Shown: positions 1-64,000 of the stretch, piece after piece
Layout: each line of letters starts with the position of its first letter
How positions within the stretch are numbered: position 1 is the first letter of the stretch
DNA from: Verrucomicrobiia bacterium
Lineage (GTDB): Bacteria; Verrucomicrobiota; Verrucomicrobiia; Opitutales; Cerasicoccaceae
Assembly: GCA_030432235.1 (NCBI GenBank)
Contig: JAUIHT010000007.1
Span: forward strand, 186,001-250,000
Direction: 5' to 3'
Length of the DNA: 64,000 nucleotides
Program-made: the position numbers and the translations under genes
Notes under the pieces: generated by a model
Told to the model about the DNA's origin: nothing
What the model saw: the letters and a program-made list of their open reading frames with translations, nothing else
The model's database searches: none

Positions 1-2398
1 TTGAGCAAAAAGCCACAGAATCACCAAAACTAAATCTAGAGCTATGGTCACGGGTGAAAAAAACAGATCCCTCATCCCTTTCCGGCACTACTGCCCAAGT
101 ATTTTTACCCGAACCTGATGGTACGATATATCTAACTTTACATTCTTCTATGTATTCGGCATTTTTATAATACTCACTAAACTTAATCTCACCCGAGCTA
201 TCCACACTTATGTTTAGCGACTTCTTAAATGCGAAAACTGCATCGGATTGTTCTGCAAAGAAATCCGGACTCGACAGCTCGGACATCTCCTCCTTAACAC
301 TCTCCCCGGGCCTGTAGGGTTGCAAAACAATGTGGTAATTAAGTCTCCATATATTGGAGCCACTACCGTCATTGGAAAAATGTGAAGCGTAGGCGAAAAA
401 ACGCCGATTATGCAAATCGCACTCCAGCCAATCACCGGAGTCATATATCACATCTGACGCAGTCCCATCATTATTAAAATCGTAATCAACAACAATTTTA
501 AGTTTTTTAGTATTAAAATAGTCACGGTACTCCGAAAGCCCATAACTTTCAAAAGCAGTAGGCTCATCATCAGTATCATCATTATCATCCATAATCGAGA
601 ACGGCCTTGGGAAGTCCTCGAAGGTGGGAAAAAAAGTAGTCCTGTTACGCCTTGAAATCCCTATATCGTCAATCGAAACGAACGGATAGTAGTGCTGCAG
701 AGAGGTGGGATCATGGATTTGCGCTTCAATAAACTTTGGCCAAAGAACATCGGGCTGGTCGGTATCGGCTAAATCATTAATTTCTGGATCGTTTTGTATA
801 TAACCCGCAAACCACTTGTAAGCCGTATTCCACTTTGGTGGCATCAAATCATAGAGGTCAAAGCCTTCAATAATTTCAGTATCCTTAATCCAGGGAAAGA
901 AATACTGATATTCACCTTCAACGTAAGCTGCAACAAATGGGTAATTTACAGCGATGAGCCTATTTTGATCAAATTCCGCAATTTGAATACCCAGCATAGC
1001 CGCTAACTGACTTTCAGTTAGTTTCATTCGGTTAGGGTATGGTTGCATATAGAACGCAGGAATACCCGCCTCTCTCAACAGATACACAAGCAGAGCGCAT
1101 TGCTCAATAGGAGAGCCCTGCTCCTCCTGAAATACAGCTAACGCCGAACGACTAATGCCACGTAGCCCAAGACACACTACGCCCCCATTATTTTTAGTTT
1201 CAACCAGGGCATCCGTAAGCTCAATTTGATTTTGGACATAGTTCGCCAATGCCAAAACCATATATTTCTCTTGGCTTACGCTCGAGGACTTTTTCTTACC
1301 CATTTCTACGACAAAATCGTCTAGAATTGGGTGCCTTCGTAATTCGGGGCTATGATCGATTTTCAAAAATTCATTAATGTCGGTATTAAACGGTCCGTTA
1401 TTTGGGTCAAAATTCGCCGTTAATACTGGATACTCACTACTAAATTTAAATTTTGGTAAGTTATCTGCGATTTCATCCGGTGACATACCCCAATACATGG
1501 GCGGCATAGGCTCAGTTTCAAAAGATGGCTTTAGCAATGTATCAGAAAGCGTATCAGGCTGATCAACAAAAGACATTTCAAAGAGGCGCTGATAGACTGC
1601 TGAGCCTGAGTTGTTCTTGGCTAAGGGAATCAGGTCCGTGACAGGATCATAGTTTGGCTTTTTTACATCAATTGCAGACCCTTTACCCCAAAGCACGTAA
1701 TAGTAGTCAGGAGTACTTGCATTAAACGTTATGATATAATTTTCCGACTCGGTACCCAGAGTACTACCTGCGACTGGCCGGAATGTCAACTCCAGTCCGA
1801 TGCCGGTGATTCGATACGAATATGAGTCACTGCCGTTAGCCAAATCATCTGAATAGTCAACGCCACCATTAGTCCAGGGGGTTGGAATCGTGAAAAAATT
1901 AGTCCTTATATAGCCCCAAGTACCATCCTCTCTGAATCCCCATATATCCAGTTTGAAAGGCTTATTACTAGCAGCACGACCAATGTTAACCACTACAGAA
2001 TAGGTTCTTTTAGTATAAAGTGCCTCACCGCCAGAAGGCTCATTATCCATAAATTTGTTACCAAACACAAATAATGGATGTCTTGATGGTAAGCTATGGG
2101 CGTTACTTTCTACACTATAATGTTTTATTTGTGGGCCTTGATTCCATGGCTCTATTTCTGAACTAATAGGAGCACCAATGAGCTCACCAATAGGTGCGAC
2201 AATCGTTTGGTAATGAGGTTCAGAACGATCTATATCCCCGTCTCCATCTTCGTCGATAGTAAGCAAATCACCCCTACGCGCTACCGATGTAAACTCTAGT
2301 GTCTCTGCACCCGACTCGAGGGCAGCCGAAAAGATACTGAGCAAATACAGACCTAAAACAGACCCATTCCTGCTAAAAATGTAAGATAGCTTGTTCAT
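1..2398 (-). CDS. Exported transglutaminase-like protein, 3' end outside window
   Basis: The frame is open from an ATG at 2398 to the window edge (799 codons seen, no stop). The N-terminus has a hydrophobic stretch ending near Ala-Glu-Ser-Gly-Ala, consistent with a signal peptide, followed by an Asp-rich DEDGDGDIDRSE segment of calcium-binding type. Around residue 432 the sequence GSPIEQCALLVYLLREAGIP matches the cysteine-containing helix of transglutaminase-like folds. The expected His and Asp positions read YPFVAAYVEGEY and FFPWIKD, so the triad looks incomplete and catalysis is doubtful. From memory, similar N-termini in Verrucomicrobiota precede RHS/YD repeats; here that is only a guess because the C-terminus is missing. 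It is the last visible gene of a five-gene operon, 28 bp after the preceding stop. Confidence 0.7.
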   Translation of the reverse strand, partial: MNKLSYIFSRNGSVLGLYLLSIFSAALESGAETLEFTSVARRGDLLTIDEDGDGDIDRSEPHYQTIVAPIGELIGAPISSEIEPWNQGPQIKHYSVESNAHSLPSRHPLFVFGNKFMDNEPSGGEALYTKRTYSVVVNIGRAASNKPFKLDIWGFREDGTWGYIRTNFFTIPTPWTNGGVDYSDDLANGSDSYSYRITGIGLELTFRPVAGSTLGTESENYIITFNASTPDYYYVLWGKGSAIDVKKPNYDPVTDLIPLAKNNSGSAVYQRLFEMSFVDQPDTLSDTLLKPSFETEPMPPMYWGMSPDEIADNLPKFKFSSEYPVLTANFDPNNGPFNTDINEFLKIDHSPELRRHPILDDFVVEMGKKKSSSVSQEKYMVLALANYVQNQIELTDALVETKNNGGVVCLGLRGISRSALAVFQEEQGSPIEQCALLVYLLREAGIPAFYMQPYPNRMKLTESQLAAMLGIQIAEFDQNRLIAVNYPFVAAYVEGEYQYFFPWIKDTEIIEGFDLYDLMPPKWNTAYKWFAGYIQNDPEINDLADTDQPDVLWPKFIEAQIHDPTSLQHYYPFVSIDDIGISRRNRTTFFPTFEDFPRPFSIMDDNDDTDDEPTAFESYGLSEYRDYFNTKKLKIVVDYDFNNDGTASDVIYDSGDWLECDLHNRRFFAYASHFSNDGSGSNIWRLNYHIVLQPYRPGESVKEEMSELSSPDFFAEQSDAVFAFKKSLNISVDSSGEIKFSEYYKNAEYIEECKVRYIVPSGSGKNTWAVVPERDEGSVFFTRDHSSRFSFGDSVAFCS

Positions 2399-2426
2399 CG
2401 AGAAAATAGAGATAAATTGCCCGTCA

Positions 2427-5400
2427 TCAGAAAGGCTGCCCTTCCGATGGGCTTTGGATGGATACATTAAGTTGATTCAAAGAATCTTGGATTGCCGGGA
2501 AGTCTGAATCCTTTTCGACGCTTCCAAGGGTCTTCTTATATTCCCAGGCGTCAACTAGTCCGTCGGAATCATTGTCATACTCGGGCACAGCAGGACTTCG
2601 ATTCAATGGATTCCAGTCCAATAGGTATTCTTGGAGATTTGTCAGACCATCATCGTCAGGATCCGCATCGTTTTCATGGCCAGTATCTCCGAAATGAAAT
2701 CGCTCCCATGAGTCAGGGATAGAATTACCATCCTCGTACTGAACTGAAAGTTCCCTTTCAAATAACCATTCTCTGTCGCTAGAACGATTAAACCATCTTT
2801 GCGGCGCTTTCGTAGAAGACTCATAAAAATACCAAGTCTTAGTAGCAAAATGATAGAACCATGTATGGCCTGTATCTGCTCTAAAATCTGTGTTATTAAG
2901 CCATATCCAACCGATTTCAGCATCCCAAACCCACACATTCGTGGGAGAAGTGCCTTGAATCCAGGCCCACTCATTGGTCAACCCATGAAATACCCACCGA
3001 AATGGAGCCAAATCGTCAATTGTCGTGATCCGTTCATAGTCAACAAAGTACTCACCAAACCAATCTGAAAGCTTATAGACATTTCCGCCGTCTCCATTAG
3101 GCACGCGTACGGATACATTTTGCAGCGCATCCTCCTCCGCGGAAATATAATCCTCTGAAGACAAATTCTGAACAATCATCTGATCAGATGAGACAAACGC
3201 AATCGTCTCAGTTTCAGAGCTGAAGCTAGTACTATCAATAGTTGAGGATTGCTGACTGGCGAGTAATGAAGATTGCGAATTATCGCCCTCGCCGTTGACC
3301 TCGTCACTAGGCGCCTCTGGTGGAATGCTAAATTTATCCAAAGGATTTGAACCAGATTTGTACTCCTGAATATTAGTAAAAGAATCACCATCGGGATCAT
3401 CATATGTCCCGTATTGTGTAATTTTTTCAAAATACGTAATTTCCCAGGCATCCTTTAATTCGTCGTTATCACCATCAGCGGTATTTGGCTTAAGATTATT
3501 GTTATACTCGAATAGGTTAGAAAGACCATCGGAATCAAAATCACCCGTAGCGCCATTCTTAACATCAATGGTGCCATCATCAATGGGACTTAGGCCCCAA
3601 GTCACTTCCCAACCATCAGGAAGACCGTCATCATCTGTATCATCATCGTTAGGATTCGTTCGATTAGTATACTCACCCAGATTGTTTAGCCCGTCAGTGT
3701 CAGGATCGGCTGTGGCGCTTGTTTCGAAGTAGCTCATTTCCCACCAGTCAGGAAGGCCATCACCATCAGTATCAGTATTTTCTACGGGACTCGTTCCATT
3801 GGCATATTCGTCAATATTGGGGATGCCATTTGAATTGGGGTCTCCATCTGCCCCATTAGGATCGATAGTGCTCGAGGGATTTAATCCATAGAAAACCTCC
3901 CATTTATCTGGCAGACCATCCCCATCACTATCCTGACTCCTGGGGTGAGTTCCAAGAGCATATTCGCGCGAATTCCGCAGTGTATCAGAGTCCGGATCCC
4001 CATTAGGGCCGTTTACTTTACTAACACTTCCGTCATCCAAGGGGTTTAGGGAATAGGCAACCTCCCAGTCATCGGGCAATCCGTCATCATCTGTATCAGA
4101 ATCGTTAGGATCGGTACCAGCCGACTGTTCGTCGATATTTGTGAGACCATCACTATCAGGATTCCCAGCCGCACCGTTAATAATGTTTGTCGAACCATCA
4201 TCATTTGGGTCAAATCCATGAAGAATTTCCCAGCCATCCAATAAACTATCGCTATCGCTATCCGCAATAAGAGGATGAGTCGAATAGCTCTGCTCTTCAG
4301 AATTTGATAGTCCATCTGCATCGGGATCGCCGAGCGCACCATCTGCCTGTATTATTGCACCATCATCATTCGGATTCAGACCAAATTGCACCTCCCAACC
4401 GTCCAGTAACCCGTCACCGTCTGTATCGTTACTTAATGGATTAGTGCCATATTCATATTCCTCAAGGTTCGTAAATGGATTACTTACAAAACCATCGGAA
4501 TCACCATCCAAGACAGGAATTGTTACACCAAGAGCTTCCAACCAATTGGGCAAACCATCAAAGTCATCATCAATGAATTCGTCGGCACCGATATCAATGT
4601 CGTCAGTACCAACAGCACGCCACTCTCCATTGGCATCAAAGGCTGAGACTCGTTCAGGTAGCGCTGGAAGTATAATGAAATCAATCGCTTCAGAATCAAT
4701 CACCAAATGACCTCCATAGCCTAGCACTGGGTTCTCGTGAGAAATATTGGCACCTACAAGAACAGCATCTTCTATATCATTTCTTACAATTGATTCTGTA
4801 ATAAATATATTCCCACTAGCTCCCCCAGTCTCTGAAACACCAGTATCATTCCAAATAATGCTGGAGTAGAACGAAGCACTAGAGAACTCTGAAACGGATA
4901 TGGCTGCCCCACCCGAATTTGCGTAATTCGAGAATATCGTAACGCTTGTAAAAACAGGGCTTCCCGACTCAACATATACTCCACCGCCTTCATTATTAGC
5001 AAAATTCGCAGTAATAATGCTACCAAGTACTCTAGGGCTCGCGTCTAAAGGCGAATTGATAAACAAACCGCCCCCATTATTCTCAATCCGGGCATTTTTA
5101 ATTGTGAATCCGTCTAGAACACTTTCACTATAAAGAGTAACGACAGATTCTCCCAATAGCGCACCCGATAAAATCGTTTCCCGAGCCCCGGAGGCAGAAA
5201 GTAGCAATAGCGACTTTTCGTTACTGACAACAATCGCTTCATTGTACTCACCGGCTTTTATCTCAATGATATCAAAAGCAGCGGCGGCATCGATCGCCTC
5301 CTGAATATCATTTCGCTGATAAGACTCCAAACTCACAAACCCAGCGTCTACTTGAAAGTAATGATAGTCGCCCATTTGATTTATCGTATACCCTGGCCAC

Positions 5401-8400
5401 TGCTGGCTATCATTGGCGTCTGTCTGATGAAAGAATTCAAAAACATTTGGAAACCTATCCAGGTCCAAATCATCATAAGCATCATCAGAACGTGGATCCA
5501 AAGTAGCAGATACTTCCCAACCGTCTGTCATCAAGTCACCATCCGTGTCCGGATTAAGCAGATCGGTAGATTCCGGACTATGATAAACCTCGGCCCCATC
5601 TAGGTAATCATCGTCATCAGTATCCGAATCCCTAGGGTCTCCACCATAAGTGTATTCTCCCAAATTAGCTAAAGAGTCTGCATCTGGGTCTCCTGTCGCT
5701 CCATTGATGACATTTACTGTACCATCATCCAAAGGATCCAAGCTATTATAGTACTCCCATCCATCCGGTAATCCATCCTCATCGGTATCATCCACGCGAG
5801 GTAATGTTCCAATGGTGTACTCAATCAGGTTCCCGATGCCGTCTAAATCTGGATCGCCTAGCGGGCCGTTGAGCACAAACAAAACGCCAGAATCTAAAGG
5901 ATCCAGATTATGCGCATTTTCCCAGTTGTCAGGTAATCCATCACCATCGGTATCTGCGACTGAAGGGTCCGTCCCTGCGTTGTATTCATCAATGTTATCT
6001 ATGGTATCACTATCATTGTCTTGATTCGGTTCAGTGACGCCAGCGGCTTCAAGCCAATCAGGAAGGCCATCTGAATCACTATCCTTGAATTCATCAGCAC
6101 CACGATCAATGAAATCGGCCGTTAAATCGCGCTGCTCTAAATCCGCATCAATTTTCGAATATGATATCGTAGAATCAACATCTAGGGCCGGTGAGCTTGA
6201 AACGATGTGACCCAATAACCCCAATTGCGGGTTGGTATGCGTTACCTGAGTCAGAACAGCATCACCTGTAGCTGCACGAATAACCGAAGCGTCAATGGAC
6301 ACCTTAATACTTTCACCCCCAATTTCATCGAACGACGAAGGATTCCAGAAAATTGAACGTTCAATGCTGGTGTTTCCTGCTTCGAGTGCCTGGTAGAGGC
6401 CAGAGCCGACTCCTTGGTCCACATGATTGCGATAGACGGTGCTATGGACAAATATTGGGCTACCCAAATTTACCGCAACACCCCCACCATCTGAGGATGA
6501 ACGATTGTTATAGATAATCAGATTCGCAAACTTGGGAGTTTTATCGTTCGAGGGGCGAAGCGTTGCTTCTCCAGCAATAATAGTCGGTAAATCGTCGGGT
6601 TGAACAGATATAAGTAAACCAGCCCCAGGACCCTCCGTTACACCATGAGTCAGTGTGAACCCGTCCACGACGCTCTCAGATTGAACTGTAAGAACAGATT
6701 GAGCCTGACCAGTAGCATCAATGATCGTGCTCCTTGAGCCATCTAAAGAAAGTAGCAAAAGTGGTCTATTGGCAGGCAGACTGATGGCCTCAGAATATGT
6801 GCCAGTCCTCACAAGAATAATGTCATGCCCAGAAGCACTGCTAATAGCAGATAGAAGTGTCTTCTTTCCGTAATCAGATTCTGTAGTAAACCCAGCATCT
6901 ACCTCAAAAACATAGCTCGGTCCGCTTTGGGTTTCAGAATAGCTCGGATAAGAACTAGCCAGCGTGGGATCTGTTCCATGAAAATATTCAAATACGCTAG
7001 GAAATCTATCAAAATCTATGTCATCCAACCCATCAGAGCCATCAAGTGGATCTAGATTATAGGATACTTCCCAGCCATCTGGCATCATATCACCGTCTGT
7101 GTCTTTAATCAGTAATTCGGTTCCCTCTAAAATTTCACTAGTATCTGTCAGTCCATCTTGGTCACTATCATCCAACAATGGATTAATTTCGGACTGATAT
7201 TCCATGATGTTAGACAAAGAATCTGAATCATAGTCTCCAGTTGTGTCCACAACCCCCAGAGCCTCTATCCAATCAGGAAGTCCATCGCTATCGGTATCAG
7301 TATATTCGTCCGCACCTGTATCAACGGCCTCTACAGTAGCATCGCGCCACTCTCCATCTGAATCAAATTTTGAGTAGCGTACCGGCAAAGTCGGTAAGGT
7401 TATAAAATCAATTGCAGGAGAATTTGAATTCAGGTGACTCGCGAACGCCAATAAGGGATTCAAACTGGACGAGTCCTCTAAAACAGAGTCTCCATAGTCG
7501 TTGCGAACAATCGATTCCTTGAAAAAGACAGCTGAGGTCTGTCCACTGACTTCAGAAATGCTAGATTCATTCCAAAGAATCGAGCTGAAAAATGAAGCCG
7601 ATGCATTCTCGGAAACGGCCAATCCGCTGCCTTCTTGCACAGCAAAATTACGGTTGATGGTAACACTGGTAAAAAGAGGATTACCCGATGCCACATAAAC
7701 ACCGCCACCAGTGGAGCCTGCAATATTTTGCGTAATGACACAACCAAGGAGGCGCGGAGAGGAGGTGTCAGGCGCCTCAATTCTTATCCCGGCACCACTA
7801 TCTGCAACACGACCACCAGTGATAGTAAAACCATCCATAGTACTACTACTCCGTAGAAGCACTGCTGTCTGCTCTAAATCCTGGGCATTAATTATAGTCT
7901 GCCGCGCACCAGACTCCGAAATCAATAAAATTGGCTTATCAACAGGAACTTCCAAGGCTTCCATATACTCGCCTGCAAGAACGTATATAATGTCATGTTC
8001 AGTCGCTGCATCGATCGCCGTCTGAATTTGTTTCTTTTCGAAGTCAGCCTCTACAGTTAGGTCATCGTCGACTTTATATATATTATGACTGCCAGTTTGA
8101 GACACCGCATATATCGGGAAGTCATTAAAGTTGTTAGCGTCAGTATTGTGGAAATACTCGAAAACATTAGGATAACGATCCAAGTCAAGGTCATCCAAGG
8201 CATCATCCACTAGCGGATCCAAAGTCATTGTGATCTCCCAACCATCCCACATCAAATCACCATCCGTATCAGGGTTCCTTAAATCAGTCGAAGATGGTGA
8301 ATGGAAAACTTCGAGACCATCTTCATAGCCGTCATCGTCAGTATCTGGATCGTGAGGCAATCCTCCGTGAACGTATTCACCTAAATTTGAAAGCCCATCT

Positions 8401-10121
8401 TCATCTGGATCACCTAAAGCACCATTTTCTATATTAACAGAACCATCATCTAAATGGTCCAAGCTATTTTCAATTTCCCACTGATCAGGCAAGCCATCCC
8501 CATCGGTATCGATGAATTCATCAACTCCGACATCTACAGCATCAATGCTGGCGTCCCGTGACTCATAATCAAAGTCAAAGATTGAATAGATGGAATCAGA
8601 ACCAGCGTTTACGGCTACAGAGCTAGTAGTTAAGCGACCTCCATAAGCCAAGGCAGGATCACCTGTCAAAATTTCCGAATCCCCCTCGTCTCCAAGTATT
8701 TCAGTCCTGATAATAGAACTATAAATATTAAGGAAGCGAAGTTCACCGGAAAACTCCGAGTACGCGTCTCCATTCCAAAAAATGCAATTACTTATAGTGA
8801 TATTATCAATATCAATTCCGATGCCGAGGCCTGCTCCTCCCAATATTGAACGATTTTGAATAACAGTCAGGCTACTTAGAGTTAAATCACCACTCTTAGC
8901 ATAAATGGCACCACCAATGCCATTTGCATCGTTATTAATGATGAGGCATGCAGAAATCGTGGCATATTCCTGATGTGCATCTATAAAAAAACCAGCTCCA
9001 TTACCCGAAACATATCCATTCTTTACAGTAAAACCAGAAACAAAACTACCACTTAATATACTTACAACAGGGTTATCACTACCGCTTCCTTCGATTATAG
9101 TTTGATAAGCTCCACCGCTCGAAGCCAAAACAATAGATTTTCCGGCCTCTATTAAAACTGGGCCAGAATAAAGACCAGGCTTTACGTAAATAACATCCCA
9201 GGACTGCGCAACAAGCAAAGCTGCTTGAATGGTTATCTTCTCGTACGAAGATTCACTGCTAAGGCTAGCATCAACAATAAATATATTAGGACTCCCGGAC
9301 TGGCTTGCGGAGAAAGTAGGCATTGAGTCGGGATTATCGGCTTCTGAGTTGTGATAGTACTCAAAGATGTTTGGGATGTTGTCATGATCAACATCCTCAT
9401 ACCCGTCATCACGAATAGGGTCTGTCGCATTCGATACCTCCCAGCCATCCGGCATCACGTCCCCGTCGGTATCATTTGACCGTGGTGATGTGCTATTAGT
9501 AAATTCGCCCAAGTTATTGAGTATATCGTTATCCGGGTCGCCACTTGCTCCATTGATCACATTGATTGAACCATTATCCAAAGGATCTAGTTCATATAAA
9601 ACCTCCCAACCATCAGGCAATCCATCCTCGTCAGTATCGCGCTGAATCGGGCTTGTGGAATGAATATATTCAGTAAGATTCGTTATTCCATCAACATCGG
9701 GATCGCCATAGGCTCCTTGGTTAATATCCGTAGCACCATTATCTAATGGATTAAGCCCATAGAGCACTTCCCAGCCATCAGGAAGTCCATCATCGTCTGT
9801 ATCCGCATCGTTTGGGTCTGTATCATACGTGTATTCCTGAAAATTACTCAATCCATCCGAATCACGATCATAAGCTGCCCCATTTTCTCCTGTTGCATCC
9901 AAAGGGTCCATTTCATTTGAAATTTCCCAGACATCCGACATCCCATCTCCATCACTATCTACAACAATGTAAACAGGGCCTCCCTCAGGAACTGAAATTA
10001 ATGGCGGGTTAAGAGGCGGATTATTAAGCTGTGCCGCACAAGGAATAAGAAGTGCGAAGCCGAAAGCGAATAATAATAATTTGCCCTCATTACGCTGTAA
10101 AAGCATAGCTTTTTTCTTCAT
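2427..10121 (-). CDS. Giant exported TSP3 / parallel beta-helix protein (2564 aa)
   Basis: The N-terminal basic and hydrophobic segment, ending in Ala-Gln, is a probable signal peptide. The body alternates thrombospondin type 3 calcium-binding repeats (D-x-D-x-DGLPDxWE pattern, dozens of copies) with four long modules near residues 265-537, 668-944, 1057-1354 and 1577-1854. Each module starts with a (S/T)QxG...VDA segment and continues as a pectate-lyase-like right-handed beta-helix. A TSP3-only stretch follows to about residue 2255. A Trp-rich domain lies near residues 2350-2460 (motif EIGWIWLNN), followed by two more TSP3 repeats. The likely role is a rigid calcium-dependent surface or secreted protein; no catalytic motif was recognised. 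It follows the HEAT gene by 9 bp. The start has no obvious Shine-Dalgarno, which suggests coupling to the upstream gene. Confidence 0.85.
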   Translation of the reverse strand: MKKKAMLLQRNEGKLLLFAFGFALLIPCAAQLNNPPLNPPLISVPEGGPVYIVVDSDGDGMSDVWEISNEMDPLDATGENGAAYDRDSDGLSNFQEYTYDTDPNDADTDDDGLPDGWEVLYGLNPLDNGATDINQGAYGDPDVDGITNLTEYIHSTSPIQRDTDEDGLPDGWEVLYELDPLDNGSINVINGASGDPDNDILNNLGEFTNSTSPRSNDTDGDVMPDGWEVSNATDPIRDDGYEDVDHDNIPNIFEYYHNSEADNPDSMPTFSASQSGSPNIFIVDASLSSESSYEKITIQAALLVAQSWDVIYVKPGLYSGPVLIEAGKSIVLASSGGAYQTIIEGSGSDNPVVSILSGSFVSGFTVKNGYVSGNGAGFFIDAHQEYATISACLIINNDANGIGGAIYAKSGDLTLSSLTVIQNRSILGGAGLGIGIDIDNITISNCIFWNGDAYSEFSGELRFLNIYSSIIRTEILGDEGDSEILTGDPALAYGGRLTTSSVAVNAGSDSIYSIFDFDYESRDASIDAVDVGVDEFIDTDGDGLPDQWEIENSLDHLDDGSVNIENGALGDPDEDGLSNLGEYVHGGLPHDPDTDDDGYEDGLEVFHSPSSTDLRNPDTDGDLMWDGWEITMTLDPLVDDALDDLDLDRYPNVFEYFHNTDANNFNDFPIYAVSQTGSHNIYKVDDDLTVEADFEKKQIQTAIDAATEHDIIYVLAGEYMEALEVPVDKPILLISESGARQTIINAQDLEQTAVLLRSSSTMDGFTITGGRVADSGAGIRIEAPDTSSPRLLGCVITQNIAGSTGGGVYVASGNPLFTSVTINRNFAVQEGSGLAVSENASASFFSSILWNESSISEVSGQTSAVFFKESIVRNDYGDSVLEDSSSLNPLLAFASHLNSNSPAIDFITLPTLPVRYSKFDSDGEWRDATVEAVDTGADEYTDTDSDGLPDWIEALGVVDTTGDYDSDSLSNIMEYQSEINPLLDDSDQDGLTDTSEILEGTELLIKDTDGDMMPDGWEVSYNLDPLDGSDGLDDIDFDRFPSVFEYFHGTDPTLASSYPSYSETQSGPSYVFEVDAGFTTESDYGKKTLLSAISSASGHDIILVRTGTYSEAISLPANRPLLLLSLDGSRSTIIDATGQAQSVLTVQSESVVDGFTLTHGVTEGPGAGLLISVQPDDLPTIIAGEATLRPSNDKTPKFANLIIYNNRSSSDGGGVAVNLGSPIFVHSTVYRNHVDQGVGSGLYQALEAGNTSIERSIFWNPSSFDEIGGESIKVSIDASVIRAATGDAVLTQVTHTNPQLGLLGHIVSSSPALDVDSTISYSKIDADLEQRDLTADFIDRGADEFKDSDSDGLPDWLEAAGVTEPNQDNDSDTIDNIDEYNAGTDPSVADTDGDGLPDNWENAHNLDPLDSGVLFVLNGPLGDPDLDGIGNLIEYTIGTLPRVDDTDEDGLPDGWEYYNSLDPLDDGTVNVINGATGDPDADSLANLGEYTYGGDPRDSDTDDDDYLDGAEVYHSPESTDLLNPDTDGDLMTDGWEVSATLDPRSDDAYDDLDLDRFPNVFEFFHQTDANDSQQWPGYTINQMGDYHYFQVDAGFVSLESYQRNDIQEAIDAAAAFDIIEIKAGEYNEAIVVSNEKSLLLLSASGARETILSGALLGESVVTLYSESVLDGFTIKNARIENNGGGLFINSPLDASPRVLGSIITANFANNEGGGVYVESGSPVFTSVTIFSNYANSGGAAISVSEFSSASFYSSIIWNDTGVSETGGASGNIFITESIVRNDIEDAVLVGANISHENPVLGYGGHLVIDSEAIDFIILPALPERVSAFDANGEWRAVGTDDIDIGADEFIDDDFDGLPNWLEALGVTIPVLDGDSDGFVSNPFTNLEEYEYGTNPLSNDTDGDGLLDGWEVQFGLNPNDDGAIIQADGALGDPDADGLSNSEEQSYSTHPLIADSDSDSLLDGWEILHGFDPNDDGSTNIINGAAGNPDSDGLTNIDEQSAGTDPNDSDTDDDGLPDDWEVAYSLNPLDDGSVSKVNGPNGDPDSDTLRNSREYALGTHPRSQDSDGDGLPDKWEVFYGLNPSSTIDPNGADGDPNSNGIPNIDEYANGTSPVENTDTDGDGLPDWWEMSYFETSATADPDTDGLNNLGEYTNRTNPNDDDTDDDGLPDGWEVTWGLSPIDDGTIDVKNGATGDFDSDGLSNLFEYNNNLKPNTADGDNDELKDAWEITYFEKITQYGTYDDPDGDSFTNIQEYKSGSNPLDKFSIPPEAPSDEVNGEGDNSQSSLLASQQSSTIDSTSFSSETETIAFVSSDQMIVQNLSSEDYISAEEDALQNVSVRVPNGDGGNVYKLSDWFGEYFVDYERITTIDDLAPFRWVFHGLTNEWAWIQGTSPTNVWVWDAEIGWIWLNNTDFRADTGHTWFYHFATKTWYFYESSTKAPQRWFNRSSDREWLFERELSVQYEDGNSIPDSWERFHFGDTGHENDADPDDDGLTNLQEYLLDWNPLNRSPAVPEYDNDSDGLVDAWEYKKTLGSVEKDSDFPAIQDSLNQLNVSIQSPSEGQPF
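4550..9330 (-). repeat. Four beta-helix module repeats inside the giant gene
   Basis: Four diverged copies of a roughly 270-300-codon module lie at about 8510-9325, 7290-8117, 6060-6950 and 4560-5390. Each opens with an ASQSG/VSQTG/ETQSG/INQMG-type segment, has a shared GEY/GTY/GLY turn, a DGFT or SGFT core strand, and closes with a V(D)xGxDEF/Y sequence running into a TSP3 repeat. The copies differ at many positions, so this is an old protein-level duplication and not a recent DNA repeat. Confidence 0.75.
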
Positions 10122-10130
10122 GATATATGA

Positions 10131-11165
10131 CTAGAAAATTTCCCTATTTTTTTTCAACCGCTCAAAAATCTTGTCATGGGCTACTTGAGCAGCATGAGAA
10201 AACGGAGTAATCTGAAGCTCCTCAATCCGGTCGACAGTCCTTAAAGCTTCGAATCCACCTAAATCACCCAACGCGGCAATGGCAGACATACGCTCTATCG
10301 TATCGTCAGAGTTTATCGCAATCTCTTCAATAGAGGCCACCGTACTTTGATCACTGACACCTAAACGAACCAAGGTCTGAATTGCTGACGACCGAACATA
10401 AGGCGATTCATGTTTCAAAGAAAGATTTCTAGCGATGCCAGAAACATTAATCTCTTCCTGCAGTTCAGGATACTCCTCTACCAAAATGCCCAACCCAAGT
10501 ATCGCTGTTCCTTGTAAATCTGGATCTTTGAGAGCCTTAGTAAGGGCATTAAGATTATCAGCCAGAAAGGCGCTATCTTTGATAGACCGCTCGACAAATA
10601 AAATATGAAACTGAATAGCGTACTCCCTTGAAGCCTTGCTCAAGCTCCTATTGGACCACATTGAAGTGAGTTCAGAAAAAATAACCCCAGGGGTACGCCT
10701 CTGATTAATTAATTTATTCAAAACTTCGTTTTTCAACGAATCCCATTGCATCTCTGTAACACCTAAGCCCATACGGTATGGTAGCTTGAGGAGGTCGAGT
10801 AGCATAACCAACTCCTCTGTACCTAACTCATTGCCAAGCGACCTAATTGCACTGATTTTCTGCTCATATACTCGAACCTGTTCGGTTGTTGGCGTAACCC
10901 TTTTATCTTTATCACTATAACCTGAAGCGGACTTTTCAGCATTGCTGAGCTCATACTGAGTATCTTCTTTCGAGATGTTACCCAATATACCCGAATCAAA
11001 CGCTTGAGCCTCGCGCCCTAGAATAGGGGGTTGCATGAAGGGAATCTTTTCGGACGAATCGCGCTCAAGCCAAAGAAGCGTACCAATGCAAAAAAAAAGT
11101 ATAATAAGCACAACAGACAGTATCAGCCTGATATAGATATGGTACTTACATCTTATGTTACTCAT
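10131..11165 (-). CDS. Membrane-anchored HEAT-repeat protein
   Basis: This 344-aa protein starts with a short basic segment and one hydrophobic helix at about residues 9-33, so it is probably anchored in the inner membrane with the bulk outside the cytoplasm. Residues of about 190-330 form HEAT/armadillo-like helical repeats (SSAIQTLVRLG, MSAIAALGDLGG). A GGGGAGG-type Shine-Dalgarno lies 5 bases before the ATG and just after the stop of the 2600-aa gene. HEAT repeats generally act as protein-protein scaffolds. Its position between two giant exported proteins suggests a role in their export, assembly or anchoring, which is inference. Identity beyond the fold is not recognised. Confidence 0.75.
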   Translation of the reverse strand: MSNIRCKYHIYIRLILSVVLIILFFCIGTLLWLERDSSEKIPFMQPPILGREAQAFDSGILGNISKEDTQYELSNAEKSASGYSDKDKRVTPTTEQVRVYEQKISAIRSLGNELGTEELVMLLDLLKLPYRMGLGVTEMQWDSLKNEVLNKLINQRRTPGVIFSELTSMWSNRSLSKASREYAIQFHILFVERSIKDSAFLADNLNALTKALKDPDLQGTAILGLGILVEEYPELQEEINVSGIARNLSLKHESPYVRSSAIQTLVRLGVSDQSTVASIEEIAINSDDTIERMSAIAALGDLGGFEALRTVDRIEELQITPFSHAAQVAHDKIFERLKKNREIF

Positions 11166-11180
11166 TAAAGCCTCCCCTGT

Positions 11181-14100
11181 TTACTCCCCAATTGCCCCCA
11201 GGTAAGTATTGCCATCATAAAGCTTAGTCCTGTGACAAACAGATGCGCCTACACCAGCACCTCGAATAAATCGATAGTGGTAGCGTCCCAATTCGTCAAA
11301 ATCAGTAAGAGTTACATCCTTTACAGTAGTTCCGTCCTCAAAAACGACACCCGAAACGAATATTTCTAATCTTATCCGCACTGTATCGGCTAAATTTTTC
11401 TGGAACATGACACCTTCTACGAGTTGGCTGCCGTCAGGATACACTTCAAGAATCTGAAGGTGAGATTCGTTGCTATAGGTAAGATCAAAGGCAGCAATCT
11501 CCATTCTTGAAGCAACTGCTCCTGAATCTCCAATGCGTGCAATAACCGGAAAATCGAGAGCTCGACTGGGGGTAACATCGTAGTGGTTGCCATCTTCTTT
11601 CGCACCCAAATCCTCGTCAAACTGTGGGTAAACTTCACTGGGTAATATAGCTATAGCATTGTTGCGGAGTCTCCTGGTTTTTGCAGCAACCACTGTCGCA
11701 GGGAATACATAATCAATCACGTGTACAGTAAGCGTAGACTCAGTTTCCCCTTGGATTCCCGTCACATCGTAGCTGCCAGCGGTGTCAAAAAGTACATCTA
11801 GAACCTCGCCAGCGGCTAAATCGCTTGTATTACCGTCCAGCGCAATAGAACTGTCACCCTCAAGCTGTGAGGCATCCTCCATCTTGAGCCTCAGAGTATC
11901 GCCAAGTCGAATGAAGATATCACCTTCATCGAATATATTCTTCGGCAACCACTCGATCTCAATATCGGCAATCAAACCATTGTTTTCAAAAGACGCTGAC
12001 AAGCTTGTCGATCCCTCTGTGGCGCTCAACGGAACATCTGCATACCAACAGTAGTCAGGGGCACTGCGAGGGATCCCCACAGATAGCGAGGGCATCAAAT
12101 CACGGAAACGTGTTTTCCCCTCGATAAAAGCAGGCGAGACATAACTGTACATTGAGGATGTAAAGATGTAGTTTGTTGCCTCAAGCAAGTTGACAACCCA
12201 GTCCGCAATGCCATCGCTATCGGTATCCGGACCATCGATTTTCTGCACCTTTATAGACTCAACGGTGAAGAATGGCTCAGCGTTTATGATGTCTGCAAAA
12301 AGCAACGACAGACTGTGTTCACCAGCCTCAAGCCACATGGTCAGTCCCCGGCCATACTCATCATTGCCATAGGCCTGATTGACAGAAAACTCAGATAATA
12401 GCACATCGTCAACTGATAGCTCAACCTCCTTAATTTGAGAGAAATCACCGTGTTCAGAGTTTACTGATTGGTTGTTTTGCCAGCCTTTCACTTCAATTCG
12501 ATAAATATTTGATTCAAAAACAGAGAAGTCATAAGTGAGTTTTCCCCGCTCCTCATTGGTTGCTATATACCCCCCAGATCTATACCATTGCCCAACTGTC
12601 TCACTGGCAGCTGCTCCGGCTAGGGTAACAATATTGGTGACGGTATTTTCGCTCAACAAGTCCGTCCCCAGGAAATACTCCATAAAGTCGTCAATAGCAT
12701 CAGCATCGGTATCGATTGAAAGCGGGTCGGAACCCATGGCAATTTCTAGTGCATCATCCAGGCCATCTCCATCCGTGTCACCTAACAGCGGATTCGTGTG
12801 ATAGTTGTTCCATTCATCGAAATCGGAAAGGTTATCGCCATCGGTATCGGCTAACAGACCGTTTGTTCCCAATTCTGACTCTAATTGATTTGCTAAACCA
12901 TCACTATCCGCATCAGCCATAGGATCATTAGTGACAGACAGATCACCAAAAACATTATATTCCCAAACGTCAGGCAAGCCGTCTAAATCACTGTCTGTTT
13001 TGTAAATTAGCTGAATATCCTCCGGGTCCAGTACATAATTGAACACGCAAAACTCATCGAACACACCTCCCATGTTAGAAAAGCGCATTGGATTGGGCAG
13101 TGAAGTGAATGCGTAACGCGGTATCTCGAAAGCAAGTTGCCCATCAAGATAAAGTCTAAGGTTGTCATCATTGTATGTGACAGCCACGTGGTGCCATTCA
13201 TTGGCCTGCCAATGAATGGGCGTGTAGTGTAAATTAATATTGCCACCCGTGACACCACCGGAGCCATCATGCTGGCGAATTCCTAGTAGTTTGGTTTCAC
13301 GATGAACCACGAGCCCGAGATAGGCAGGAGTGTACTTGGCCTTCCAGTTACCAATCTCAAATAAACTGCGCCATATTTTAGACGTAACGACCGTACCGCT
13401 CTCCCAAGAAGGTTTATACCAAAAACTAAGACTGCCCTCTAGCCGAGATAGCGAAGCAACAGAGTTGAATTCCAATTCATCATTTTCATTCAGTAGAATC
13501 CCTTGATTGGAAAAACCTGAAACAAAGCCATACCCTTTATAAACAGTGGGAGTCTCTCCCCCTTCTCCAATAAGGCTACCATTAAATACATATTGCGCTA
13601 TCCGGGAAGGAAGATAACTAGAGGAGAGATTGATATTTGTTCCAGCATTGCTTTCCTCATTATTACTGACCCCATCAAGGTCATTATCACGAGGCCGTGA
13701 GTCTGCTGAATTGGGATCGAAATTTTGAGTTACTTCAAAAGCGTCCGACCACCCATCGATATCGGTATCAATGGAATTAGGGTCTGTCTGCCAGAAAAAT
13801 TCTTCTACATTAGACAAACCATCTGCATCCGTATCAACATCTGCATCGGCGACATAGCGTTGGAGCGAATTCCCCAGTTCCCACCAATCAGGCATGCCAT
13901 CACCGTCAGAATCCAACGAGACATCTGAGGGATCCAAAGGATTCAGACCATAGTAAACCTCAAAATAATCACTGAGATTATCAGAGTCAGTATCCTCTAC
14001 GTCAATGAACGTCCCGTTCAGGTACTCCAGTGAATTAACAAGACCATCTCCGTCATAGTCTTCATCTCCATCTACTGGATCTAATTCATCTAGAAATTCA

Positions 14101-17100
14101 TAAAGACGCTCAAAATCATTTGGCATTCCATCTCCATCAAAGTCAAAGCCCGCTGGCTCTCGATTTGAAACTAGAAGGGTGTCCACATATGTTGCGGATT
14201 CATCCTTTGTATCCGGCAAGTTTTTGACCAGAAAACGCGAGAAATGTGGAACATCAGGATTATGGAAAGGTAACCCCCAAAAGACCATCTTGCCGTTAAG
14301 AATAAGATTCCATTTCTTTTCGGAATAATTCAAATTAATCGAATAATTCTGCCAGCCTTCTTCGATTGTATTATAGGTATCACTCTCCCATTCTCCCAAC
14401 TCATTATTCCAAGCAACAAGCTTACGGTTAGCACCTAAAGCAAATACTGCTGAGGTCGGTTGCTGAGGAGTAATCGATTCCGGTACTTCGGTCGGCAACA
14501 AATCTGCCTGAAACGAAACCCATAAATTAGGAACATCAAACCACCCCGCATAAATAAAGGCTAAAGCATACTCTCCGGCGATGGATAGTGATTGCTCTCC
14601 CGATCCCGCTGTCAAATTGGTAACTGTAGCCGAGGATTCAGCCAGCCAGCCATTTTGAGTATCAATATCGCCGACAAAGTACCCTTCCGAAACTTCAAAT
14701 TCCACTTTCCATTCGATCAAACCATTGGAATCCGCATCCGGACGCCGCTGAGCATCAGGAACAAGTGGATTAAGCCCAAATAGCTCCTCAAGTCCATCGA
14801 CCACACCGTCACCATCCGTGTCGGCATTCAATGGGTCCGTTTCATCTATATCGACAATGCTGTTTCCATTCGCATCTTCCTCCAAGTTACTTAGGCCATC
14901 ACCGTCGATATCAGAGCTAAGAGCATATTTTTGCACCAAATAGCGGTGAATTCTACTTTTACTTTCGATTGAAAGTGATCCGCTAAAAACGATCAGCTCT
15001 GCAATATTTCCTCCAAGGAAATGGCTGCTATCACTGCTCTTCTTTCCTAAAGCCAGTATCGTCGAACTTCCACTTTCCCATGATTGGGTCACTTGATTTG
15101 AGAACGCCCCTATATATCCTTCACTTGCAATATGAATTACACCATTCAAGCCACCATCACTTCCTCCTTCACGAGAAACAGATGTAACAAGAAAACGGTT
15201 TAGATAATCCGCATCGAACGTGAGATAAGCCCCATCCGCATTAACCCCAACATTGTTAATCCCTAGCTCATTCGCATTAGGGCCCCAACGCAGTAAAGGC
15301 GCACCAGTAATATTGGTGCCCTGATTGAAGCTAAAAACAGCAGCTTTGTCATGCCCACCATGGCGCTGGTGGACAACAAAAGCAGTGAAATCATGGAGGC
15401 TTGGGTCAAACCCTAAATCTCCATCCAGATAATCATCTGTCCCATCGAAAAATACAGAGGGGAGATGCAGGCTGCTTTCATCAAGGGCCGGACGAGCCGT
15501 AGTACTATCTTGCCGGAGCCGATGCACAAATCCACTTTTGTCTTCCCATTGATAAATCTTATCCTGTTCGTCTCTTTCCAGACCAGTTTCTGCATCAAAC
15601 CAAGCGACCAAAGAAGCTTCACTTAGCACAGGCCCCAGTTCATCCCGATTGGATGGATCCATTCCAAGATTAAGCTCACGAATATTACTCAAACCATCCA
15701 AATCGTAGTCATCATCCGCACCCTGGTCTAAATCAGTAAAATATTGCCGCTCAATTTCATCAGGCAAACCATCTGCATCTACATCGAGATTAATGCTGTA
15801 TTTATTGCCTAGATATTCCTCAAGTTCTCGAAGTTCAGTGTCAGACAAAGCCTCGCTAAAAGCAAAAATCTCGACGACATCACCAGCAAAATAATCATTG
15901 TTATCCGCATCACTGAATTTTTTACGTCCTACGTAGTATGCTTCAGAGAAACCACTGGACCATGTTTGAGGAGCTTCAGAATGAAGTGTATATCGTTCTC
16001 CTAAGGCTCGTATTTTCAAAATCCCGTTCAGCCCTTGGGCTATCCCACCGACACGGCGAGCCGAAACGATCTTTAGATCATTAAGTTGTTCTTCTGCTAA
16101 TGAAACAAAAGCTCCAGAGGTGCTAGCACCGACTTCATTAATTCCAAAATCACCAGACTCCGGACGGTTCCATCGTAATAAAGGCGAGCCAATGGCATCA
16201 TCACTAGTTGAGTAACTCAGTGTAGCCGATAACCCGTTTTCGAGACGCTGCGCCGTGACAGCAATCAAAGTGAAATCACCTGTGCCAGGATCGAAGTTGC
16301 TATCACCAAAGAGATAATCATCAACTCCATCAAATCGAACAATCTGCTGACCGCTCGTACCCCAAGGAACAGCCAAAGGACGACGCCCATCATCGTACTG
16401 AATAGCAGTATTGCCATTGCCGGACGAATCAAACCAGGAAACGACATTATCTAATGAGTCGGTTTCAATACCTTGAGCACCATCCAACCACAATTCGAGG
16501 GATGGCTTTTTAACAATAAAATTAAATCCGTCAAAGGTACTTGCGTCCGTACTCAAATTATACTCTCGCCAGTTGTTGAGACCATCTTCGTCCGGATCTC
16601 CCAACGCATCTTCATCCAACGAGCCAAAAATGCTCCTTTCCCAATCGTCCGGAAGGCCATCGCTATCTTGGTCGAGTGACAAACCATATTCTGTCGCAAG
16701 TTTTCGCTCCATCTGAATTATGGTGTCTTCTTCTAGAGAACCTTTATACACGCGCACTTCAGCAATATCTCCTCCGAAGTAATGCGTTGTCCCATAAGCT
16801 TTCTTGCCCAAGAAAAGCCCAGTATTGCTACCGCTAATCCAATCTTGAACACCCTCGGCAATATGCGTTTCGCCATTTGTCAATGAGCGTAAGCGCAAGC
16901 TCCCTCCACTACCATAAACGCCACCGGTTCGGCTGACCGATGATATATAAATCTGATTCTCATATTCTGAACCCAGATCTACGTATGTACCGTTTGTACC
17001 CGCTCCGACCGCATTAATGCCAAACTGACCCGCTTCCGGCCCATACCTAAGCAAGGGAGACCCCGTTGTCCCTGGCAACACAGAGAAACTAACCGGTGCA

Positions 17101-18983
17101 GCTTTATCATGCCCGCCTAGTCGTCGGTGAACTAATATTATGGTAAAATCATCCGCCCCTGCGTCAAACGCAGCATCGCCTTCAAGAAAATCATCTACAC
17201 CGTCAAAGCGAACAGCTGACTTGCCGCCAATCGCATCGGTAACGAATTCCGGTCGGACCGTTATAGTGGACTGCGCCAAGTCGGTTCCATAGGAAACACG
17301 GTTTCTCCAGCTTTCAACTCCATCAGAACCGTCCAGTACGATTCCGGAGTCAGCAATTAACCAAATATACAGAGTGGCAGACGAACCGTCCGACAGCCCG
17401 TCTCCATCCGTATCCCATAGATTCGGGTCGGTCTCCGTTGCGTCAACGATACCATTGCCGTTAATATCTTCTTCAGAATTGGAGAGGCCGTCTCCGTCAT
17501 TATCCAAATTATCAGGCTCACTATAACCGATGCTTACCTGGTCCAAATATGAAATAGCACTCCTTTCTTCCAAAAATCCGAAAGAAGTAAAATAAGGCAC
17601 CGGGTTTGCAAAACCAAAGTCATTCGCGACTTTAACTCCATTCAAGTATAGTGACCAAACCTGCCTCGCATAATCCAATTCTACCGTGATACGTTGCCAA
17701 GTATCATCCACAGCTTTATGCTCAAGCATTTGCCACTCCCCCAGCGGTAAAGCACTACCATCAAAGGCGTTCAGTTGGCCATCCTCATCAAAATAGAAAC
17801 CCGCCGATGTACTACTCTTCAGTGCAGGCACCCCTCTTAGGGCACCAGTCACAATTCGAAAATCTACCCAAACAACCTGTTGTGCTTCAGCGCTAAAAAG
17901 ATTGTAAAGCTGCACGGGCCCAGTACCACCAGCGATTTTAGCAGAGAAATTCCCAGAATACACCTCATCAATAGTGATTACCGGCTCTATATCACCGCTA
18001 TATTGCCAGCCACTTGACGAAGTTATACCTTGTTGGCTGTGGTTTTCGAAGTCATCAAAAAAAGGCAAAGAGCCAAGATCATACTCATCATGGCTCAAAG
18101 GATCGGCACCCGATGCGAGTTCCCACCCATCAGGCACGCCATCATCATCAGAATCAGGATCTCCTGCATGTAAGTCCCTCAGAAATTCTTGAATATTGAC
18201 CACGCCGTCGAAATCAGAATCAAGATCACGGTCATCGGCATATAGGTCGAGACCATTAGCTGTCTCATAGGCATCACTCATGCCATCACTATCACTATCC
18301 AAAAAGACCGGATTCTCATAACCTGCATAGAAAAAATCAAAGTAGACAGGCGCCAAACCACCTCCTTTGAGACGGAACTGAGTAAAGGCATCCAGCAAAT
18401 CATCCAGGAATCGCAAGTCCGTGGCCACCAATTTATTGTCTAGGTAAAGGTCCCAGGTCTTCGTAGTGTAATTGAGGCGGTAAGTGAACCGCACCCAGCT
18501 GGTAGAAACCCCATCAGCAGTCAGCGAAAACTCGTGTGGGACCCGTTGCCACTGACCGCTCCCTTGCCCATCTCCATGTACCACGTAAAGCCAGCCTGTG
18601 CCCTCATCATCAACCAGGCCCGACATGGCCGAGGTAACGTCACTGGCGGAGAGCGGTAAAGATTCAAAAGGGCCAGCGACAGGCTTGAGGTAGAAATCCA
18701 CAAAAGTGACCGCACTCACTGTGCTCCCAGGAAAACTTGCCGTCAGAAAACCACTGGAGCCGAGAGGAAACTCAACGCCTTGGGCATCTGAGGCAAAGTC
18801 CGCTAAGGTCACCAAAGCCCCTGAATTGCCGACAATCCAAGGCGACTGTCCGGGAGCAACCCCATCATTATAACCGTCGACTACCTCAAAGTCCGTCTCG
18901 TACGGAAGACTAATTTGTCCGACTAATTGTCCAGAAAAGAGGGCTAGCGAAAGCCCGAGGCAGGCTGCGCTAACGCGGTTCAT
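11181..18983 (-). CDS. Giant exported LamG / TSP3 protein (2600 aa)
   Basis: A signal peptide is visible at residues 1-23 (MNRVSAACLGLSLALFSGQL). TSP3 repeats separate several jelly-roll domains. Three related LamG-type domains sit at roughly residues 544-768, 831-1068 and 1124-1354, each with an FDGVDD(Y/F)L or FDGTDDYL strand. Three other ConA-like modules of the FEVxxGY or FEN type lie near the N-terminus, near residue 300 and near residue 1400. A further LamG with WHHVAVTYND lies near residues 1794-1991, and a carbohydrate-binding-like segment near 2118-2248. The last 250 residues are not recognised. LamG and CBM-like folds bind glycans or proteins, so an adhesin or matrix protein is likely; no enzyme motif was found. 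The start codon lies in the loop of a perfect stem-loop at 18971-19004. Confidence 0.85.
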   Translation of the reverse strand: MNRVSAACLGLSLALFSGQLVGQISLPYETDFEVVDGYNDGVAPGQSPWIVGNSGALVTLADFASDAQGVEFPLGSSGFLTASFPGSTVSAVTFVDFYLKPVAGPFESLPLSASDVTSAMSGLVDDEGTGWLYVVHGDGQGSGQWQRVPHEFSLTADGVSTSWVRFTYRLNYTTKTWDLYLDNKLVATDLRFLDDLLDAFTQFRLKGGGLAPVYFDFFYAGYENPVFLDSDSDGMSDAYETANGLDLYADDRDLDSDFDGVVNIQEFLRDLHAGDPDSDDDGVPDGWELASGADPLSHDEYDLGSLPFFDDFENHSQQGITSSSGWQYSGDIEPVITIDEVYSGNFSAKIAGGTGPVQLYNLFSAEAQQVVWVDFRIVTGALRGVPALKSSTSAGFYFDEDGQLNAFDGSALPLGEWQMLEHKAVDDTWQRITVELDYARQVWSLYLNGVKVANDFGFANPVPYFTSFGFLEERSAISYLDQVSIGYSEPDNLDNDGDGLSNSEEDINGNGIVDATETDPNLWDTDGDGLSDGSSATLYIWLIADSGIVLDGSDGVESWRNRVSYGTDLAQSTITVRPEFVTDAIGGKSAVRFDGVDDFLEGDAAFDAGADDFTIILVHRRLGGHDKAAPVSFSVLPGTTGSPLLRYGPEAGQFGINAVGAGTNGTYVDLGSEYENQIYISSVSRTGGVYGSGGSLRLRSLTNGETHIAEGVQDWISGSNTGLFLGKKAYGTTHYFGGDIAEVRVYKGSLEEDTIIQMERKLATEYGLSLDQDSDGLPDDWERSIFGSLDEDALGDPDEDGLNNWREYNLSTDASTFDGFNFIVKKPSLELWLDGAQGIETDSLDNVVSWFDSSGNGNTAIQYDDGRRPLAVPWGTSGQQIVRFDGVDDYLFGDSNFDPGTGDFTLIAVTAQRLENGLSATLSYSTSDDAIGSPLLRWNRPESGDFGINEVGASTSGAFVSLAEEQLNDLKIVSARRVGGIAQGLNGILKIRALGERYTLHSEAPQTWSSGFSEAYYVGRKKFSDADNNDYFAGDVVEIFAFSEALSDTELRELEEYLGNKYSINLDVDADGLPDEIERQYFTDLDQGADDDYDLDGLSNIRELNLGMDPSNRDELGPVLSEASLVAWFDAETGLERDEQDKIYQWEDKSGFVHRLRQDSTTARPALDESSLHLPSVFFDGTDDYLDGDLGFDPSLHDFTAFVVHQRHGGHDKAAVFSFNQGTNITGAPLLRWGPNANELGINNVGVNADGAYLTFDADYLNRFLVTSVSREGGSDGGLNGVIHIASEGYIGAFSNQVTQSWESGSSTILALGKKSSDSSHFLGGNIAELIVFSGSLSIESKSRIHRYLVQKYALSSDIDGDGLSNLEEDANGNSIVDIDETDPLNADTDGDGVVDGLEELFGLNPLVPDAQRRPDADSNGLIEWKVEFEVSEGYFVGDIDTQNGWLAESSATVTNLTAGSGEQSLSIAGEYALAFIYAGWFDVPNLWVSFQADLLPTEVPESITPQQPTSAVFALGANRKLVAWNNELGEWESDTYNTIEEGWQNYSINLNYSEKKWNLILNGKMVFWGLPFHNPDVPHFSRFLVKNLPDTKDESATYVDTLLVSNREPAGFDFDGDGMPNDFERLYEFLDELDPVDGDEDYDGDGLVNSLEYLNGTFIDVEDTDSDNLSDYFEVYYGLNPLDPSDVSLDSDGDGMPDWWELGNSLQRYVADADVDTDADGLSNVEEFFWQTDPNSIDTDIDGWSDAFEVTQNFDPNSADSRPRDNDLDGVSNNEESNAGTNINLSSSYLPSRIAQYVFNGSLIGEGGETPTVYKGYGFVSGFSNQGILLNENDELEFNSVASLSRLEGSLSFWYKPSWESGTVVTSKIWRSLFEIGNWKAKYTPAYLGLVVHRETKLLGIRQHDGSGGVTGGNINLHYTPIHWQANEWHHVAVTYNDDNLRLYLDGQLAFEIPRYAFTSLPNPMRFSNMGGVFDEFCVFNYVLDPEDIQLIYKTDSDLDGLPDVWEYNVFGDLSVTNDPMADADSDGLANQLESELGTNGLLADTDGDNLSDFDEWNNYHTNPLLGDTDGDGLDDALEIAMGSDPLSIDTDADAIDDFMEYFLGTDLLSENTVTNIVTLAGAAASETVGQWYRSGGYIATNEERGKLTYDFSVFESNIYRIEVKGWQNNQSVNSEHGDFSQIKEVELSVDDVLLSEFSVNQAYGNDEYGRGLTMWLEAGEHSLSLLFADIINAEPFFTVESIKVQKIDGPDTDSDGIADWVVNLLEATNYIFTSSMYSYVSPAFIEGKTRFRDLMPSLSVGIPRSAPDYCWYADVPLSATEGSTSLSASFENNGLIADIEIEWLPKNIFDEGDIFIRLGDTLRLKMEDASQLEGDSSIALDGNTSDLAAGEVLDVLFDTAGSYDVTGIQGETESTLTVHVIDYVFPATVVAAKTRRLRNNAIAILPSEVYPQFDEDLGAKEDGNHYDVTPSRALDFPVIARIGDSGAVASRMEIAAFDLTYSNESHLQILEVYPDGSQLVEGVMFQKNLADTVRIRLEIFVSGVVFEDGTTVKDVTLTDFDELGRYHYRFIRGAGVGASVCHRTKLYDGNTYLGAIGE

Positions 18984-19004
18984 TATATGGCGAAAACCGC
19001 GTTA
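18971..19004 (-). promoter_or_regulatory. Perfect 10-bp stem-loop enclosing the giant gene start codon
   Basis: On the minus strand TAACGCGGTT (19004-18995) and AACCGCGTTA (18980-18971) are exact inverse complements separated by 14 bases. The loop ends with the ATG of the 2600-aa gene, and the 5' arm begins with the TAA stop of the upstream small gene. In mRNA this would fold around the initiation site and could make translation of the giant protein depend on ribosomes finishing the small gene, or mark a processing site. The structure is seen directly; its function is inferred. Confidence 0.6.
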
Positions 19005-19208
19005 ACGTTTACCAGGGAAAAACTTGGAGGCCAAACGGGCCAGCTTGCTATCCGGCTTTCTGCTACCGAAAAGCATCAGCAGCGAAGTAATCAGGATGAA
19101 CCCGCCTACACTCGACATTTCGATGAGGGTCCCCCCGGCGGGTTCCTCGGCATGAAGCAGGGCTGGTAAAGCAAAACAGGCGGTAAGGAGTAGTCCGATG
19201 GTTTTCAT
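19002..19208 (-). CDS. Small exported membrane protein heading the giant-protein operon
   Basis: This is a 68-aa protein with an N-terminal signal-like helix (residues 1-20, cleavage plausible after LHAEE), a second hydrophobic helix (GGFILITSLLMLFG) and a basic tail with two Lys/Arg clusters. The signal-helix-basic order resembles the layout of C-terminal sorting tags, but no PEP, LPxTG or Gly-Gly signature is present. It is the first gene downstream of the divergent promoter region and its stop codon lies in the stem that surrounds the next start. Its role is unknown; a small accessory or anchor component of the giant-protein system is possible. Confidence 0.6.
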   Translation of the reverse strand: MKTIGLLLTACFALPALLHAEEPAGGTLIEMSSVGGFILITSLLMLFGSRKPDSKLARLASKFFPGKR

Positions 19209-19270
19209 GGTAGGATGATTAATAGATTGGCTTACACTTGCGAAAAGATATCAAAAAATGGTCACTGCAA

Positions 19271-19286
19271 GCATTAAAGTTAATGC
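19271..19286. promoter_or_regulatory. Operator-like palindrome in divergent intergenic region
   Basis: GCATTAA-AG-TTAATGC is a perfect 7-bp inverted repeat with a 2-bp centre, too tight for an RNA hairpin but typical of a dimeric repressor or activator site. It lies in the 5' leader of the minus-strand giant-protein operon, downstream of its proposed promoter. No regulator gene is adjacent. Confidence 0.4.
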
Positions 19287-19319
19287 AGTCGAAATGATCG
19301 TTTAATATCACAAGTACTT

Positions 19320-19348
19320 TGGTATAATATTTATACTACTAATATCAA
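19320..19348. promoter_or_regulatory. Overlapping divergent promoters with palindromic -10 region
   Basis: On the plus strand TGGTATAAT (19320-19328) is a perfect extended -10, 116 bases before the ATG at 19444. On the minus strand TTGATA (19348-19343) and TATACC (19326-19321) are spaced 16 bp and would drive the giant-protein operon. The two -10 elements share the perfect inverted repeat GTATAA-TAT-TTATAC (19322-19336), so polymerase or a regulator could occupy only one direction at a time. Confidence 0.45.
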
Positions 19349-19443
19349 GCAGGCAGTACATTCGATACGCTATCCAAAAATGAATCCAATCCAGAAATTT
19401 GATTTGATACCATGGGCCAAGTGGACTTTTACCTGACAAACGT

Positions 19444-20352
19444 ATGAAAAAGCCATCTCTCGTCAAAATCGTTGCCGTCGTAAATTCGCTTCTCGTCGTC
19501 TACATGCTCTACACCGTGTATGACTTGAAGCAGGCGCGTAATGCACCGAAAGCTATTCAGCCACAGGGAAATATGTCTCGGCCAGAACCACCGACCATTG
19601 AAGAGCTACTCATTGCGCTGGAAGCAGATCCATCCCATCCTGAAAAGCTACAAATATTGAAACAACTGCCGAATCTCCAGAAAGAGGAAGCAAATCGGCT
19701 TCATCTATGGCTAAACAACAAATTGTTTCGTGACGCCGCAGTGGACCGCCTGGAGCGCCTAGATATTACAGACGCCGCTTACCGAGCCTTGATTGGCTCA
19801 GACTATGACGAGAGCCGTCTGTCCGGGGAATTGCAAACGCGGGTCAGCGATGACACTCTCTGGCTTCCTGAACGTAATCAGGCATTGATTCACTTGTTCC
19901 TTCTTTACGGAGAAAAAGCTCCTCGCACAACAGATGTGCCCACAGAATCAACGACACCAGAGAGCGATACCCCCACCCTTATAAACGAAGCATTAGCAAG
20001 TGCGCTCGTATCTGCCATGAACGCAGCCAAATCCGCCAGCAACACGACACTGGCCGCAACTTGCCTCGATGGCAGTCTGTACCTCTACAACAGTGGTCTT
20101 GAAATTCCTGCCCAGTCTACCGCCGATGAAATAGCTCTCACTGCTCTAAGTGAAAGCTATGAACCATCCACTCAAATAATTGCCATAAGATATGCCCAGA
20201 CATTTGATCTGGATATCGTTTCCCAGGCTGCGAACCTGCTGACTAACTCCAAAAATGTGCCCGTCGCAATTGCCGCCAAAAAATACCTTGTGGACAAGGC
20301 ATCAACCACCGAGCCAGCCCTATCAGCAAATGCTACTGGGCCTCTTCAGTGA
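19444..20352 (+). CDS. Membrane-anchored hypothetical protein, divergent from giant operon
   Basis: This 302-aa protein has one N-terminal hydrophobic helix (VKIVAVVNSLLVVYMLYTVY) and a helical, soluble remainder containing a Thr/Ser/Pro linker (TTDVPTESTTPESDTP). The architecture, a short anchor followed by helical repeats, is similar to that of the HEAT protein in the divergent operon, and the C-terminal 70 residues have a HEAT-like pattern of helices. It has no recognised family motif. It is transcribed from the extended -10 promoter at 19320-19328 and ends inside the converging gene by 20 bases. A partner role for the giant-protein operon is possible but unproven. Confidence 0.65.
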   Translation: MKKPSLVKIVAVVNSLLVVYMLYTVYDLKQARNAPKAIQPQGNMSRPEPPTIEELLIALEADPSHPEKLQILKQLPNLQKEEANRLHLWLNNKLFRDAAVDRLERLDITDAAYRALIGSDYDESRLSGELQTRVSDDTLWLPERNQALIHLFLLYGEKAPRTTDVPTESTTPESDTPTLINEALASALVSAMNAAKSASNTTLAATCLDGSLYLYNSGLEIPAQSTADEIALTALSESYEPSTQIIAIRYAQTFDLDIVSQAANLLTNSKNVPVAIAAKKYLVDKASTTEPALSANATGPLQ

Positions 20353-21307
20353 CTTCTAAACCCAAAAAATCAGGTCTAAACACAAAACTTAAAACCCCCT
20401 TAGCCTCACGATAAGCGATTACGGAATAAATTGCAGGTGGCTTCGATTCGTCATAACTAACTTCGTATTTCGTCGGATAGAGCATACCTGAAAATTCAGA
20501 ATACTGATCGTATTCGATGAAGAGCCTGCTGGGGCCCATCTTAAACTCCTGTCTTCTGATCAAGAACGAGGTGCTATCCAGAAAGATACGATATTCCACC
20601 TCATCGGGAAACAACATCTCCATCCAATAGCCAGCCAAGTGGCTCCACTCGGCCTCGGACTCCAGCAAATTTACCTGAATCTCATCTCGATTGGTTCCAT
20701 AAGCCTCACTTAAGACATACCTGATAATGGGGTCGTCATACGTTACTTTGGCACGTAACATAGTCAAAGCTTCCGGATTTGCACTTCCACGCTGCACAGC
20801 AACTCCGTCTTTTTGAATTTCTTTCCAAGCATTTGTGCCGTCAAACCACCGTTCGATTTCGATTTCCCCATCAGATATCCTCAGATATTCCAGATTTGGT
20901 CGTTTTCTAATCGAATAAAATTCCTGCACTCCATCTTTCTCTGTAATGGTTCCTTCCAGAATATGCGAATCCGCCTCAATGAGACGCTCCAGTCCACCAA
21001 GGGCACCGATGTGCTTCGTGATTAACTCGTTAATGGCTTCATTATCATGCCACTGCCCGATGGCATTGCTCGTGGCATCTGATTCTTCGATGATATCGAC
21101 GGTAGTCGTGCCCTCCTCGACCTGAAACCCCTGCTCAGATTCCCCCGACCATTTCACGATCAGCGGATAGACCATCAACACCGCGCCAAAAATCGCCAAG
21201 TACTTGAAGTTCCTGGTAGCAAAGCCCTCTGGTTTATTTTGAGATTCCCCCACGAGTTCGATCTCACCAACAGCTTGCACCCAGGCAATCAGAAAAAAGG
21301 AAACCAT
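20333..21307 (-). CDS. Membrane-anchored hypothetical protein, possible LolA-like fold
   Basis: The chosen ATG at 21307 gives a protein of about 324 aa. The open frame extends to a TTG at 21355, and a GTG at 21253 would instead place the membrane helix (YLAIFGAVLMVYPLIVKW) closer to the N-terminus. After the helix comes a region of alternating beta-strands with the phrases YWMEMLFPDEVEYRI, IRRQEF and YPTKYEV, a pattern of outer-membrane lipoprotein carrier-like proteins that bind lipid in a half-barrel. The fold assignment is tentative and the substrate is unknown. The stop overlaps the converging gene, and the gene lies just downstream of the tRNA-Val 3' end. Confidence 0.6.
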   Translation of the reverse strand: MVSFFLIAWVQAVGEIELVGESQNKPEGFATRNFKYLAIFGAVLMVYPLIVKWSGESEQGFQVEEGTTTVDIIEESDATSNAIGQWHDNEAINELITKHIGALGGLERLIEADSHILEGTITEKDGVQEFYSIRKRPNLEYLRISDGEIEIERWFDGTNAWKEIQKDGVAVQRGSANPEALTMLRAKVTYDDPIIRYVLSEAYGTNRDEIQVNLLESEAEWSHLAGYWMEMLFPDEVEYRIFLDSTSFLIRRQEFKMGPSRLFIEYDQYSEFSGMLYPTKYEVSYDESKPPAIYSVIAYREAKGVLSFVFRPDFLGLEVTEEAQ

Positions 21308-21373
21308 GCCAAAGGCTCTCTTAACGATTCGATGCCTACGCAATCCATTTGGCAAGTATCAGAGAGATAGCAA

Positions 21374-21450
21374 TGGTGGGAGCTAGAGGACTCGAACCTC
21401 CGACTTCTACCGTGTGAAGGTAGCGCTCTAACCAACTGAGCTAAGCCCCC
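21374..21450 (-). tRNA. tRNA-Val (anticodon CAC)
   Basis: The minus strand folds into a complete cloverleaf: acceptor GGGGGCT pairs with AGCTCCC (one G-T), anticodon stem CTACC/GGTAG encloses loop TTCACAC (anticodon CAC at positions 34-36), and T arm GGAGG-TTCGAGT-CCTCT. The discriminator A and CCA are encoded (21374-21377). The 3' end faces the AT-rich left part of the window, the usual orientation for an island inserted at a tRNA 3' end. Confidence 0.95.
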
Positions 21451-21881
21451 GTTAAAAAAGCAGAAAGTGAACGAATCCACGCCACCGGTCAACAGCGAAG
21501 TCACTGATACCCGGTGGAGCCTTCCAAGGTTTTGGAGAAAGTAAAAAAGCAGCTTTTCAAAAAAAGTGCCCCAACCTATCCAAGCGTTCCCATAGAACCC
21601 AACGAGCCAAGGTAACTATTGGTAGCCCGTGCTAGAATGCCGGGCATGAATACAACGATGGGCAGACGTCCGCCTTAGCAGCGCGACCTTTTTAACCGAA
21701 ACGCCGAACCTGTTTTCGAGACGGGCCCGATGCGTTCATCCGCCGGCATCACCCACCAGAGCGTGTTGCTGGGCGCCAACCCGGCCTTAAATGGATGAAT
21801 CGACCTTGGGCTCCGAACCGAACCCCGGAGAGGCCGGTCGGCTGTTCTTTGACAATGGGCTGCCTCAGACAGGCGAGCCAA
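21451..21881. other. Intergenic region upstream of tRNA-Val, no gene found
   Basis: No convincing coding sequence is present; short open frames lack start signals or recognisable sequence. It contains an inverted repeat CCACCGG (21482-21488) / CCGGTGG (21511-21517) with a 22-base loop upstream of the tRNA. A minus-strand TTGACC (21492-21487) could be a -35 for the tRNA, but a matching -10 is poor. Confidence 0.4.
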
Positions 21882-23447
21882 TCACTTACCACTTGGCAAT
21901 CCCCACTGTGCCACGGGTGCTTCTTCGACCGGGCTGTCGGTCGTATTGCTGGAGGTATTGGCCTTGCCCGGGAAGGCGCGGGCCTCCATGCGGGCCAGGA
22001 AGTGCCGCATGACCTTCTGGTAAACGTCCCCATAGGGGGGCAGGTCCTCGACGCCCGCATCGATATTGGGGTTGTCGTTGACCTCGATGACCAGCACGTC
22101 CTTGCCGCACTGCTTCAAATCGACGCCGTAAAGGCCGTTGCCGATGGCGTTGGCCGCGCGCAGGGCTGTTTTCATCACCGCGGGCGGCACTTCTTCCAAA
22201 GGCACGGAGACGGAGCGCCCGCTGGCCGGAGTTTTCGCCCCACCCTGCGTATGACGGTAAATCTGCCAGTGCTTGTAGGCCTGGAAATACTTGCAGACGA
22301 ACAGAGGCTGCTGGTTGAGCACCGTCACGCGCCAGTCGAACTCGCTCTGGACGAAGCTCTGCGCCACGATGATTTCGGACTTCTCCAGCATGACGGCGGT
22401 TTCGGCCAGCCATTCCTCCTCGCTGTGCACGCGTTTGACGCCGAGCGAAAAGGACGAGTCCGGCTGCTTGAGCACGGCGGGCAGGCCGACCTGCTGCCAG
22501 GCTGTCTTCTGGTTGTCGCGGTCCACCAGCACAGTCAGAGGCGTGGCGATTTTCAGCCGGGCCATGAGCTGCGCCTGGAAGACCTTGTTGGCGCACTTCA
22601 AAATCGATTGCGGGTCGTCGATGACGATCATGTTCTCCCACTGGGCACGCCGGGCAAAGCGATAGGTGTAGTGGTTGACCGCCGTGGTCTCGCGGATGAG
22701 AAGGCCGTCGTATTCGCCCAGCTCGCCGTAGTCGTCGCGCGAGAGGATGTCGCACTCGATCCCGAGTTCCTCGCCGGCATCGACAAACTTCTGGATGGCG
22801 CGCGCGTTGGAGGCCTTCATACCGGGCTCCTTCTGGTCCCAGAGGATACCCAGGTAAAACCGCGGCGGTTTCCGCTTGGCGGCTTCCACCCCGCCTCGGC
22901 TGATGAAGGCCAGCAGGCCGTCCTTGACGAAGGGCAGGTCGTCCGTCGGCACCTGGTTGAGCGAGAGCAAATCGACGTTCACCAGGGCCCAACCGTCCGC
23001 GCCCTTGCTGAAGCTCGCCTTCAATAAAGGCGCAGGAAAAAGATTAAAAATCTGCCGCCCCAGGCGCTCGTAGGCCTTGTCCACGGTCTTGGAAAAATAG
23101 ATATGCAGAACGAAGCTTGGCGAATTCAGTCCCGACAGAGCCTTGGTCAGTATCTCCTCAAGCTCGTCCGAGAGCAGGCGGATAATGGACTGCGTCTTGG
23201 TGTCCTGCACGGTATCGACCGCCGGCATAGGACGATGCTGACGCGCGTCCGCCAACAGGGAGACGTAGTAGCCCAGGCTTTGGTAGCGGTAGGACGCACA
23301 GAGGTTGAGCACACGGCAACCGCGCGCCGCAGCGAAGTCAGGACTCGACAGGTACTGGCGTGCGGGCACCAACTGGATGTCCGGCAGAAGAGCCTTCCAG
23401 CGGTCGGGATTTTCAGTGACGAGATGGTAAAGAGGCGAACGGGGCAC
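21882..23447 (-). CDS. RimK family ATP-grasp ligase with N-terminal RLAN domain
   Basis: This 521-aa protein starts at a GTG (23447). The first 170 residues match the RLAN region that precedes the ligase in one branch of RimK-like proteins, including the VLNLCASYRYQSLGYYVSLL segment. The ATP-grasp domain occupies roughly residues 285-480, with VLKQPDSSFSLGVKRV for nucleotide binding and VIEVNDNPNIDAGVED for the metal-binding loop. Such enzymes form amide bonds between an amino acid and a carboxylate using ATP; the substrate of the RLAN branch is not established to my knowledge. A GNAT acetyltransferase is divergently transcribed 64 bp away, a pairing reported for this family. The last 30 residues are disordered. 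Confidence 0.85.
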   Translation of the reverse strand: MPRSPLYHLVTENPDRWKALLPDIQLVPARQYLSSPDFAAARGCRVLNLCASYRYQSLGYYVSLLADARQHRPMPAVDTVQDTKTQSIIRLLSDELEEILTKALSGLNSPSFVLHIYFSKTVDKAYERLGRQIFNLFPAPLLKASFSKGADGWALVNVDLLSLNQVPTDDLPFVKDGLLAFISRGGVEAAKRKPPRFYLGILWDQKEPGMKASNARAIQKFVDAGEELGIECDILSRDDYGELGEYDGLLIRETTAVNHYTYRFARRAQWENMIVIDDPQSILKCANKVFQAQLMARLKIATPLTVLVDRDNQKTAWQQVGLPAVLKQPDSSFSLGVKRVHSEEEWLAETAVMLEKSEIIVAQSFVQSEFDWRVTVLNQQPLFVCKYFQAYKHWQIYRHTQGGAKTPASGRSVSVPLEEVPPAVMKTALRAANAIGNGLYGVDLKQCGKDVLVIEVNDNPNIDAGVEDLPPYGDVYQKVMRHFLARMEARAFPGKANTSSNTTDSPVEEAPVAQWGLPSGK

Positions 23448-23511
23448 CGGCTTTTTCGATTGTGATTCCTACCGCTATGAACGATTTTTCAAACCGATCA
23501 ATGCACAAGTG

Positions 23512-23988
23512 ATGCCGACCTGCAACATTCGTCCCGGCACCCCTGCCGACCTCACTCAAATACTCGAGCTGGACCGACGCCTCATCGCCTACGATGTCGC
23601 CTTCGACCCCTCACTCGACACCGGGTGGTCCGCCACCGGGGAGGCTCGGGAATTCTACACCGCCCGCCTGGAAGGCACCGAGGGAGCGGCCTTCGTAGCC
23701 GAAGCCGAAGACGGCACGCTGGCGGGGTTTCTCGTCGGCGCGGAGGCGGCCCCGGAGACTTACCGGCGACCAGTACGCCTGGCGGAGGCCGAGTGCCTCT
23801 TCATCGATGAGTCTCTCCGCGGACAACGCCTCGGCCAGCGCCTAATGGACTCCTTTGCCGCCTGGGCAAAGGAACGCGGCATCGAGCGGCTCAGCCTGAC
23901 CGTCTCCGCGCGCAACCGGCGCGCGCGTGACTTCTACGAGCGGCTGGGCTTCGATGACTACGATGTGGTTCTGGAACGCCCTCTTTGA
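23512..23988 (+). CDS. GNAT family N-acetyltransferase
   Basis: This protein of about 158 aa has the GNAT core: acceptor-side strands, the acetyl-CoA loop LRGQRLGQRLMDSF (consensus R/Q-x-x-G-x-G/A) and the C-terminal NRRARDFYERLGF strand-helix. A GTG directly before the ATG (23509) is an alternative start. It transfers an acetyl group from acetyl-CoA to an amine; the substrate cannot be read from the sequence. It is divergent from the RLAN/RimK ligase, and the two may act on the same peptide or amino acid, which is inferred from the repeated association in the family. Confidence 0.85.
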   Translation: MPTCNIRPGTPADLTQILELDRRLIAYDVAFDPSLDTGWSATGEAREFYTARLEGTEGAAFVAEAEDGTLAGFLVGAEAAPETYRRPVRLAEAECLFIDESLRGQRLGQRLMDSFAAWAKERGIERLSLTVSARNRRARDFYERLGFDDYDVVLERPL

Positions 23989-24038
23989 TGTCTGAAAAAG
24001 CTTGGCCTAAGCGCCTCTCCGCGCACAAATAAAAGACC

Positions 24039-24737
24039 GTGAGTAAGCAAGCAGCAGCATTCGTCACCGTAGGCATCGACGGCGGGGCGGCCTCGGGCAA
24101 ATCCAGCACCTCGCGACGGCTCGCCGCACGGTACGGCCTCCTGCACGTCGACACCGGCTCGCACTACCGCGCCCTTTCCGCCGGGTTGCTGGCCGCGGGC
24201 GTCTCCCCCGCCGACACCGGGGAGGTCGCCGACTACGTCGAGGGCATCTACCTGGAGACCGAAATCGTCGACGGCTCCGCGCAAATCCTCGTCGACGGCA
24301 CACGCTACGGCGAGGAGGCCATCCGCAGTGATGCCGTCAACGCCAGCGTATCCCGCTTTGCCGCCATGCCGACCGTGCGCCAAGCCCTGCGCCAATACCA
24401 GCGCGACCAGGTAAAGCTTGCCCGCGAGACCCTTTTCAACGGCCTCATCATGGAAGGGCGCGACATCGGCTCGGTTATTTTGCCGGATGCCAACCTGCTG
24501 TTTTTCCTCGAAGCCGACGAAGCCACCCGAGCCCAGCGTCGCGCCGCCGAAGGCCAGACCGACGCCATCGCCGAACGCGATAAAATTGACGCTTCCCGCA
24601 AGACCGCGCCGCTGACCTGCCCACCCCGCGCCGAACGCATCAACACCGGCAGCCTGAGCCTGGAAGAGGTGGTCGCGCACATCGGCTCCCGCATCGAGGA
24701 GCTGGGCCTGAGCCCGTCCGAGGAGGAAAGCGCATAG
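24039..24737 (+). CDS. cmk: Cytidylate kinase
   Basis: This 232-aa protein has the P-loop GIDGGAASGKSS at about residues 12-23, the nucleotide-binding DTGSHYRAL segment and MEGRDIGSVILPDA, all typical of bacterial CMP kinase. It phosphorylates CMP and dCMP with ATP to the diphosphates for nucleic acid and lipid synthesis in the cytoplasm. It starts at GTG. Its stop codon TAG shares its last base with the GTG start of the acyltransferase, so the two are translationally coupled; cmk-plsC adjacency is common in bacteria. The usual length is 220-230 aa. Confidence 0.93.
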   Translation: MSKQAAAFVTVGIDGGAASGKSSTSRRLAARYGLLHVDTGSHYRALSAGLLAAGVSPADTGEVADYVEGIYLETEIVDGSAQILVDGTRYGEEAIRSDAVNASVSRFAAMPTVRQALRQYQRDQVKLARETLFNGLIMEGRDIGSVILPDANLLFFLEADEATRAQRRAAEGQTDAIAERDKIDASRKTAPLTCPPRAERINTGSLSLEEVVAHIGSRIEELGLSPSEEESA

Positions 24738-25387
24738 TGCAGCGCCCGCACTTCAGCAGCCTGACCTACGCGGCCGTTTGGCATGGTTGCCAGACCCTCT
24801 TTGACCTCTTTTACCGCACCGAGGTCGCCGGCCTGGAAAACGTCCCCGCGGACGGGCCGTTCTTGCTGGCCAGCAACCACGCCAGCTTTCTCGACCCGCC
24901 TATCGTCGGCAGCTACATGCCCCGCGAGCTGACCTACTTCGCCCGCAAGACGCTTTTCCAGGGCCGCTTCGGCAAGCTCATCTCCGACTTGAACGCCATC
25001 CCCATCGACCGCGACGGGGACTCCGATCTGGCCGCTTTCCGCAAGGTCTTCGCGGTGCTCAAGAACGGCGGCGCGCTGCTCGTTTTTCCCGAGGGTACCC
25101 GTAGCTCCGACGGTCAGTTCGGTACGGCCCGCAGCGGCGTCGGAATGATCGCCTGCCGCGCCAAGGTGCCGGTCCTGCCCGTGCGCATTTTTGGCAGTTA
25201 CGACATTTGGAACCGCACTCACAAGCTCCCTGCCCTGCATGGCTCGCTTGGTATCACCGTCGGTAAAATCCTGCCCCCCGAGGTCTACGACCCCGGCAAG
25301 GCCGACAATGATCGCTACCTGAGCGCAGCCAAGTACATCCTCGCTGCCATCGCCGCGCTGGAACCGCCGGTAACTGAGGCGGTTTAG
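24737..25387 (+). CDS. plsC: 1-acyl-sn-glycerol-3-phosphate acyltransferase
   Basis: This 216-aa protein has the acyltransferase motif NHASFLDPP (NHx4D, about residue 47), the PIDRDGD block and FPEGTRS (about residue 117), which bind the glycerol phosphate and acyl donor. It acylates lysophosphatidate at the inner membrane to make phosphatidate for phospholipids. The GTG start overlaps the cmk stop by one base. It ends 12 bp from the converging NlpC/P60-like gene. Confidence 0.9.
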   Translation: MQRPHFSSLTYAAVWHGCQTLFDLFYRTEVAGLENVPADGPFLLASNHASFLDPPIVGSYMPRELTYFARKTLFQGRFGKLISDLNAIPIDRDGDSDLAAFRKVFAVLKNGGALLVFPEGTRSSDGQFGTARSGVGMIACRAKVPVLPVRIFGSYDIWNRTHKLPALHGSLGITVGKILPPEVYDPGKADNDRYLSAAKYILAAIAALEPPVTEAV

Positions 25388-25399
25388 GTACGTAACCGA

Positions 25400-26791
25400 T
25401 CAGGTGGACGCAACCGGCTGCCCGGTGGAAACGTTCCAGAGCGTGCCGGTGCTGGAGTCAAACCACAGCCAGGCTGCATCGTCGTTGCCGTAGAGAGAAG
25501 GATAAACACTCTGATTGGTCCAGAGCCAGCCGAGTTCCGTATGGTAGAACCACATGTTGGTCGTGGTAGTCAGGTAGGTCGCCATCCAGCCAAGTTCCAG
25601 ATGATACACCCAAGGTTGGGAGTCCACTTCGGAGTAAAACCAACCCAGCCAGGAGGAGTCATACCAGCTATTCGCGCTCAGCTCACCACCGAGCAGAACG
25701 GCCAAGGTATTGGGATCGGCCTCAGCGCCAAGGTAACGGTTAACATGGGATAAATTTTTATAGTACCAGTCACGAAACTCACGAAGTTCGGGACCACCCG
25801 GAATTTCGTTATCGTTGATATCTTTGCGGGCGTCGGAAGTACTATCGAGGATGAGGTAGACCTTCTCTCCCATCTCAGCGTAGTTGGACTGGCCGGTAGC
25901 GGTGAGCTTGGCAGTATCCACGCCACCGAGATCCCCCACCCACATAACTGTGTGCACCACTCCCGCGCCCGGATTTTCGATGTAAAGGAGGTCTCCCGTC
26001 TCCAAAAGAGCAGCGATATCCGGGATGGTTGCTCCCGGAGGAAATACTATTTTTTCGACCGGCAACTGTGGCGAACTAGCGCCGCCATAATAGTTAATCG
26101 ACGTCAACGCGCCTTGGTCGGCAACAGCAGAAGTGAACTGGAGACCGAGGCCGTAGTTATAACACCAGGAGGTGAAGTTGCTGCAGTCCATGCCGTGTTT
26201 GGTCGCAGGTATTGGGTAGGCACCGTTGACTTCCAAAGCGGGCCAGTCCTGCTCCTTGGTGGGAGCGAAAGCCGGAATATGATGATGACGGTAATGGATT
26301 CCAAACTTGGAAGTGCCATCGTAAGGCAAATTCTCCATCACGTTTTGGTACCGTAAAGCGGTAGCCAAAACACGTTCACGCTGCCATTGTAATGGCATAG
26401 ACTCGTAATCGTTGTTGGGGAATTGAGCGGCAGGCGGGCCGTATACCTGAAGCAAACGATCGATCTGACCGGTTTCCAAATCACGGTAGCTGTTCTTCAC
26501 ATACCATTCGCCGAAGTCCTTGCTGGACTCTCCGGCTACGCTGTTGCGCGGAGAGACATCAAAGTCCTGATGGAGACTTTCCAGAGAATAGGTAAAGTTA
26601 ACCTGATAAGGAGAGCTGTATTCGGCGGGGTCCGCGGTAGCCTGGGCAACCCCCGATTCGCCACCAGTACCGGCACTCTTTTCAGATTCTGTAATGGCAT
26701 CCTGCGCCTGTGCGCTCAGCGATATGATAGCGCCGACATGAAACAAGACGATGCGCCGTAAGCTACGGAAACCAGTCATAAGGTATTTCAT
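25400..26791 (-). CDS. Exported NlpC/P60-like cysteine peptidase with Trp-rich C-terminal domain
   Basis: This 463-aa protein has a signal peptide (hydrophobic segment ending ISLSAQAQDA). The central domain carries GMDCSNFTSWCYNYG (candidate nucleophile Cys near residue 201) and GDLLYIENPGAGVVHTVMWV (candidate His near 280), the order and spacing of NlpC/P60 or CHAP-type peptidases that cut peptidoglycan peptides. The last 85 residues are a Trp/Tyr-rich domain with two LGW repeats (LELGWMATY, TELGWLWTN), shared with the cyclophilin, the sulfatase and the giant TSP3 protein in this window. A cell-wall hydrolase tethered or targeted by the Trp-rich domain is the best guess. Base composition is lower in GC than in the flanking cmk-plsC and purK genes. 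Confidence 0.75.
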   Translation of the reverse strand: MKYLMTGFRSLRRIVLFHVGAIISLSAQAQDAITESEKSAGTGGESGVAQATADPAEYSSPYQVNFTYSLESLHQDFDVSPRNSVAGESSKDFGEWYVKNSYRDLETGQIDRLLQVYGPPAAQFPNNDYESMPLQWQRERVLATALRYQNVMENLPYDGTSKFGIHYRHHHIPAFAPTKEQDWPALEVNGAYPIPATKHGMDCSNFTSWCYNYGLGLQFTSAVADQGALTSINYYGGASSPQLPVEKIVFPPGATIPDIAALLETGDLLYIENPGAGVVHTVMWVGDLGGVDTAKLTATGQSNYAEMGEKVYLILDSTSDARKDINDNEIPGGPELREFRDWYYKNLSHVNRYLGAEADPNTLAVLLGGELSANSWYDSSWLGWFYSEVDSQPWVYHLELGWMATYLTTTTNMWFYHTELGWLWTNQSVYPSLYGNDDAAWLWFDSSTGTLWNVSTGQPVAST

Positions 26792-26827
26792 TTACATCAC
26801 TAAGAGCAATACGTGACCAGTGTATTC

Positions 26828-27973
26828 CTATTTCGTGGCGGAAATTTCACCAAAAAGACGGTCCGCCACCGTCACGGCCTCGTCAATCGTCGGTCGCAAA
26901 ACGGTGAAGTGGCCCATCTTACGGCCCGGGCGCGGCTCGCCCTTGTCGTAGAGGTGCAGGTGGACGCCCGGGTCGGCCAGCAACGCGGACCAGTCCGGCG
27001 CGGCACCGTCTTGCCAGACGTCCCCGAGGAGGTTGACCATGACGCTGGGCGAAAGCGCGGCGGTGTCCCCCAGAGGCAGCCCGCAGACGGCGCGGATGTG
27101 TTGCTCGAACTGGCTCGTGGCCGCCCCGTCGAGGCTCCAGTGGCCGCTGTTGTGGGGGCGCGGCGCCAGTTCGTTGACCAGTACTGTGCCGTCGTTTTTG
27201 ACAAAGAGCTCCACCGCCAGCAGACCGACGCAGTCGATGGCTTCGGCCACGGCCACGGCCAGCTCGCGGGCATCCTGTTGCACTTTCTCCGGAAGCCGGG
27301 CGGGCACAATGCTCTGGTGCAGAATGTGGTTGCGGTGGATGTTCTCAGCTACCGGATAGACCGCGTGCGCCCCCTGGCCGTTGCGTGCCACGATGACGGA
27401 GCACTCCGCCTGGAAGTCCACCCAGGCCTCCACCACGGCGTGGCTGTAGCCGAGCCCGCGCCAGACGGCGGCGTAGTCGATGTCGGGGGTATCGATTTTC
27501 ATCTGACCCTTGCCATCGTAGCCGAAGTCGGCGGTCTTGAGCACGCAGGGAGTTCCGAGGGCGGCCACCGCCTCCTTCAAATCAACGTAGTCACGCACCA
27601 CGCGGAAGTCCGCACAGGGGAAGCCGTTTTCGCGCAGAAACTCCTTTTCTCGGCGACGATTCTGGCAGATACGCAAGACCTCCGGCCCGGGTCTCACGGG
27701 CGTGTGGGCGGATAGCACGCAGGCCGAGTCGTAGGGGATGTTTTCAAATTCCAGAGTGGACACCGCAACGCCTTTCCCGAACGCCTGCAGAGCGGGCGCG
27801 TTCTCGTAGGCAGCGGTACTGACGGCGTCCGCCACCATGCCCGCGGCCGTATCCGCGGAAGGCTCGTAGACGTGAAAACGGTACCCCAGATGACGCCCGG
27901 CCAGGATGCTCATTCGGCCCAGCTGGCCGCCGCCCAACATGCCGAGTGTCGCTCCGGGTAAAATGCAATCCAT
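26828..27973 (-). CDS. purK: 5-(carboxyamino)imidazole ribonucleotide synthase
   Basis: This ATP-grasp enzyme of about 381 aa begins with the characteristic LGMLGGGQLGRM. It contains VLKTADFGYDGKGQ for ATP binding and VNELAPRPHNSGHWSLDGA near the active site. It converts aminoimidazole ribonucleotide, bicarbonate and ATP into N5-CAIR in purine synthesis. The ATG at 27973 is chosen because the family starts just before the GGGQLG loop; the open frame extends 29 codons further upstream. No purE is adjacent. The cyclophilin gene is divergent, 124 bp away. Confidence 0.93.
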   Translation of the reverse strand: MDCILPGATLGMLGGGQLGRMSILAGRHLGYRFHVYEPSADTAAGMVADAVSTAAYENAPALQAFGKGVAVSTLEFENIPYDSACVLSAHTPVRPGPEVLRICQNRRREKEFLRENGFPCADFRVVRDYVDLKEAVAALGTPCVLKTADFGYDGKGQMKIDTPDIDYAAVWRGLGYSHAVVEAWVDFQAECSVIVARNGQGAHAVYPVAENIHRNHILHQSIVPARLPEKVQQDARELAVAVAEAIDCVGLLAVELFVKNDGTVLVNELAPRPHNSGHWSLDGAATSQFEQHIRAVCGLPLGDTAALSPSVMVNLLGDVWQDGAAPDWSALLADPGVHLHLYDKGEPRPGRKMGHFTVLRPTIDEAVTVADRLFGEISATK

Positions 27974-28097
27974 GGGCGGTAAGATCGCGTTGCCAGTCCT
28001 TCTTTGGCAATTCAAAAGCGGATCCGATGCGCCGGGAAAAGGAATAATCCCCCTTGCCATGCCTCTATGCTTGCAGCATAGTAAAATCCGGAAACAT

Positions 28098-29429
28098 ATG
28101 ACTCGTATCTACTTTCTTCTCCTTGGCGCATTCGCCACCCTTAATTTATCTGCCCTGACACCCCTGCAATGGGTCGAAATCCCCGCTGTTGAAGTGGCGG
28201 CGGACAGTTCTACCAGTGTCGACCTCGACGAGTCCCTGGAGTTTTACGATCCGGACGCTCCCCGGGTACTGGTCGAGACCACCCAGGGCAATATCCGGCT
28301 GCAGCTCCGCCCCGACCTGGCCCCCAACACCGTGGCGAACTTCCTCAACTACGTGGAGGACGGCGACTATACCGACGGCATCGTTCACCGTAGCGTACCC
28401 AACTTCGTCATCCAGACCGGCGGATTCTTCATTCAGCAGGATGAGAATAGCACGACGGTCGAGTCTGTTCCGGCGGACGCCCCGGTGGTCAATGAATTCA
28501 ACGTTTCCAACACGCGTGGCACCATTGCCATGGCCAAGACTCCGAACAAACCGGACAGCGCCACCAACCAATGGTTCATCAATCTCAAGGACAACGGCCC
28601 CACCCTGGATGGCCAAAACGGCGGGTTCACCGTCTTCGGCGAAGTCAACGAAGACGACATGGACGTGGCCGATGCCATCGCTGCCCTGCCCCGGTATAAC
28701 CTGAGCAGTCTGGGCACCTCCTTCAACGAAGTGCCGCTGGCCGACTACACCGATGGCGAGGTGCTGGTCTCCAACCTCGTCCTCACGCCCTCGGTCCGCA
28801 TCCTCGCGGATGACGCCGCAGACTTCCCGGTGGCCAACCTGCCCGCCCTGACCGTGGTGGAAACTTCCAACAGCGCTATCCTGGGCGCCAGCATCGACGG
28901 TCGCTCACTCGTCCTGACTCCCACCGGAAGCGGCACCGGTGACGTCACCGTGACCGTGCGCGCCGCCGGCGACGACGTCACAGTCGAAACCAGCTTTGTC
29001 GTCACTGTCACCGAAGCAGGAACGGAACCCGAGCCAGAACCAGAACCGGAACCGGAACCCGAGCCGGAGCCGGAACCTGAGCCCGAACCTGAGCCGGAGC
29101 CGGAAAGCGTCCTCACCGACGTCTTTTCGGGCGCCACGGAAAGCGGCGGGGGCTGGTGGTACACCGTCTGGTACGGGTTCGTCAACGGTGGCAACTGGCC
29201 CTGGATATTCAGCCTGGAGCACGGCTGGCAGTATGTCGAAGCCTCCGATGCCAACAGCATGTGGCTGTGGGATTCCTCTCCGGATCTCGGCTGGTTGTGG
29301 ACGGCAGAAGGCGTTTTCCCCTTCATGTACCATTCCGGCAGTGGCGAATTCATCATCTACGCATCTGAGCATCAGGAATTCGGATGGTATTATTTCCCCG
29401 GAGCCAATGCCTGGGAACAAATCAACTAA
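28098..29429 (+). CDS. Exported cyclophilin-type PPIase with Trp-rich C-terminal domain
   Basis: This 443-aa protein starts with a signal peptide (MTRIYFLLLGAFATLNLSA). A cyclophilin domain spans about residues 54-225. The active-site Arg, Phe and Gln are kept in HRSVPNFVIQTGGF, and the LDGQNGGFTVFGEV segment is present, so cis-trans prolyl isomerase activity is plausible. A beta-rich segment follows, then an (Glu-Pro)n linker at about residues 310-336, then a Trp-rich domain of about 100 residues (DLGWLWTAEG, FGWYYFPG). The linker probably projects the enzyme from the surface or spans the wall. A longer open frame starts upstream at 27906, but the ATG at 28098 gives the signal peptide. It may fold exported proteins in the periplasm or at the surface. 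Confidence 0.85.
   Translation: MTRIYFLLLGAFATLNLSALTPLQWVEIPAVEVAADSSTSVDLDESLEFYDPDAPRVLVETTQGNIRLQLRPDLAPNTVANFLNYVEDGDYTDGIVHRSVPNFVIQTGGFFIQQDENSTTVESVPADAPVVNEFNVSNTRGTIAMAKTPNKPDSATNQWFINLKDNGPTLDGQNGGFTVFGEVNEDDMDVADAIAALPRYNLSSLGTSFNEVPLADYTDGEVLVSNLVLTPSVRILADDAADFPVANLPALTVVETSNSAILGASIDGRSLVLTPTGSGTGDVTVTVRAAGDDVTVETSFVVTVTEAGTEPEPEPEPEPEPEPEPEPEPEPEPEPESVLTDVFSGATESGGGWWYTVWYGFVNGGNWPWIFSLEHGWQYVEASDANSMWLWDSSPDLGWLWTAEGVFPFMYHSGSGEFIIYASEHQEFGWYYFPGANAWEQIN
29024..29105 (+). repeat. Glu-Pro codon repeat in cyclophilin linker
   Basis: About 13 tandem GAR-CCN codon pairs encode an extended Glu-Pro linker between the enzyme part and the Trp-rich domain. Such tracts expand and contract by slippage, so linker length may vary among strains. 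Confidence 0.85.
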
Positions 29430-29460
29430 AGTATTCAAGAACCGCTACGATTGATAGTGA

Positions 29461-30579
29461 GTGAGTCAACCTGAACCCAACGACAGTCAGAACCGCGAAT
29501 CGGTCCTGATGCTAGGCGAGCTTGCCCGCGGCATCTCCCATGACCTGAAGAATTTCCTCACGGCCATTCAGGGCAATGCGGAGATGGCTTTGCGTTCCTC
29601 CGAGGACAAGGCGGCTCAGGAGCGAGCCATGGGTATGATCATCCGCGCCAGCATGTCGGCCCGGGACTTATGCAATCAGGTGCTGGCTTACTCGCAGGAA
29701 AAAAGCCTGCCCCGGACGGTGTTCGACCTGCGCGAAGTGCTCGAAGAGGCCAAGATGCTGACGGAGCCGGCCCTACCCGAGAACACCCAATTCCTCATTG
29801 AGCCGGGCGAGGAAACCCTCGCCGTCGAGGCCAACCACAGCCAGATCCTGCAAATCATCCTTAACCTGGTGGCCAACGCCATCCATGCCATCGGTGAATC
29901 CGGCGGGACCATTCATGTGCGCCTGAGTAAAAACGGCCAGACCTGCGGAATCGAAGTCGAGGACAACGGTCCCGGCATTGCCGAAGAGCATCACGAGCAT
30001 CTGTTCCAACCGGGCTACACGACCAAGGTATTTGGCCTGGCCACCGGTCTAGGCCTGGCTCTGGTCAAGCGCATCGTCGAGGAACACGAAGGCAGCATCA
30101 AGCTGACCTCGCAGAACGGCCATGGCGCACATTTCATAGTAGCCCTGCCCCTGAGCGACAAGGAAGCCGAGAGCCTCAAAATCGAACAGATAGCACCAAC
30201 CAAACCCAAGAAGAAGCATAATATCCTGCTGGTCGACGACGAGGAGTTCATGCGCAGCCTGGGCATCGACATCCTTCAGAGTCTGGGCTATCGCGTATCC
30301 GTACGCGAAAGCGGTAAAACCGCCCTGGAGCTCGTCAAAGAGAACCCCGACTATTTCGACGTCATTCTGAGCGACTCACGCATGCCGGAAATGACCGGCG
30401 AGCAACTGGCCGCAGCCGTGCAGGAATTCCGTCCCGGCATTCCCTTTGTCCTCGTCACCGCCTTCGCCACTTCGGAATCGGGCGACTCCCTCAAGACGCA
30501 GAACATCACCGGCGTGGTGGCCAAGCCCTTCCTGATCGACGATCTGCGCAAAGCCCTCGACGAAGCGCTGGGGCTTTAA
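29461..30579 (+). CDS. Soluble hybrid histidine kinase with C-terminal receiver domain
   Basis: This 372-aa protein starts at GTG 32 bp after the cyclophilin. It has no membrane helix or input domain: the H-box GISHDLKNFL (His27) is almost at the N-terminus, followed by an ATPase domain (NLVANAIHAIGESGG, DNGPGIAEEH, GLATGLGLALVK) to about residue 240. A receiver follows with LVDDEEF, phospho-acceptor Asp in LSDSRMPE (near 306), the LVTAF switch and VVAKPF Lys. Signal input must come through a partner protein or another kinase. No output regulator is adjacent. It belongs to the NtrB-like class of kinase cores by its H-box, which is inferred. Confidence 0.88.
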   Translation: MSQPEPNDSQNRESVLMLGELARGISHDLKNFLTAIQGNAEMALRSSEDKAAQERAMGMIIRASMSARDLCNQVLAYSQEKSLPRTVFDLREVLEEAKMLTEPALPENTQFLIEPGEETLAVEANHSQILQIILNLVANAIHAIGESGGTIHVRLSKNGQTCGIEVEDNGPGIAEEHHEHLFQPGYTTKVFGLATGLGLALVKRIVEEHEGSIKLTSQNGHGAHFIVALPLSDKEAESLKIEQIAPTKPKKKHNILLVDDEEFMRSLGIDILQSLGYRVSVRESGKTALELVKENPDYFDVILSDSRMPEMTGEQLAAAVQEFRPGIPFVLVTAFATSESGDSLKTQNITGVVAKPFLIDDLRKALDEALGL

Positions 30580-30663
30580 AATGACGAATGATGAATTCCC
30601 GAATGAGGAATGACTGGTAACTTATGGTCAGGGCTAAGCGATGCCTTCAATTAATTCGTCATT
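30580..30663. repeat. Inverted repeat with AATGACGAAT motif between converging genes
   Basis: AATGACGAAT (30580-30589) is the exact inverse complement of ATTCGTCATT (30654-30663). Related words (GAATGAGGAATGACT at 30601-30615) lie inside. On the minus strand the distal arm runs into TTTT, so it may also end the exbD transcript, although the loop of 64 bases is large for a terminator. Confidence 0.5.
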
Positions 30664-30676
30664 CGACATTCCCCGG

Positions 30677-31114
30677 TTATTCGCCGGCGAACATGACGAA
30701 CTTGATGTCCGCCGAAGCACAGGCGTTGAGCACGTCGATGGAACGCTGGTGAAGCGAATCGGCGTCGGCAATAATGGTGACGGAGGTTTTGAAACCGCCG
30801 CGATCATTCGCCGCCTTCAGGCGCTGCAAGGTACGAGTGAGGTCGGGCATCATGCGGCTGTCCATGCCGTCCATGCGGGCACCGTTCAGACGCACTTCAC
30901 CGCTGGCCAGAATTTCCACCACCTGTTCCTGAGGCAGGTCGGCATTGGGGGGCGGCGGCACATTGGCGGGCAGCTTGATGCCCATATCCGCCTCTTCCTT
31001 AATCAAGGCCGTGGTGACCATGAAATAAATGAGCAGCAGAAAGACGATGTCGATCATGGGAGTCAGATCGTACTCGTCGTCTTCGGCAAGGGCTGCGGGT
31101 AGTCGGGACTTCAT
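30677..31114 (-). CDS. ExbD/TolR family protein (second copy)
   Basis: This 145-aa protein has a short cytoplasmic N-terminus, a single helix beginning DLTPMIDIVFLLLIYFMV with the conserved proton-channel Asp, and a periplasmic domain. It pairs with an ExbB/TolQ channel to couple proton flow to work in the envelope. Its start shares one base with the stop of the first ExbD gene, so the two are coupled and probably form a heteromeric ExbD ring. It is the last gene of the TPR-TPR-ExbB-ExbD-ExbD operon. Confidence 0.9.
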   Translation of the reverse strand: MKSRLPAALAEDDEYDLTPMIDIVFLLLIYFMVTTALIKEEADMGIKLPANVPPPPNADLPQEQVVEILASGEVRLNGARMDGMDSRMMPDLTRTLQRLKAANDRGGFKTSVTIIADADSLHQRSIDVLNACASADIKFVMFAGE

Positions 31115-31518
31115 TACTGCTGGAAAGTTGCAAAGATGATGTCAAAGACACCGTTTTCGGCGCAGGCCTGCATGACCTCCTGCACGTTCTTGTGAGGCAC
31201 GCGGGAGTCAGCCCGCAAGTAGACGCGGAAGCCCGGAATGGTGTCGTTATCATGCCGGATACGCTGGCCCAGCTCCTCAAGGGTAAGGGGACCAGCCAGG
31301 CCGACGAAGACATCGCCGTTTTCCTGCAGGGAAACCTGCATGCGGCCCTTGGTCTCCTCCGGCACCTTCGATTTGTCCGCTTCGGGAATCTCCACCTCGA
31401 TCTTCTCGGTGATTTCCGCGGCCACGACCATGAAGAAGATGATGAGGAGGAAGACCACGTCGATCATCGGCGTGAGGTCGAACTTCTCGTCCTTCAGCTC
31501 TGGAGATTTAGTCTTCAT
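31114..31518 (-). CDS. ExbD/TolR family protein (first copy)
   Basis: This 134-aa protein has KFDLTPMIDVVFLLIIFFMV with the channel Asp in the single membrane helix and a compact periplasmic domain ending VFDIIFATFQQ. Its role is proton-driven force transfer with ExbB. The gene lies 32 bp after exbB and overlaps the second ExbD by one base. Neighbouring genes include no tonB, tolB or pal, so the partner that receives the energy is not obvious from the operon. Confidence 0.9.
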   Translation of the reverse strand: MKTKSPELKDEKFDLTPMIDVVFLLIIFFMVVAAEITEKIEVEIPEADKSKVPEETKGRMQVSLQENGDVFVGLAGPLTLEELGQRIRHDNDTIPGFRVYLRADSRVPHKNVQEVMQACAENGVFDIIFATFQQ

Positions 31519-31550
31519 CTATCCTGTCCGTAAGGGGTGGACAAATGAGC

Positions 31551-32324
31551 TCAACCTTCGGCGTGACGGCGGATGCCACGGATCATCTCGTAGTAGAGGT
31601 CACCGGTCAGCTTCGACACGCGGGAGACAATCTTGCCGTAGCGATTCTTGAAGAAGAAGTAGAAGAACATCGCCGGGATGGCGACGATAAGACCGCTCGC
31701 CGTGGTGATGAGGGCCTCAGAAATGTTGTCGGCCAAAACCTGCGGCTGCCCCATACCCTGGGCGGCGATGGCGCGGAAGGCCTTGATCATACCGGAGACG
31801 GTACCGAGCAGACCGACCATCGGTGACAGCGTCGCCACGATGGACAGATAGTTGATCATGGCAAAGGGCGCTGCGAGCTCCTCCGTGGAGGATTCCTCCA
31901 TGGCTTCCTTGACCGCTTCGGGGTCGAGGTGCTCGTCGTCGACGCGCTCCAGGCCGGAATACAGGATGTTGGTCACGGCGGAGGGATTGTCGTCGCAGAG
32001 CTGCTTGGCCTGGTCGAGCTGCAGGTTGTTCATGAGCGGGTGAAGCTGCTCGGCCAGGTCGGGCCGGAGGAAGGCCTTGGGCCGAATCATCATGAAGTTG
32101 TAAATGATGAGGCCGACACCGCAAATGGAGAGGAAGAGCAGCGGATACATAGCCCAGCCACCGGCGTTGAAAAGCCCCATCAGGCTGATGGAGTCAGGCG
32201 CTGCGGGCGCGGCTTCGGCAGCTTCAGCGGCCTCCTCTTGCGCGAAAGCGGCAATTTGGAAGAAAACCAGGCTGGCGAGAGCAAGGTTGAAGGGGTTGTG
32301 GAGTTTACGCATCTTAGGCATCAC
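31551..32324 (-). CDS. MotA/TolQ/ExbB family proton channel protein
   Basis: This 257-aa protein has an N-terminal signal-like segment (IAAFAQEE), an Ala/Glu-rich stretch and three membrane helices: LFNAGGWAMYPLLFLSICGVG, LSIVATLSPMVGLLGTVSGM and ASGLIVAIPAMFFYFFF. The second and third are the signature of the ExbB/TolQ channel. An extended periplasmic N-terminus is common in such proteins outside the Enterobacteria. It forms the stator-like channel with the two ExbD proteins encoded downstream. Confidence 0.92.
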   Translation of the reverse strand: MMPKMRKLHNPFNLALASLVFFQIAAFAQEEAAEAAEAAPAAPDSISLMGLFNAGGWAMYPLLFLSICGVGLIIYNFMMIRPKAFLRPDLAEQLHPLMNNLQLDQAKQLCDDNPSAVTNILYSGLERVDDEHLDPEAVKEAMEESSTEELAAPFAMINYLSIVATLSPMVGLLGTVSGMIKAFRAIAAQGMGQPQVLADNISEALITTASGLIVAIPAMFFYFFFKNRYGKIVSRVSKLTGDLYYEMIRGIRRHAEG

Positions 32325-32363
32325 TATGGTCGTGGTTTAATCGTGGACAATTGAAAAAATGGA

Positions 32364-33482
32364 TTAGGAGGCTTCTTCCCCGGCGGGTTCAGGCTTGGGC
32401 TGAGGCGGAGGAAGGGCCGCACGGCGTTCTTCGGACTTCTTGCCCCATTCCGTCTTCGGATAGAAAAGCACCACTTCGTTGTAGACTTCGCGCGCGGCGT
32501 CGGGGTTGCCAAGCTGCTCGTAGCAGAAGCCCGAAGTGTAAACGATTTCCGGTGCCCAGTCGGTCCCGACATCGGTGTAGACGACACCCCGGCTGACTTC
32601 GGCCATGGCTTTATCGGTCTGGCCCATGGTCAGCTGGATGCGGCCGAGGATGAGCTGGCGCAAGGAGAAGTCGGGGTCCGATGTCTTCTTTTCGCCGGCC
32701 TGCTCGAGGAAGAGCTTGGCCGTTTCGAGACGGTCGAGAAGTACGTTGCAGTAGGCAATCCAGAGTGTGGCGGTCTTGGCCTCCGGGGCGCCTTTGACAT
32801 CCTGCGCGCGCTGGTAAAGGAACAGGGCTTCCTCGATGTTGCCTTCCTTGCGCAGTTTGTTGGCAAAGCGGATAATGCGCGGAAGGATGCTGTTGGCGCC
32901 GGTCAGCGGCAACTTGTTGAGGATGGCCAAGGCGTCAGAGTTCTTGCCCTGCTCGACCAGCTTCTCCACCAGGTTAATGGCGTGCTCGTTAAACTCCGGT
33001 GAGACCTTGCCCAACGGTACACGACGGAAAAAGGCGGCGGCCTCATCCTCGCTACCGGGATTTTCCACCAGCGCGAAAGCGAAGCGCTCTACGTAAGGGT
33101 GGATGTTGAACTTGTTCGCGGGAATGGTCAGGTAGCCCACCATCGGGTAAACATAGGGGCGCATGACCTCGATGGCACGCTCGTAGGAACCATCGTCGAT
33201 ATCGATCACCGCGTCCGTCAGGGACTCATTGGGCGGAAAGTAAAGCAGGAGGTCATCCGTATCGAGAGGCACACCTATCTCGCGGCGGTCATTGGGCTGA
33301 TAGCGGAAAATCAGGTCGCCCTCCTGCTCACCGACGAGGAAGAGCTTGGCCTCACCACCACCGGTACGGTTGATGACCGGTATCGGCGTACTTGCGTATT
33401 GGGCAAAGTAATCAGGTGCGTCCGTGGCGCGGAGCGTCACGACGAGAAGGGGAAGGAGGAGACTGTATCGAAGTAACTTCAC
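32364..33482 (-). CDS. Exported tetratricopeptide-repeat protein (372 aa)
   Basis: A signal peptide is present (MKLLRYSLLLPLLVVTLRATDA). Helical repeats with TPR-like spacing fill residues of about 120-360 (ALAILNKLPL, EEALFLYQRAQD, PDAAREVYNEVVLFYPKTEWG). The C-terminus is Pro/Glu-rich. The GTG start overlaps the stop of the large TPR gene by four bases (GTGA), indicating translational coupling. It is probably a periplasmic or lipid-associated scaffold for the ExbBD complex encoded next; this is inferred from operon position. Confidence 0.8.
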   Translation of the reverse strand: MKLLRYSLLLPLLVVTLRATDAPDYFAQYASTPIPVINRTGGGEAKLFLVGEQEGDLIFRYQPNDRREIGVPLDTDDLLLYFPPNESLTDAVIDIDDGSYERAIEVMRPYVYPMVGYLTIPANKFNIHPYVERFAFALVENPGSEDEAAAFFRRVPLGKVSPEFNEHAINLVEKLVEQGKNSDALAILNKLPLTGANSILPRIIRFANKLRKEGNIEEALFLYQRAQDVKGAPEAKTATLWIAYCNVLLDRLETAKLFLEQAGEKKTSDPDFSLRQLILGRIQLTMGQTDKAMAEVSRGVVYTDVGTDWAPEIVYTSGFCYEQLGNPDAAREVYNEVVLFYPKTEWGKKSEERRAALPPPQPKPEPAGEEAS

Positions 33483-36400
33483 AGGGAGGCTCGGGCGTTT
33501 TTAATTTCTTCAAAGTATTCGGTGCCCTCGTATTCGGGCTGGGACAGGAACTCGTCGTAGGTCCGGATAGCGTCCTGGGGCTTACCCATCCGCTCAAGGG
33601 TGTGACCGCTCTGCAGGTAGGCTGCGCCGGCCCACTCGGGGAAGCCGCCGTAACCGATGTAGGTGCGCTCAAAGAAGGTCTGCGCCAGCTCGAGCTGGTT
33701 GGCATCCATGTAGGACAGGCCGATCTTGTACAAGGCTTCCGCGTGCGGCTCGCCGCGCCAGTCTCGGTTGTCCAGTACCTTCTGGTAAGTGTCGCGCGCA
33801 AGGTCGCCTTGATTGCTCTTCAGGTAGGCGTCCCCTTGCGAAAGAACGGCGCGAACAATCTCGGGCTCGGCCGGGAACTTATCCTGCACGCTTTGGTAGT
33901 AGCCGATGGCATCCGGATAGTTGCCCTGGGAAAGCTCCAGGTCGCCGAGGGCCAGAAGTGCGTCCATGACGGACTCCGAATCGGGATGCTCCTGGATGAC
34001 TCGCAGGTAGGCCAGACGGGCCAATTGCGGGTCGAACTCGCTGTTGCGCTTGCCCATCCAGATGAGGGTGATGGGACTGCCGTAGGAGAAATCTTCCTCG
34101 GTGAACACTTCGCCGGGGTTCAAATCCACATCCATATCGCTGAGAGCCTTCTGCAAACGCAACGACAGGGTACGTTCCTGGGCGTCTTTGGCCGCGTCGT
34201 AGCCGAGTCGGAACTGCTCCTCCGGCGTTTCGATGGGCATCTGTTCGCGCATGGACCGGTACTTCCGCATCAGGGGATCGATGGGGTCCACGCTCTCCGT
34301 CAGGCTGACGCGGAAGGCACGATCATAGAAGGGCCGCCGGACATCCTCGGTGACATTGGGATTCTCGTAGAGGTAGGTGAAGAGAACATCGCGGTCCTCC
34401 GCCATCGCCTTGCGGAACTCACCCTCGGTGCTGACTTTTTCCAGGAAAGCCAGGTTGGCATCGATGCTCTTCTTGTTGGCGTAATAGCGAGAGCCGTATT
34501 CGTCGACGATGAGGTCGAGGCCGTAGGCATTGGGGTTATTGCCGAAGCGCTCAATGGCGCGCCAGTATTCACGAAGCATGTCGCCGGGACGGCCCTGCAG
34601 CTCGCGTGCGCGGCCCAACTCGTAGATGGCGCCGGTCAGCTCACCCTTGTCGCGGTACTTGTTGATGTACTGCTCGAAGTTGGCCGCCATTTCGTCGTAG
34701 CGCTTGTTGACCTCCAGCAGTTCACCGGCACGGAAGTAAGCATTCTGGATGAAGTCCACGTTATCGGTGTACTTCTCGACGTTTGCGTAATGCTTGAGTG
34801 CCTTTTCGACGTTGGGCACGGAAGCCTCCAGATCGCCGAGGAAGTACTCGGCTTCTCCCCGCAGATTGGAATTCGGATAGCCCCTGATGAATTTCTCAAA
34901 GACCTCGCGAGCGTCCTCGGTCTCCTGCAAGCCGAACAGGCAAATGCCTTTGCGGTAGAGCGCATCCTCGTAGTACGCGCTACCCTTGTAGCTGTTGACG
35001 ATGATGTTGAAGAAATGAAGGGCCTTTTCGTAATTCTGCTCGAAGAAATAGCCCATGCCCGTCCAGTACTGGAGACCGTCCGTCATGGGGACGTTGGGAT
35101 ACTTCTCGGCGTATTCCTGGAACTGCCCAATCATCCCCTGAAAGTCCTCTTGCTTGATGTAAGTGGACCCCATGAGGAAGACCATCTGGGCACAGTACTT
35201 GTCGCTGGGATTCTTCTCGATAAAGTTTTTGGCCAACCCGTAGAAGTCCAGTACCCGGCCTTTATCCAGGTAGAACTGCGCGATCTTGAGAATGACGTCG
35301 CTGCGGTACTTCTCCCATTTGGGGTTATCCAGGTACTGTTCCCCGAGCTTGATGACCTCGTCGGTCAGGCCGATGTTGGTGGCGCCGGTGAAAGCGGCGT
35401 AGATAAAGTCCTCGATGTTGGCGTGGTTCGGATAATCCTTAATCAGCTCTTTGTAAGCCCAGAAAGATTCCCAGTCGCGACCGGTCAGCAGGTAGTTACG
35501 GGCGATGCGCACACGCAGCTCCGGGGTGTAGGACGTCATGGCCTCCAGGGCCTTGATCTGCTCCTTGGTGTTGAAAATCTCGGCATCCAGCTCCAGCCCG
35601 CGCTCGGATTCGCCGCCGGTGGTGGCTTTGAGGAGATTGAACTGACCTTCCAGATTGGCCAGACGCGCCTTTTGCCAGGTAAGAATCTGTTCGACGGTCA
35701 GTACCATGCGGTACATGAGCATGGCCTCGCCGTAGCGTTTTTCGTTGGCCAGCTTGTCACCCGCGGCGATGAGCGCCACGTTGAGCTGGAGACCGTAGCG
35801 GGCCGGGGATTCACCCACCAGATACGGGAACAACTCAATGACTTGATTGAATTTATTTTGATTGATGGCCGCCTCCATGAGGGCGGCTGCGGCCATGGCC
35901 TGATTGTCCTGCGTAGTGGACTCGGCCAGGAATTTCCGGAACCAGGGCTCTCCCGCGGCCCAGTCCTGCTTGATGTAATAGGCTTGGGATATCTTCTTGA
36001 GGGCTTCTTCGCGCTGCTCGGAGTTCAGGCGCAGCTCAAGAGGCGGGGTTAAAAGCGTCTTGTAAACGTTGGCGGCGTTTTCCCATTCCTGCAGGCCACG
36101 GTAGGCGTCGGCGAGGGCGAGATTGGTCATGACGGCAAAGTTGCCGTTGGGGAACTCTTTGTTGAGGCGCAGGAACCACTCGATGGCTCTGCTCAACTTG
36201 TCATTGGACGGCGAATTGCCGTACTCCACCAGATAGCCTACCCCCAGGTAGAAGTAGACACCCTCGAGCACCTTACGCTGCTCTTCCTTCTCCCCTTCGA
36301 AGCGCTTGACCAGCTCCTCCAAGTAAGGGCGCGCACCAATAAAGTCCTGGGCATCCACACGCTCAGCGGCAATGCGCTGCAATTCGGACAAAGTCAGGGT

Positions 36401-36490
36401 AGCGGCGGATTGGCCAAAAAGGGCAGACTGGAAGCAAAAAAGTGCGGAAAAAACCAGTATGAAAGAATATGTAGGTAAAAGTCGTCTCAC
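33479..36490 (-). CDS. Large exported TPR-repeat protein (about 1000 aa)
   Basis: The chosen GTG (36490) gives a clean signal peptide (VRRLLPTYSFILVFSALFCF, then QSALFGQ). An upstream GTG at 36553 would add 21 residues. Nearly the whole protein is tetratricopeptide repeats, with many copies of patterns such as FEKFIRGYPNSNLRGEAEYF and LSQGNYPDAIGYYQSVQDKF, similar to those of YbgF/CpoB and BamD-like proteins. It is the first gene of the ExbBD operon and probably a periplasmic scaffold. Long TPR proteins placed before exbB occur in Verrucomicrobiota and Planctomycetes as I recall; the exact role is not known to me. Confidence 0.85.
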   Translation of the reverse strand: MRRLLPTYSFILVFSALFCFQSALFGQSAATLTLSELQRIAAERVDAQDFIGARPYLEELVKRFEGEKEEQRKVLEGVYFYLGVGYLVEYGNSPSNDKLSRAIEWFLRLNKEFPNGNFAVMTNLALADAYRGLQEWENAANVYKTLLTPPLELRLNSEQREEALKKISQAYYIKQDWAAGEPWFRKFLAESTTQDNQAMAAAALMEAAINQNKFNQVIELFPYLVGESPARYGLQLNVALIAAGDKLANEKRYGEAMLMYRMVLTVEQILTWQKARLANLEGQFNLLKATTGGESERGLELDAEIFNTKEQIKALEAMTSYTPELRVRIARNYLLTGRDWESFWAYKELIKDYPNHANIEDFIYAAFTGATNIGLTDEVIKLGEQYLDNPKWEKYRSDVILKIAQFYLDKGRVLDFYGLAKNFIEKNPSDKYCAQMVFLMGSTYIKQEDFQGMIGQFQEYAEKYPNVPMTDGLQYWTGMGYFFEQNYEKALHFFNIIVNSYKGSAYYEDALYRKGICLFGLQETEDAREVFEKFIRGYPNSNLRGEAEYFLGDLEASVPNVEKALKHYANVEKYTDNVDFIQNAYFRAGELLEVNKRYDEMAANFEQYINKYRDKGELTGAIYELGRARELQGRPGDMLREYWRAIERFGNNPNAYGLDLIVDEYGSRYYANKKSIDANLAFLEKVSTEGEFRKAMAEDRDVLFTYLYENPNVTEDVRRPFYDRAFRVSLTESVDPIDPLMRKYRSMREQMPIETPEEQFRLGYDAAKDAQERTLSLRLQKALSDMDVDLNPGEVFTEEDFSYGSPITLIWMGKRNSEFDPQLARLAYLRVIQEHPDSESVMDALLALGDLELSQGNYPDAIGYYQSVQDKFPAEPEIVRAVLSQGDAYLKSNQGDLARDTYQKVLDNRDWRGEPHAEALYKIGLSYMDANQLELAQTFFERTYIGYGGFPEWAGAAYLQSGHTLERMGKPQDAIRTYDEFLSQPEYEGTEYFEEIKNARASL

Positions 36491-36670
36491 GTTGGGGGGT
36501 GAAATCGGGATAATCGGTCTGAAAGCAAAATTTCTGTTAAACCTGTCAACCACAGTCGAGACAAGTCTTTTCTAAGTCAGCAAATAACACAATAGAACAG
36601 CTTTTGTATATCACGATGATAGGTAAACCGCACGTTCACTTTACAGTTTACCAGATTTATCGCCGTTATT

Positions 36671-37537
36671 TTACATCCATTCAAACTCCAGCAGCTCCAG
36701 ACAGCCTTCCCCGCAGGCGATCGTGAACGGCTCCCGGGAGACAACCGTACCCGGAGCGGCGGAGGAGGCCCCATCCACCACGCGTGAACGCCAAACAAGC
36801 AGCCGCCCCTCCTCGATTTCGTCGGTGAAAGCGCCGGGATACGGATGGGTGACCGCCCGGATGAGGTTGTGCACCTCCTTGGCAGGCCGTGACCAGTCGA
36901 TACGGCCGTCCTCGGGCTTCCGTCCACCGAAGTAGGTGGCCTCGGCTTCGTTCTGCGGTTGGCGTGGCGCGGTTCCGGCCAGCAGAGCGTCCAATTGACG
37001 GCCCAGCACGGTGACGGCGGCCTGCTTGACACGCTGCATGACCGCGATGGCCGGGTCGTCCGGGCCAATCGGCACCGCCTCCTGGTCGACGATATCCCCG
37101 GCGTCGGGCTCCTTCACCATGACGTGCAAGGTGGCGCCAGTCTGCGTCTCGCCATGGAGCACGGCCCAGTTGACCGGCGCGCGCCCGCGGTACCTGGGCA
37201 AATACGACCCGTGCATGTTGAACGCCCCCAGCGGCGGAACCGCCAGCAGCCAGGAGGGGATCATATTGCGGTAGTAAAAGGACAACACGAGGTCCGGGCG
37301 GATTTCCTCCCGAATGCGCGCCTCCCAGTCCACCCGGCGGAGCTTCTCCGGCTTGAAGACCTGCAGGTCGGCCCCTTCGGCCAGTTGGGCCACACTGGGG
37401 AACCACTGCTGCTCGTTGGGGTTGTCCTCGTGCGTGAAGACGGCCACGACGTTTGCCCCGCGCTCCAGCAGGAGGCTCAGGCAGGCGTGACCGACGTCAC
37501 TGTAGGCAAAAACGGCGATGCGGGGGGATTCGCTCAT
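36671..37537 (-). CDS. ArnA-type formyltransferase (UDP-Ara4N formyltransferase domain only)
   Basis: This 288-aa protein matches the N-terminal formyltransferase half of ArnA. The catalytic Asn and His are in FNMHGSYLPRYRGRAP and the Asp in KEPDAGDIVDQE. In the lipid A modification pathway it formylates UDP-4-amino-4-deoxy-arabinose using N10-formyltetrahydrofolate. The decarboxylase half of ArnA is absent, so oxidation of UDP-glucuronate must be encoded elsewhere. The ATG overlaps the monooxygenase stop (ATGA). A longer open frame running to 38032 is the shadow of the monooxygenase and was not used as the start. Confidence 0.85.
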   Translation of the reverse strand: MSESPRIAVFAYSDVGHACLSLLLERGANVVAVFTHEDNPNEQQWFPSVAQLAEGADLQVFKPEKLRRVDWEARIREEIRPDLVLSFYYRNMIPSWLLAVPPLGAFNMHGSYLPRYRGRAPVNWAVLHGETQTGATLHVMVKEPDAGDIVDQEAVPIGPDDPAIAVMQRVKQAAVTVLGRQLDALLAGTAPRQPQNEAEATYFGGRKPEDGRIDWSRPAKEVHNLIRAVTHPYPGAFTDEIEEGRLLVWRSRVVDGASSAAPGTVVSREPFTIACGEGCLELLEFEWM

Positions 37538-39144
37538 GAAAGACAGAGAACCTGCCGCAGCGCGGGCGTCAAGGACTCCGGCTCGCAATCGTGCCAGCGG
37601 GCGGCCACGTAGCCGTCGGGGCGCACCAGTACCGCGCCCTTGGGGCTGATTCCGTAGAGCTCGGTGAAAGCCCCACCGTCGAAGTCTTTGCCCTGCACCT
37701 TCACGTCGAAGGCCAGCCCCGGGCCGATCTCGGCCACGTTCTTTTCCCAAGCCGCAAGCCAGTTCTCCCCTTCCTCGCCGCAAAGCAGGCAGAAGCCGCG
37801 CCCGAAGAAGTCCAGTGTCGAGGCGGTCTTCCCATCTACCGTAATTTCCAGATGCGGTGCACGACAACCCGGACGGGCACTCGGAACGTAGTCGTTGACC
37901 GGCTCCTCCGGAGCGGGGACCTCGGTATGGTCGGGCACCAGAGCCCCGGTGACGTAAGCGAAGCCGAGGTCGAGCCCGAGGCCTGTTCCCGCGCGACGGC
38001 TGTGGCCGATAAGCTCGCGGGCCTGATCCCAATGGCCGGTCAGGCCTGCCTCGACGATTTTGCCGACCTCCTCGGAGTTACCCAGGCTGGTCGAGAACGT
38101 CGCCTGCGCCGCCGGGATGCGCTCAACGGCGTAGGTATCCAGCAACCCTTGTCTCGCCTGCCCATGGACGACGGCGGCGAGCTTCCAGGCGAGATTGTGC
38201 GCGCTGGCCATACCGGTGTTCATGCCCAGACCGCCCGAGGGCGACAGGCGCGCGGCGGCGTCCCCGGTCAGGAAACAGCGTCCCTTGCGCAGCTCGGTGG
38301 CCACCTTCGGGCTCATCACCCAGGGGCTGACGTGGATGAGCTCAACGGGCACCTTGGGCAACCCGGAGGCGGCGATAACCATCTCGCGCAATTGCGACTC
38401 GGAGTAATCTTCGGGCTCCTCCCCTTCCTGCAGGAAATGATGCATCAGCCAGAGGTCGGCCCCGTTGACCGCTACGAAAAAGCCGAAGCTGTCCTCCTGC
38501 AGGCTCTGGTGCAGGACGGCCCGGCGGCCTTCCAGATACGAACCGTAGGAGGCGCGGAAATAGATGTTCAAAAAGCGCCCGAGGTCGCCCGGACCCGCCG
38601 TGCCGATGCCCAGCCGGGCTCTCGCGGGGCTCTCCGCGCCGTCGGCGGCTACCAGCCATTGGGCGCGTAGCGTGATGTCGTTGCCGGAGTCCAGCTCGGT
38701 GTAGTCGATCTCGACACCCTTGCCGTCTTCGCGGAATCCAATCATGCGCGCGTGGTAGCGCACCTCGGCCAGCGGCTCCTTTTCCAGCGCGCCGCGCAGG
38801 ACCGCCTCGGTGTGGGGCTGAGGGCAGTGAGAGCGCTGGCAGGGCGTCAGCCCGGGCGGGTCCGGCGGCACCCGCACCGTGCCGAGGATTTCCCCGGCCA
38901 GGCCCTTGCTCCAGATGGAGAGCGCGTCGACAGGCTCCTTAAAATCTCCTGCCTGCATCTGCTCGTGCAAGCCGAGCTGACGGTAAATCTCCCCGGTGCG
39001 CCGGGTGATGCCCGTAGCCTTGGGGTGAAAAGAGATGTCCGGATGCTTTTCCAGCACGGTGCAGCGCACGCCCAGGCGGGCAAGCAACAAACCGGTCAGG
39101 AGCCCGCAGGGCCCGCCTCCGATGATGGCAACTTGTGTTTCCAT
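37534..39144 (-). CDS. FAD-dependent aromatic-type monooxygenase
   Basis: This 536-aa protein has the dinucleotide-binding GGGPCGLLTGLLLARLG (residues 9-25), and the second FAD motif GDAAARLSPSGGLGMNTGM near residue 296. The C-terminal 150 residues resemble the thioredoxin-like domain of the PheA/TfdB/MhpA-type hydroxylases. These enzymes hydroxylate aromatic or polyketide substrates with NAD(P)H and oxygen. It is translationally coupled to the arnA-like formyltransferase, which is an odd neighbour; it may instead serve an unrelated pathway. The substrate cannot be told from the sequence. Confidence 0.85.
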   Translation of the reverse strand: METQVAIIGGGPCGLLTGLLLARLGVRCTVLEKHPDISFHPKATGITRRTGEIYRQLGLHEQMQAGDFKEPVDALSIWSKGLAGEILGTVRVPPDPPGLTPCQRSHCPQPHTEAVLRGALEKEPLAEVRYHARMIGFREDGKGVEIDYTELDSGNDITLRAQWLVAADGAESPARARLGIGTAGPGDLGRFLNIYFRASYGSYLEGRRAVLHQSLQEDSFGFFVAVNGADLWLMHHFLQEGEEPEDYSESQLREMVIAASGLPKVPVELIHVSPWVMSPKVATELRKGRCFLTGDAAARLSPSGGLGMNTGMASAHNLAWKLAAVVHGQARQGLLDTYAVERIPAAQATFSTSLGNSEEVGKIVEAGLTGHWDQARELIGHSRRAGTGLGLDLGFAYVTGALVPDHTEVPAPEEPVNDYVPSARPGCRAPHLEITVDGKTASTLDFFGRGFCLLCGEEGENWLAAWEKNVAEIGPGLAFDVKVQGKDFDGGAFTELYGISPKGAVLVRPDGYVAARWHDCEPESLTPALRQVLCLS

Positions 39145-39230
39145 TGGTGCAACTGAGAAAAGTTTACCACCGGGCGAAGCTCAACAGGAACGTCGTGGCG
39201 CCGCAGTGAAATTAGAAATAATAAAGGGGC

Positions 39231-40175
39231 TTATTCCAAATCCTCAAGCAGCTCGCGCAGAACATAGCGCGGGCGCTGCTGGACACACTGGTAGGTGCGG
39301 CCCACGTATTCGCCGATGAGCCCGATGCCGACCATGCACACGCTGACGAGGAAGAAGAGGATGGCGAACAGGGTAAACACACCTTCGGCTTCCGAAGCGC
39401 CCGGATAAATGAAGCGGCGGAAGAGCAGTACCGCCACCAGCGCCATGTTACCCAGGGAGCAGGCGGCGGCGAAAAGCGTAAACCACTGCAGCGGCACCAG
39501 GGTGAAGCCGGTGATGAGGTCGAAGTTCAGGCGGATGAGCTTGTAATAGCTGTACTTGCTTTCGCCGGCGGCGCGCTCGGCATGCTCGACCTCCACCTCG
39601 CCGGGACGCGAGGCGTACTTGTAGGCCAGCGCCGGGATGAAGGTGGAGCGCTCGCCGCTGCGGGCAATCGCCTCGACCACCTTGCGGCTGTAGGCCCGCA
39701 GCATGCAGCCCTGGTCCGTCATGCGGATGTCGGTGGTGTACTCGCGCACGAAGTTGATCACCTTGCTGGCGTAGCGCCGCCCGGCGTCGTCCTGACGGTC
39801 CTTGCGGTGGCCCCCGATGGCGTCGTGACCCTCGTCGAAGAGCTTGAGCAGCTTGGGGACTTCCTCCGGCGGATTTTGCAAATCCGCATCCAGCGTCACG
39901 ATGACCTGCCCGCGCACGCGCTCGAAGGCGGCCATGATGGCCATGTGCTGGCCGTAGTTGCCGTTGAAGTCGATCACGCGCACCTGCTTGGGTCGCGCCG
40001 CGTGGAACTCCCGCAGGATGTCCCCCGACTCGTCGACGGAGCCGTCGTTGGTAAAGAGCACCTCCCACGGGCGGCCGTCGGCGTCCATCACCTTGCACAG
40101 CCGCTCGAACAGCGGCCTGAGATTGGCCTCCTCGTTGTAAACCGGGATGACGACGGAGCAGTAAATCTCGCTCAT
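39231..40175 (-). CDS. arnC: ArnC-like undecaprenyl-phosphate glycosyltransferase
   Basis: This protein of about 314 aa has a GT2 domain (VVIPVYNEEANLRPL, LDADLQNPPEEVPKL with the metal-binding DAD, DQGCMLRAYSR) followed by two C-terminal membrane helices. It matches ArnC, which transfers formyl-aminoarabinose from UDP to undecaprenyl phosphate at the inner membrane. Related GtrB/DPM1 enzymes use other sugars, but the neighbouring arnA-, arnB- and arnT-like genes favour ArnC. The ATG at 40175 fits the family N-terminus; the frame extends 15 codons upstream. Confidence 0.82.
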   Translation of the reverse strand: MSEIYCSVVIPVYNEEANLRPLFERLCKVMDADGRPWEVLFTNDGSVDESGDILREFHAARPKQVRVIDFNGNYGQHMAIMAAFERVRGQVIVTLDADLQNPPEEVPKLLKLFDEGHDAIGGHRKDRQDDAGRRYASKVINFVREYTTDIRMTDQGCMLRAYSRKVVEAIARSGERSTFIPALAYKYASRPGEVEVEHAERAAGESKYSYYKLIRLNFDLITGFTLVPLQWFTLFAAACSLGNMALVAVLLFRRFIYPGASEAEGVFTLFAILFFLVSVCMVGIGLIGEYVGRTYQCVQQRPRYVLRELLEDLE

Positions 40176-40318
40176 GAAGTTGCCAAGGCTAAGCGCTCCG
40201 GCCACCGGGTGAGAAGTCAAAAGTCAGGCGGCGTGGTTTTCTGCTTCGATTTGCATTCCCAAATGCCAGCAGTGCTTCTGGATTGCAAAAAAGGACGGGA
40301 TGCGTTTAGCTACTTACT

Positions 40319-40513
40319 ATGAACGCACAGCAGATCATCGACGAAATTACACAGTTGCCCTCGGAAGAAAAGTCCAAGGTCGTCGAGTTCGTGCGCCATC
40401 TGCCCAATGAGGAAACCATCGAGGCCATGAACGAGCCCACCGAAGGCCTGCCGCGCTACAAAAGTATGGACGAGGTAAGAAGCGCCCTCAAAGGCCTCGT
40501 TCACGATGCTTAA
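40319..40513 (+). CDS. Antitoxin of YafQ-type toxin-antitoxin module
   Basis: This 64-aa acidic protein has an N-terminal helical part (IIDEITQLPSEEKSKVVEFV) and a C-terminal tail (LPRYKSMDEVRSALKGL) similar in layout to the toxin-wrapping tail of RelB/DinJ-type antitoxins. It overlaps the toxin gene by 8 bases, the usual order of antitoxin then toxin. It should neutralise the toxin and, with it, repress their promoter. The exact antitoxin family is not recognised. Confidence 0.7.
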   Translation: MNAQQIIDEITQLPSEEKSKVVEFVRHLPNEETIEAMNEPTEGLPRYKSMDEVRSALKGLVHDA

Positions 40514-40772
40514 CGTCGTTTTCAAAAACCGCTTCAAGAAGGATTTGAAGAAGCTCAAATCCTCTAATCGAAACGAGGACGAATTGCTTGATGTTATCGA
40601 TGTCTTGGCCAGCGAAGAACCATTGGATGAACATTACCGCGATCATGCCCTGACCGGCAACTATATCGACCACCGCGAATGCCACATCCGCCCGGACTGG
40701 CTGCTCATCTACAAGCTCGAAGGCGACGACCTCATCCTCGTACGCACTGGCTCCCACAGCGAACTGTTTTAG
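40506..40772 (+). CDS. YafQ/RelE-family mRNA interferase toxin
   Basis: This 88-aa protein has the YafQ-type order DHALTGNYIDHRECHIRPDW, LLIYKLEGDDLILVRTGSHSELF, with the His residues and the Asp that form the catalytic site in ribosome-dependent YafQ endoribonucleases. It cuts mRNA in translating ribosomes when free of antitoxin. It starts inside the antitoxin gene. The module sits between arnC and an unknown gene, probably acquired with the accessory block to its right. Confidence 0.88.
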   Translation: MLNVVFKNRFKKDLKKLKSSNRNEDELLDVIDVLASEEPLDEHYRDHALTGNYIDHRECHIRPDWLLIYKLEGDDLILVRTGSHSELF

Positions 40773-40777
40773 GCGAG

Positions 40778-41455
40778 CTACGCCTTGTGGCTTACCTTCA
40801 ACCGCTTTTTCTTCGGGGTGAGGCGCGGGAGGCTCTCGACGAGGGCGCTGCCGGGGGCGAAGAGCGCGGCGATGACGAGCCGGTAGCCCTTCATCAGCGC
40901 GTAGGCCTCCTGTTGATGCTTCTCGCGCCCGACAATGACCAGCCGACGCTCCTGCCGCTGGGTTTGCCAGGCCTCGATGGCGGCGGAAAAGACGTCGAGG
41001 TCTGACTGAAATTGCTCCAGGGAGTACCCGGCTGAAAGATTAAAAGGGTCGGGGGCCTGCGCGGCGTTGATGTCCGCCCACAGCGAGGCCATGTCCCGCA
41101 AGGTCTGCACGTGCCGCCACGGGGCCAGGGTCCGTTCGCGAACCTTGGGCAGGTTGCGCTCAAAGGACGTCCCCGGCAGGCGCGCGCGGACGTTGCGGTT
41201 GAATGCGTTCAGGTGGCCCAGCAGGGCGTCGCGGTCTTGGTCCAGCACCGCGCGGGCCTCTTTGATGTCCACCCGGACGCCCGACCGCGCCCCGGCATCG
41301 CCTTCCAGCCCCGTGCGCAGCTGAATGAGGTCCGCCCGCGTCCGATGGTCCGGCGGCACGGTGATTTGTTGCCCCAGCGCCGCCTCCGCATCCTCCCAAT
41401 GCGCCACAAAGCGGTCTATCCGCGGCAAAAAGTCCTCACTGGCAAGCGTAGGCAT
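40778..41455 (-). CDS. Hypothetical protein, mainly alpha-helical
   Basis: This 225-aa protein has no signal peptide or membrane helix. It is rich in Arg, Ala and Leu with predicted long helices and a basic tail (LTPKKKRLKVSHKA). It is not recognised. It ends only 5 bp from the converging YafQ-type toxin gene, and its upstream side is the repeat-bearing, lower-GC gap at 41456-41806. Codon use looks like the GC-rich neighbours, which supports it being a real gene. Confidence 0.55.
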   Translation of the reverse strand: MPTLASEDFLPRIDRFVAHWEDAEAALGQQITVPPDHRTRADLIQLRTGLEGDAGARSGVRVDIKEARAVLDQDRDALLGHLNAFNRNVRARLPGTSFERNLPKVRERTLAPWRHVQTLRDMASLWADINAAQAPDPFNLSAGYSLEQFQSDLDVFSAAIEAWQTQRQERRLVIVGREKHQQEAYALMKGYRLVIAALFAPGSALVESLPRLTPKKKRLKVSHKA

Positions 41456-41576
41456 GGCTATTGAGTTCCTAAATAGGCCAGATGATAAGTATCAGAAGGT
41501 CGATACTAAATCTGACTAGATATACATTATTACTGATTGACTCGATACTATTCCTGATAAAGTCAGAAAGGATATC

Positions 41577-41723
41577 GTGCCTGTCAGATTTACAATCGAG
41601 CTTTTATGGAAGCAATCTAGGTCACTTTTAAAGGCGCTTAGGGCACTATCAGGCCCACATAGGTCAAAATCTATCGCGTATAGGGCAGTATCATACGCTC
41701 ATAGAGCCGCTTTGCCGCTGTAA
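41577..41723 (+). CDS. Possible small ORF built of 7-residue repeats
   Basis: A 48-codon frame starts at GTG, with AGAAAGGA 4 bases upstream as a fair Shine-Dalgarno. Its second half consists of degenerate 21-bp units that translate to an Arg-(Ala/Ser)-x-x-x-x-x heptad (RSLLKAL, RALSGPH, RSKSIAY, RAVSYAH, RAALPL). The product would be small and basic. Either it is a small gene or tail of an older repeat protein, or the units are DNA-binding iterons that happen to be open. No homologue is recognised. Confidence 0.25.
   Translation: MPVRFTIELLWKQSRSLLKALRALSGPHRSKSIAYRAVSYAHRAALPL
41618..41722. repeat. Five degenerate 21-bp tandem units
   Basis: TAGGTCA, TAGGGCA, TAGGTCA, TAGGGCA and TAGAGCC begin at 41618, 41639, 41660, 41681 and 41702, exactly 21 bp apart. 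Units also share a CGC(T/G)-type end. Helical phasing of two turns is typical of iterons in plasmid origins or of tandem regulator sites; the units also keep a reading frame. Confidence 0.6.
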
Positions 41724-41734
41724 GGCTACGTTTA

Positions 41735-41773
41735 CGCCTCTCTTGAACTTCTGATGAACGTTGATGAGAGGCG
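41735..41773. repeat. 8-bp inverted repeat in the 41.5-41.8 kb gap
   Basis: CGCCTCTC (41735-41742) and GAGAGGCG (41766-41773) are exact inverse complements around a 23-base loop, about 34 bp after the stop of the minus-strand gene at 41807. No U-tract follows, so it is not a classical terminator. The rest of the 41456-41806 gap holds only the 21-bp array and two copies of CGATACTA (near 41500 and 41543). Confidence 0.4.
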
Positions 41774-41806
41774 CGCCTATGGCGTTGCCACCTCTGGCTG
41801 GTAGGA

Positions 41807-42286
41807 TCAGCTATTTTTGAGCCTAGCGGTTAGCGTTAAGATTTCATAATTATTCTCAAGGCCTTCGCAGAACATTGAAAAATTCATCAATCCTTCTTCA
41901 AACAATTCAATTTTGTCGTCTAAGTTCAGTGCTGTTCGTGCAATCTTTTGTGCTACTCGACTTCGGGAAAGTTTAGAATTGAAGTTCTTCTTATCGTGCC
42001 TTGTCCCATCATCGTTCCAGGAAACTTGATTTGTTTTTGAACTGATGTGCTTTGTCCGAGCGATGTGGACATGTCTTTTTGTTGATGTCCCATCGTTCCT
42101 TGGGTCTATTCGGTAGCTCCATCCGTTTTTGAAACTCTGTTGCCACCGCGACTCAGAAAAGTTAATTTGCTCTCCATCAAATTCATCCGGTTCAACGATG
42201 AGAATAATGAGGGGTATTTCTTCCTCTATTTTTGCTTCCTCAAGCATCTCGAGGTAAGCTTTTGCGATCTTTTCAGAATCGTTCAT
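41807..42286 (-). CDS. Hypothetical AT-rich accessory protein
   Basis: This 159-aa protein has no export signal. A central segment with WSYRIDP, KRHVHIART and VSWNDDGTRHDKKNF recalls small proteins in which a His-x-His strand is followed by a WNxDGxxHD motif; I cannot name the family with certainty. The gene is clearly AT-richer than its neighbours arnB and the 40.8 kb gene, which suggests transfer. It lies next to the 21-bp repeat array and two genes from a toxin-antitoxin pair. Confidence 0.6.
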   Translation of the reverse strand: MNDSEKIAKAYLEMLEEAKIEEEIPLIILIVEPDEFDGEQINFSESRWQQSFKNGWSYRIDPRNDGTSTKRHVHIARTKHISSKTNQVSWNDDGTRHDKKNFNSKLSRSRVAQKIARTALNLDDKIELFEEGLMNFSMFCEGLENNYEILTLTARLKNS

Positions 42287-42398
42287 ATTAATTTATGCAG
42301 CAAGCTATTGGATGACTTTCAGAGAATCCCAATAGGCAGGCTATAACAAGCTAGAAAGGATTTGAACGAGGCAGGTTTTGGGTAGCAAACGCTTACCC

Positions 42399-43556
42399 CT
42401 ACCCCACGACATCCCGCACCGCCTTGACGACGCGGTCCTGCTGGGCTTCGGTCATGGTGGGGAAGAGCGGCAGGGAGAGCACGCGGTCGGAAATGCTCTC
42501 GGCGATGGGGAACTGGCCGCGTTGGTAGCCCCAGGTCTTTTCGTAGTACTCGCTGAGGTGCGGGGCGCGGTAATGCACACCCGTACCGATATTATGTTCT
42601 TTAAGCTTCGCGATGAAGGAATCCCGGTCCATGCCAACGGCCTCGGGGTTGACCAGGGGAGCGAATAAATGCCAGGCGTGCAGGTGCGGGTAGTCCACGC
42701 TTTGCGGCTTGGGCAGTGTGAGCGCCTCCTGGTCGGCAAAGAGCCCGTAGTAACGGCAGGCCAGCTCGCCGCGGCGTTGGTTGAAGCCATCGAGGGCCGG
42801 GAGCTGGTGCAGGCCGAGGGCGGCCTGGATGTCCATGAAGTTGTATTTGAAACCGGCCTCGGCGATGTCGTAGTGGGGCGAGCCCTGTTTGCCGAAGCGC
42901 GCCCAGGCCTCGCGGTCGATGCCGTGGAAGCGCAGCTTGGCCAAGCGCGCGGCCAGGGCATCATCGCGGGTGGTGACCGCCCCACCCTCGCCGGTGGTCA
43001 TGTTCTTGTTGGGGTGGAAGCTGAACACCTGCGTGTCGCCGAAGCTGCCCAGGCGCTTGCCCTTATAGCCCGCCCCGATGGCGTGGGCGGCGTCCTCGAT
43101 GACGCGTAGACCGTGCTTTTCCGCGATGGCGTAAAGGCGGTCGAGGTCCACCGGCAGCCCGGCGAAGTGCACCGGCATGAGCGCCCGTGTGCGCGGCGTG
43201 ATGGCGGCCTCCACGGCGTCGAGGTCGAGGTTGTAGGTCTCCGGCACGACGTCTACGATGACGGGCTTGCCGCCCGCCAGCACAATGGTGTTGAGCGTGG
43301 CCACGAAGGTCATGGCCGGGGCGATGACCTCGTCGCCGGGTTCCAGATTCAAACTCAGCAGGGCCATATGGAGCCCGGCAGTGGCGCTGGAGCAGGCCAG
43401 GGCGTGAGGCGCGCCGAGGTAGTCACGCAGCATTTCCTCGAAGCGCTTGGTGCGGGGGCCGGTGGTAATCCAGCCGCTTTCCAGGCAGGCGGTCACCTCG
43501 GCGATGGCCTCCGGGCTGATGCTGGGTTTGGCAAAGGGAAGAAAGTCGTCGTTCAT
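42399..43556 (-). CDS. arnB: ArnB-like DegT/DnrJ/EryC1 sugar aminotransferase
   Basis: This 385-aa protein is a PLP-dependent sugar aminotransferase: FSFHPNKNMTTGEGG holds the Schiff-base Lys near residue 182, and HFAGLPVDLDRL, EDAAHAIGAGYKG bind the cofactor. It fits ArnB, which transaminates UDP-4-keto-pentose to UDP-4-amino-4-deoxy-L-arabinose with glutamate. The ATG at 43556 gives the family N-terminus (DFLPFAKPSIS); the open frame reaches 43580. It lies downstream of arnT, with a short AGCTAAA-type repeat between. Confidence 0.85.
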   Translation of the reverse strand: MNDDFLPFAKPSISPEAIAEVTACLESGWITTGPRTKRFEEMLRDYLGAPHALACSSATAGLHMALLSLNLEPGDEVIAPAMTFVATLNTIVLAGGKPVIVDVVPETYNLDLDAVEAAITPRTRALMPVHFAGLPVDLDRLYAIAEKHGLRVIEDAAHAIGAGYKGKRLGSFGDTQVFSFHPNKNMTTGEGGAVTTRDDALAARLAKLRFHGIDREAWARFGKQGSPHYDIAEAGFKYNFMDIQAALGLHQLPALDGFNQRRGELACRYYGLFADQEALTLPKPQSVDYPHLHAWHLFAPLVNPEAVGMDRDSFIAKLKEHNIGTGVHYRAPHLSEYYEKTWGYQRGQFPIAESISDRVLSLPLFPTMTEAQQDRVVKAVRDVVG

Positions 43557-43558
43557 GA

Positions 43559-43657
43559 AGAAGCAGAAAGCTAAAAGCAATTGAATGTTAAGTGGAAAAG
43601 CGCGCCGTCCATTTCAATCCTGGCTTTGAGCTTTTGGCTTTAGGCTTTCAGCTTCAC
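43559..43657. repeat. Heptamer-like AGCTAAA/GGCTTTA inverted repeats after arnT
   Basis: The left part (AAGCAGAAAGCTAAAAGC) and right part (GCTTTTGGCTTTAGGCTTTC, within 43630-43650) are approximate inverse complements built from 7-bp words of AGCTAAA/AGCCTAA type. The arnT stop lies inside the right part. A longer set of the same family is at 45347-45448 on the other side of arnT. Confidence 0.6.
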
Positions 43658-45335
43658 TCGGCGGGGGCTGGTTGGAGAAGAGGATAAAATCGTTGGTCGC
43701 CATCCAGATGTAGATGTGGCCGGTGCCGGCCTGACGGGTCTGGTCGGAAAACTGCCAGGCGTGGTCGGGCTTGGCCATGCCAAAGATACGCGTGGGGCCG
43801 TCCCAGCGCTGGGCCACCTCTGCCTGCCCCAGGAAACGCGCGGCGTGCTCGGGCTCCCACTCGATGCCGTAGTGCTGTTCGTTGGGCACATTCTCCGCCA
43901 CGCCGATGGTTCGCTCCAAGTAGAACGGCAGGTCCTGGTAGTAGTCCTGAAAGGTGTAAATCTCGTCCTCGGGCTGCAGATGCGGCTTGAGGAAATCCGC
44001 GAAAGGCTTGGAGGAAGGCCGTTGCACCGCGGCGGCGAGGGGGTTGAACAAGAACATGAACCCGTAGGTCGCCGCAAATATCACCGCGAGGCCTTGCCGC
44101 AGCTGCCCTTGCTTGACCACGTAGGCCATGGCCAGCGCCGCCGACAACAGCAGGGCCATGACGGCGGCGAACCACGGGATGGCGTCGGGACCCATTTTGC
44201 CCGCGCGGGCAAACATCACGATGGGCAGCGCCACGGCCAGGGCGGCGGCCAGCCCGGTGAAGCTCCACAGCACGCCGCGCAGTTTGAACTGCTCGGGCGC
44301 CCGCCAGACCTTGGCCAGGTAACGCCCGACCAGCACCGCCAGCGCCGGATAGGCCGGCAGGATGTACGGGATGAGCTTGGACTTCGAAGCCGAAAAGAAC
44401 AGCAGGATGAACAGCACGGTAATCCCGAGAAACCAGAGGTCGGCGTGCTCGCGGCGCTTTTGCCAGCCGCTCCGGAAGGCATCGATGAGCGCCTGCGGCA
44501 AAAACACCACCCACGGGAACAGCCCCGCCGGCATGAGAACGAAGAAGTACCAGAAGGGCTGGTTGCGGTCGCTGACATCCTCCAGGTAACGTTCGAAGTG
44601 CTCGTGGATGACGTAGAAGTCGAACCACTCCGGGTTTTGCAGGTGCGCCAGGACATGCCAGGGCAACGCCACAATGAGAAAGAGCAACGAGCCGGAAATC
44701 AGGTAGAGCCGACGCAGCTTTTTCCATTCGTTCAGCAGCAGGAACCACAGGAATATGATCGCGCCCGGGATAAGGAGGCCCATGAAGCCCTTGCTCAGCA
44801 CGGCCAGGGCAATGCACAGGTAAAAGCTCCAGAAAAGCCACTTGCGCGCCGGGCCGTCCTCATGCAGGGCGATGTAAAACAGGAACAGCGCCAGGGCCAT
44901 GAAGACCGACACCGCCATATCAAGGATAATGACCTGCCCCAGCCCAAAATACAGCAGGGACGTCCCCAAAACCAGCGCCGAGGCCAGCCCCGAGGCACGC
45001 CCGAACAGCCGTCGTCCGGCCAGGTAGGTGCCCAGCACCCCCAGCAGGCTCAGCGCCGCGGGCCAGAAGCGCAGCGCGAAGAGCGATTGCCCGCCCACCG
45101 CGATGGCACCGGCCTCCAGCCAGTAGAACAGCGGCGGCTTGTAAAAGTACAGCACGCCGTTGAGCCGGGGCGTCACCCAATCGCCGCTCTCCAGCATCTC
45201 GCGTGGAATTTCCGTGTAGCGGCCCTCGTCGGGGTTGGACAGCGGCCGCGCCCAGGACATGCCAAAGTACAGCACGCCGAACAGGAGGGCCAACCACAGC
45301 AAGTCACGTCGCAAACCGGCGGAAAAAGGGGTCAT
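43614..45335 (-). CDS. arnT: ArnT-like 4-amino-4-deoxy-L-arabinose transferase
   Basis: This 573-aa protein has about 12 membrane helices and the GT83-type N-terminal loop RPLSNPDEGRYTEIPREM with the conserved Asp-Glu, followed by LNGVLYFYKPPLFYW. E. coli ArnT is about 550 aa with the same loop. It moves aminoarabinose from undecaprenyl phosphate to lipid A on the periplasmic side, which lowers negative charge and gives polymyxin resistance. Related GT39/PMT proteins could act on other acceptors, but the arnB, arnC and arnA-like neighbours support this role. Both ends are bracketed by the same heptamer-like repeats. Confidence 0.85.
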   Translation of the reverse strand: MTPFSAGLRRDLLWLALLFGVLYFGMSWARPLSNPDEGRYTEIPREMLESGDWVTPRLNGVLYFYKPPLFYWLEAGAIAVGGQSLFALRFWPAALSLLGVLGTYLAGRRLFGRASGLASALVLGTSLLYFGLGQVIILDMAVSVFMALALFLFYIALHEDGPARKWLFWSFYLCIALAVLSKGFMGLLIPGAIIFLWFLLLNEWKKLRRLYLISGSLLFLIVALPWHVLAHLQNPEWFDFYVIHEHFERYLEDVSDRNQPFWYFFVLMPAGLFPWVVFLPQALIDAFRSGWQKRREHADLWFLGITVLFILLFFSASKSKLIPYILPAYPALAVLVGRYLAKVWRAPEQFKLRGVLWSFTGLAAALAVALPIVMFARAGKMGPDAIPWFAAVMALLLSAALAMAYVVKQGQLRQGLAVIFAATYGFMFLFNPLAAAVQRPSSKPFADFLKPHLQPEDEIYTFQDYYQDLPFYLERTIGVAENVPNEQHYGIEWEPEHAARFLGQAEVAQRWDGPTRIFGMAKPDHAWQFSDQTRQAGTGHIYIWMATNDFILFSNQPPPSEAESLKPKAQSQD

Positions 45336-45346
45336 GAAAAAGAGGA

Positions 45347-45448
45347 GCTAAAAGCTGAAAGCTGAAGGCTGAAAGCCTAAAGTCGAAAGCCGGGATGGAT
45401 AGGTAATCCCAATTTTTAGCTTTAGGCTTTAGACTTTTAGCTTTTAGC
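45347..45448. repeat. Long imperfect inverted repeat of AGCTAAA heptamers before arnT
   Basis: The left arm is a run of AGCTAAA, AGCTGAA, AGCTGAA, GGCTGAA, AGCCTAA words; the right arm (from about 45413) is the reverse complement pattern (TAGCTTTAGGCTTTAG..., then CTTTTAGCTTTTAGCT). The two arms could form a hairpin of over 30 bp with mismatches between divergent arnT and the pyrophosphorylase gene. Confidence 0.7.
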
Positions 45449-45470
45449 TATTCTCCAAACACCCGAATCT

Positions 45471-46901
45471 ATGAGCACCGCATCTACCGATCTCATCGAC
45501 GCTTTCAACGCCGCCGGGCAGGGCCAGGTCTTCAAATGGTACGACCAGCTCAAGCCAGAGGAGCAGCAAGCCTTGCTGGAGCAAGCCGCGCAAATCGACC
45601 TCTCCGAAGTCGCCGAACTGAACGATACTCTCGTGCAGGGCGGTGGCGGACACGGCGTGGACCTGAGCGACCTCAAACCCGCGCCTTACATCCCCCTGCC
45701 GGATAAAGGTGGCGACGCCAAATCCTGGGCCGGGGCCATCGCCACCGGCGAGGAGGCCCTGCGCGCCGGTCGAGTGGCCGCCTTCACCGTCGCCGGGGGC
45801 CAGGGCACGCGCCTGGGCTTCGACGGCCCCAAGGGCACCTTCCCCGTCACCCCCGTGCGCAAAGCCACGCTCTTTCAGGTCTTCGCGGAAAAAATTCTGG
45901 CCGCACGCCAGCGCTACGGCGCCCCCATTCCGTGGTTCATCATGACCAGCACGATCAACCACGAGCCCACCCAGGCGTTCTTTGAAAAGCACAAGTTCTT
46001 CGGCCTAGGCGAGGACACGGTGATGTTCTTCCGCCAGGGCCTGATGCCCGCCGTCGATTACAAGGGCAAGATCCTCCTCGCCGACAAAGGCGAAATCGCC
46101 ATGACGCCGGACGGCCACGGCGGCTCCCTCCGCGCCCTCGTGCGCAGTGGCGCAACCAAGCGCATGGCCGAAAGCGGCATCGACACCATCAGCTATTTCC
46201 AGGTGGACAACCCCCTCGTGCACGCGGTGGACCCGGCCTTCATCGGTTTCCACCTCCAGGCCAAGAGTGACATGTCCTCCAAGATGCTGCCGAAGGCCTA
46301 CCCGAAGGAAAAGCTCGGTCACTTCTGCGAGCAGCGCGGCCGCCACGTCGTCATCGAGTACAGCGACATGCCCGACACCCTGACGGACCGCCGCCGGCCC
46401 GACGGCCAGCTCGCCTTCCTCGCCGGCAGCATCGCCATCCACGTGCTGGACCGCGCCTTCGTCGAGCGCATGGGCGGGGGCGGCACCGGGGCCAGCCTGC
46501 CCTTCCACCGCGCCGACAAGAAAATAGCCACCATCAACGCCACCGGCAACCCGGTGAAGCCTCAGGAGCCCAACGGCGTGAAGTTCGAGATGTTCGTCTT
46601 CGACGCCCTGCCCTTCGCCGAGAATCCCGTCATTATCGAAACCGCCCGCCAGGACGAGTTCAGCCCGGTCAAGAACGCCGAGGGCGTCGACTCCCCGCAA
46701 AGCTCCCGCGACGACCAGATTCGCCAGTGGGCGCGCTGGCTCAAGGCCGCCGGGGTCAAACTCTCCTGCGACAAAACCGGCTTGCCGGAGTTCACCCTTG
46801 AGGTCACCCCGCTCTTCGCCGACAGCCAGGAGGCTTTCGTTGAAAAGTGGAACGCCCTCGAAAAGAAACCCACCGTCACCGACGGCCTGCTCCTTAAATA
46901 A
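45471..46901 (+). CDS. UDPGP-family UDP-sugar pyrophosphorylase
   Basis: This 476-aa protein carries the nucleotidyltransferase loop VAGGQGTRLGFDGPKGTFPV near residue 105, then GHGGSLRALVRSG and YFQVDNPLVHAVDPAFIGF, as in eukaryotic-type UDP-N-acetylglucosamine pyrophosphorylase (UAP1/AGX). It makes a UDP-sugar from a sugar 1-phosphate and UTP; whether the sugar is GlcNAc, GalNAc or glucose is not certain. It is divergent from arnT and could feed envelope sugars. Length and motifs agree with the family. Confidence 0.85.
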   Translation: MSTASTDLIDAFNAAGQGQVFKWYDQLKPEEQQALLEQAAQIDLSEVAELNDTLVQGGGGHGVDLSDLKPAPYIPLPDKGGDAKSWAGAIATGEEALRAGRVAAFTVAGGQGTRLGFDGPKGTFPVTPVRKATLFQVFAEKILAARQRYGAPIPWFIMTSTINHEPTQAFFEKHKFFGLGEDTVMFFRQGLMPAVDYKGKILLADKGEIAMTPDGHGGSLRALVRSGATKRMAESGIDTISYFQVDNPLVHAVDPAFIGFHLQAKSDMSSKMLPKAYPKEKLGHFCEQRGRHVVIEYSDMPDTLTDRRRPDGQLAFLAGSIAIHVLDRAFVERMGGGGTGASLPFHRADKKIATINATGNPVKPQEPNGVKFEMFVFDALPFAENPVIIETARQDEFSPVKNAEGVDSPQSSRDDQIRQWARWLKAAGVKLSCDKTGLPEFTLEVTPLFADSQEAFVEKWNALEKKPTVTDGLLLK

Positions 46902-46949
46902 TCGGAGCCAAGCCGTTCATTTTCCACCAACAAGCCTCCAAATTTAAAA

Positions 46950-47387
46950 ATGGCTTACAGCGTCAAACCCGGTCGCGGTCCCTCCCTGATGGGAGGCATA
47001 GGCGGGCTTCTCGTGGCCGGCTTCGGCGTCATCTGGATGATAGGCGCCGCCAGGATGGGTGCACCGGGTTTCTTTGTCGCCTTTGGGGTGGTTTTTATTC
47101 TCTTCGCTTTGGCCGGGGCCTCCTACAACTTTTTCAACGCCGGAAGCCGCGAGCGCATGAGCTCGTTCGATATCACCACGCCCGGCGAGGAGGGTGACCC
47201 CATCGCCCGCACCCTTGGCTACGAGAAAACGCCTCCGCCACGCAACCGTCGTTCGCCGCAACCCTTCCCGCCCAGGGAAAACGCCTCGGAAAACAAACGC
47301 CGCATCCCCGGCGAGTTTTGCCCCTTCTGCGGAGAGAAGGTCCAGGACGACTTCGACTACTGTCCTAAATGCGGTAAGGACATCTGA
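46950..47387 (+). CDS. Small membrane protein with C-terminal zinc ribbon
   Basis: This 145-aa protein has two hydrophobic helices (GGIGGLLVAGFGVIWMIGAA and GFFVAFGVVFILFALAG), a disordered Pro/Arg linker and a four-Cys zinc ribbon (FCPFCGEKVQDDFDYCPKCG). The ribbon probably faces the cytoplasm. It lies 48 bp after the pyrophosphorylase and 62 bp before the ATP-grasp gene in the same direction. No specific function is recognised. Confidence 0.75.
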   Translation: MAYSVKPGRGPSLMGGIGGLLVAGFGVIWMIGAARMGAPGFFVAFGVVFILFALAGASYNFFNAGSRERMSSFDITTPGEEGDPIARTLGYEKTPPPRNRRSPQPFPPRENASENKRRIPGEFCPFCGEKVQDDFDYCPKCGKDI

Positions 47388-47449
47388 TTCAAACGATTTT
47401 GCTGGCGCATGATTGCGAGGCGTTTATCTAATGCGCCTTCATTTGGGGC

Positions 47450-50023
47450 ATGGCGGTTAAACACAGCAAAGAGAAGCGCGACCACTTTAAGGACTACCAG
47501 CGCGAGCGCGACGAAGCGTGGGACAACCGCGGGCGCGTCCGCCATGCTTATTCCGGGGCTATCCGCGCCATCAACCGCCTGAGCAACGACGAGCTGGAGC
47601 TGCGCCAGTCCCGCCTGGACCGCGCCGCCATGGAGCTCGGCCTGCACTTCGGCCAGTTCGAGGACAACGCCGGAACCGAGGGCGATTGGCAGCTCGACCT
47701 CTTCCCGCGCGTCATCCCGGTGGAGGAATGGCAAAGCATCGCCGCCGGCGTGCTGCAACGTGCCCGCGCCTTCAACGCCTACATCGGCGACATCTACAAC
47801 GAGCAGGCAATCCTGCGTGACAAGGTCATGCCGCATGGCGTCGTACTGGCAGACCCGGCCTTTCACCGGCAGTTTGTCGGCTTCCTCGCGCCCGGCGGGC
47901 AGCACTGCCTCTGTGGTGCGGTGGACCTCGTCCGCGAGCCCGGCGGACGCTGGCTGGTACTGGAAAACCACATGGCGACGCCCTTCGGCCTCTCGTTCGT
48001 GGTACAAAACCGCCGCATGCTCGCGCAGGCCTTCCCGGAGCTCTTCAGTGGCATGTCCGTCTGCCCGGTGGCGACCTTCACCACGCAACTCCTGGAATCG
48101 CTCCGCGCCGTCGCCGGGGTCAAGCGCCCGCGCATCGTGCTGCTGACCCGGGGCGAGTCCAGCCAGTCCTTTTTCGAGGAAAGCTTCCTCGCCCGCCACA
48201 TGGGTATCGCCCTCACCCGCCCCGGTGACCTCCTCGTGCGCGACAGCCATGTATACCTGAAAACCATCCGCGGCCTTGAGCAGGTGGACGTCATCTACCG
48301 CCGTGTCGAGAGCGCCTCGGTGGACCCCGTGGCCGTGCCGCAGCAGGACTTCAACGGCGTGCCCGGGCTGGTTAACTGCGCGCGGCAGGGCAACGTGCAA
48401 ATCCTCAACTCGCTCGGGGCCGGCGTGGCGGACAACCGCGCGGTGCTGCGCTACTCCGACCGCATCATCGCCTACTACCTGCGCGAGAAACCGCTGCTCA
48501 AGACGGTGGAAACCTTTAATCTCGGCGACCCCGACCAGGCCTTCCACGTCATGCAGAGCGAGGGCGACATGGTCATCAAGCCCATCCAGGACCACCGCAC
48601 GATGTACCGCTTCTTCGGTGGCCGCCCCCCCTCGCCGAACCACGAGTCCCTCGTGAAGCTGGCCAAGCAGCACCCGGAGCTCTTCGTCGCGCAACCCTTC
48701 CTCAAACCCACCAAGCTGCCGCGCTACGTCGGCAGCAGCTTCGAGGGCCGCAGCGTCTTCATGCGCGTGTTCTTCCTCATGGGCGAGCGGCCCGTGGTCC
48801 TGCCCGGCGGCCTGACGCGCCAGGGCATCACCGCGCATCAGCCCAACCGCCTGACCATCATGTCCGAGGGCATGAAGGACACGCTCATCCCGCTCGAAGC
48901 CGCCCCCGCCGAAGGCAAGCGCAAGAACCGCGCCGCCACCGAGCCGCGCCGCGACTTCTCCATCAGCAGCCGCGTGGCCGAGGCCCTCTACTGGATCGGC
49001 CGCTACCTCGACCGCGCCGAGAGCACCTCGCGCCAAATTCACATCCTGGAAGACATCCGCTGGGACCGTCTGCCGTCACAGGCGCAGCAAAGCTTCTGGC
49101 AGCTCTGGCGCTCCGTCGCCGCCGCCACCGGGCAGCAGGACCTGGCCAAAACCAAAGAGCCGCCCCCGAACACGCTCAAGCCCGCGCGGCAGCTTTTGAT
49201 CGAGCCCGGCGAACCCGCCTCAGTGCTCTCCTGCATCCGCGCGGCCCGGGCCAACGCCGCCTCCATCCGCGACTTCGTCAACCCCGAGACCTGGCAGGTG
49301 CTCATCGAGCTCGCCCTCTATATGGAGGAGGAGCGCAGCATCAAGCGCATGTCGCACAGCCGCATCATGGCGCTGACCGAACGCGTGGTGGCGGAGGTCT
49401 CCCGCCTCTGGGGCACGGCCGAGCGCACGCTCATCCACGACGACGGCTGGCAGTTCTACCGCATCGGCACCTTCATCGAGCGTGCCGTCTCCAACATGAC
49501 CCTGACCGGGGAAGTCCTGCTGCGCATCCTGCAGACCTTTACCGAGGACCGCGAGGAGGACGCCGACCTGGCCTCGCTGCTGGAGCTGCTTTGCTCCCTC
49601 GACGCCTACCGCCGCGAGTACAGCAGCCGCGCCTACGTCGACCGTGTCGCGCACATCCTCATCCAGAGCCCCACCAATCCCAGCTCGATCTGCTTCTGCC
49701 TGAAAAATATTCGCTACTCGCTCAGCACGTTCAGCTTCACCGGGGATAGCCCCGCGGCCAAGCAGCTCTATACACAGGTCGACGCCACCGTGGACTACAT
49801 CCGCAAGCTGCCCCTCGGCGAACTCTTCCCCGCGCCAGTCGACCTGCTCGACGAGGGCGTGCGCGCCAAGAAGACTGCCGTCCGCCGCCGTCGCAAGGAG
49901 GCCGCCGCCGCCTTCAAGATTATCAACGCTGAGCTCAACGAGCTGCATCAGCGCATCGAAGACGCCTACTTCAGCCACCAGGACGCCTTCACCCTCACCC
50001 GCCAAATGCGCCTGTTTTCGTAG
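47450..50023 (+). CDS. Circularly permuted ATP-grasp fused to alpha-E domain
   Basis: This 857-aa protein has a circularly permuted type 2 ATP-grasp domain (about residues 80-480; VLADPAFHRQFVGFLAPGG, YRRVESASVDPVAVP, DMVIKPIQDHRTMYRFFGG) followed by an alpha-E domain (about 503-850; VAEALYWIGRYLDRAESTSRQ). In many bacteria these are two adjacent genes with a transglutaminase-like gene, thought to make and process a peptide-like product; here the first two are fused and no transglutaminase follows. The reaction is an ATP-dependent carboxylate-amine ligation, substrate unknown. The last 50 residues hold a basic helix. Confidence 0.9.
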   Translation: MAVKHSKEKRDHFKDYQRERDEAWDNRGRVRHAYSGAIRAINRLSNDELELRQSRLDRAAMELGLHFGQFEDNAGTEGDWQLDLFPRVIPVEEWQSIAAGVLQRARAFNAYIGDIYNEQAILRDKVMPHGVVLADPAFHRQFVGFLAPGGQHCLCGAVDLVREPGGRWLVLENHMATPFGLSFVVQNRRMLAQAFPELFSGMSVCPVATFTTQLLESLRAVAGVKRPRIVLLTRGESSQSFFEESFLARHMGIALTRPGDLLVRDSHVYLKTIRGLEQVDVIYRRVESASVDPVAVPQQDFNGVPGLVNCARQGNVQILNSLGAGVADNRAVLRYSDRIIAYYLREKPLLKTVETFNLGDPDQAFHVMQSEGDMVIKPIQDHRTMYRFFGGRPPSPNHESLVKLAKQHPELFVAQPFLKPTKLPRYVGSSFEGRSVFMRVFFLMGERPVVLPGGLTRQGITAHQPNRLTIMSEGMKDTLIPLEAAPAEGKRKNRAATEPRRDFSISSRVAEALYWIGRYLDRAESTSRQIHILEDIRWDRLPSQAQQSFWQLWRSVAAATGQQDLAKTKEPPPNTLKPARQLLIEPGEPASVLSCIRAARANAASIRDFVNPETWQVLIELALYMEEERSIKRMSHSRIMALTERVVAEVSRLWGTAERTLIHDDGWQFYRIGTFIERAVSNMTLTGEVLLRILQTFTEDREEDADLASLLELLCSLDAYRREYSSRAYVDRVAHILIQSPTNPSSICFCLKNIRYSLSTFSFTGDSPAAKQLYTQVDATVDYIRKLPLGELFPAPVDLLDEGVRAKKTAVRRRRKEAAAAFKIINAELNELHQRIEDAYFSHQDAFTLTRQMRLFS

Positions 50024-50029
50024 GTCGCG

Positions 50030-53000
50030 TTACTTGGGTTGCATGAGCCAGAGCAGGTTTTCCACGCGGTGGTCCTGGGGACTCAGGTAGTATTGGGCAG
50101 ACTGGAATTCGAGCCAGCGGTTGGCGTCGGTATTGAGTGCCACCGGGATGTTTGCCAGCAAATCATGCAGGGCATCGTTGTCCGACAGGAGCTGCGCCTC
50201 GAAGGCGGCCTTTGAGGTAATGCCGGTGAGCAGGCGCTCCGGCATGAACACGGGGTTGGTCAGCCAGTCCCGCCAAACCGCTTCGTTAAGCTGCGGCGGG
50301 CGGTCCGAGGCCAGCAGGCAGGCTTGGTCGCCCGCCCGCCAGAGCGAGACCTCGGGGAACTCCGCCCGGGCCGTCGCGATGATGCTGGCCAGCTCGCGCG
50401 GGCTGATGTGGTGGAGCTGCACCCACTGCACCAGCACGCCGCCGGGCGTCAGCCGCTCGCGGGCCAGTCGGTAAAACTCGCGCGAGTAGAGGTTGGTCGC
50501 CCCGGCAAACCACACCGAGGTCAGCTCGATTTGGATGAGGTCGAAACGCTCTTCCGCGCGCAGGAGGAAGTTGCGTCCGTCCTCAACGACCACAGTGACG
50601 TTGGGCCGCGCCAGCACGTCGCCGTTGATGTGCCCGAACTGCGCTGCGGCCGCCTCCAGGTGCGCCGGGGACAGCTCCGCCAGGGTGACGTCGAACCCGA
50701 GCCGCGCCACCAGCCCTGCGGTTTGCCCGGAGCCGCAACCGATGACCAGCGCCGGGCCGCGCTCCGGCGCGTGCAAGGCCGCCACCAACCCGAAACCGAG
50801 CTGCGCGGGCATCTCCCCGGCGTCGTTGGCGTCAAACTTGCCATTCTGCAAAAGCGTGCGCACGATCCCGCCCCCGGCGCGCGGGGTCTCCACCACCGTA
50901 ACGAAGCCGCTGGTGAAGTCTTCGCGGAAAAATGCCAACCGCGCCGACTCTGACAGAGGGTCGTTCAAGTACACGCCGTAGCCGCGCGTCAGCTCTAGGC
51001 GATCCCAGGCAGGCGCGAGGGCAAGCACCAGCAGGCCGGCCACACCCGGCACGGTCATCGTTACGCGGCGCAGGTCCGCCCGGCCCAGCGCGAGCCAGCC
51101 CAGGCCTACCGCCACGGCCAGCCAGCACAGCGCGGTTTCCGCGCCCAGCAGCGGAATCAGCGTGAAGCCCGTCAGCAAAGCGCCCGCGATGCAGCCCGCA
51201 ACGTTGACCGCGCAGAGCCGTCCCACCTGCGCGCTGCGGCCGGTGGGTGACTCGGCCTCGGCCCGCCGGAGCAGGAGCGGAAAGACAAGACCCAGCGCGA
51301 CGGCGGACGGCAGCACGGCCAGCGTGACCACCATGAGCTTGAGCAACTCGCCGCCCCAGAAGGATTGAAACCGCAGCCGCTCCTGCGCTACGACCAGCCA
51401 GTGCCCCAGCCACGGCCAGAGCGCCAGGCTCACGGTCATGGCCAGTAGCGACCAGCCGAGCGCACGGGCCAGCGCCGTGCGGTTGGTTTCCCGCAGGCGC
51501 GGTGCCCACCACCCCGCGATGGCCAGCCCCAGCAGCACCACCGCCAGCAGCATGGAAAAGCTGTAAACGCTGGCCCCGCAGACCGCACTGATGAGATGGA
51601 ACCAGACCACTTCCAGCGCGAAGAATAGCAAACCCGCCGCTCCTGCCAGAACCAAGTCACTTTTACGCGCCGCCTCGCCGGGGTTTTGTTTATCCGAAAG
51701 CTGCCAGGCCGCGTTCGCTGCTGCCGCATCGGCCGGTGGCAGGCCGAACCACAGCGCCGCCCCCACGACCGCGCCCAGCGCCGCCACCGTCCAGAGCGCG
51801 CCGTCGGCCCCGACGGTGTTGAAGAGCAGCACGGGCGTCCCGAGGGTGAAGGCGAAGGCCCCGGCGAGGTTGACCCCGTAGAAGCGCGCGATGGAGCAGT
51901 CCCGCCAGCGCGCATGCCCGCCCAGCACAGCCGCCAGCGTGGGCAACTGCGCGCCCATAGCGAGGGTCGGCGGCAGAATCCAGAAGGCCGCGATGAGCAG
52001 CCGCGTGAGATTCAGCGTAAGCGCGGATCCGCCCGAGGCTGCGAGCCAGCCACCCAGCCAGCGATCACTGGCAAAGAACGCCGCACCGACCAGCGCGGCC
52101 CACCCGGCGATGAAGAGCTCCAGCGCGGCCAGGCGGCGGGGCGCGCCCTGCGGTCGCTTCGGACACAGCCACGCCCCCAGCGCCAGCCCGGCCAAGTAGA
52201 CCGCCAGCACGAGCATGGCCGCCACCCGGCTGGAGCCGAGCAGTGTCGCGAGGTATTTTTCGTAAATCTGCTCCAGCACCAGCGCCACCCCGCCCGAGCA
52301 AAACACCGCCACCGTTAATAAACGCACGCGCGCGTCGGTGAGTTGAGCCGTCGCTTCGGTGGGTTTGACGGATGTACGCTGGAGCCGCCACAGGGTCCAG
52401 GCCGGGAGCCCCATCATGGCCAGGGAAAACGCCCAGGCCAGCGCGGGCGCAATCGGAGCGGCCCATGCCCACCACAAGAAAAGCGCGAGGGCCAAGACGA
52501 GTGACGCAAAAAATTGCATCGTCGCCTTGTTCAAAACTTTGCCATGTAAAGCGAGCTCCGGCAGCGGCGCGGCGGCGTTACCCGTCCGGCGCACGCCACG
52601 GTCGGCCAGCCACCAGCATAGCGCGGCGAAGGGCACGGCGGCGAAGAGGTCGACCAGGTAGTGCACGCAGAGCGTCATGGCGGTGGCGATTTGCAGCAGG
52701 CCCACTGGCAGGCAGAGCCAGAAGAAGCGCCGCCGCCAGCCCCAGGCCGCCGCCAGCGCCACCAGCGTGAAGGCGGTGTGCAGCGACGGCATGACGTTGC
52801 GCGTGATGCCCGGGTCGCCGGGGATTTGCCCCGGGCCGCTCAGGGCGGCGGCACGCACGACCTCGGCGGCTTTTGGGTCGGTGACTTGAAACAATTCCGG
52901 GAAGGCGTTGATGGGCCCGATGGCGGGCATGAACGCGTAGCAGCCGATGCCCAGCGTGCCGACCAGCAGCAGCGCAAAGACGCAGCGCCGCGCCTGCGCC

Positions 53001-53683
53001 GTCGCGCCATCGGCATAGATGCGGGCCGCCACCCCGGCGATGAGGAAGCCCAGCAGCGGGTAGCCCCAGTTGCTCAGGTCGGCTACCCAGAGCCGGTCGA
53101 TTTCCCAGTGAAAAACGGCCTCGCTCGGCCAGAAGCCCAGGGAGGCGTCCATGCGCAGCAGCACCGGGTCCCAGACCAGCGGCGTGGCCTCGATGACCGC
53201 GCCCAGGCTGAGTCCGGCAAAAAAAATGTAGGAAAAGAGCGGCCCCCAGGTCAGCGCGGCCTCGCCGATAATTCGTCCGGTCTGGCGCACACTGAGCAGC
53301 CCGGAGATAGGCAGGAAAACCACCAGCACCGTGCAGGCGATTGCCGCGCAAAGGAAGCTGGACTCCATCAGGCGCGTGATGGGATAGCCGCTCACTTCCG
53401 GGAAGCTTGCAAACAGCACCACGGACGACAGCACGACGCCACCGAGGGCCAGGCCGCGCCAGAGACGATGCCGCGGCAGCTCCTTCAGCATACGGTCGCC
53501 GATGGACAGCACCATGGCCAGCAGCCAGCCGGAGACGAAGGCCGAGGCGAGCTGGTAGTAGACCTGGTAATCCAGCGGCGCCGCGCCCCGCCCGGAGTTC
53601 ACGAACGCCGCCAGCGCCATGACCGCGAAGACAATGGCGTAGAGCCACTCCGCCGGAAAGCGCCGCAGCCGCATCATCGGCAC
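50030..53683 (-). CDS. PAP2 (Aur1-like) domain fused to spermidine synthase-like membrane protein
   Basis: This 1217-aa protein has about 20 membrane helices. The N-terminal third carries the PAP2/inositol phosphotransferase motifs NVMPSLHTAFTLVALA (near residue 298) and VHYLVDLFAAVPFA (near 343). The middle is a second set of helices starting with VALVLEQIYEKYLATLLGSS, as in membrane proteins fused to spermidine synthase. The C-terminal part is a methyltransferase-like fold with LVIGCGSGQTAGLVARLGFD (near 981), VVEDGRNFLL and LVQWVQLHHIS. PAP2 domains move or hydrolyse phosphate esters of lipids; the aminopropyl- or methyltransferase-like part may act on a lipid-linked or soluble amine. The three-part fusion is unusual and its substrate is unknown. 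Confidence 0.85.
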   Translation of the reverse strand: MPMMRLRRFPAEWLYAIVFAVMALAAFVNSGRGAAPLDYQVYYQLASAFVSGWLLAMVLSIGDRMLKELPRHRLWRGLALGGVVLSSVVLFASFPEVSGYPITRLMESSFLCAAIACTVLVVFLPISGLLSVRQTGRIIGEAALTWGPLFSYIFFAGLSLGAVIEATPLVWDPVLLRMDASLGFWPSEAVFHWEIDRLWVADLSNWGYPLLGFLIAGVAARIYADGATAQARRCVFALLLVGTLGIGCYAFMPAIGPINAFPELFQVTDPKAAEVVRAAALSGPGQIPGDPGITRNVMPSLHTAFTLVALAAAWGWRRRFFWLCLPVGLLQIATAMTLCVHYLVDLFAAVPFAALCWWLADRGVRRTGNAAAPLPELALHGKVLNKATMQFFASLVLALALFLWWAWAAPIAPALAWAFSLAMMGLPAWTLWRLQRTSVKPTEATAQLTDARVRLLTVAVFCSGGVALVLEQIYEKYLATLLGSSRVAAMLVLAVYLAGLALGAWLCPKRPQGAPRRLAALELFIAGWAALVGAAFFASDRWLGGWLAASGGSALTLNLTRLLIAAFWILPPTLAMGAQLPTLAAVLGGHARWRDCSIARFYGVNLAGAFAFTLGTPVLLFNTVGADGALWTVAALGAVVGAALWFGLPPADAAAANAAWQLSDKQNPGEAARKSDLVLAGAAGLLFFALEVVWFHLISAVCGASVYSFSMLLAVVLLGLAIAGWWAPRLRETNRTALARALGWSLLAMTVSLALWPWLGHWLVVAQERLRFQSFWGGELLKLMVVTLAVLPSAVALGLVFPLLLRRAEAESPTGRSAQVGRLCAVNVAGCIAGALLTGFTLIPLLGAETALCWLAVAVGLGWLALGRADLRRVTMTVPGVAGLLVLALAPAWDRLELTRGYGVYLNDPLSESARLAFFREDFTSGFVTVVETPRAGGGIVRTLLQNGKFDANDAGEMPAQLGFGLVAALHAPERGPALVIGCGSGQTAGLVARLGFDVTLAELSPAHLEAAAAQFGHINGDVLARPNVTVVVEDGRNFLLRAEERFDLIQIELTSVWFAGATNLYSREFYRLARERLTPGGVLVQWVQLHHISPRELASIIATARAEFPEVSLWRAGDQACLLASDRPPQLNEAVWRDWLTNPVFMPERLLTGITSKAAFEAQLLSDNDALHDLLANIPVALNTDANRWLEFQSAQYYLSPQDHRVENLLWLMQPK

Positions 53684-53686
53684 ACG

Positions 53687-54481
53687 CTAGACCTGCGAAC
53701 GGCGGCGACGCAAGCGCACGAGCAGGCCCGCGACCAGAGTCAGCCCGCCAACCACCCCGGCGAAGGTCATGGGCTCGGGGATGGACGCCGCCGTGATGGA
53801 CAACCCGGCGACGGTATAATCATTGATAACGCTAGTGTTTCCGGAAGATATACTAATCGTCCGGCGGGTGTAGGACAGAACTTCACTGGTAATCGGCGTA
53901 AGCGTGACCCCGCTGCTGCCGGAACCGGTGGGCTCTCCCGACCCGCTGCCGGAACCGGTAGGCTCACCACTGCCGGAGCCACCGCTGCTCGCCACGCTTG
54001 CGTTAACCCAGTTGACGGTGTTGGCGCCGGTGTAGGACACGCGCAGGTAGTAGGTCGTAGCCTCCGCGAGGTCGGTGAAGGAGTCTGCGTTAAAGGTGTA
54101 GGCTGTGGCCGTGCCGTTGAGCGTGCCGCTGGTCGAAAAAGTCGTCAGGGCCGTCGGCACCGTGAAGTCGTTGCCCAGCGTCTCGGTGGCGAGCACGGAG
54201 ACATTGCCCAGTTCCTCGTCGCCTTTGAGTAAAAGCTGCACCGATTGCAGCGTGTAGTTACTGCCCAGCCCCGTGAACATGAACGGGATGTAATAGGCCG
54301 AGGGATTCGGCATCGTGTTGGACACATCGAGGCCCCCGGCATCCGCCACCGGCACATGGCCGATGACCTCGATGGCGGCCTTGGTCAGCGAGGCCAGCAG
54401 TGCCAGGGCACCGACGGCGCAGAGTACTTTGAGGGCCGCAATACCGCGGCGTTTGGCGGGAGTCGTTTGAGTGGAATACAT
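53687..54481 (-). CDS. PEP-CTERM sorting domain protein
   Basis: This 264-aa exported protein has an N-terminal signal helix (LKVLCAVGALALLASLTKAA). The C-terminus has the PEP-CTERM tag: IPEPMTFAG, a hydrophobic helix and RLRRRR. The tag directs exosortase-dependent processing and surface or extracellular matrix release. The body (YYIPFMFTGLGSNYTLQSV) is beta-rich and resembles choice-of-anchor repeat-type domains. Repeats of GSGSGEPTG form a flexible linker at about 53920-53985. It follows the PAP2 fusion gene in the upstream direction by 3 bp and may be cotranscribed with it. Confidence 0.85.
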   Translation of the reverse strand: MYSTQTTPAKRRGIAALKVLCAVGALALLASLTKAAIEVIGHVPVADAGGLDVSNTMPNPSAYYIPFMFTGLGSNYTLQSVQLLLKGDEELGNVSVLATETLGNDFTVPTALTTFSTSGTLNGTATAYTFNADSFTDLAEATTYYLRVSYTGANTVNWVNASVASSGGSGSGEPTGSGSGSGEPTGSGSSGVTLTPITSEVLSYTRRTISISSGNTSVINDYTVAGLSITAASIPEPMTFAGVVGGLTLVAGLLVRLRRRRSQV

Positions 54482-54595
54482 CGTGTGGGATCTGACTGGA
54501 GTGACGGCTCAGATCAGGTTCTGGCAGAAGCAGCTGGAAGTGCCGCTAATGATACCAAACAGTGCCGCTTTCGTAAACCCCTACACGTAAGGGTG

Positions 54596-55360
54596 TCAGG
54601 CCAGGTCCAGCTCCCGCAGGGCGTAGACGGTGGCGGCGTGGCGGTTTTCCACCCCGAGCTTCTGCAGGATGTTGGCCACGTGCTCGTGCACGGTGGTCAG
54701 GCGGATGTCGAGGATGAGCGCGATCTCGCGGTTCTGCTTGCCCTCGGTCATCCAGAAAAGCACCTCGCTCTGGCGCTGCGTCAGGCCGAGGTCCGCCGGG
54801 CGCTTACGCAGGCTGGCGATGGGTTCACCGGACCACGGGTCGTCGTGGCGCAGCCAGGCCTGGCGGAAGTGCGGCGCGAAGGCGTCGAGCAGAAGGCAGT
54901 CCTGCGGAGTGAAGTCCGGCTCGCGGCGCGTCAGGGCCATGCCCGCCACGGTTTGCTCGTCCACCGTCACGGGCAGCGCCATGATGTGGCGGAAGCCCAG
55001 GCGTTGCAGCGCGGCCCGGTAGAAATCCGTTTGCATAAAGGCCTCCAACGGCAGCACATCACTGACGCGCCGGGCACAGGTTTCACCCGTGCGGCGGTAG
55101 TGCGCCACAAGCGGGTTTTCCTCCGGATGGAGGCGGTAGTAGTCGGTCTCCTCCGGCAGGTAAGGGTCGCTGGGAAAAGTTTCCGTCAGCAGCCGCTTAC
55201 TGGTCAAATCGAGAATGTGGACGTTGTACACGTCCGCTTCGACCAGCCGCGACAGCCCGCCGCACACGGCCTTCATCATGCTGACGCGATCCTGCGCCGC
55301 GTTCATTTCGTAAACCGCATCGAAAAGGGGCTGCCACAAATGCGCTTCTATTACGGACAT
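54596..55360 (-). CDS. LuxR family transcriptional regulator
   Basis: This protein of about 254 aa ends in a LuxR-type helix-turn-helix (LTQRQSEVLFWMTEGKQNREIA, TVHEHVANILQKLGVENR). The N-terminal 180 residues have the layout of a GAF or autoinducer-like sensory domain (HIMALPVTVDEQTVAGMAL). The ATG at 55360 is chosen; the frame extends to 55402. Its target is not known, but the PEP-CTERM gene lies next downstream. A weak hairpin with a short T tract follows the stop. Two direct copies of AGTGCCGCT (near 54539 and 54562) lie in the gap to the PEP-CTERM gene. Confidence 0.85.
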   Translation of the reverse strand: MSVIEAHLWQPLFDAVYEMNAAQDRVSMMKAVCGGLSRLVEADVYNVHILDLTSKRLLTETFPSDPYLPEETDYYRLHPEENPLVAHYRRTGETCARRVSDVLPLEAFMQTDFYRAALQRLGFRHIMALPVTVDEQTVAGMALTRREPDFTPQDCLLLDAFAPHFRQAWLRHDDPWSGEPIASLRKRPADLGLTQRQSEVLFWMTEGKQNREIALILDIRLTTVHEHVANILQKLGVENRHAATVYALRELDLA

Positions 55361-55452
55361 CGGTAACTTTCTGACGCCTTCCCGCCCCGAAATCAATCCC
55401 ATGAAGCGTAAATCAACCCCATGCCATTTTCGGCCCCGGTGCGTGGCCGGAA

Positions 55453-55767
55453 TCAGTCTTCGAAGCGGAAGATAATCTCGTCCTCGCGGGAGTAGCCCAG
55501 GCGCTCGCGCACCACGCGGTCGCGGAAGGACGCGTCATCGAGCAGCTTGCGCAGGTAGGCCTCGCGTCCGGCCCGCTCGGTGTTGATTTCAACAAGGCGC
55601 TCGCGGTAGCCAGCTTCACGTTCTTCGAAAGCCGAGTACTCGCGCCACGTATCGGTCAACAGAATGCCGAAGAGCACGCAGACCCCGACGAAGGCGAACC
55701 CCAGCATGCCCACCACCACGCGATAAACCGCGCGTTGGTCAAAACGCTTGCTGCCGTTGCCTTCCAT
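55453..55767 (-). CDS. FtsB/DivIC-type septum formation initiator
   Basis: This 104-aa protein has a single membrane helix (VVVGMLGFAFVGVCVLFGILL) followed by a coiled coil (EREAGYRERLVEINTERAGREAYL) and a C-terminal IRER-like segment (RDRVVRERLGYSREDEIIF). This is the layout of FtsB/DivIC, a bitopic divisome protein that links the early and late division proteins through its coiled coil. The family is short and the sequence weakly conserved, so assignment rests on topology and the RERLGY(S/A)R motif. Confidence 0.85.
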   Translation of the reverse strand: MEGNGSKRFDQRAVYRVVVGMLGFAFVGVCVLFGILLTDTWREYSAFEEREAGYRERLVEINTERAGREAYLRKLLDDASFRDRVVRERLGYSREDEIIFRFED

Positions 55768-55859
55768 GCGGATCGATCATCCAAGCGCGATCTTGTGTGT
55801 CAATAGCGGAATGGACAAAGGCTTCAGGCATTATGGGGGCTGGCCGCCCTAAAGCTCTC

Positions 55860-56693
55860 TTACTCCATGCCGAGGAATTCGCGCTGGTCGGCCTGCCAAG
55901 TCATCACGACGATTTCGTCGGTCAGACGCTGGTGCTTTTCCTCCACTTCGTCGAGCTCGGTCATGGCCTCGTCGATACCAGTCGCGCCAAGCTGTTTGCA
56001 GGCATCGTGAAAGCCGATAAAATCCATATAGGCGTCCATGATGGGCTTGGCCGTGAGTTGCTCCAGAAACTTGCGGTAGTTCACATGCGCGAATTGCGGC
56101 AACTGGATTTCCTCGTAGCGGGAGCCTTGGGCGGCATAGCGAAATTCCTCATCCAGGCGCTCGATATCGGTGAGGGCCTGATCGACCTGCTCCGCCTTGG
56201 GGATGGCCTCCGCGATGCGTTGCTTGGCGGCCGTCGAGTATTCGGCCTCCTGCTTGTTGTAATTCGCGCTCATGGCGCCCCTTGCCTCTCCCAGAGCGAC
56301 CAGAAACATATGCACCCGCTTCTTAAAGTCGGCCATGCGCTGGCGTGACTTGACGTAAAACCCGTAGACCTGCTGCCCCTTGGCCAGGATCGGATCGCGC
56401 CTCATATCCATCTCGTTCTTCTTGACCATGGTCAGCTCCGTCTGGATTTGGTCGAGGAGCATTTCGCGGTGGCTAAGGTCACGCTGCAAGGAGGCTACCT
56501 GGCGCTGGAGCTGCTCCTGTTTTGCCTTCGAGCCTTTACCGATGAAACCGATTTTGACGGCGAATGGTGATAAGGTCTCGGAGAACTGGCTCTTCTCGCG
56601 TTTGGCAGCGTCCAGCTTGCGCTTGAGCTCACGTACCCGGGCGGCGGCCTCGGCTTCGTTCTCAAGGGCCGAATGATACAGTTGGACGTTCAT
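55860..56693 (-). CDS. Coiled-coil hypothetical protein
   Basis: This 277-aa soluble protein has long Glu/Lys/Gln-rich helices: residues 10-40 (NEAEAAARVRELKRKLDAAK) and 55-95 (KQEQLQRQVASLQRDLSHRE), then a mixed region and another helix near the C-terminus. There is no export signal or known family motif. It lies 94 bp after the FtsB/DivIC gene in the reverse order and could be coexpressed. The role is unknown; a structural or scaffold protein is plausible. Confidence 0.65.
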   Translation of the reverse strand: MNVQLYHSALENEAEAAARVRELKRKLDAAKREKSQFSETLSPFAVKIGFIGKGSKAKQEQLQRQVASLQRDLSHREMLLDQIQTELTMVKKNEMDMRRDPILAKGQQVYGFYVKSRQRMADFKKRVHMFLVALGEARGAMSANYNKQEAEYSTAAKQRIAEAIPKAEQVDQALTDIERLDEEFRYAAQGSRYEEIQLPQFAHVNYRKFLEQLTAKPIMDAYMDFIGFHDACKQLGATGIDEAMTELDEVEEKHQRLTDEIVVMTWQADQREFLGME

Positions 56694-56767
56694 TGCTCAA
56701 CATGAAGATAGTGAGCAAGCTATAAGCCAGATAAGCTAACAGTCACGCAATAAAGGACGCTTAAAGA

Positions 56768-56794
56768 ACATCCCCGCCGAACCGACGAGGATGT
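56768..56794 (-). terminator. Rho-independent terminator of the sulfatase gene
   Basis: On the minus strand ACATCCTCG (56794-56786) pairs with CGGGGATGT (56776-56768), nine bp with one G-T, around a 9-base loop. It is followed by TTCTTT. It lies 62 bp after the sulfatase stop and before the start of the coiled-coil gene. Confidence 0.65.
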
Positions 56795-56855
56795 CCCGGC
56801 TAACACCTGTCTGTCTGGAAGCTCAGCACACGGAACGGAGCCCCGAAAAGATTGC

Positions 56856-58469
56856 CTAAAAGTAAAGCCAGTCGCCACCGCGATAGAACCATTGGCTGCC
56901 CTGGTAATACCAACTCCAACCACCGACAGCGGCATAGAACCACGGCCAGTTGTCCCGCCCGGTCCACAACCATCCCAGGCCGGGATGCCAGGCCCAGAAG
57001 CCATCGGGCGTCGGCGCGTCCCCCGTGACCCAGAACCAACCCAGGCCCTCGGTGTAGCAAGCAGGCCAATTCTCAACGAACACGGAAGCGCCAAACCAGG
57101 ACTCGAAAAAGGTAGCGGTAGTGCCGTCGTAGCCATCGACCAGCAACGTGGTCGCTTCCTTGAGCGTGTAGTAGTTGGCCGCCTGGTCAGCGGTCAGCAG
57201 GCCGGGGAGCAGGCTGTCCTCCTCGTTCACGTCGTTGTTCAGATCGAAGAGCTGCTCGATGCCATTGGTGAATTGGATGAGCTTGTAGCGTCCGTTGCGC
57301 ATGGTGGTGCCAGTGGCGAAAGACAGGCTGCCGTCGTCGGTGAAGGACTCGGTATAGACCAAGGGGCGGTGAACCCGCTTGGTCGGATCGCTCAGGACCG
57401 GCATCAGGCTTACGGAGTCCAGCTCCACGCCCTCGAGGGCCTCTTCGGTGTCGATCTCGGCCAGCTCCAGAATGGTGAGAAACAGGTCGACCTCGTGGAC
57501 GAGGACCTCGCTGCGGCGCCCCGGCAGGGTCACACCCTTGCCGGCAATGATAAGAGGCACCTTCGTGCCGCCCTCATAGAGAGTGGCTTTGCCGTGGTTG
57601 ACCGTATAGGGAGGCTGGATGATATCGCCGGCGGTGCCGTTGTCCCCGATGAAAATGACGGTGGTGTTGGCCAAATCGATGGATTCCAAAAGGCGGCCAA
57701 TCTCGTAGTCCATCGATTCAGCCATGGCGCGGAAGTACACGTCGGAGCGGGCATCGACGTCCTCCTCGGTATCGGTCAAAGGCGGAGACACCGGCGTGTA
57801 GGTACCGTCAGGCGGAGCCTGATAGGGGTCGTGCGGCGCGTTGAAAGCAAGCCAGATGAACCACGGCTGGTCGTCCTCTAGGCTGTCGATGAAGTCGAGG
57901 GTATCGTCGACATTATCCTGGGTGGCGTAGACGGTGGAATCACCGACCACCTCGCCGTTGACCACCTTCTCCCAGTCGTAGTAGTCCTCCACATGCCCCT
58001 GGAGGCTGCCGGAAAAGTAGGGCCAGCCACCGAGGATGTTGGGGTCGTCGAGGCCGTCGCCCAAGTGCCATTTACCGATGTTGGCCAGGCCATAGCTGGA
58101 CGGGTATTCGCTGATGGCGTCAGCCAGGGTCACCTCTTCCTCGGAGAAGCTGCTCTCCTCGCCATCATCGACGGCAAAACCGACGCCGGTACGAAAACCG
58201 TATCGTCCGCTAAGCATGGCGGCGCGGGAAGGCGAGCAGGTCGGATAGGCATATGCCTGCTCGAAAACAACGCCCTGCGTGGCCAGACCCTCAACATGCG
58301 GCATGTTGGGAAACACCGCCTCGGGGTCGTCGTTGGTCAGGGCAAAGCTGTCCGAGCCCAGGTCGTCAGCAATGATGAGGAGGATGTTGCCGGGCTTGGC
58401 CTGTGCCGTGACCGCGAGCATGGCGCTCACGCCGGCTAAGATATACAACGAAAGGAATGAACGTTTCAT
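56856..58469 (-). CDS. Exported sulfatase with Trp-rich C-terminal domain
   Basis: This 537-aa protein has a signal peptide (ending AMLAVTAQAKPGN) and the alkaline phosphatase-type sulfatase core. Cys78 in PTCSPSRAAMLSGR is the residue that an anaerobic- or FGE-type enzyme converts to formylglycine; IADDLGSD binds calcium, and FIGDNGTAG, HGKATLYEGG belong to the active site. It removes sulfate from a polysaccharide or related ester. The last 85 residues are the Trp-rich domain (GLGWFWVTG, GLGWLWTGRDN, WYYQGSQWFY), so the enzyme is likely displayed on or bound to the cell surface. No sulfatase-maturating enzyme is nearby. Confidence 0.9.
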   Translation of the reverse strand: MKRSFLSLYILAGVSAMLAVTAQAKPGNILLIIADDLGSDSFALTNDDPEAVFPNMPHVEGLATQGVVFEQAYAYPTCSPSRAAMLSGRYGFRTGVGFAVDDGEESSFSEEEVTLADAISEYPSSYGLANIGKWHLGDGLDDPNILGGWPYFSGSLQGHVEDYYDWEKVVNGEVVGDSTVYATQDNVDDTLDFIDSLEDDQPWFIWLAFNAPHDPYQAPPDGTYTPVSPPLTDTEEDVDARSDVYFRAMAESMDYEIGRLLESIDLANTTVIFIGDNGTAGDIIQPPYTVNHGKATLYEGGTKVPLIIAGKGVTLPGRRSEVLVHEVDLFLTILELAEIDTEEALEGVELDSVSLMPVLSDPTKRVHRPLVYTESFTDDGSLSFATGTTMRNGRYKLIQFTNGIEQLFDLNNDVNEEDSLLPGLLTADQAANYYTLKEATTLLVDGYDGTTATFFESWFGASVFVENWPACYTEGLGWFWVTGDAPTPDGFWAWHPGLGWLWTGRDNWPWFYAAVGGWSWYYQGSQWFYRGGDWLYF

Positions 58470-58550
58470 GACAGATGGAATAGAGAGGAGTTGGAATTTG
58501 GTGTTAGTCTTCCAGGAACAGATCGCAGGCAGTGCTAAAGCAGCAAGAAT

Positions 58551-58579
58551 AGCATACTTTCCTTACAGAAAGCTTACAA
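58551..58579 (-). promoter_or_regulatory. Likely sigma-70 promoter of sulfatase gene
   Basis: On the minus strand TTGTAA (58579-58574) and TATGCT (58556-58551) are spaced 17 bp, each four of six to consensus, 82 bases before the sulfatase ATG. The spacer is AT-rich and the site lies in an otherwise unused gap. Confidence 0.4.
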
Positions 58580-58615
58580 CCTCAATTATCCCGCCTAATA
58601 GGACAGGTGATTATT

Positions 58616-59845
58616 TCAAGTTAGATTGAGCTTGAAGACGCACCCCTCACCCGGCCGGGAATCCACCTCGATTTTGATACCCAGGCGCCGGGCCAGTTCA
58701 GCGGCGACGGACAGGCCCAGACCATAGTTCGCACCCGAGCGCGTGCGAGCCGTATCGGCTCGGTAAAAGGCGTCGAAGATATGGGGCAAGGCCTCCGGAG
58801 GAATGCCCGGCCCCTCATCGCTTACCGTGAAGACACCACCCTTTTCTCCTGGCGTGAAGGCCAGCGTTACGCTCTTGCCGGCAGGCGTGTAAAGGAGCGC
58901 GTTGGCCACGAGATTGTTCAGGATGACGGCGAGCAGGCCATCATCGGTCAGGATGGTGTTCCCGGCGAGGCAATCCACCCGCAGCGCCACGCCCTTCTCA
59001 TCCGCCAGCGGACGATGCAGCTCCCGGCAGGTCTCAAGCAGGACCGCGGGATCGACTTCGCGCAGTTGCGGCTCCCATGCGTCCGAGCCTGCATGCGAGA
59101 GGTCCAGCATACGCTGCACCAGAGTCCCCATGTTCTTGAGGTTGCGCTCGCAGAGACGCAACGCCTCCTCGTAGTCCTCACCACTGCGCTTGCTCAGCAA
59201 CATGGACTGCGCCGTGGTCAGCATGGCGGCAATAGGCGTCTTCAGCTCGTGGCTAAGGTTAGCCACCAGCCACGCCCGGGCCTCGGCCAGCTTTTCGGCG
59301 CGCGTTCGCTCCAGGCTCGCGGCAAAGGCAAAGTACAGGACGATGAGCATGGCCACGATGGTAAACAGCGCGATGTTCGTGGACTGCAGCACCGTCATGA
59401 CCCCACCGGACAGCGTCACTTCTGGCGCGAAGCTGCTCAGCTTGGTCGATGTGAGCAGGAACAAAAATAGCGGCAACAGACCGAGGAACACCCGCAGGCG
59501 CAAGGAGAGGTGCTCGAAGAGAAGCGTGACGAAGGTCAGCAGCAGGAAGTAGAGTTGAAAATTCGCTTCGTATCCAAAGGTGACGACCAGCTCCCGCACC
59601 AGTAACCACCACGCCACACCGGTCAAAACGATAACCGTATTCCAGCGCCCGAGTTTCATCAGGCCCATCAGGCCCAGGTAAATGAACACTCCCATACCGG
59701 CGATCCAAGCCAGGCCGGGCAACGAGGCCAGCATCGCACCCGCGCACAGAAAGGCCTGCAGGACGGTTCCCCCCAAAGCCAACTGCCAGAATACCCGCTG
59801 TTGCACTGCCCCGGGCCGGGGAAACGGCTTCCCGGGAGCGATCAT
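58616..59845 (-). CDS. Membrane sensor histidine kinase
   Basis: This 409-aa protein has about six N-terminal membrane helices to residue 185 with almost no periplasmic loop, then a dimerisation domain with the H-box NLSHELKTPIAAM (His near 200), N-box ILNNLVANALLYTPAG and G-boxes DEGPGIPPEA, GANYGLGLSVAAEL. It phosphorylates the OmpR-type regulator encoded upstream. The ATG overlaps the regulator stop by four bases (ATGA). A sensor sited in the membrane itself suggests detection of a membrane or lipid signal, which is inferred. Confidence 0.92.
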   Translation of the reverse strand: MIAPGKPFPRPGAVQQRVFWQLALGGTVLQAFLCAGAMLASLPGLAWIAGMGVFIYLGLMGLMKLGRWNTVIVLTGVAWWLLVRELVVTFGYEANFQLYFLLLTFVTLLFEHLSLRLRVFLGLLPLFLFLLTSTKLSSFAPEVTLSGGVMTVLQSTNIALFTIVAMLIVLYFAFAASLERTRAEKLAEARAWLVANLSHELKTPIAAMLTTAQSMLLSKRSGEDYEEALRLCERNLKNMGTLVQRMLDLSHAGSDAWEPQLREVDPAVLLETCRELHRPLADEKGVALRVDCLAGNTILTDDGLLAVILNNLVANALLYTPAGKSVTLAFTPGEKGGVFTVSDEGPGIPPEALPHIFDAFYRADTARTRSGANYGLGLSVAAELARRLGIKIEVDSRPGEGCVFKLNLT

Positions 59846-60513
59846 GGCTTCCCTCCAGTCGGGTCTTCAATCAGGTAGCCCACGCCCCGACGCGTCTGAA
59901 TGAAATCCTTGCCTAGCTTTTGGCGGATGCGGTGAATATGCACTTCGAGGGCGTTGGACTGCGCATCGGGGCTCAGCTCCAGCAGGCGGTCTTCCAGTGT
60001 CTGCCGCTGGACGGGCCGTCCCTTGCGCAGAAGCAGGAGCTCGACGGTGCGAAACTCCGCCGGACTCAGGCGCACCTCGTGCTCCCCGATGAAGACCTGC
60101 TGGCTCTGCGGGTCCAGGCGTAGCTCACCACAGCGCAGGCTTTGGCCGCTGAAACCGTAAGCGCGCCGTATCAAGGCTCGGATACGGGCAAAAAGCTCCG
60201 GCAGATCAAAGGGTTTGCCCAGGTAGTCGTCCGCGCCCTGGTCGAGCCCTTCGGTGCGATCCTCCAGCGTGTTCAGCGCCGTCAGCATCAGGACCGGAAT
60301 CGTATGATTGCGGCGGAACTTTTCCAGGAAGCGAATCCCGTCCAGGCCCGGCAGCATCCGGTCGAGAATCAGCAGATCGTAGTCCCATTCGGTCGCCTGA
60401 TAAAGGCCGACGTCGCCGGACTTCTGCCAGTCCACCTGATAGCCCTGCTCGCGCAGAGCCCGCACCAGGCTTTGACCGAAGTCTTCGTCATCCTCGACCA
60501 GCAAGAGACGCAT
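59842..60513 (-). CDS. OmpR/PhoB family response regulator
   Basis: This 223-aa protein has a receiver domain (VEDDEDFG acidic pocket, phospho-acceptor Asp51 in LLILDRMLPG, Lys in YLGKPFD) and a winged-helix DNA-binding domain (ALEVHIHRIRQKLGKDFIQTRRGVGYLIED). It forms an operon with the downstream kinase. Two direct copies of CCGGGCTAA (60515-60523 and 60553-60561) flank its promoter region. Target genes are not visible from the sequence. The gene lies next to the tRNA fragment at 60565. Confidence 0.93.
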   Translation of the reverse strand: MRLLLVEDDEDFGQSLVRALREQGYQVDWQKSGDVGLYQATEWDYDLLILDRMLPGLDGIRFLEKFRRNHTIPVLMLTALNTLEDRTEGLDQGADDYLGKPFDLPELFARIRALIRRAYGFSGQSLRCGELRLDPQSQQVFIGEHEVRLSPAEFRTVELLLLRKGRPVQRQTLEDRLLELSPDAQSNALEVHIHRIRQKLGKDFIQTRRGVGYLIEDPTGGKP

Positions 60514-60564
60514 GCCGGGCTAAGAAAAGGCCTGCACAACTTCTTGGCAAGTCCGGGCTAAAAA

Positions 60565-60604
60565 TGGTGGTGGGAACTGGATTCGAACCAGTGACACTAC
60601 AGAT
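60565..60604 (-). pseudogene. tRNA 3'-end fragment, probable attachment site
   Basis: The minus strand carries a tRNA 3' end: T arm ACTGG-TTCGAAT-CCAGT (60592-60576), acceptor strand TCCCACC, discriminator A and CCA (60568-60565). Upstream, homology to a tRNA breaks at about the anticodon loop: the 5' half, D arm and matching GGTGGGA acceptor strand are missing. This is what remains on one side after a tyrosine integrase inserts an element into the 3' part of a tRNA gene. The parent tRNA cannot be named from this part. It is 97 bp from the integrase start. Confidence 0.7.
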
Positions 60605-60621
60605 GGCCTTCTAAATAGGCC
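60605..60621. other. Inverted repeat with 7-bp spacer next to the tRNA fragment
   Basis: GGCCT-TCTAAAT-AGGCC is a perfect 5-bp inverted repeat around 7 bases, at the point where tRNA homology ends. Tyrosine integrases bind arms around a 6-8-bp crossover, so this may be the core site. A reading as a tRNA anticodon arm was rejected (see rejected items). Confidence 0.35.
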
Positions 60622-60700
60622 TACATCCCTTATTTCAAGGGTATTTAACGCTCTATGACGTTGACAAACATGGATAACATTCTTACTGATATTCTTATAT

Positions 60701-61840
60701 ATGGCAAGCGTCTGGAGACACCCCAATTCCAAATACTGGACCGGCTGCTACACCGACGCCAACGGACGGCAGCTAAAACGGAGCACGAAGCTAACCGACA
60801 GGGCCAAGGCGCTCAAAATCGCCGAAGGCTGGGAGCAGGAGTACCGGAAAGTACAGGCCGAAGAACAAACGCGCAAGGTCTTCGCCGAGATCAGAAGGGA
60901 AATTCATGGAGAGAGCACCATCGACCAGTCCGTCGAAGACTTTCTCAAGGAATGGCTCGCCATTAAGCGTCACGAGATCAGCATCGCGACCTGGCGGAAG
61001 TATGACCAAGCGACCCGGGAGTTTTGCGAATGGCTAGGTGAAAAGAAGGACAAGGATTTGAGCATCGTCACACCTACGATCATTCGGCGCTGGCGGGACT
61101 CTCTCGTTGAACGACTGTCCCCCATGACCGCGAATAACCTCGTAAAGTCACTGGGCGTGGCGTTCTCACACGCCGAGTCCAGCGAACAAATCGAACGGAA
61201 TCCCGTCTCCAAGGTCAAAACTGTTAAACAAGAAACGGTTACGCGCCCGACGTTCTCGCTCGCTCAGATAAAAGACATGCTGAAGGCCACCGAAGGGGAA
61301 TGGCACGGGATTATCCTCGCCGGACTCTACACCGGGCAGCGACTTCGAGACATCTCGACCCTCAAATGGTCCTCTGTCGATTTAAACGAGAAGCAACTCT
61401 CAATAACCACCAGCAAGACCAAGCGCAGGGTCAATATTCCCATCGCGGTCCCGCTGCTAAAATACCTCCAGGAACTCCCCTCTCCCATTGAACCAAGCCT
61501 TCCCGTCTTCCCGGAGGCATGTAAAACCGTGGACGAACAGGACCGTACCAGTACACTGAGTAATAAGTTTCACAACATCATGGTTACTGCTGGGATAACA
61601 GAGAAGCGCTCAAAGGCCAACACCGGGAGAGGACATTCAACTCGCAGGGAAAGAGGTGGCCTAAGCTTCCACTGCTTGCGCCACACCGCCACCTCCTTGC
61701 TCAAGAATGCTGGGGTCTCCGAAGCAGTTGCCATGGATATCATCGGCCACGACTCCGCTGCCATCAGTGCCCACTACACCCACATTGAGGATGAAGCTAA
61801 ACGCCGGGCCATCGACAAGCTGCCGGATGTCAGTCTTTAA
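60701..61840 (+). CDS. Tyrosine-type site-specific integrase
   Basis: This 379-aa protein has a SAM-like core-binding domain (about residues 70-180) and a catalytic domain with Arg in TGQRLRDISTLKW (near 212), Lys in TTSKTKRRVN, the HxxR box FHCLRHTATSLL, His in IIGHDSAAISAHY and the nucleophile Tyr in AHYTHIED. It catalyses integration and excision of a mobile element. It reads away from the tRNA fragment, as expected when the integrase gene lies at the edge of the element. No excisionase is seen next to it. Confidence 0.92.
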   Translation: MASVWRHPNSKYWTGCYTDANGRQLKRSTKLTDRAKALKIAEGWEQEYRKVQAEEQTRKVFAEIRREIHGESTIDQSVEDFLKEWLAIKRHEISIATWRKYDQATREFCEWLGEKKDKDLSIVTPTIIRRWRDSLVERLSPMTANNLVKSLGVAFSHAESSEQIERNPVSKVKTVKQETVTRPTFSLAQIKDMLKATEGEWHGIILAGLYTGQRLRDISTLKWSSVDLNEKQLSITTSKTKRRVNIPIAVPLLKYLQELPSPIEPSLPVFPEACKTVDEQDRTSTLSNKFHNIMVTAGITEKRSKANTGRGHSTRRERGGLSFHCLRHTATSLLKNAGVSEAVAMDIIGHDSAAISAHYTHIEDEAKRRAIDKLPDVSL

Positions 61841-61959
61841 AACAATCATTTGCCATCTTGGCATGAAGGTTTTGAGCGAGTGACCTGCTGCGTTCTACTG
61901 ATCCAAGTAGATTTTTCGGATGGGCTGGTTGGACCGGGTCGATGTTGTTGCAGATGCAG

Positions 61960-62125
61960 TTCCTTGGGCTATCGGCCTACTGCCGAGTGCGCCAGTGAAC
62001 GGTACAGTCTAATTGTATATTACTCGAGGCGGTATTGTTCAAGCTTTTCACTAGCCTCGGTTAAGGAGGAGAAGATATTGAAGTCACGGAGCTTCTCAAT
62101 GTCGAAGGGATTGGTGGAGCTTTTG
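61960..62125 (-). pseudogene. Decayed IS3-type transposase C-terminus
   Basis: On the minus strand the frame reads IEKLRDFNIFSSLTEASEKL, then EQYRLE and a TAA followed by YTIRLYRSL. This follows the end of IS3-family OrfB (NGKLRDE...SLxEA...xYNTIRPHxSL), with the Tyr replaced by a stop and other changes. The upstream catalytic part is not recognisable. The fragment is part of a 140-codon frame (62020-62442) that is otherwise meaningless. The match is from memory of the family, so moderate to low certainty. Confidence 0.35.
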
Positions 62126-62287
62126 CAGTTTACCCGGCCCATCATCCCCGAACTGATCGTTTCACTCCAGCCGAAATGCAGAAGTACGTAATCGGCGATG
62201 GTAACGAAGATCAGACACGCACATACTTCCGACTGTAAACTGACAGAAACAATACGACGGAAACAGGTATAAAGGTAATCAGCTAAT

Positions 62288-62661
62288 CTATTGCATGCGT
62301 ATAAAATCAAGTCTCGAAAAAGAATTCCTGTTCTCCTGCCCCCAGGCCTCCTGAGCCGATCGATTTGTCGCCACAGGTCAAACACGGTCCGGGCACTGAG
62401 GCCAACTGCCTCATCCATGGCGTAACGAATGACCGCTCTCATTTCGCCGATCTCATCGACCGGAGCACGGTCTGGCTCCTTGGTAAATCACTTCGGAGGT
62501 AACCCGTCTGCAGAGACACCCTCTTGGCGCTTACCGTCCACTTCGACGGTAAGAAAAACAAGTACATGAGGCAACCCAGTCATCGTGGCGATGCCATAGC
62601 GAAACGGCATCCGGGTATGGGTCACGATCTCAGCGATATCGGCCTTGAGTATCCGGATCAT
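62288..62661 (-). pseudogene. Broken mandelate racemase/enolase-superfamily gene, N-terminal part
   Basis: The ATG at 62661, with AGGAAGGAAAGG upstream, starts MIRILKADIAEI...RMPFRYGIATMT, typical of the N-terminal domain of an enolase-superfamily protein (mandelate racemase/muconate cycloisomerase type). After LPPK the frame meets TGA (62490-62488) where relatives, as I recall, have Trp (PPKWFTK). It then goes on in frame (FTKEPD...VFDLWRQIDR) and near 62356 shifts by one base to AQEAWGQE, ending at TAG (62290-62288). The catalytic barrel is absent. The gene is dead unless TGA is read through, and the frame change rules that out as the whole answer. Confidence 0.65.
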
Positions 62662-62761
62662 CGATACGCCTTTCCTTCCTGGGCTTTTATCCGTCGAAGT
62701 TCCATCTCTGTGACTTTGCGCCAAAAGTCGTTCTGTTTCGTGCCTCAGGTGTACTTAACTC

Positions 62762-64000
62762 TCAATAAGTCAAAGCTATCATTTGATGATGTTCCATTTT
62801 CGGAACGGTCACACTAGTGGCATGTCCTTGCGTAGTATATGAGAGGGGTAAACCTTCAGGTTCGAGCCGTACGCTCAGGATGCGGCTCTCTAGTTTAAGC
62901 TCGATACCCACATCGTGCAGCGGCACGCACTCCTCGATAACTTCGTAACTCTGACGGCACCCGGCAACATCTTCATTGGGGGATTCCGGAGCCCCACCAC
63001 GGTTAACCGTATGAGCATTGAGCAGGTGCAGCACATACCGTCGCTCCTCGACTTGGTGCATGAGCGTCACCCGCCCTGTGGAGGGTAGATTACGCAAGCG
63101 CAGGCTCTCGCCTCCATCCAGAAGCAAGCGCAGGGCCTTTCCAAGGTACTGGCGCAGAGTGACCTGACCAAACCAGCGGTAGATGGAAAAGACCGGATGA
63201 GCTAGATACATGATCTGGCCGTGACGCACTCCGCAGGAGAAGCCGGAGGGGTCTGGTCGTGCCGGGGTGTGCTGGTGACTGCAGAAATGGTTCCACTGGC
63301 GGTTAAAATACGGATCGTAAACCTCCCCGAGCGACTCCCCTTCGGTGATACTCAGGCGACGGCCACGCTTATACATGACCATGGGTTGCGCGACGAAGTC
63401 TGGACGCAATCCCGAAACCGGCAGGATATAGTCCGGTTGGAACTCAGAAGGATTGCCAATCTGCGCACCAATGTCAAAGAGCATGCCACGCTCGGGATCG
63501 ATACCACTGTCCCCGGTTAGCAAGAGCTTACCCCCGCCGGTCAGGTAAGCGTTCAGCTTTTCATGTAAAGCTTCATTCACCGCAATGTCGTCGGGGAGCA
63601 CCAGAACGCGGTACGCGGCAAAGTCCATCTCGGGGTCGATCACATCAAAGAGAAAGTGCTCCTCAAGTAGCACACGGGCCGCTCCGGTGTCCGCAGGATT
63701 GTCTCTCTGGCGTGCGAGATAAGCCTCTACCGGCTTAATGGAAGTGCTGCTGAGCAGAGCCACGTCGGCCACATTTTTCGCTCCCTCAACAAAAGGCTCT
63801 TTTTGAGCCACCTCGCGGTAAGCTTCCCCAATAATGTCGTAGGTGCTGCTGTCCAGTTGCCCCGTAGGGTTTAACTGGTCTCCGATACTGCACTTGGAGC
63901 CCATGGCCAGCATCGCGCAACATTCATAGCGCAGTGCATTCGGATGTTTGTAGCCGCCAAATTCACCCCAGGTGGAGTGAAACTTGCCGGTCATGCCGAG
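62762..64000 (-). CDS. C-terminal part of a beta-galactosidase-like glycoside hydrolase
   Basis: The open frame runs to the right edge, so the 5' end lies outside the window; 413 codons are visible. WGEFGGYKHPNALRYECC and GSKCSIGDQLNPTGQLD belong to the end of the catalytic barrel, followed by a glutamine amidotransferase-like trimerisation domain (FAAYRVLVLPDDIAVNEAL, LTGGGKLLLTGDSG) and a C-terminal beta domain, as in GH42-related proteins. It cleaves a glycosidic bond in a sugar polymer or oligosaccharide; specificity unknown. The broken enolase-superfamily gene lies 101 bp downstream and both may have belonged to one sugar-use operon. Confidence 0.75.
   Translation of the reverse strand, partial: LGMTGKFHSTWGEFGGYKHPNALRYECCAMLAMGSKCSIGDQLNPTGQLDSSTYDIIGEAYREVAQKEPFVEGAKNVADVALLSSTSIKPVEAYLARQRDNPADTGAARVLLEEHFLFDVIDPEMDFAAYRVLVLPDDIAVNEALHEKLNAYLTGGGKLLLTGDSGIDPERGMLFDIGAQIGNPSEFQPDYILPVSGLRPDFVAQPMVMYKRGRRLSITEGESLGEVYDPYFNRQWNHFCSHQHTPARPDPSGFSCGVRHGQIMYLAHPVFSIYRWFGQVTLRQYLGKALRLLLDGGESLRLRNLPSTGRVTLMHQVEERRYVLHLLNAHTVNRGGAPESPNEDVAGCRQSYEVIEECVPLHDVGIELKLESRILSVRLEPEGLPLSYTTQGHATSVTVPKMEHHQMIALTY

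What the first reader, a model, noticed from the sequence alone, without database searches (positions are those of the whole stretch)
1..19208. Operon of giant exported proteins with HEAT and transglutaminase-like partners
Five minus-strand genes with gaps of 9-28 bp (one small membrane protein, 2600 aa, HEAT anchor, 2564 aa, transglutaminase-like) occupy over 19 kb with one apparent promoter. The two giants are modular (TSP3 with LamG, TSP3 with beta-helix). A conserved operon would indicate a dedicated surface or secretion system; I do not know a description of this set.
Basis: partly seen in the sequence, partly recalled or inferred. Interest (0 to 1): 0.8.

Follow-up and report, generated by a model that had tools for sequence, protein, structure and literature searches.

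The report
Rhs toxin locus with giant partners
The giant genes are part of a conserved bacterial weapon locus: a huge Rhs toxin gene with a likely immunity gene, repeatedly found beside the same two partner proteins in many Verrucomicrobiota-like bacteria, where how such toxins leave the cell is not known.

Summary
In detail: five minus-strand genes lie end to end (gaps 18, 15, 9, 28 bp). The fifth, cut by the window edge, is not a transglutaminase; it is a 3,216-aa Rhs/YD protein with a toxin-like tip, followed by a small immunity-like gene and an orphan Rhs tip. The order is conserved: a LamG/TSP3 giant with an undescribed ~420-aa Ig-like C-terminal domain ("CTD"), a membrane-anchored HEAT protein, an Rhs giant, then a small gene. 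CTD is in 46 of 387 phylum genomes. An Rhs giant is among the next three genes in 36 of 48 testable loci. HEAT is in 39 of 45 CTD genomes and 14 of 342 others. Rhs cores match in 372 of 378 pairs, tips in 0 of 378: a polymorphic toxin. The T6SS sheath gene is missing from 46 of 47 carriers. I read the giant and the HEAT protein as dedicated partners of a Sec-exported Rhs weapon that works without T6SS; their exact job (display, export or adhesion) is inferred. Nine library searches found no description.

The parts
19002..19208 (-). 68-aa small protein: signal-like N-terminus, one hydrophobic helix, basic tail; head of the gene run
   Evidence: Relatives at the head of the same locus in the two other family genomes with the module (G094, G069; E 8e-38 and 1e-28, both in the profile) and in G049 (same order, not in the profile, E 3e-7)
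11181..18983 (-). 2600-aa exported giant: signal-like N-terminus, LamG/ConA-like and TSP3 stretches, conserved C-terminal domain (CTD)
   Evidence: Pfam Laminin_G_3 and TSP3_bac; 70% identical full-length relative in G094
11184..12446 (-). CTD: ~420-aa C-terminal domain, predicted tandem Ig-like beta sandwiches, invariant Cys-His near the C-terminus
   Evidence: Alignments A1, A3; no Pfam family in more than 1 of 10 members; model pLDDT 90.2; in 46 of 387 phylum genomes
10131..11165 (-). 344-aa HEAT protein: N-terminal membrane helix, low-confidence linker, alpha solenoid
   Evidence: Pfam HEAT_2; model pLDDT 85.8 with helix 5-36 and solenoid 94-343; directly after CTD in 31 of 55 testable CTD hits
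2427..10121 (-). 2564-aa exported giant: TSP3 and beta-helix-like repeats; accessory, present only in some loci
   Evidence: 62% identical relative at the same place in G094; other loci go straight from HEAT to Rhs
1..2398 (-). N-terminal part of a 3,216-aa Rhs/YD protein (cut by window edge; continues to C20:178817, 7,184 bases left of the window). Longest ORF starts at 2467
   Evidence: RHS_repeat E 1.5e-48 and DUF6531; Rhs_assc_core
19444..20352 (+). 302-aa divergent neighbour: diverged relative of the HEAT protein with membrane helix
   Evidence: Relatives at the same place in G094 and G069; its profile matches several HEAT proteins of other loci
20333..21355 (-). 340-aa neighbour, membrane helix near N-terminus; co-conserved within the family
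   Evidence: Relatives next to the locus in G094 (29%) and G069 (22%); no hit in the other loci examined

Best explanation
This is an Rhs polymorphic-toxin locus with two dedicated partner proteins. Shown: conserved gene order CTD giant, HEAT, (optional TSP3 giant), Rhs, small gene; a conserved Rhs core with unrelated tips; an orphan tip cassette; no T6SS sheath gene in nearly all carriers. Inferred: the Rhs protein is exported by Sec, folds around its tip and carries it as a toxin; the small following gene is the immunity gene; the CTD giant is a long calcium-binding, glycan-binding surface or fibre protein that carries or presents the toxin to neighbouring cells; the HEAT protein, anchored in the inner membrane with its solenoid in the periplasm, is an assembly or export scaffold that links the two.
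For: Fifth gene is a 3,216-aa Rhs protein. 33 Rhs genes picked by a YD pattern near CTDs plus the G000, G094 and G049 genes: 36 of 36 match NCBIfam RHS_core, 35 of 36 Pfam RHS_repeat, 33 of 36 Rhs_assc_core; single members match Tox-PL-2, Tae4, PT-HINT, Peptidase_M91. Among 28 complete proteins cores match in 372 of 378 pairs, tips in 0 of 378. Of 30 complete Rhs genes, 28 are followed on the same strand within 200 bp by a gene of 300 aa or less; 28 such genes show no BLASTP match to each other. Orphan cassette shares 198 bp at 98% with the core. Order: Rhs among the next 3 same-strand genes in 36 of 48 testable CTD loci; in the fetched stretches 33 of 162 near ORFs vs 2 of 142 later ORFs. HEAT in 39 of 45 CTD genomes and 14 of 342 others, odds ratio 152. 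TssC in 1 of 47. Hydrophobic N-terminal stretch in 31 of 37 Rhs and 40 of 42 HEAT proteins.
Against: 12 of 48 testable CTD loci show no Rhs in the next 3 genes; some have other large secreted proteins there. HEAT relatives also occur with no CTD nearby: of 82 strong hits only 31 lie directly after a CTD, and several stand alone. Rhs proteins with DUF6531 occur in many genomes without a CTD hit (DUF6531 in 99 of 387 genomes). No physical link between giant, HEAT and Rhs was tested. Export across the outer membrane is unexplained. The tip of the window's own Rhs protein matches no Pfam toxin family.
Confidence: 0.62

Rival explanations
1. The giants and HEAT protein form a general surface-fibre or matrix system, and the Rhs gene is one of several unrelated passengers downstream of it.
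For: CTD loci without Rhs carry other large, mostly signal-bearing proteins downstream (L061, L062, L063, L112, L119, L120); the beta-helix giant is optional.
Against: 36 of 48 testable loci carry Rhs in the next three genes, with tight spacing: all 19 measured HEAT-Rhs gaps are 38 bp or less. Random passengers would not repeat this across the phylum.
Confidence: 0.2
2. The HEAT protein is an immunity protein, as HEAT-repeat immunity proteins are known for some polymorphic toxins (PMC3482391, table passages).
For: Published HEAT-repeat immunity entries with Tox-REase-7 and Ntox34 (passages).
Against: HEAT is one alignable family although the tips of these loci are mutually unrelated (0 of 378 pairs); it usually sits upstream of Rhs; a separate small gene follows the tip in 28 of 30 cases.
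Confidence: 0.08
3. Secreted polysaccharide-degrading or nutrient-capture system (LamG, beta-helix, transglutaminase-like) in which the YD repeats are only a structural shell.
For: LamG and pectinesterase-like beta-helix matches; a published ~6,000-aa PVC protein with beta-helix, TSP3 and RHS parts was read as catabolic (PMC12057145, section 13 read).
Against: Tip hypervariability, single matches to toxin families and following small genes; orphan tip cassette.
Confidence: 0.07

Closest known systems
Rhs/YD polymorphic toxins (WapA, RhsA type; survey PMC3482391)
   Same: YD repeats, Rhs-associated core, variable tip, small following gene, orphan tip cassette
   Different: Conserved linkage to a CTD giant and a membrane HEAT protein; no PAAR domain matched and no T6SS sheath gene in 46 of 47 carriers
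Contact-dependent inhibition (CdiA/CdiB/CdiI) (from general knowledge)
   Same: Giant exported proteins, polymorphic tip, neighbouring immunity gene
   Different: The long surface-type protein and the toxin are separate proteins; no CdiB-like partner matched in the genes scanned
Tc toxin complexes (TcB-TcC Rhs cocoon) (from general knowledge)
   Same: Rhs shell carrying a variable tip, with large partner proteins
   Different: No SpvB/TcdB-type domains in the Rhs protein; the partner is LamG/TSP3/Ig-like; TcA not searched for
CglD / MtsD TSP3 surface proteins of Myxococcus
   Same: TSP3 repeats; NCBIfam CglD profile matches at E 1.9e-37
   Different: Far below the curated cut-offs (129 vs 400, 84 vs 800 bits)
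~6,000-aa extracellular protein of Ca. Menyafoubacter (PMC12057145, section 13 read)
   Same: PVC-group giant secreted protein with beta-helix, TSP3, CglD-like and RHS parts
   Different: Single protein read as catabolic; no operon, HEAT partner or immunity gene described in the section read

Membership tests
Rhs polymorphic toxin | YD/RHS repeats | tested here: met
   RHS_repeat E 1.5e-48 in P0003; 35 of 36 proteins scanned, P0003 included
Rhs polymorphic toxin | Rhs-associated core before the tip | tested here: met
   TIGR03696 in P0003 above cut-off, 62 vs 32.5 bits; 33 of 36 proteins scanned
Rhs polymorphic toxin | Hypervariable C-terminal tip | tested here: met
   0 of 378 tip pairs match, 372 of 378 core pairs do
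Rhs polymorphic toxin | Small gene directly after the tip (immunity position) | tested here: met
   210-aa gene 2 bp after the P0003 stop; 28 of 30 complete Rhs genes
Rhs polymorphic toxin | Toxicity neutralised by the neighbour | not testable with these tools
   Needs expression in laboratory E. coli
T6SS-delivered Rhs effector | T6SS sheath in the genome | tested here: not met
   TssC PF05943: 1 of 47 carriers, not G000 (E. coli control rings)
T6SS-delivered Rhs effector | PAAR domain at the N-terminus | tested here: not met
   No PAAR match in P0003 at E <= 0.01; hydrophobic N-terminal stretch instead
Tc toxin complex | TcB-type domains in the Rhs protein | tested here: not met
   Only RHS_repeat and DUF6531 in P0003
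Tc toxin complex | TcA pore subunit | not tested
   No search made
Type IX secretion | SprA | tested here: inconclusive
   0 of 47, but no control genome rang
CglD gliding lipoprotein / MtsD | NCBIfam equivalog cut-off | tested here: not met
   2600-aa protein 128.7 vs 400 and 83.8 vs 800 bits; 2564-aa protein 117.7 vs 400 and 80 vs 800 bits
Transglutaminase | Pfam Transglut_core cut-off | tested here: not met
   16.8 vs 23 bits; the Cys stretch is conserved in G094, the His is not evident by eye

The most novel reading that the evidence does not exclude
The CTD giant and the HEAT protein are the core of an undescribed, T6SS-independent apparatus that exports and presents Rhs toxins in Verrucomicrobiota-like bacteria, with the Rhs gene as the exchangeable cargo slot (other large secreted proteins fill it in some loci).
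Probability: 0.35. Interest if true: 0.85.

Novelty: new variant of a known kind. Interest (0 to 1): 0.68.

Why it matters
Rhs toxins occur in Gram-negative bacteria that have no T6SS, and how they get out of the cell is open. This locus names two conserved partners, an Ig-like C-terminal domain family without a Pfam match and a membrane HEAT family, that can be deleted and tested directly.

Tried and rejected
Genomic island: GC changes from about 0.44-0.50 to 0.62 near tRNA-Val (window 21374-21450), but no direct repeat of the tRNA end was found in C20:146001-250000 (only matches of 10-11 bases), and the far left side has GC 0.48-0.56, so the right-hand part may equally be the odd one. Rejected as evidence.

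CTD fold: Foldseek gives multi-Ig chains with TM-scores under 0.3; VIA-align best Z 8.1, in the range that the tool calls common. I claim only 'tandem Ig-like', no relative. Weak aspergillopepsin, nitrosocyanin and plastocyanin sequence matches (E 0.0008 and up) were dropped. HEAT model: only general solenoids, none with E <= 0.001.

Genome-level DUF6531 as an Rhs marker misses many Rhs proteins (G049 and G069 have none at E <= 0.001 although both carry Rhs), so no CTD-Rhs genome table was built from it. My first tip comparison used a loose motif that hit wrong places; redone with a core profile.

Counting limits: the CTD search scored at most 4 candidates a genome, so 46 of 387 is a lower bound. 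In one search five duplicate loci (L115-L118, L121) were dropped, the 48 include loci with less than 6 kb downstream if Rhs was seen, and Rhs was set by hand as known for the window, L015 and L019 (from; both CTD ORFs of L019 count). One search uses only what lies in the fetched stretches. The ORF picker hid some HEAT genes under opposite-strand ORFs (for example L062; compare). In one search only the CTD hits with a near-complete C-terminal part and HEAT hits at about E <= 1e-20 were entered (60 and 82; G226 left out), and the HEAT profile was built mostly from genes next to CTDs, which favours finding them there. Hydrophobicity counts depend on guessed start codons; 10 of 18 CTD proteins passed.

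Papers: nine library searches gave no description of this gene set (listings and abstract starts seen); passages of PMC3482391, and passages plus section 13 of PMC12057145, were read.

Full report
What is there. The five minus-strand genes exist as described. Their gaps are 18, 15, 9 and (with the ATG at 2398) 28 bp. The window is C20:186001-250000 of genome G000. Fetching the left flank shows that the fifth gene runs on to C20:178817 and encodes 3,216 aa: a signal-like N-terminus, a weak transglutaminase-like stretch below the Pfam cut-off, DUF6531, many YD repeats and the Rhs-associated core, followed by about 300 residues with no Pfam match. A 210-aa gene follows 2 bp later. Then come an orphan 385-aa Rhs tip, a 128-aa gene and a 222-aa relative of the 210-aa protein (33% identical). 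The orphan shares 198 bp at 98% with the parent core, as expected if tips are exchanged by recombination with stand-alone cassettes (described for polymorphic toxins in the abstract of PMC3482391).

Conservation. A search of 177 genomes of the order with the HEAT protein found 7 with a match, the window's own included; all 8 matching loci in the other genomes (L007-L014) also match the C-terminus of the 2600-aa protein. In G094 (same family) the whole order is repeated: small membrane protein, 2602 aa (70% identical), HEAT (48%), 2583 aa (62%), Rhs 3158 aa (52% up to the core, then unrelated), 110-aa gene. G069, G049, G042 and G057 repeat CTD, HEAT, Rhs with or without extra giants. The small protein was found in four loci: G000, G094, G069 and G049. 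The divergent 302-aa gene is itself a diverged HEAT relative, and with the 340-aa gene it sits beside the locus in all three family members seen with the module.

The C-terminal domain. About 420 residues, ending in a conserved stretch with an invariant Cys-His pair. No Pfam family matches more than 1 of 10 members. It is found in 46 of 387 genomes of the phylum, a lower bound. The 10 named loci with it are labelled Verrucomicrobiia (1), Opitutales (1), Opitutia (4), uncultured Verrucomicrobia (1), Akkermansia (1) and only 'bacterium' (2). AlphaFold gives a confident all-beta model, pLDDT 90.2, best described as tandem Ig-like domains.

Neighbourhoods. Stretches around 56 further CTD hits, the earlier loci and 5 distinct named loci held 70 CTD ORFs. 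Of 48 with enough sequence, 24 are CTD-HEAT-Rhs, 12 have Rhs without HEAT directly after the CTD, 5 have HEAT only, 7 neither. Of 60 with 1.5 kb downstream, 34 have HEAT as the next gene, and most CTD-HEAT gaps lie between -4 and 46 bp. In the fetched stretches Rhs makes up 33 of 162 ORFs among the first three same-strand ORFs against 2 of 142 later ones. Comparing two genome-wide searches of the same 387 genomes, HEAT lies directly after the CTD in 31 of 55 hits, elsewhere within 12 kb on the same strand in 13 more (upstream in some, for example L141) and not in 11. At genome level 39 have both, 6 CTD only, 14 HEAT only, 328 neither.

The Rhs genes are toxins by their evolution. Of 36 checked, all match RHS_core, 35 RHS_repeat, 33 the Rhs-associated core. 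Cores of 28 complete proteins match in 372 of 378 pairs; tips in none. The G094 tip matches Tox-PL-2, and single other members match Tae4, PT-HINT and Peptidase_M91. In 28 of 30 complete cases a gene of 300 aa or less follows on the same strand within 200 bp; 28 such genes show no BLASTP match to each other.

How it may work. T6SS is not the route: TssC in 1 of 47 carriers. N-terminal hydrophobic stretches in 31 of 37 Rhs and 40 of 42 HEAT proteins suggest Sec export of the Rhs protein and membrane anchoring or export of the HEAT protein. Secretins are present in all 10 carriers tested, so a type II-like exit is possible but not shown; SprA (type IX) was not found, without a working control. 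I therefore propose a Sec-exported Rhs weapon with a giant adhesive or fibre partner and a periplasmic HEAT scaffold. Genetic linkage and toxin-type evolution are shown; assembly, export and target are inferred.

Against. HEAT relatives also occur alone, many genomes with DUF6531-type Rhs have no CTD hit, and some CTD-HEAT pairs carry other large proteins in place of Rhs. The last point could mean that the pair is a wider export or display module with Rhs as its commonest cargo.

Known or new. The toxin is a member of the Rhs family. The pairing with a CTD giant and a HEAT protein was not found in nine searches of the held library. The nearest text, PMC12057145 section 13, describes one giant PVC protein with beta-helix, TSP3 and RHS parts and reads it as catabolic.

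Noticed in passing
L002:5361-5828 and L017:8448-8933: A 155-aa protein downstream of the toxin genes is 71% identical between G000 and G094, more conserved than most of the locus; role unknown.
   Followed up: no
window 2427-10121 (C-terminal part) and L002:5922-8237: The 2564-aa giant and the 771-aa protein seem by eye to share a Trp-rich C-terminal stretch; no alignment was made.
   Followed up: no
window 20000-24000: GC rises from about 0.50 to 0.62 near tRNA-Val; no flanking direct repeat found.
   Followed up: partly
L129, L134, L139: HEAT-family genes with no CTD or Rhs in the stretch.
   Followed up: partly
L064, L067, L068, L085, L096: Contigs of draft genomes end shortly after the CTD, as if the following repetitive genes break assemblies; the true frequency of the module may be higher.
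   Followed up: no
L061, L062, L063, L112, L119, L120: CTD loci whose following large gene is not Rhs by the YD pattern; L061 has a weak alpha/beta hydrolase match.
   Followed up: partly

Follow-up and report, generated by a model that had tools for sequence, protein, structure and literature searches.

Why should one tryptophan-rich segment recur in exported proteins that are otherwise mostly unrelated, and what does it do for them? The question is raised by a stretch of 64,000 nt from a Verrucomicrobiia bacterium (Opitutales; Cerasicoccaceae; GCA_030432235.1, JAUIHT010000007.1:186,001-250,000, forward strand), hereafter the window, in which four genes encode such a segment. On the minus strand, an exported NlpC/P60-like cysteine peptidase or amidase (25400..26791; a weak Pfam match of 18.3 bits, under the cut-off of 23) carries it at the C-terminus (25403..25672; frame residues 376-453 by the profile match). 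The C-terminus is also its place in an exported cyclophilin-type peptidyl-prolyl isomerase on the plus strand (28098..29429; Pro_isomerase, 3.4e-32; domain at 29145..29426) and in an exported sulfatase on the minus strand (56856..58469; Pfam Sulfatase, 3.7e-39; domain at 56859..57110). The fourth copy (2766..3083, minus strand) lies inside a giant protein of 2564 aa whose translation contains many TSP3-like DxDxDGxxD repeats (2427..10121, minus strand). The open reading frame of the cyclophilin covers 27906-29429, and its likely start is the Met at 28098, from which a signal peptide is read. Its Trp-rich domain is preceded by a (Pro-Glu)n linker and then GGG; this linker is long (29040-29120), and another carrier in the genome has one of the same type (L089). 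A first-pass annotation of the window had placed the four segments here, three of them at the C-terminus and one near it, with 12-16 Trp each. Translations and profile matches bear out the positions, with 10, 4, 6 and 112 residues remaining downstream of the match in the NlpC/P60-like protein, the cyclophilin, the sulfatase and the giant protein, respectively. The Trp count comes close (11-13 per 76-104 residues, counted inside the profile bounds).

The resemblance between the segments goes beyond Trp content, as that annotation had supposed. Three pairs of window copies were compared by BLASTP, with E-values of 7e-7, 4e-10 and 7e-6, and a profile trained without the window copies recovered all four (1.2e-19, 1.1e-18, 1.7e-11 and 6e-10). 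When each of the 46 copies in the host genome was scored by a leave-one-out profile, every one outscored each of 200 versions in which its residues were shuffled (median 51.6 vs 5.3 bits). For the window copies, the scores were 70.4 bits against a shuffle maximum of 6.7 (NlpC/P60-like protein), 69.2 against 6.6 (cyclophilin), 48.1 against 0.5 (sulfatase) and 43.9 against 1.7 (giant TSP3 protein). Judged by their sequences, the four segments are homologous and represent one domain. A low-complexity artefact, in which alike composition would mimic homology, could appeal to a Trp content of about 11% in the domain vs 1.5% in the remainder of the carriers, but it is ruled out by the shuffle test and at odds with the invariant alignment columns, and we give it practically no credence.

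The domain is not confined to the window. A profile built from the four segments found 44 places with E < 0.003 in the host genome, and iteration on the fetched regions yielded 46 firm copies and one partial copy. The reuse of one domain by unrelated exported proteins, first proposed from four cases, thus extends to about 42 further copies in other parts of the host genome. An export signal was recognised in all 47 matches, in 44 of them by a simple heuristic and in three by reading the N-termini by eye; one of these three is a twin-arginine (Tat) signal. Most of the firm copies (35) are located at the extreme C-terminus (within 18 residues), while seven directly follow the signal peptide and four lie elsewhere. 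The N-terminal layout of one carrier is kept in another genus (51% over 230 aa). A stretch rich in Gly, Asn and Asp precedes the domain in 62 of 103 distinct copies, vs 14% at random positions.

Apart from the domain, most carriers are unrelated to one another: an all-against-all BLASTP gave few related pairs, which include both sulfatases and the BNR/Ycf48-type propellers. Among the carriers are enzymes (sulfatases, an S8 subtilase, a trypsin, a tyrosinase and a histidine phosphatase) as well as DM13, LRR and Ig proteins, PQQ and BNR propellers and pectate-lyase-like beta-helix proteins. One carrier is a phytase-like/5'-nucleotidase protein of the choice_anch_I family (514 bits; cut-off 300), an NCBI family whose name refers to variable anchors. 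About half of the carriers have no Pfam family at all. Two neighbouring carriers at one locus (L064:1352-2614 and 2424-4562, minus strand) have open frames that share about 190 bases; the frame of the sulfatase there extends 65 residues beyond the domain, possibly because of a frame error or a run-on.

The domain comprises about 85-95 residues. Its consensus begins with W-x-x-S-x-W-F-G-x-F-Y ... P-W-I-Y-H-x-x-L-G-W-L-Y-x-x-G, continues with W-x-Y-D-x-x-L-G-W-L-W-T ... Y-P-x-L-Y-S and ends with W-L-Y-Y ... R-x-F-Y-D-F, after which about 10 residues are left before the stop. In an alignment of 112 copies from the host and its relatives, which includes a few sites fetched twice, the most conserved columns are W45 (100%), W64 (98%), Gly8 (94%) and W17 (92%). 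Comparison of the profile with itself revealed an aromatic repeat of about 20 residues (score 22.6; the best of 300 column shuffles reached 14.5). An AlphaFold2 model of one relative, with ten other sequences aligned, contained only strands, spaced as five hairpins, with a mean pLDDT of 64.8; a second run reached 59.0, both with alignments of just 10-11 sequences. The first model gave no reliable structural match in Foldseek or VIA-align (E >= 1.4; Z <= 3.5). Since the models are too poor to name a fold from them, we infer an independently folding all-beta module, presumably consisting of four to five aromatic beta-hairpins.

The first-pass annotation gave no family name for the domain, and profile and library searches agree with this: Pfam, NCBIfam and PHROGs contained no convincing match for the domain, and Pfam gave only weak scattered matches for the 46 host copies. 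The OCRE domain (PF17780), known from eukaryotic RNA-processing proteins, likewise has aromatic repeats and was weakly matched by four of the 46 copies (best E 0.0034), but the consensus scored only 13.2 bits against a cut-off of 24.7. Sequence matches in the PDB to XepA (0.0013) and LytB (0.15) were judged to be composition-driven or analogous and were rejected. W_rich_C (PF07483), the Tryptophan-rich Synechocystis C-terminal domain, is also rich in Trp, takes its name from its C-terminal position and occurs on exported proteins, a subtilisin for example (PMC2605481). It had no match above the cut-off in the host genome, and none was listed for the 46 copies. A search of the open-access literature found no described family. 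Within the reach of these searches, neither the domain family nor its host group nor its probable partner glycan has been described, while terminal attachment modules as a kind are already known.

The copy number in Opitutales is bimodal: genomes usually have either none or one copy, or about 8-61. Among 36 related genomes, the host was counted with 42 copies, six others had 54, 45, 29, 21, 12 and 8, four had one each and the rest none. The domain was present in 88 of 373 genomes of an Opitutales sample in which the count per genome had an upper limit, and a collection scan with the consensus as query, which reaches the closest named relatives only, found 55, 60, 61 and 44 copies in Opitutales MAGs. 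It is rare in the rest of the phylum, with one copy in G203 (same class, other order), seven in G622 and one in G682. No relatives were found in plasmid or phage records by tblastn, nor in viral contigs by a pattern scan. Outside the phylum, the Candidatus Eremiobacterota MAG RYN_345 has 11 divergent copies. A divergent subfamily with the motif FGYYSYL..YIYHFDLGYEY..PRWFYNF, seen at L140 (Candidatus Eremiobacterota, JAQBPK010000164.1) and at L145:2266-3687, occurs in two adjacent Eremiobacterota genes, apparently for lipoproteins, and in one genome from a different order of the host's class.

In several respects the domain resembles the PEP-CTERM/exosortase system, which is present in the same genome and is also multi-copy, sporadic and mostly C-terminal on diverse exported proteins. 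For PEP-CTERM, it was the sporadic multi-copy distribution that suggested targeting by a dedicated system (Haft et al. 2006, PMC1569441), and by the same reasoning we read a sporadic multi-copy terminal domain as part of a system. The host encodes about 77-79 PEP-CTERM proteins at the Pfam cut-off, and a comparison by position found no Trp-rich carrier among them. Across 87 distinct C-terminal copies, the last 60 residues never include a 15-residue window with a hydrophobicity above 1.6, and the last 10 residues contain 0.7 basic residues. The domain therefore has no tail of the sortase or exosortase type and does not belong to PEP-CTERM, LPXTG or GlyGly-CTERM. Two genomes with 12 and 21 domain copies (G010 and G035) have no PEP-CTERM protein, and another two have two PEP-CTERM proteins each beside 8 and 29 domain copies. 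Conversely, eight genomes of the same family have 32-85 PEP-CTERM proteins and at most one domain copy, with none in six of them (G002, G003, G005, G006, G008 and G009). We rejected the domain as a PEP-CTERM/exosortase accessory, since the two are distributed independently across genomes.

A hint at the ligand comes from G622, in which all seven copies are C-terminal and located on two contigs (C45 and C20; L141-L143). They are 43-91% identical, and only one pair of their carriers is otherwise substantially related. The same two contigs encode an O-antigen ligase (Wzy_C), GT4 and GT2 glycosyltransferases, an ABC-2 transporter pair and a methyltransferase. Sharing contigs with genes for glycan synthesis and export suggests a link between the module and a secreted polysaccharide. 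The copies in the host genome are dispersed and not enriched near glycosyltransferase genes (three within 5 kb, 2.0 expected, P 0.32), and clustering with them was rejected there. At about 65 residues, the G622 copies are shorter and lack the last hairpin; they are remarkably alike in proteins that are otherwise unrelated, which looks like recent copying or homogenisation.

We favour the reading that the domain is a non-covalent retention module that binds a cell-surface or matrix glycan, with a probability of roughly one half. Export of the carriers from the cytoplasm would be by Sec, and for at least one of them by Tat. The module, which may be at the N- or the C-terminal end of the mature protein and in most cases follows the Gly/Asn/Asp-rich linker or is separated by it, would bind a polymer displayed or secreted by its own cell, most likely a surface or matrix polysaccharide whose sugars would stack on the faces of its Trp and Tyr residues. 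Unrelated enzymes, proteases, propellers and adhesin-like proteins could in this way stay attached to the cell surface or the matrix without a covalent bond, comparable to the retention by choline-binding modules in Gram-positive bacteria. We infer the glycan ligand, the non-covalent retention and the final location of the carriers from the export signals, the mostly unrelated carriers and the terminal positions, from the near-invariant aromatic residues, the repeat of about 20 residues and the absent membrane tail, and from the choice_anch_I carrier, the glycan loci of G622 and the bimodal multi-copy distribution. The common surface-anchoring, sorting or ligand-binding function proposed in the first-pass annotation fits a distribution that is typical of anchoring and targeting modules. 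Sorting has become the less likely part of it, since seven copies come immediately after the signal peptide and a hydrophobic or basic tail is absent, and anchoring by ligand binding is the part that we would retain.

The closest parallel is the choline-binding module of Streptococcus pneumoniae, which attaches proteins non-covalently to a surface polymer and whose repeat consists of a hairpin of about 14 residues and a linker of about 6, with ligands held between aromatic residues (PMC4471590). Like the choline-binding modules of LytA, LytB and CbpL, the Trp-rich domain is a terminal module common to many exported proteins and has aromatic repeats of about 20 residues, although its hairpins are low-confidence AlphaFold2 strands. 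It differs in its layout, a fixed array of four to five presumed hairpins in which each unit has motifs of its own, and in its hosts, which are Gram-negative PVC bacteria. To our knowledge, pneumococcal teichoic acids are not to be expected in these. No choline-binding family was listed for any of the 46 copies (Pfam, E <= 1), and hhalign of the domain profile against the LytB repeats gave a probability of only 40%. The choline-binding module is a beta-solenoid that binds choline between consecutive hairpins; the AlphaFold2 models of the Trp-rich domain, at pLDDT 59-65, are too poor for a comparison with that fold. Membership in the choline-binding family is thus not supported by the sequence comparisons, despite the similar repeat. 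This 40% comparison counts against retention by a glycan, as do the poor AlphaFold2 models and the lack of enrichment near glycosyltransferases in the host. In some genomes the only copy sits within a giant protein or at its end, which makes a dedicated ligand harder to argue.

The domain could instead be a secretion signal, that is, a folded domain recognised by an outer-membrane export system, either type II-like or new. The C-terminal domain of type IX secretion (PF18962) offers a precedent, being a folded beta domain of about 80 residues at the C-terminus of many carriers. The extreme C-terminal position of 35 of the 46 copies, the export of all carriers and the sporadic multi-copy distribution would all suit such a role. 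Unlike the type IX domain, however, the Trp-rich domain can also form the N-terminal part of a mature protein; the seven copies behind signal peptides, with a layout conserved between genera for one protein, argue against an obligately C-terminal signal, a few copies are internal, and the host genome has no match to Por_Secre_tail (PF18962). We consider a secretion signal unlikely.

An external ligand is also conceivable. Opitutales are polysaccharide degraders, the repeat is aromatic, and some carriers are sulfatases or pectate-lyase-like beta-helix proteins, as would be expected of a carbohydrate-binding module that steers enzymes to food polysaccharides. Yet many carriers do not act on carbohydrates (cyclophilin, trypsin, subtilase, tyrosinase, LRR proteins, propellers and Ig proteins). 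A ligand of the cell itself better fits one domain type on so many activities, and it seems improbable that the domain serves to find food.

The number of carriers per genome, the terminal position and the flexible linker (62 of 103 copies, against the 14% background) would also be in line with a role like that of dockerin and cohesin, in which protein-protein docking assembles the carriers on a surface layer or scaffold. In dockerins, calcium is bound by EF-hand-like loops; no such motif is apparent in the domain consensus, and searches short of a genome-wide profile scan identified no co-occurring partner domain. No conserved neighbour that might be a partner gene was seen in six low-copy neighbourhoods read by eye. 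Docking strikes us as distinctly improbable.

If the domain does retain its carriers on a glycan, a wider proposal can be made, which we regard as possible but somewhat short of even odds: Verrucomicrobiota may have an undescribed attachment system in which one aromatic hairpin module serves as a general handle for dozens of exported proteins per genome on a dedicated glycan made by the cell, parallel to and independent of PEP-CTERM/exosortase and with a divergent version in Eremiobacterota. This would be a second, exosortase-independent way to decorate a Gram-negative surface. The domain would then be a marker, readable from sequence alone, of 40-60 proteins per Opitutales cell that probably share one extracellular place, many of them without known function. 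With a profile of it, annotation pipelines could label several dozen proteins in each genome; in the host, about half of these have no Pfam family.

The giant TSP3 carrier of the window belongs to a row of four consecutive genes on the minus strand (2-18983). The other three encode a protein of 822 aa, cut by the window edge, a protein of 344 aa with a single N-terminal membrane span, and a LamG/TSP3 protein of 2600 aa. A similar gene trio with one internal domain is the sole site of the Trp-rich domain in genome G007 (L150).
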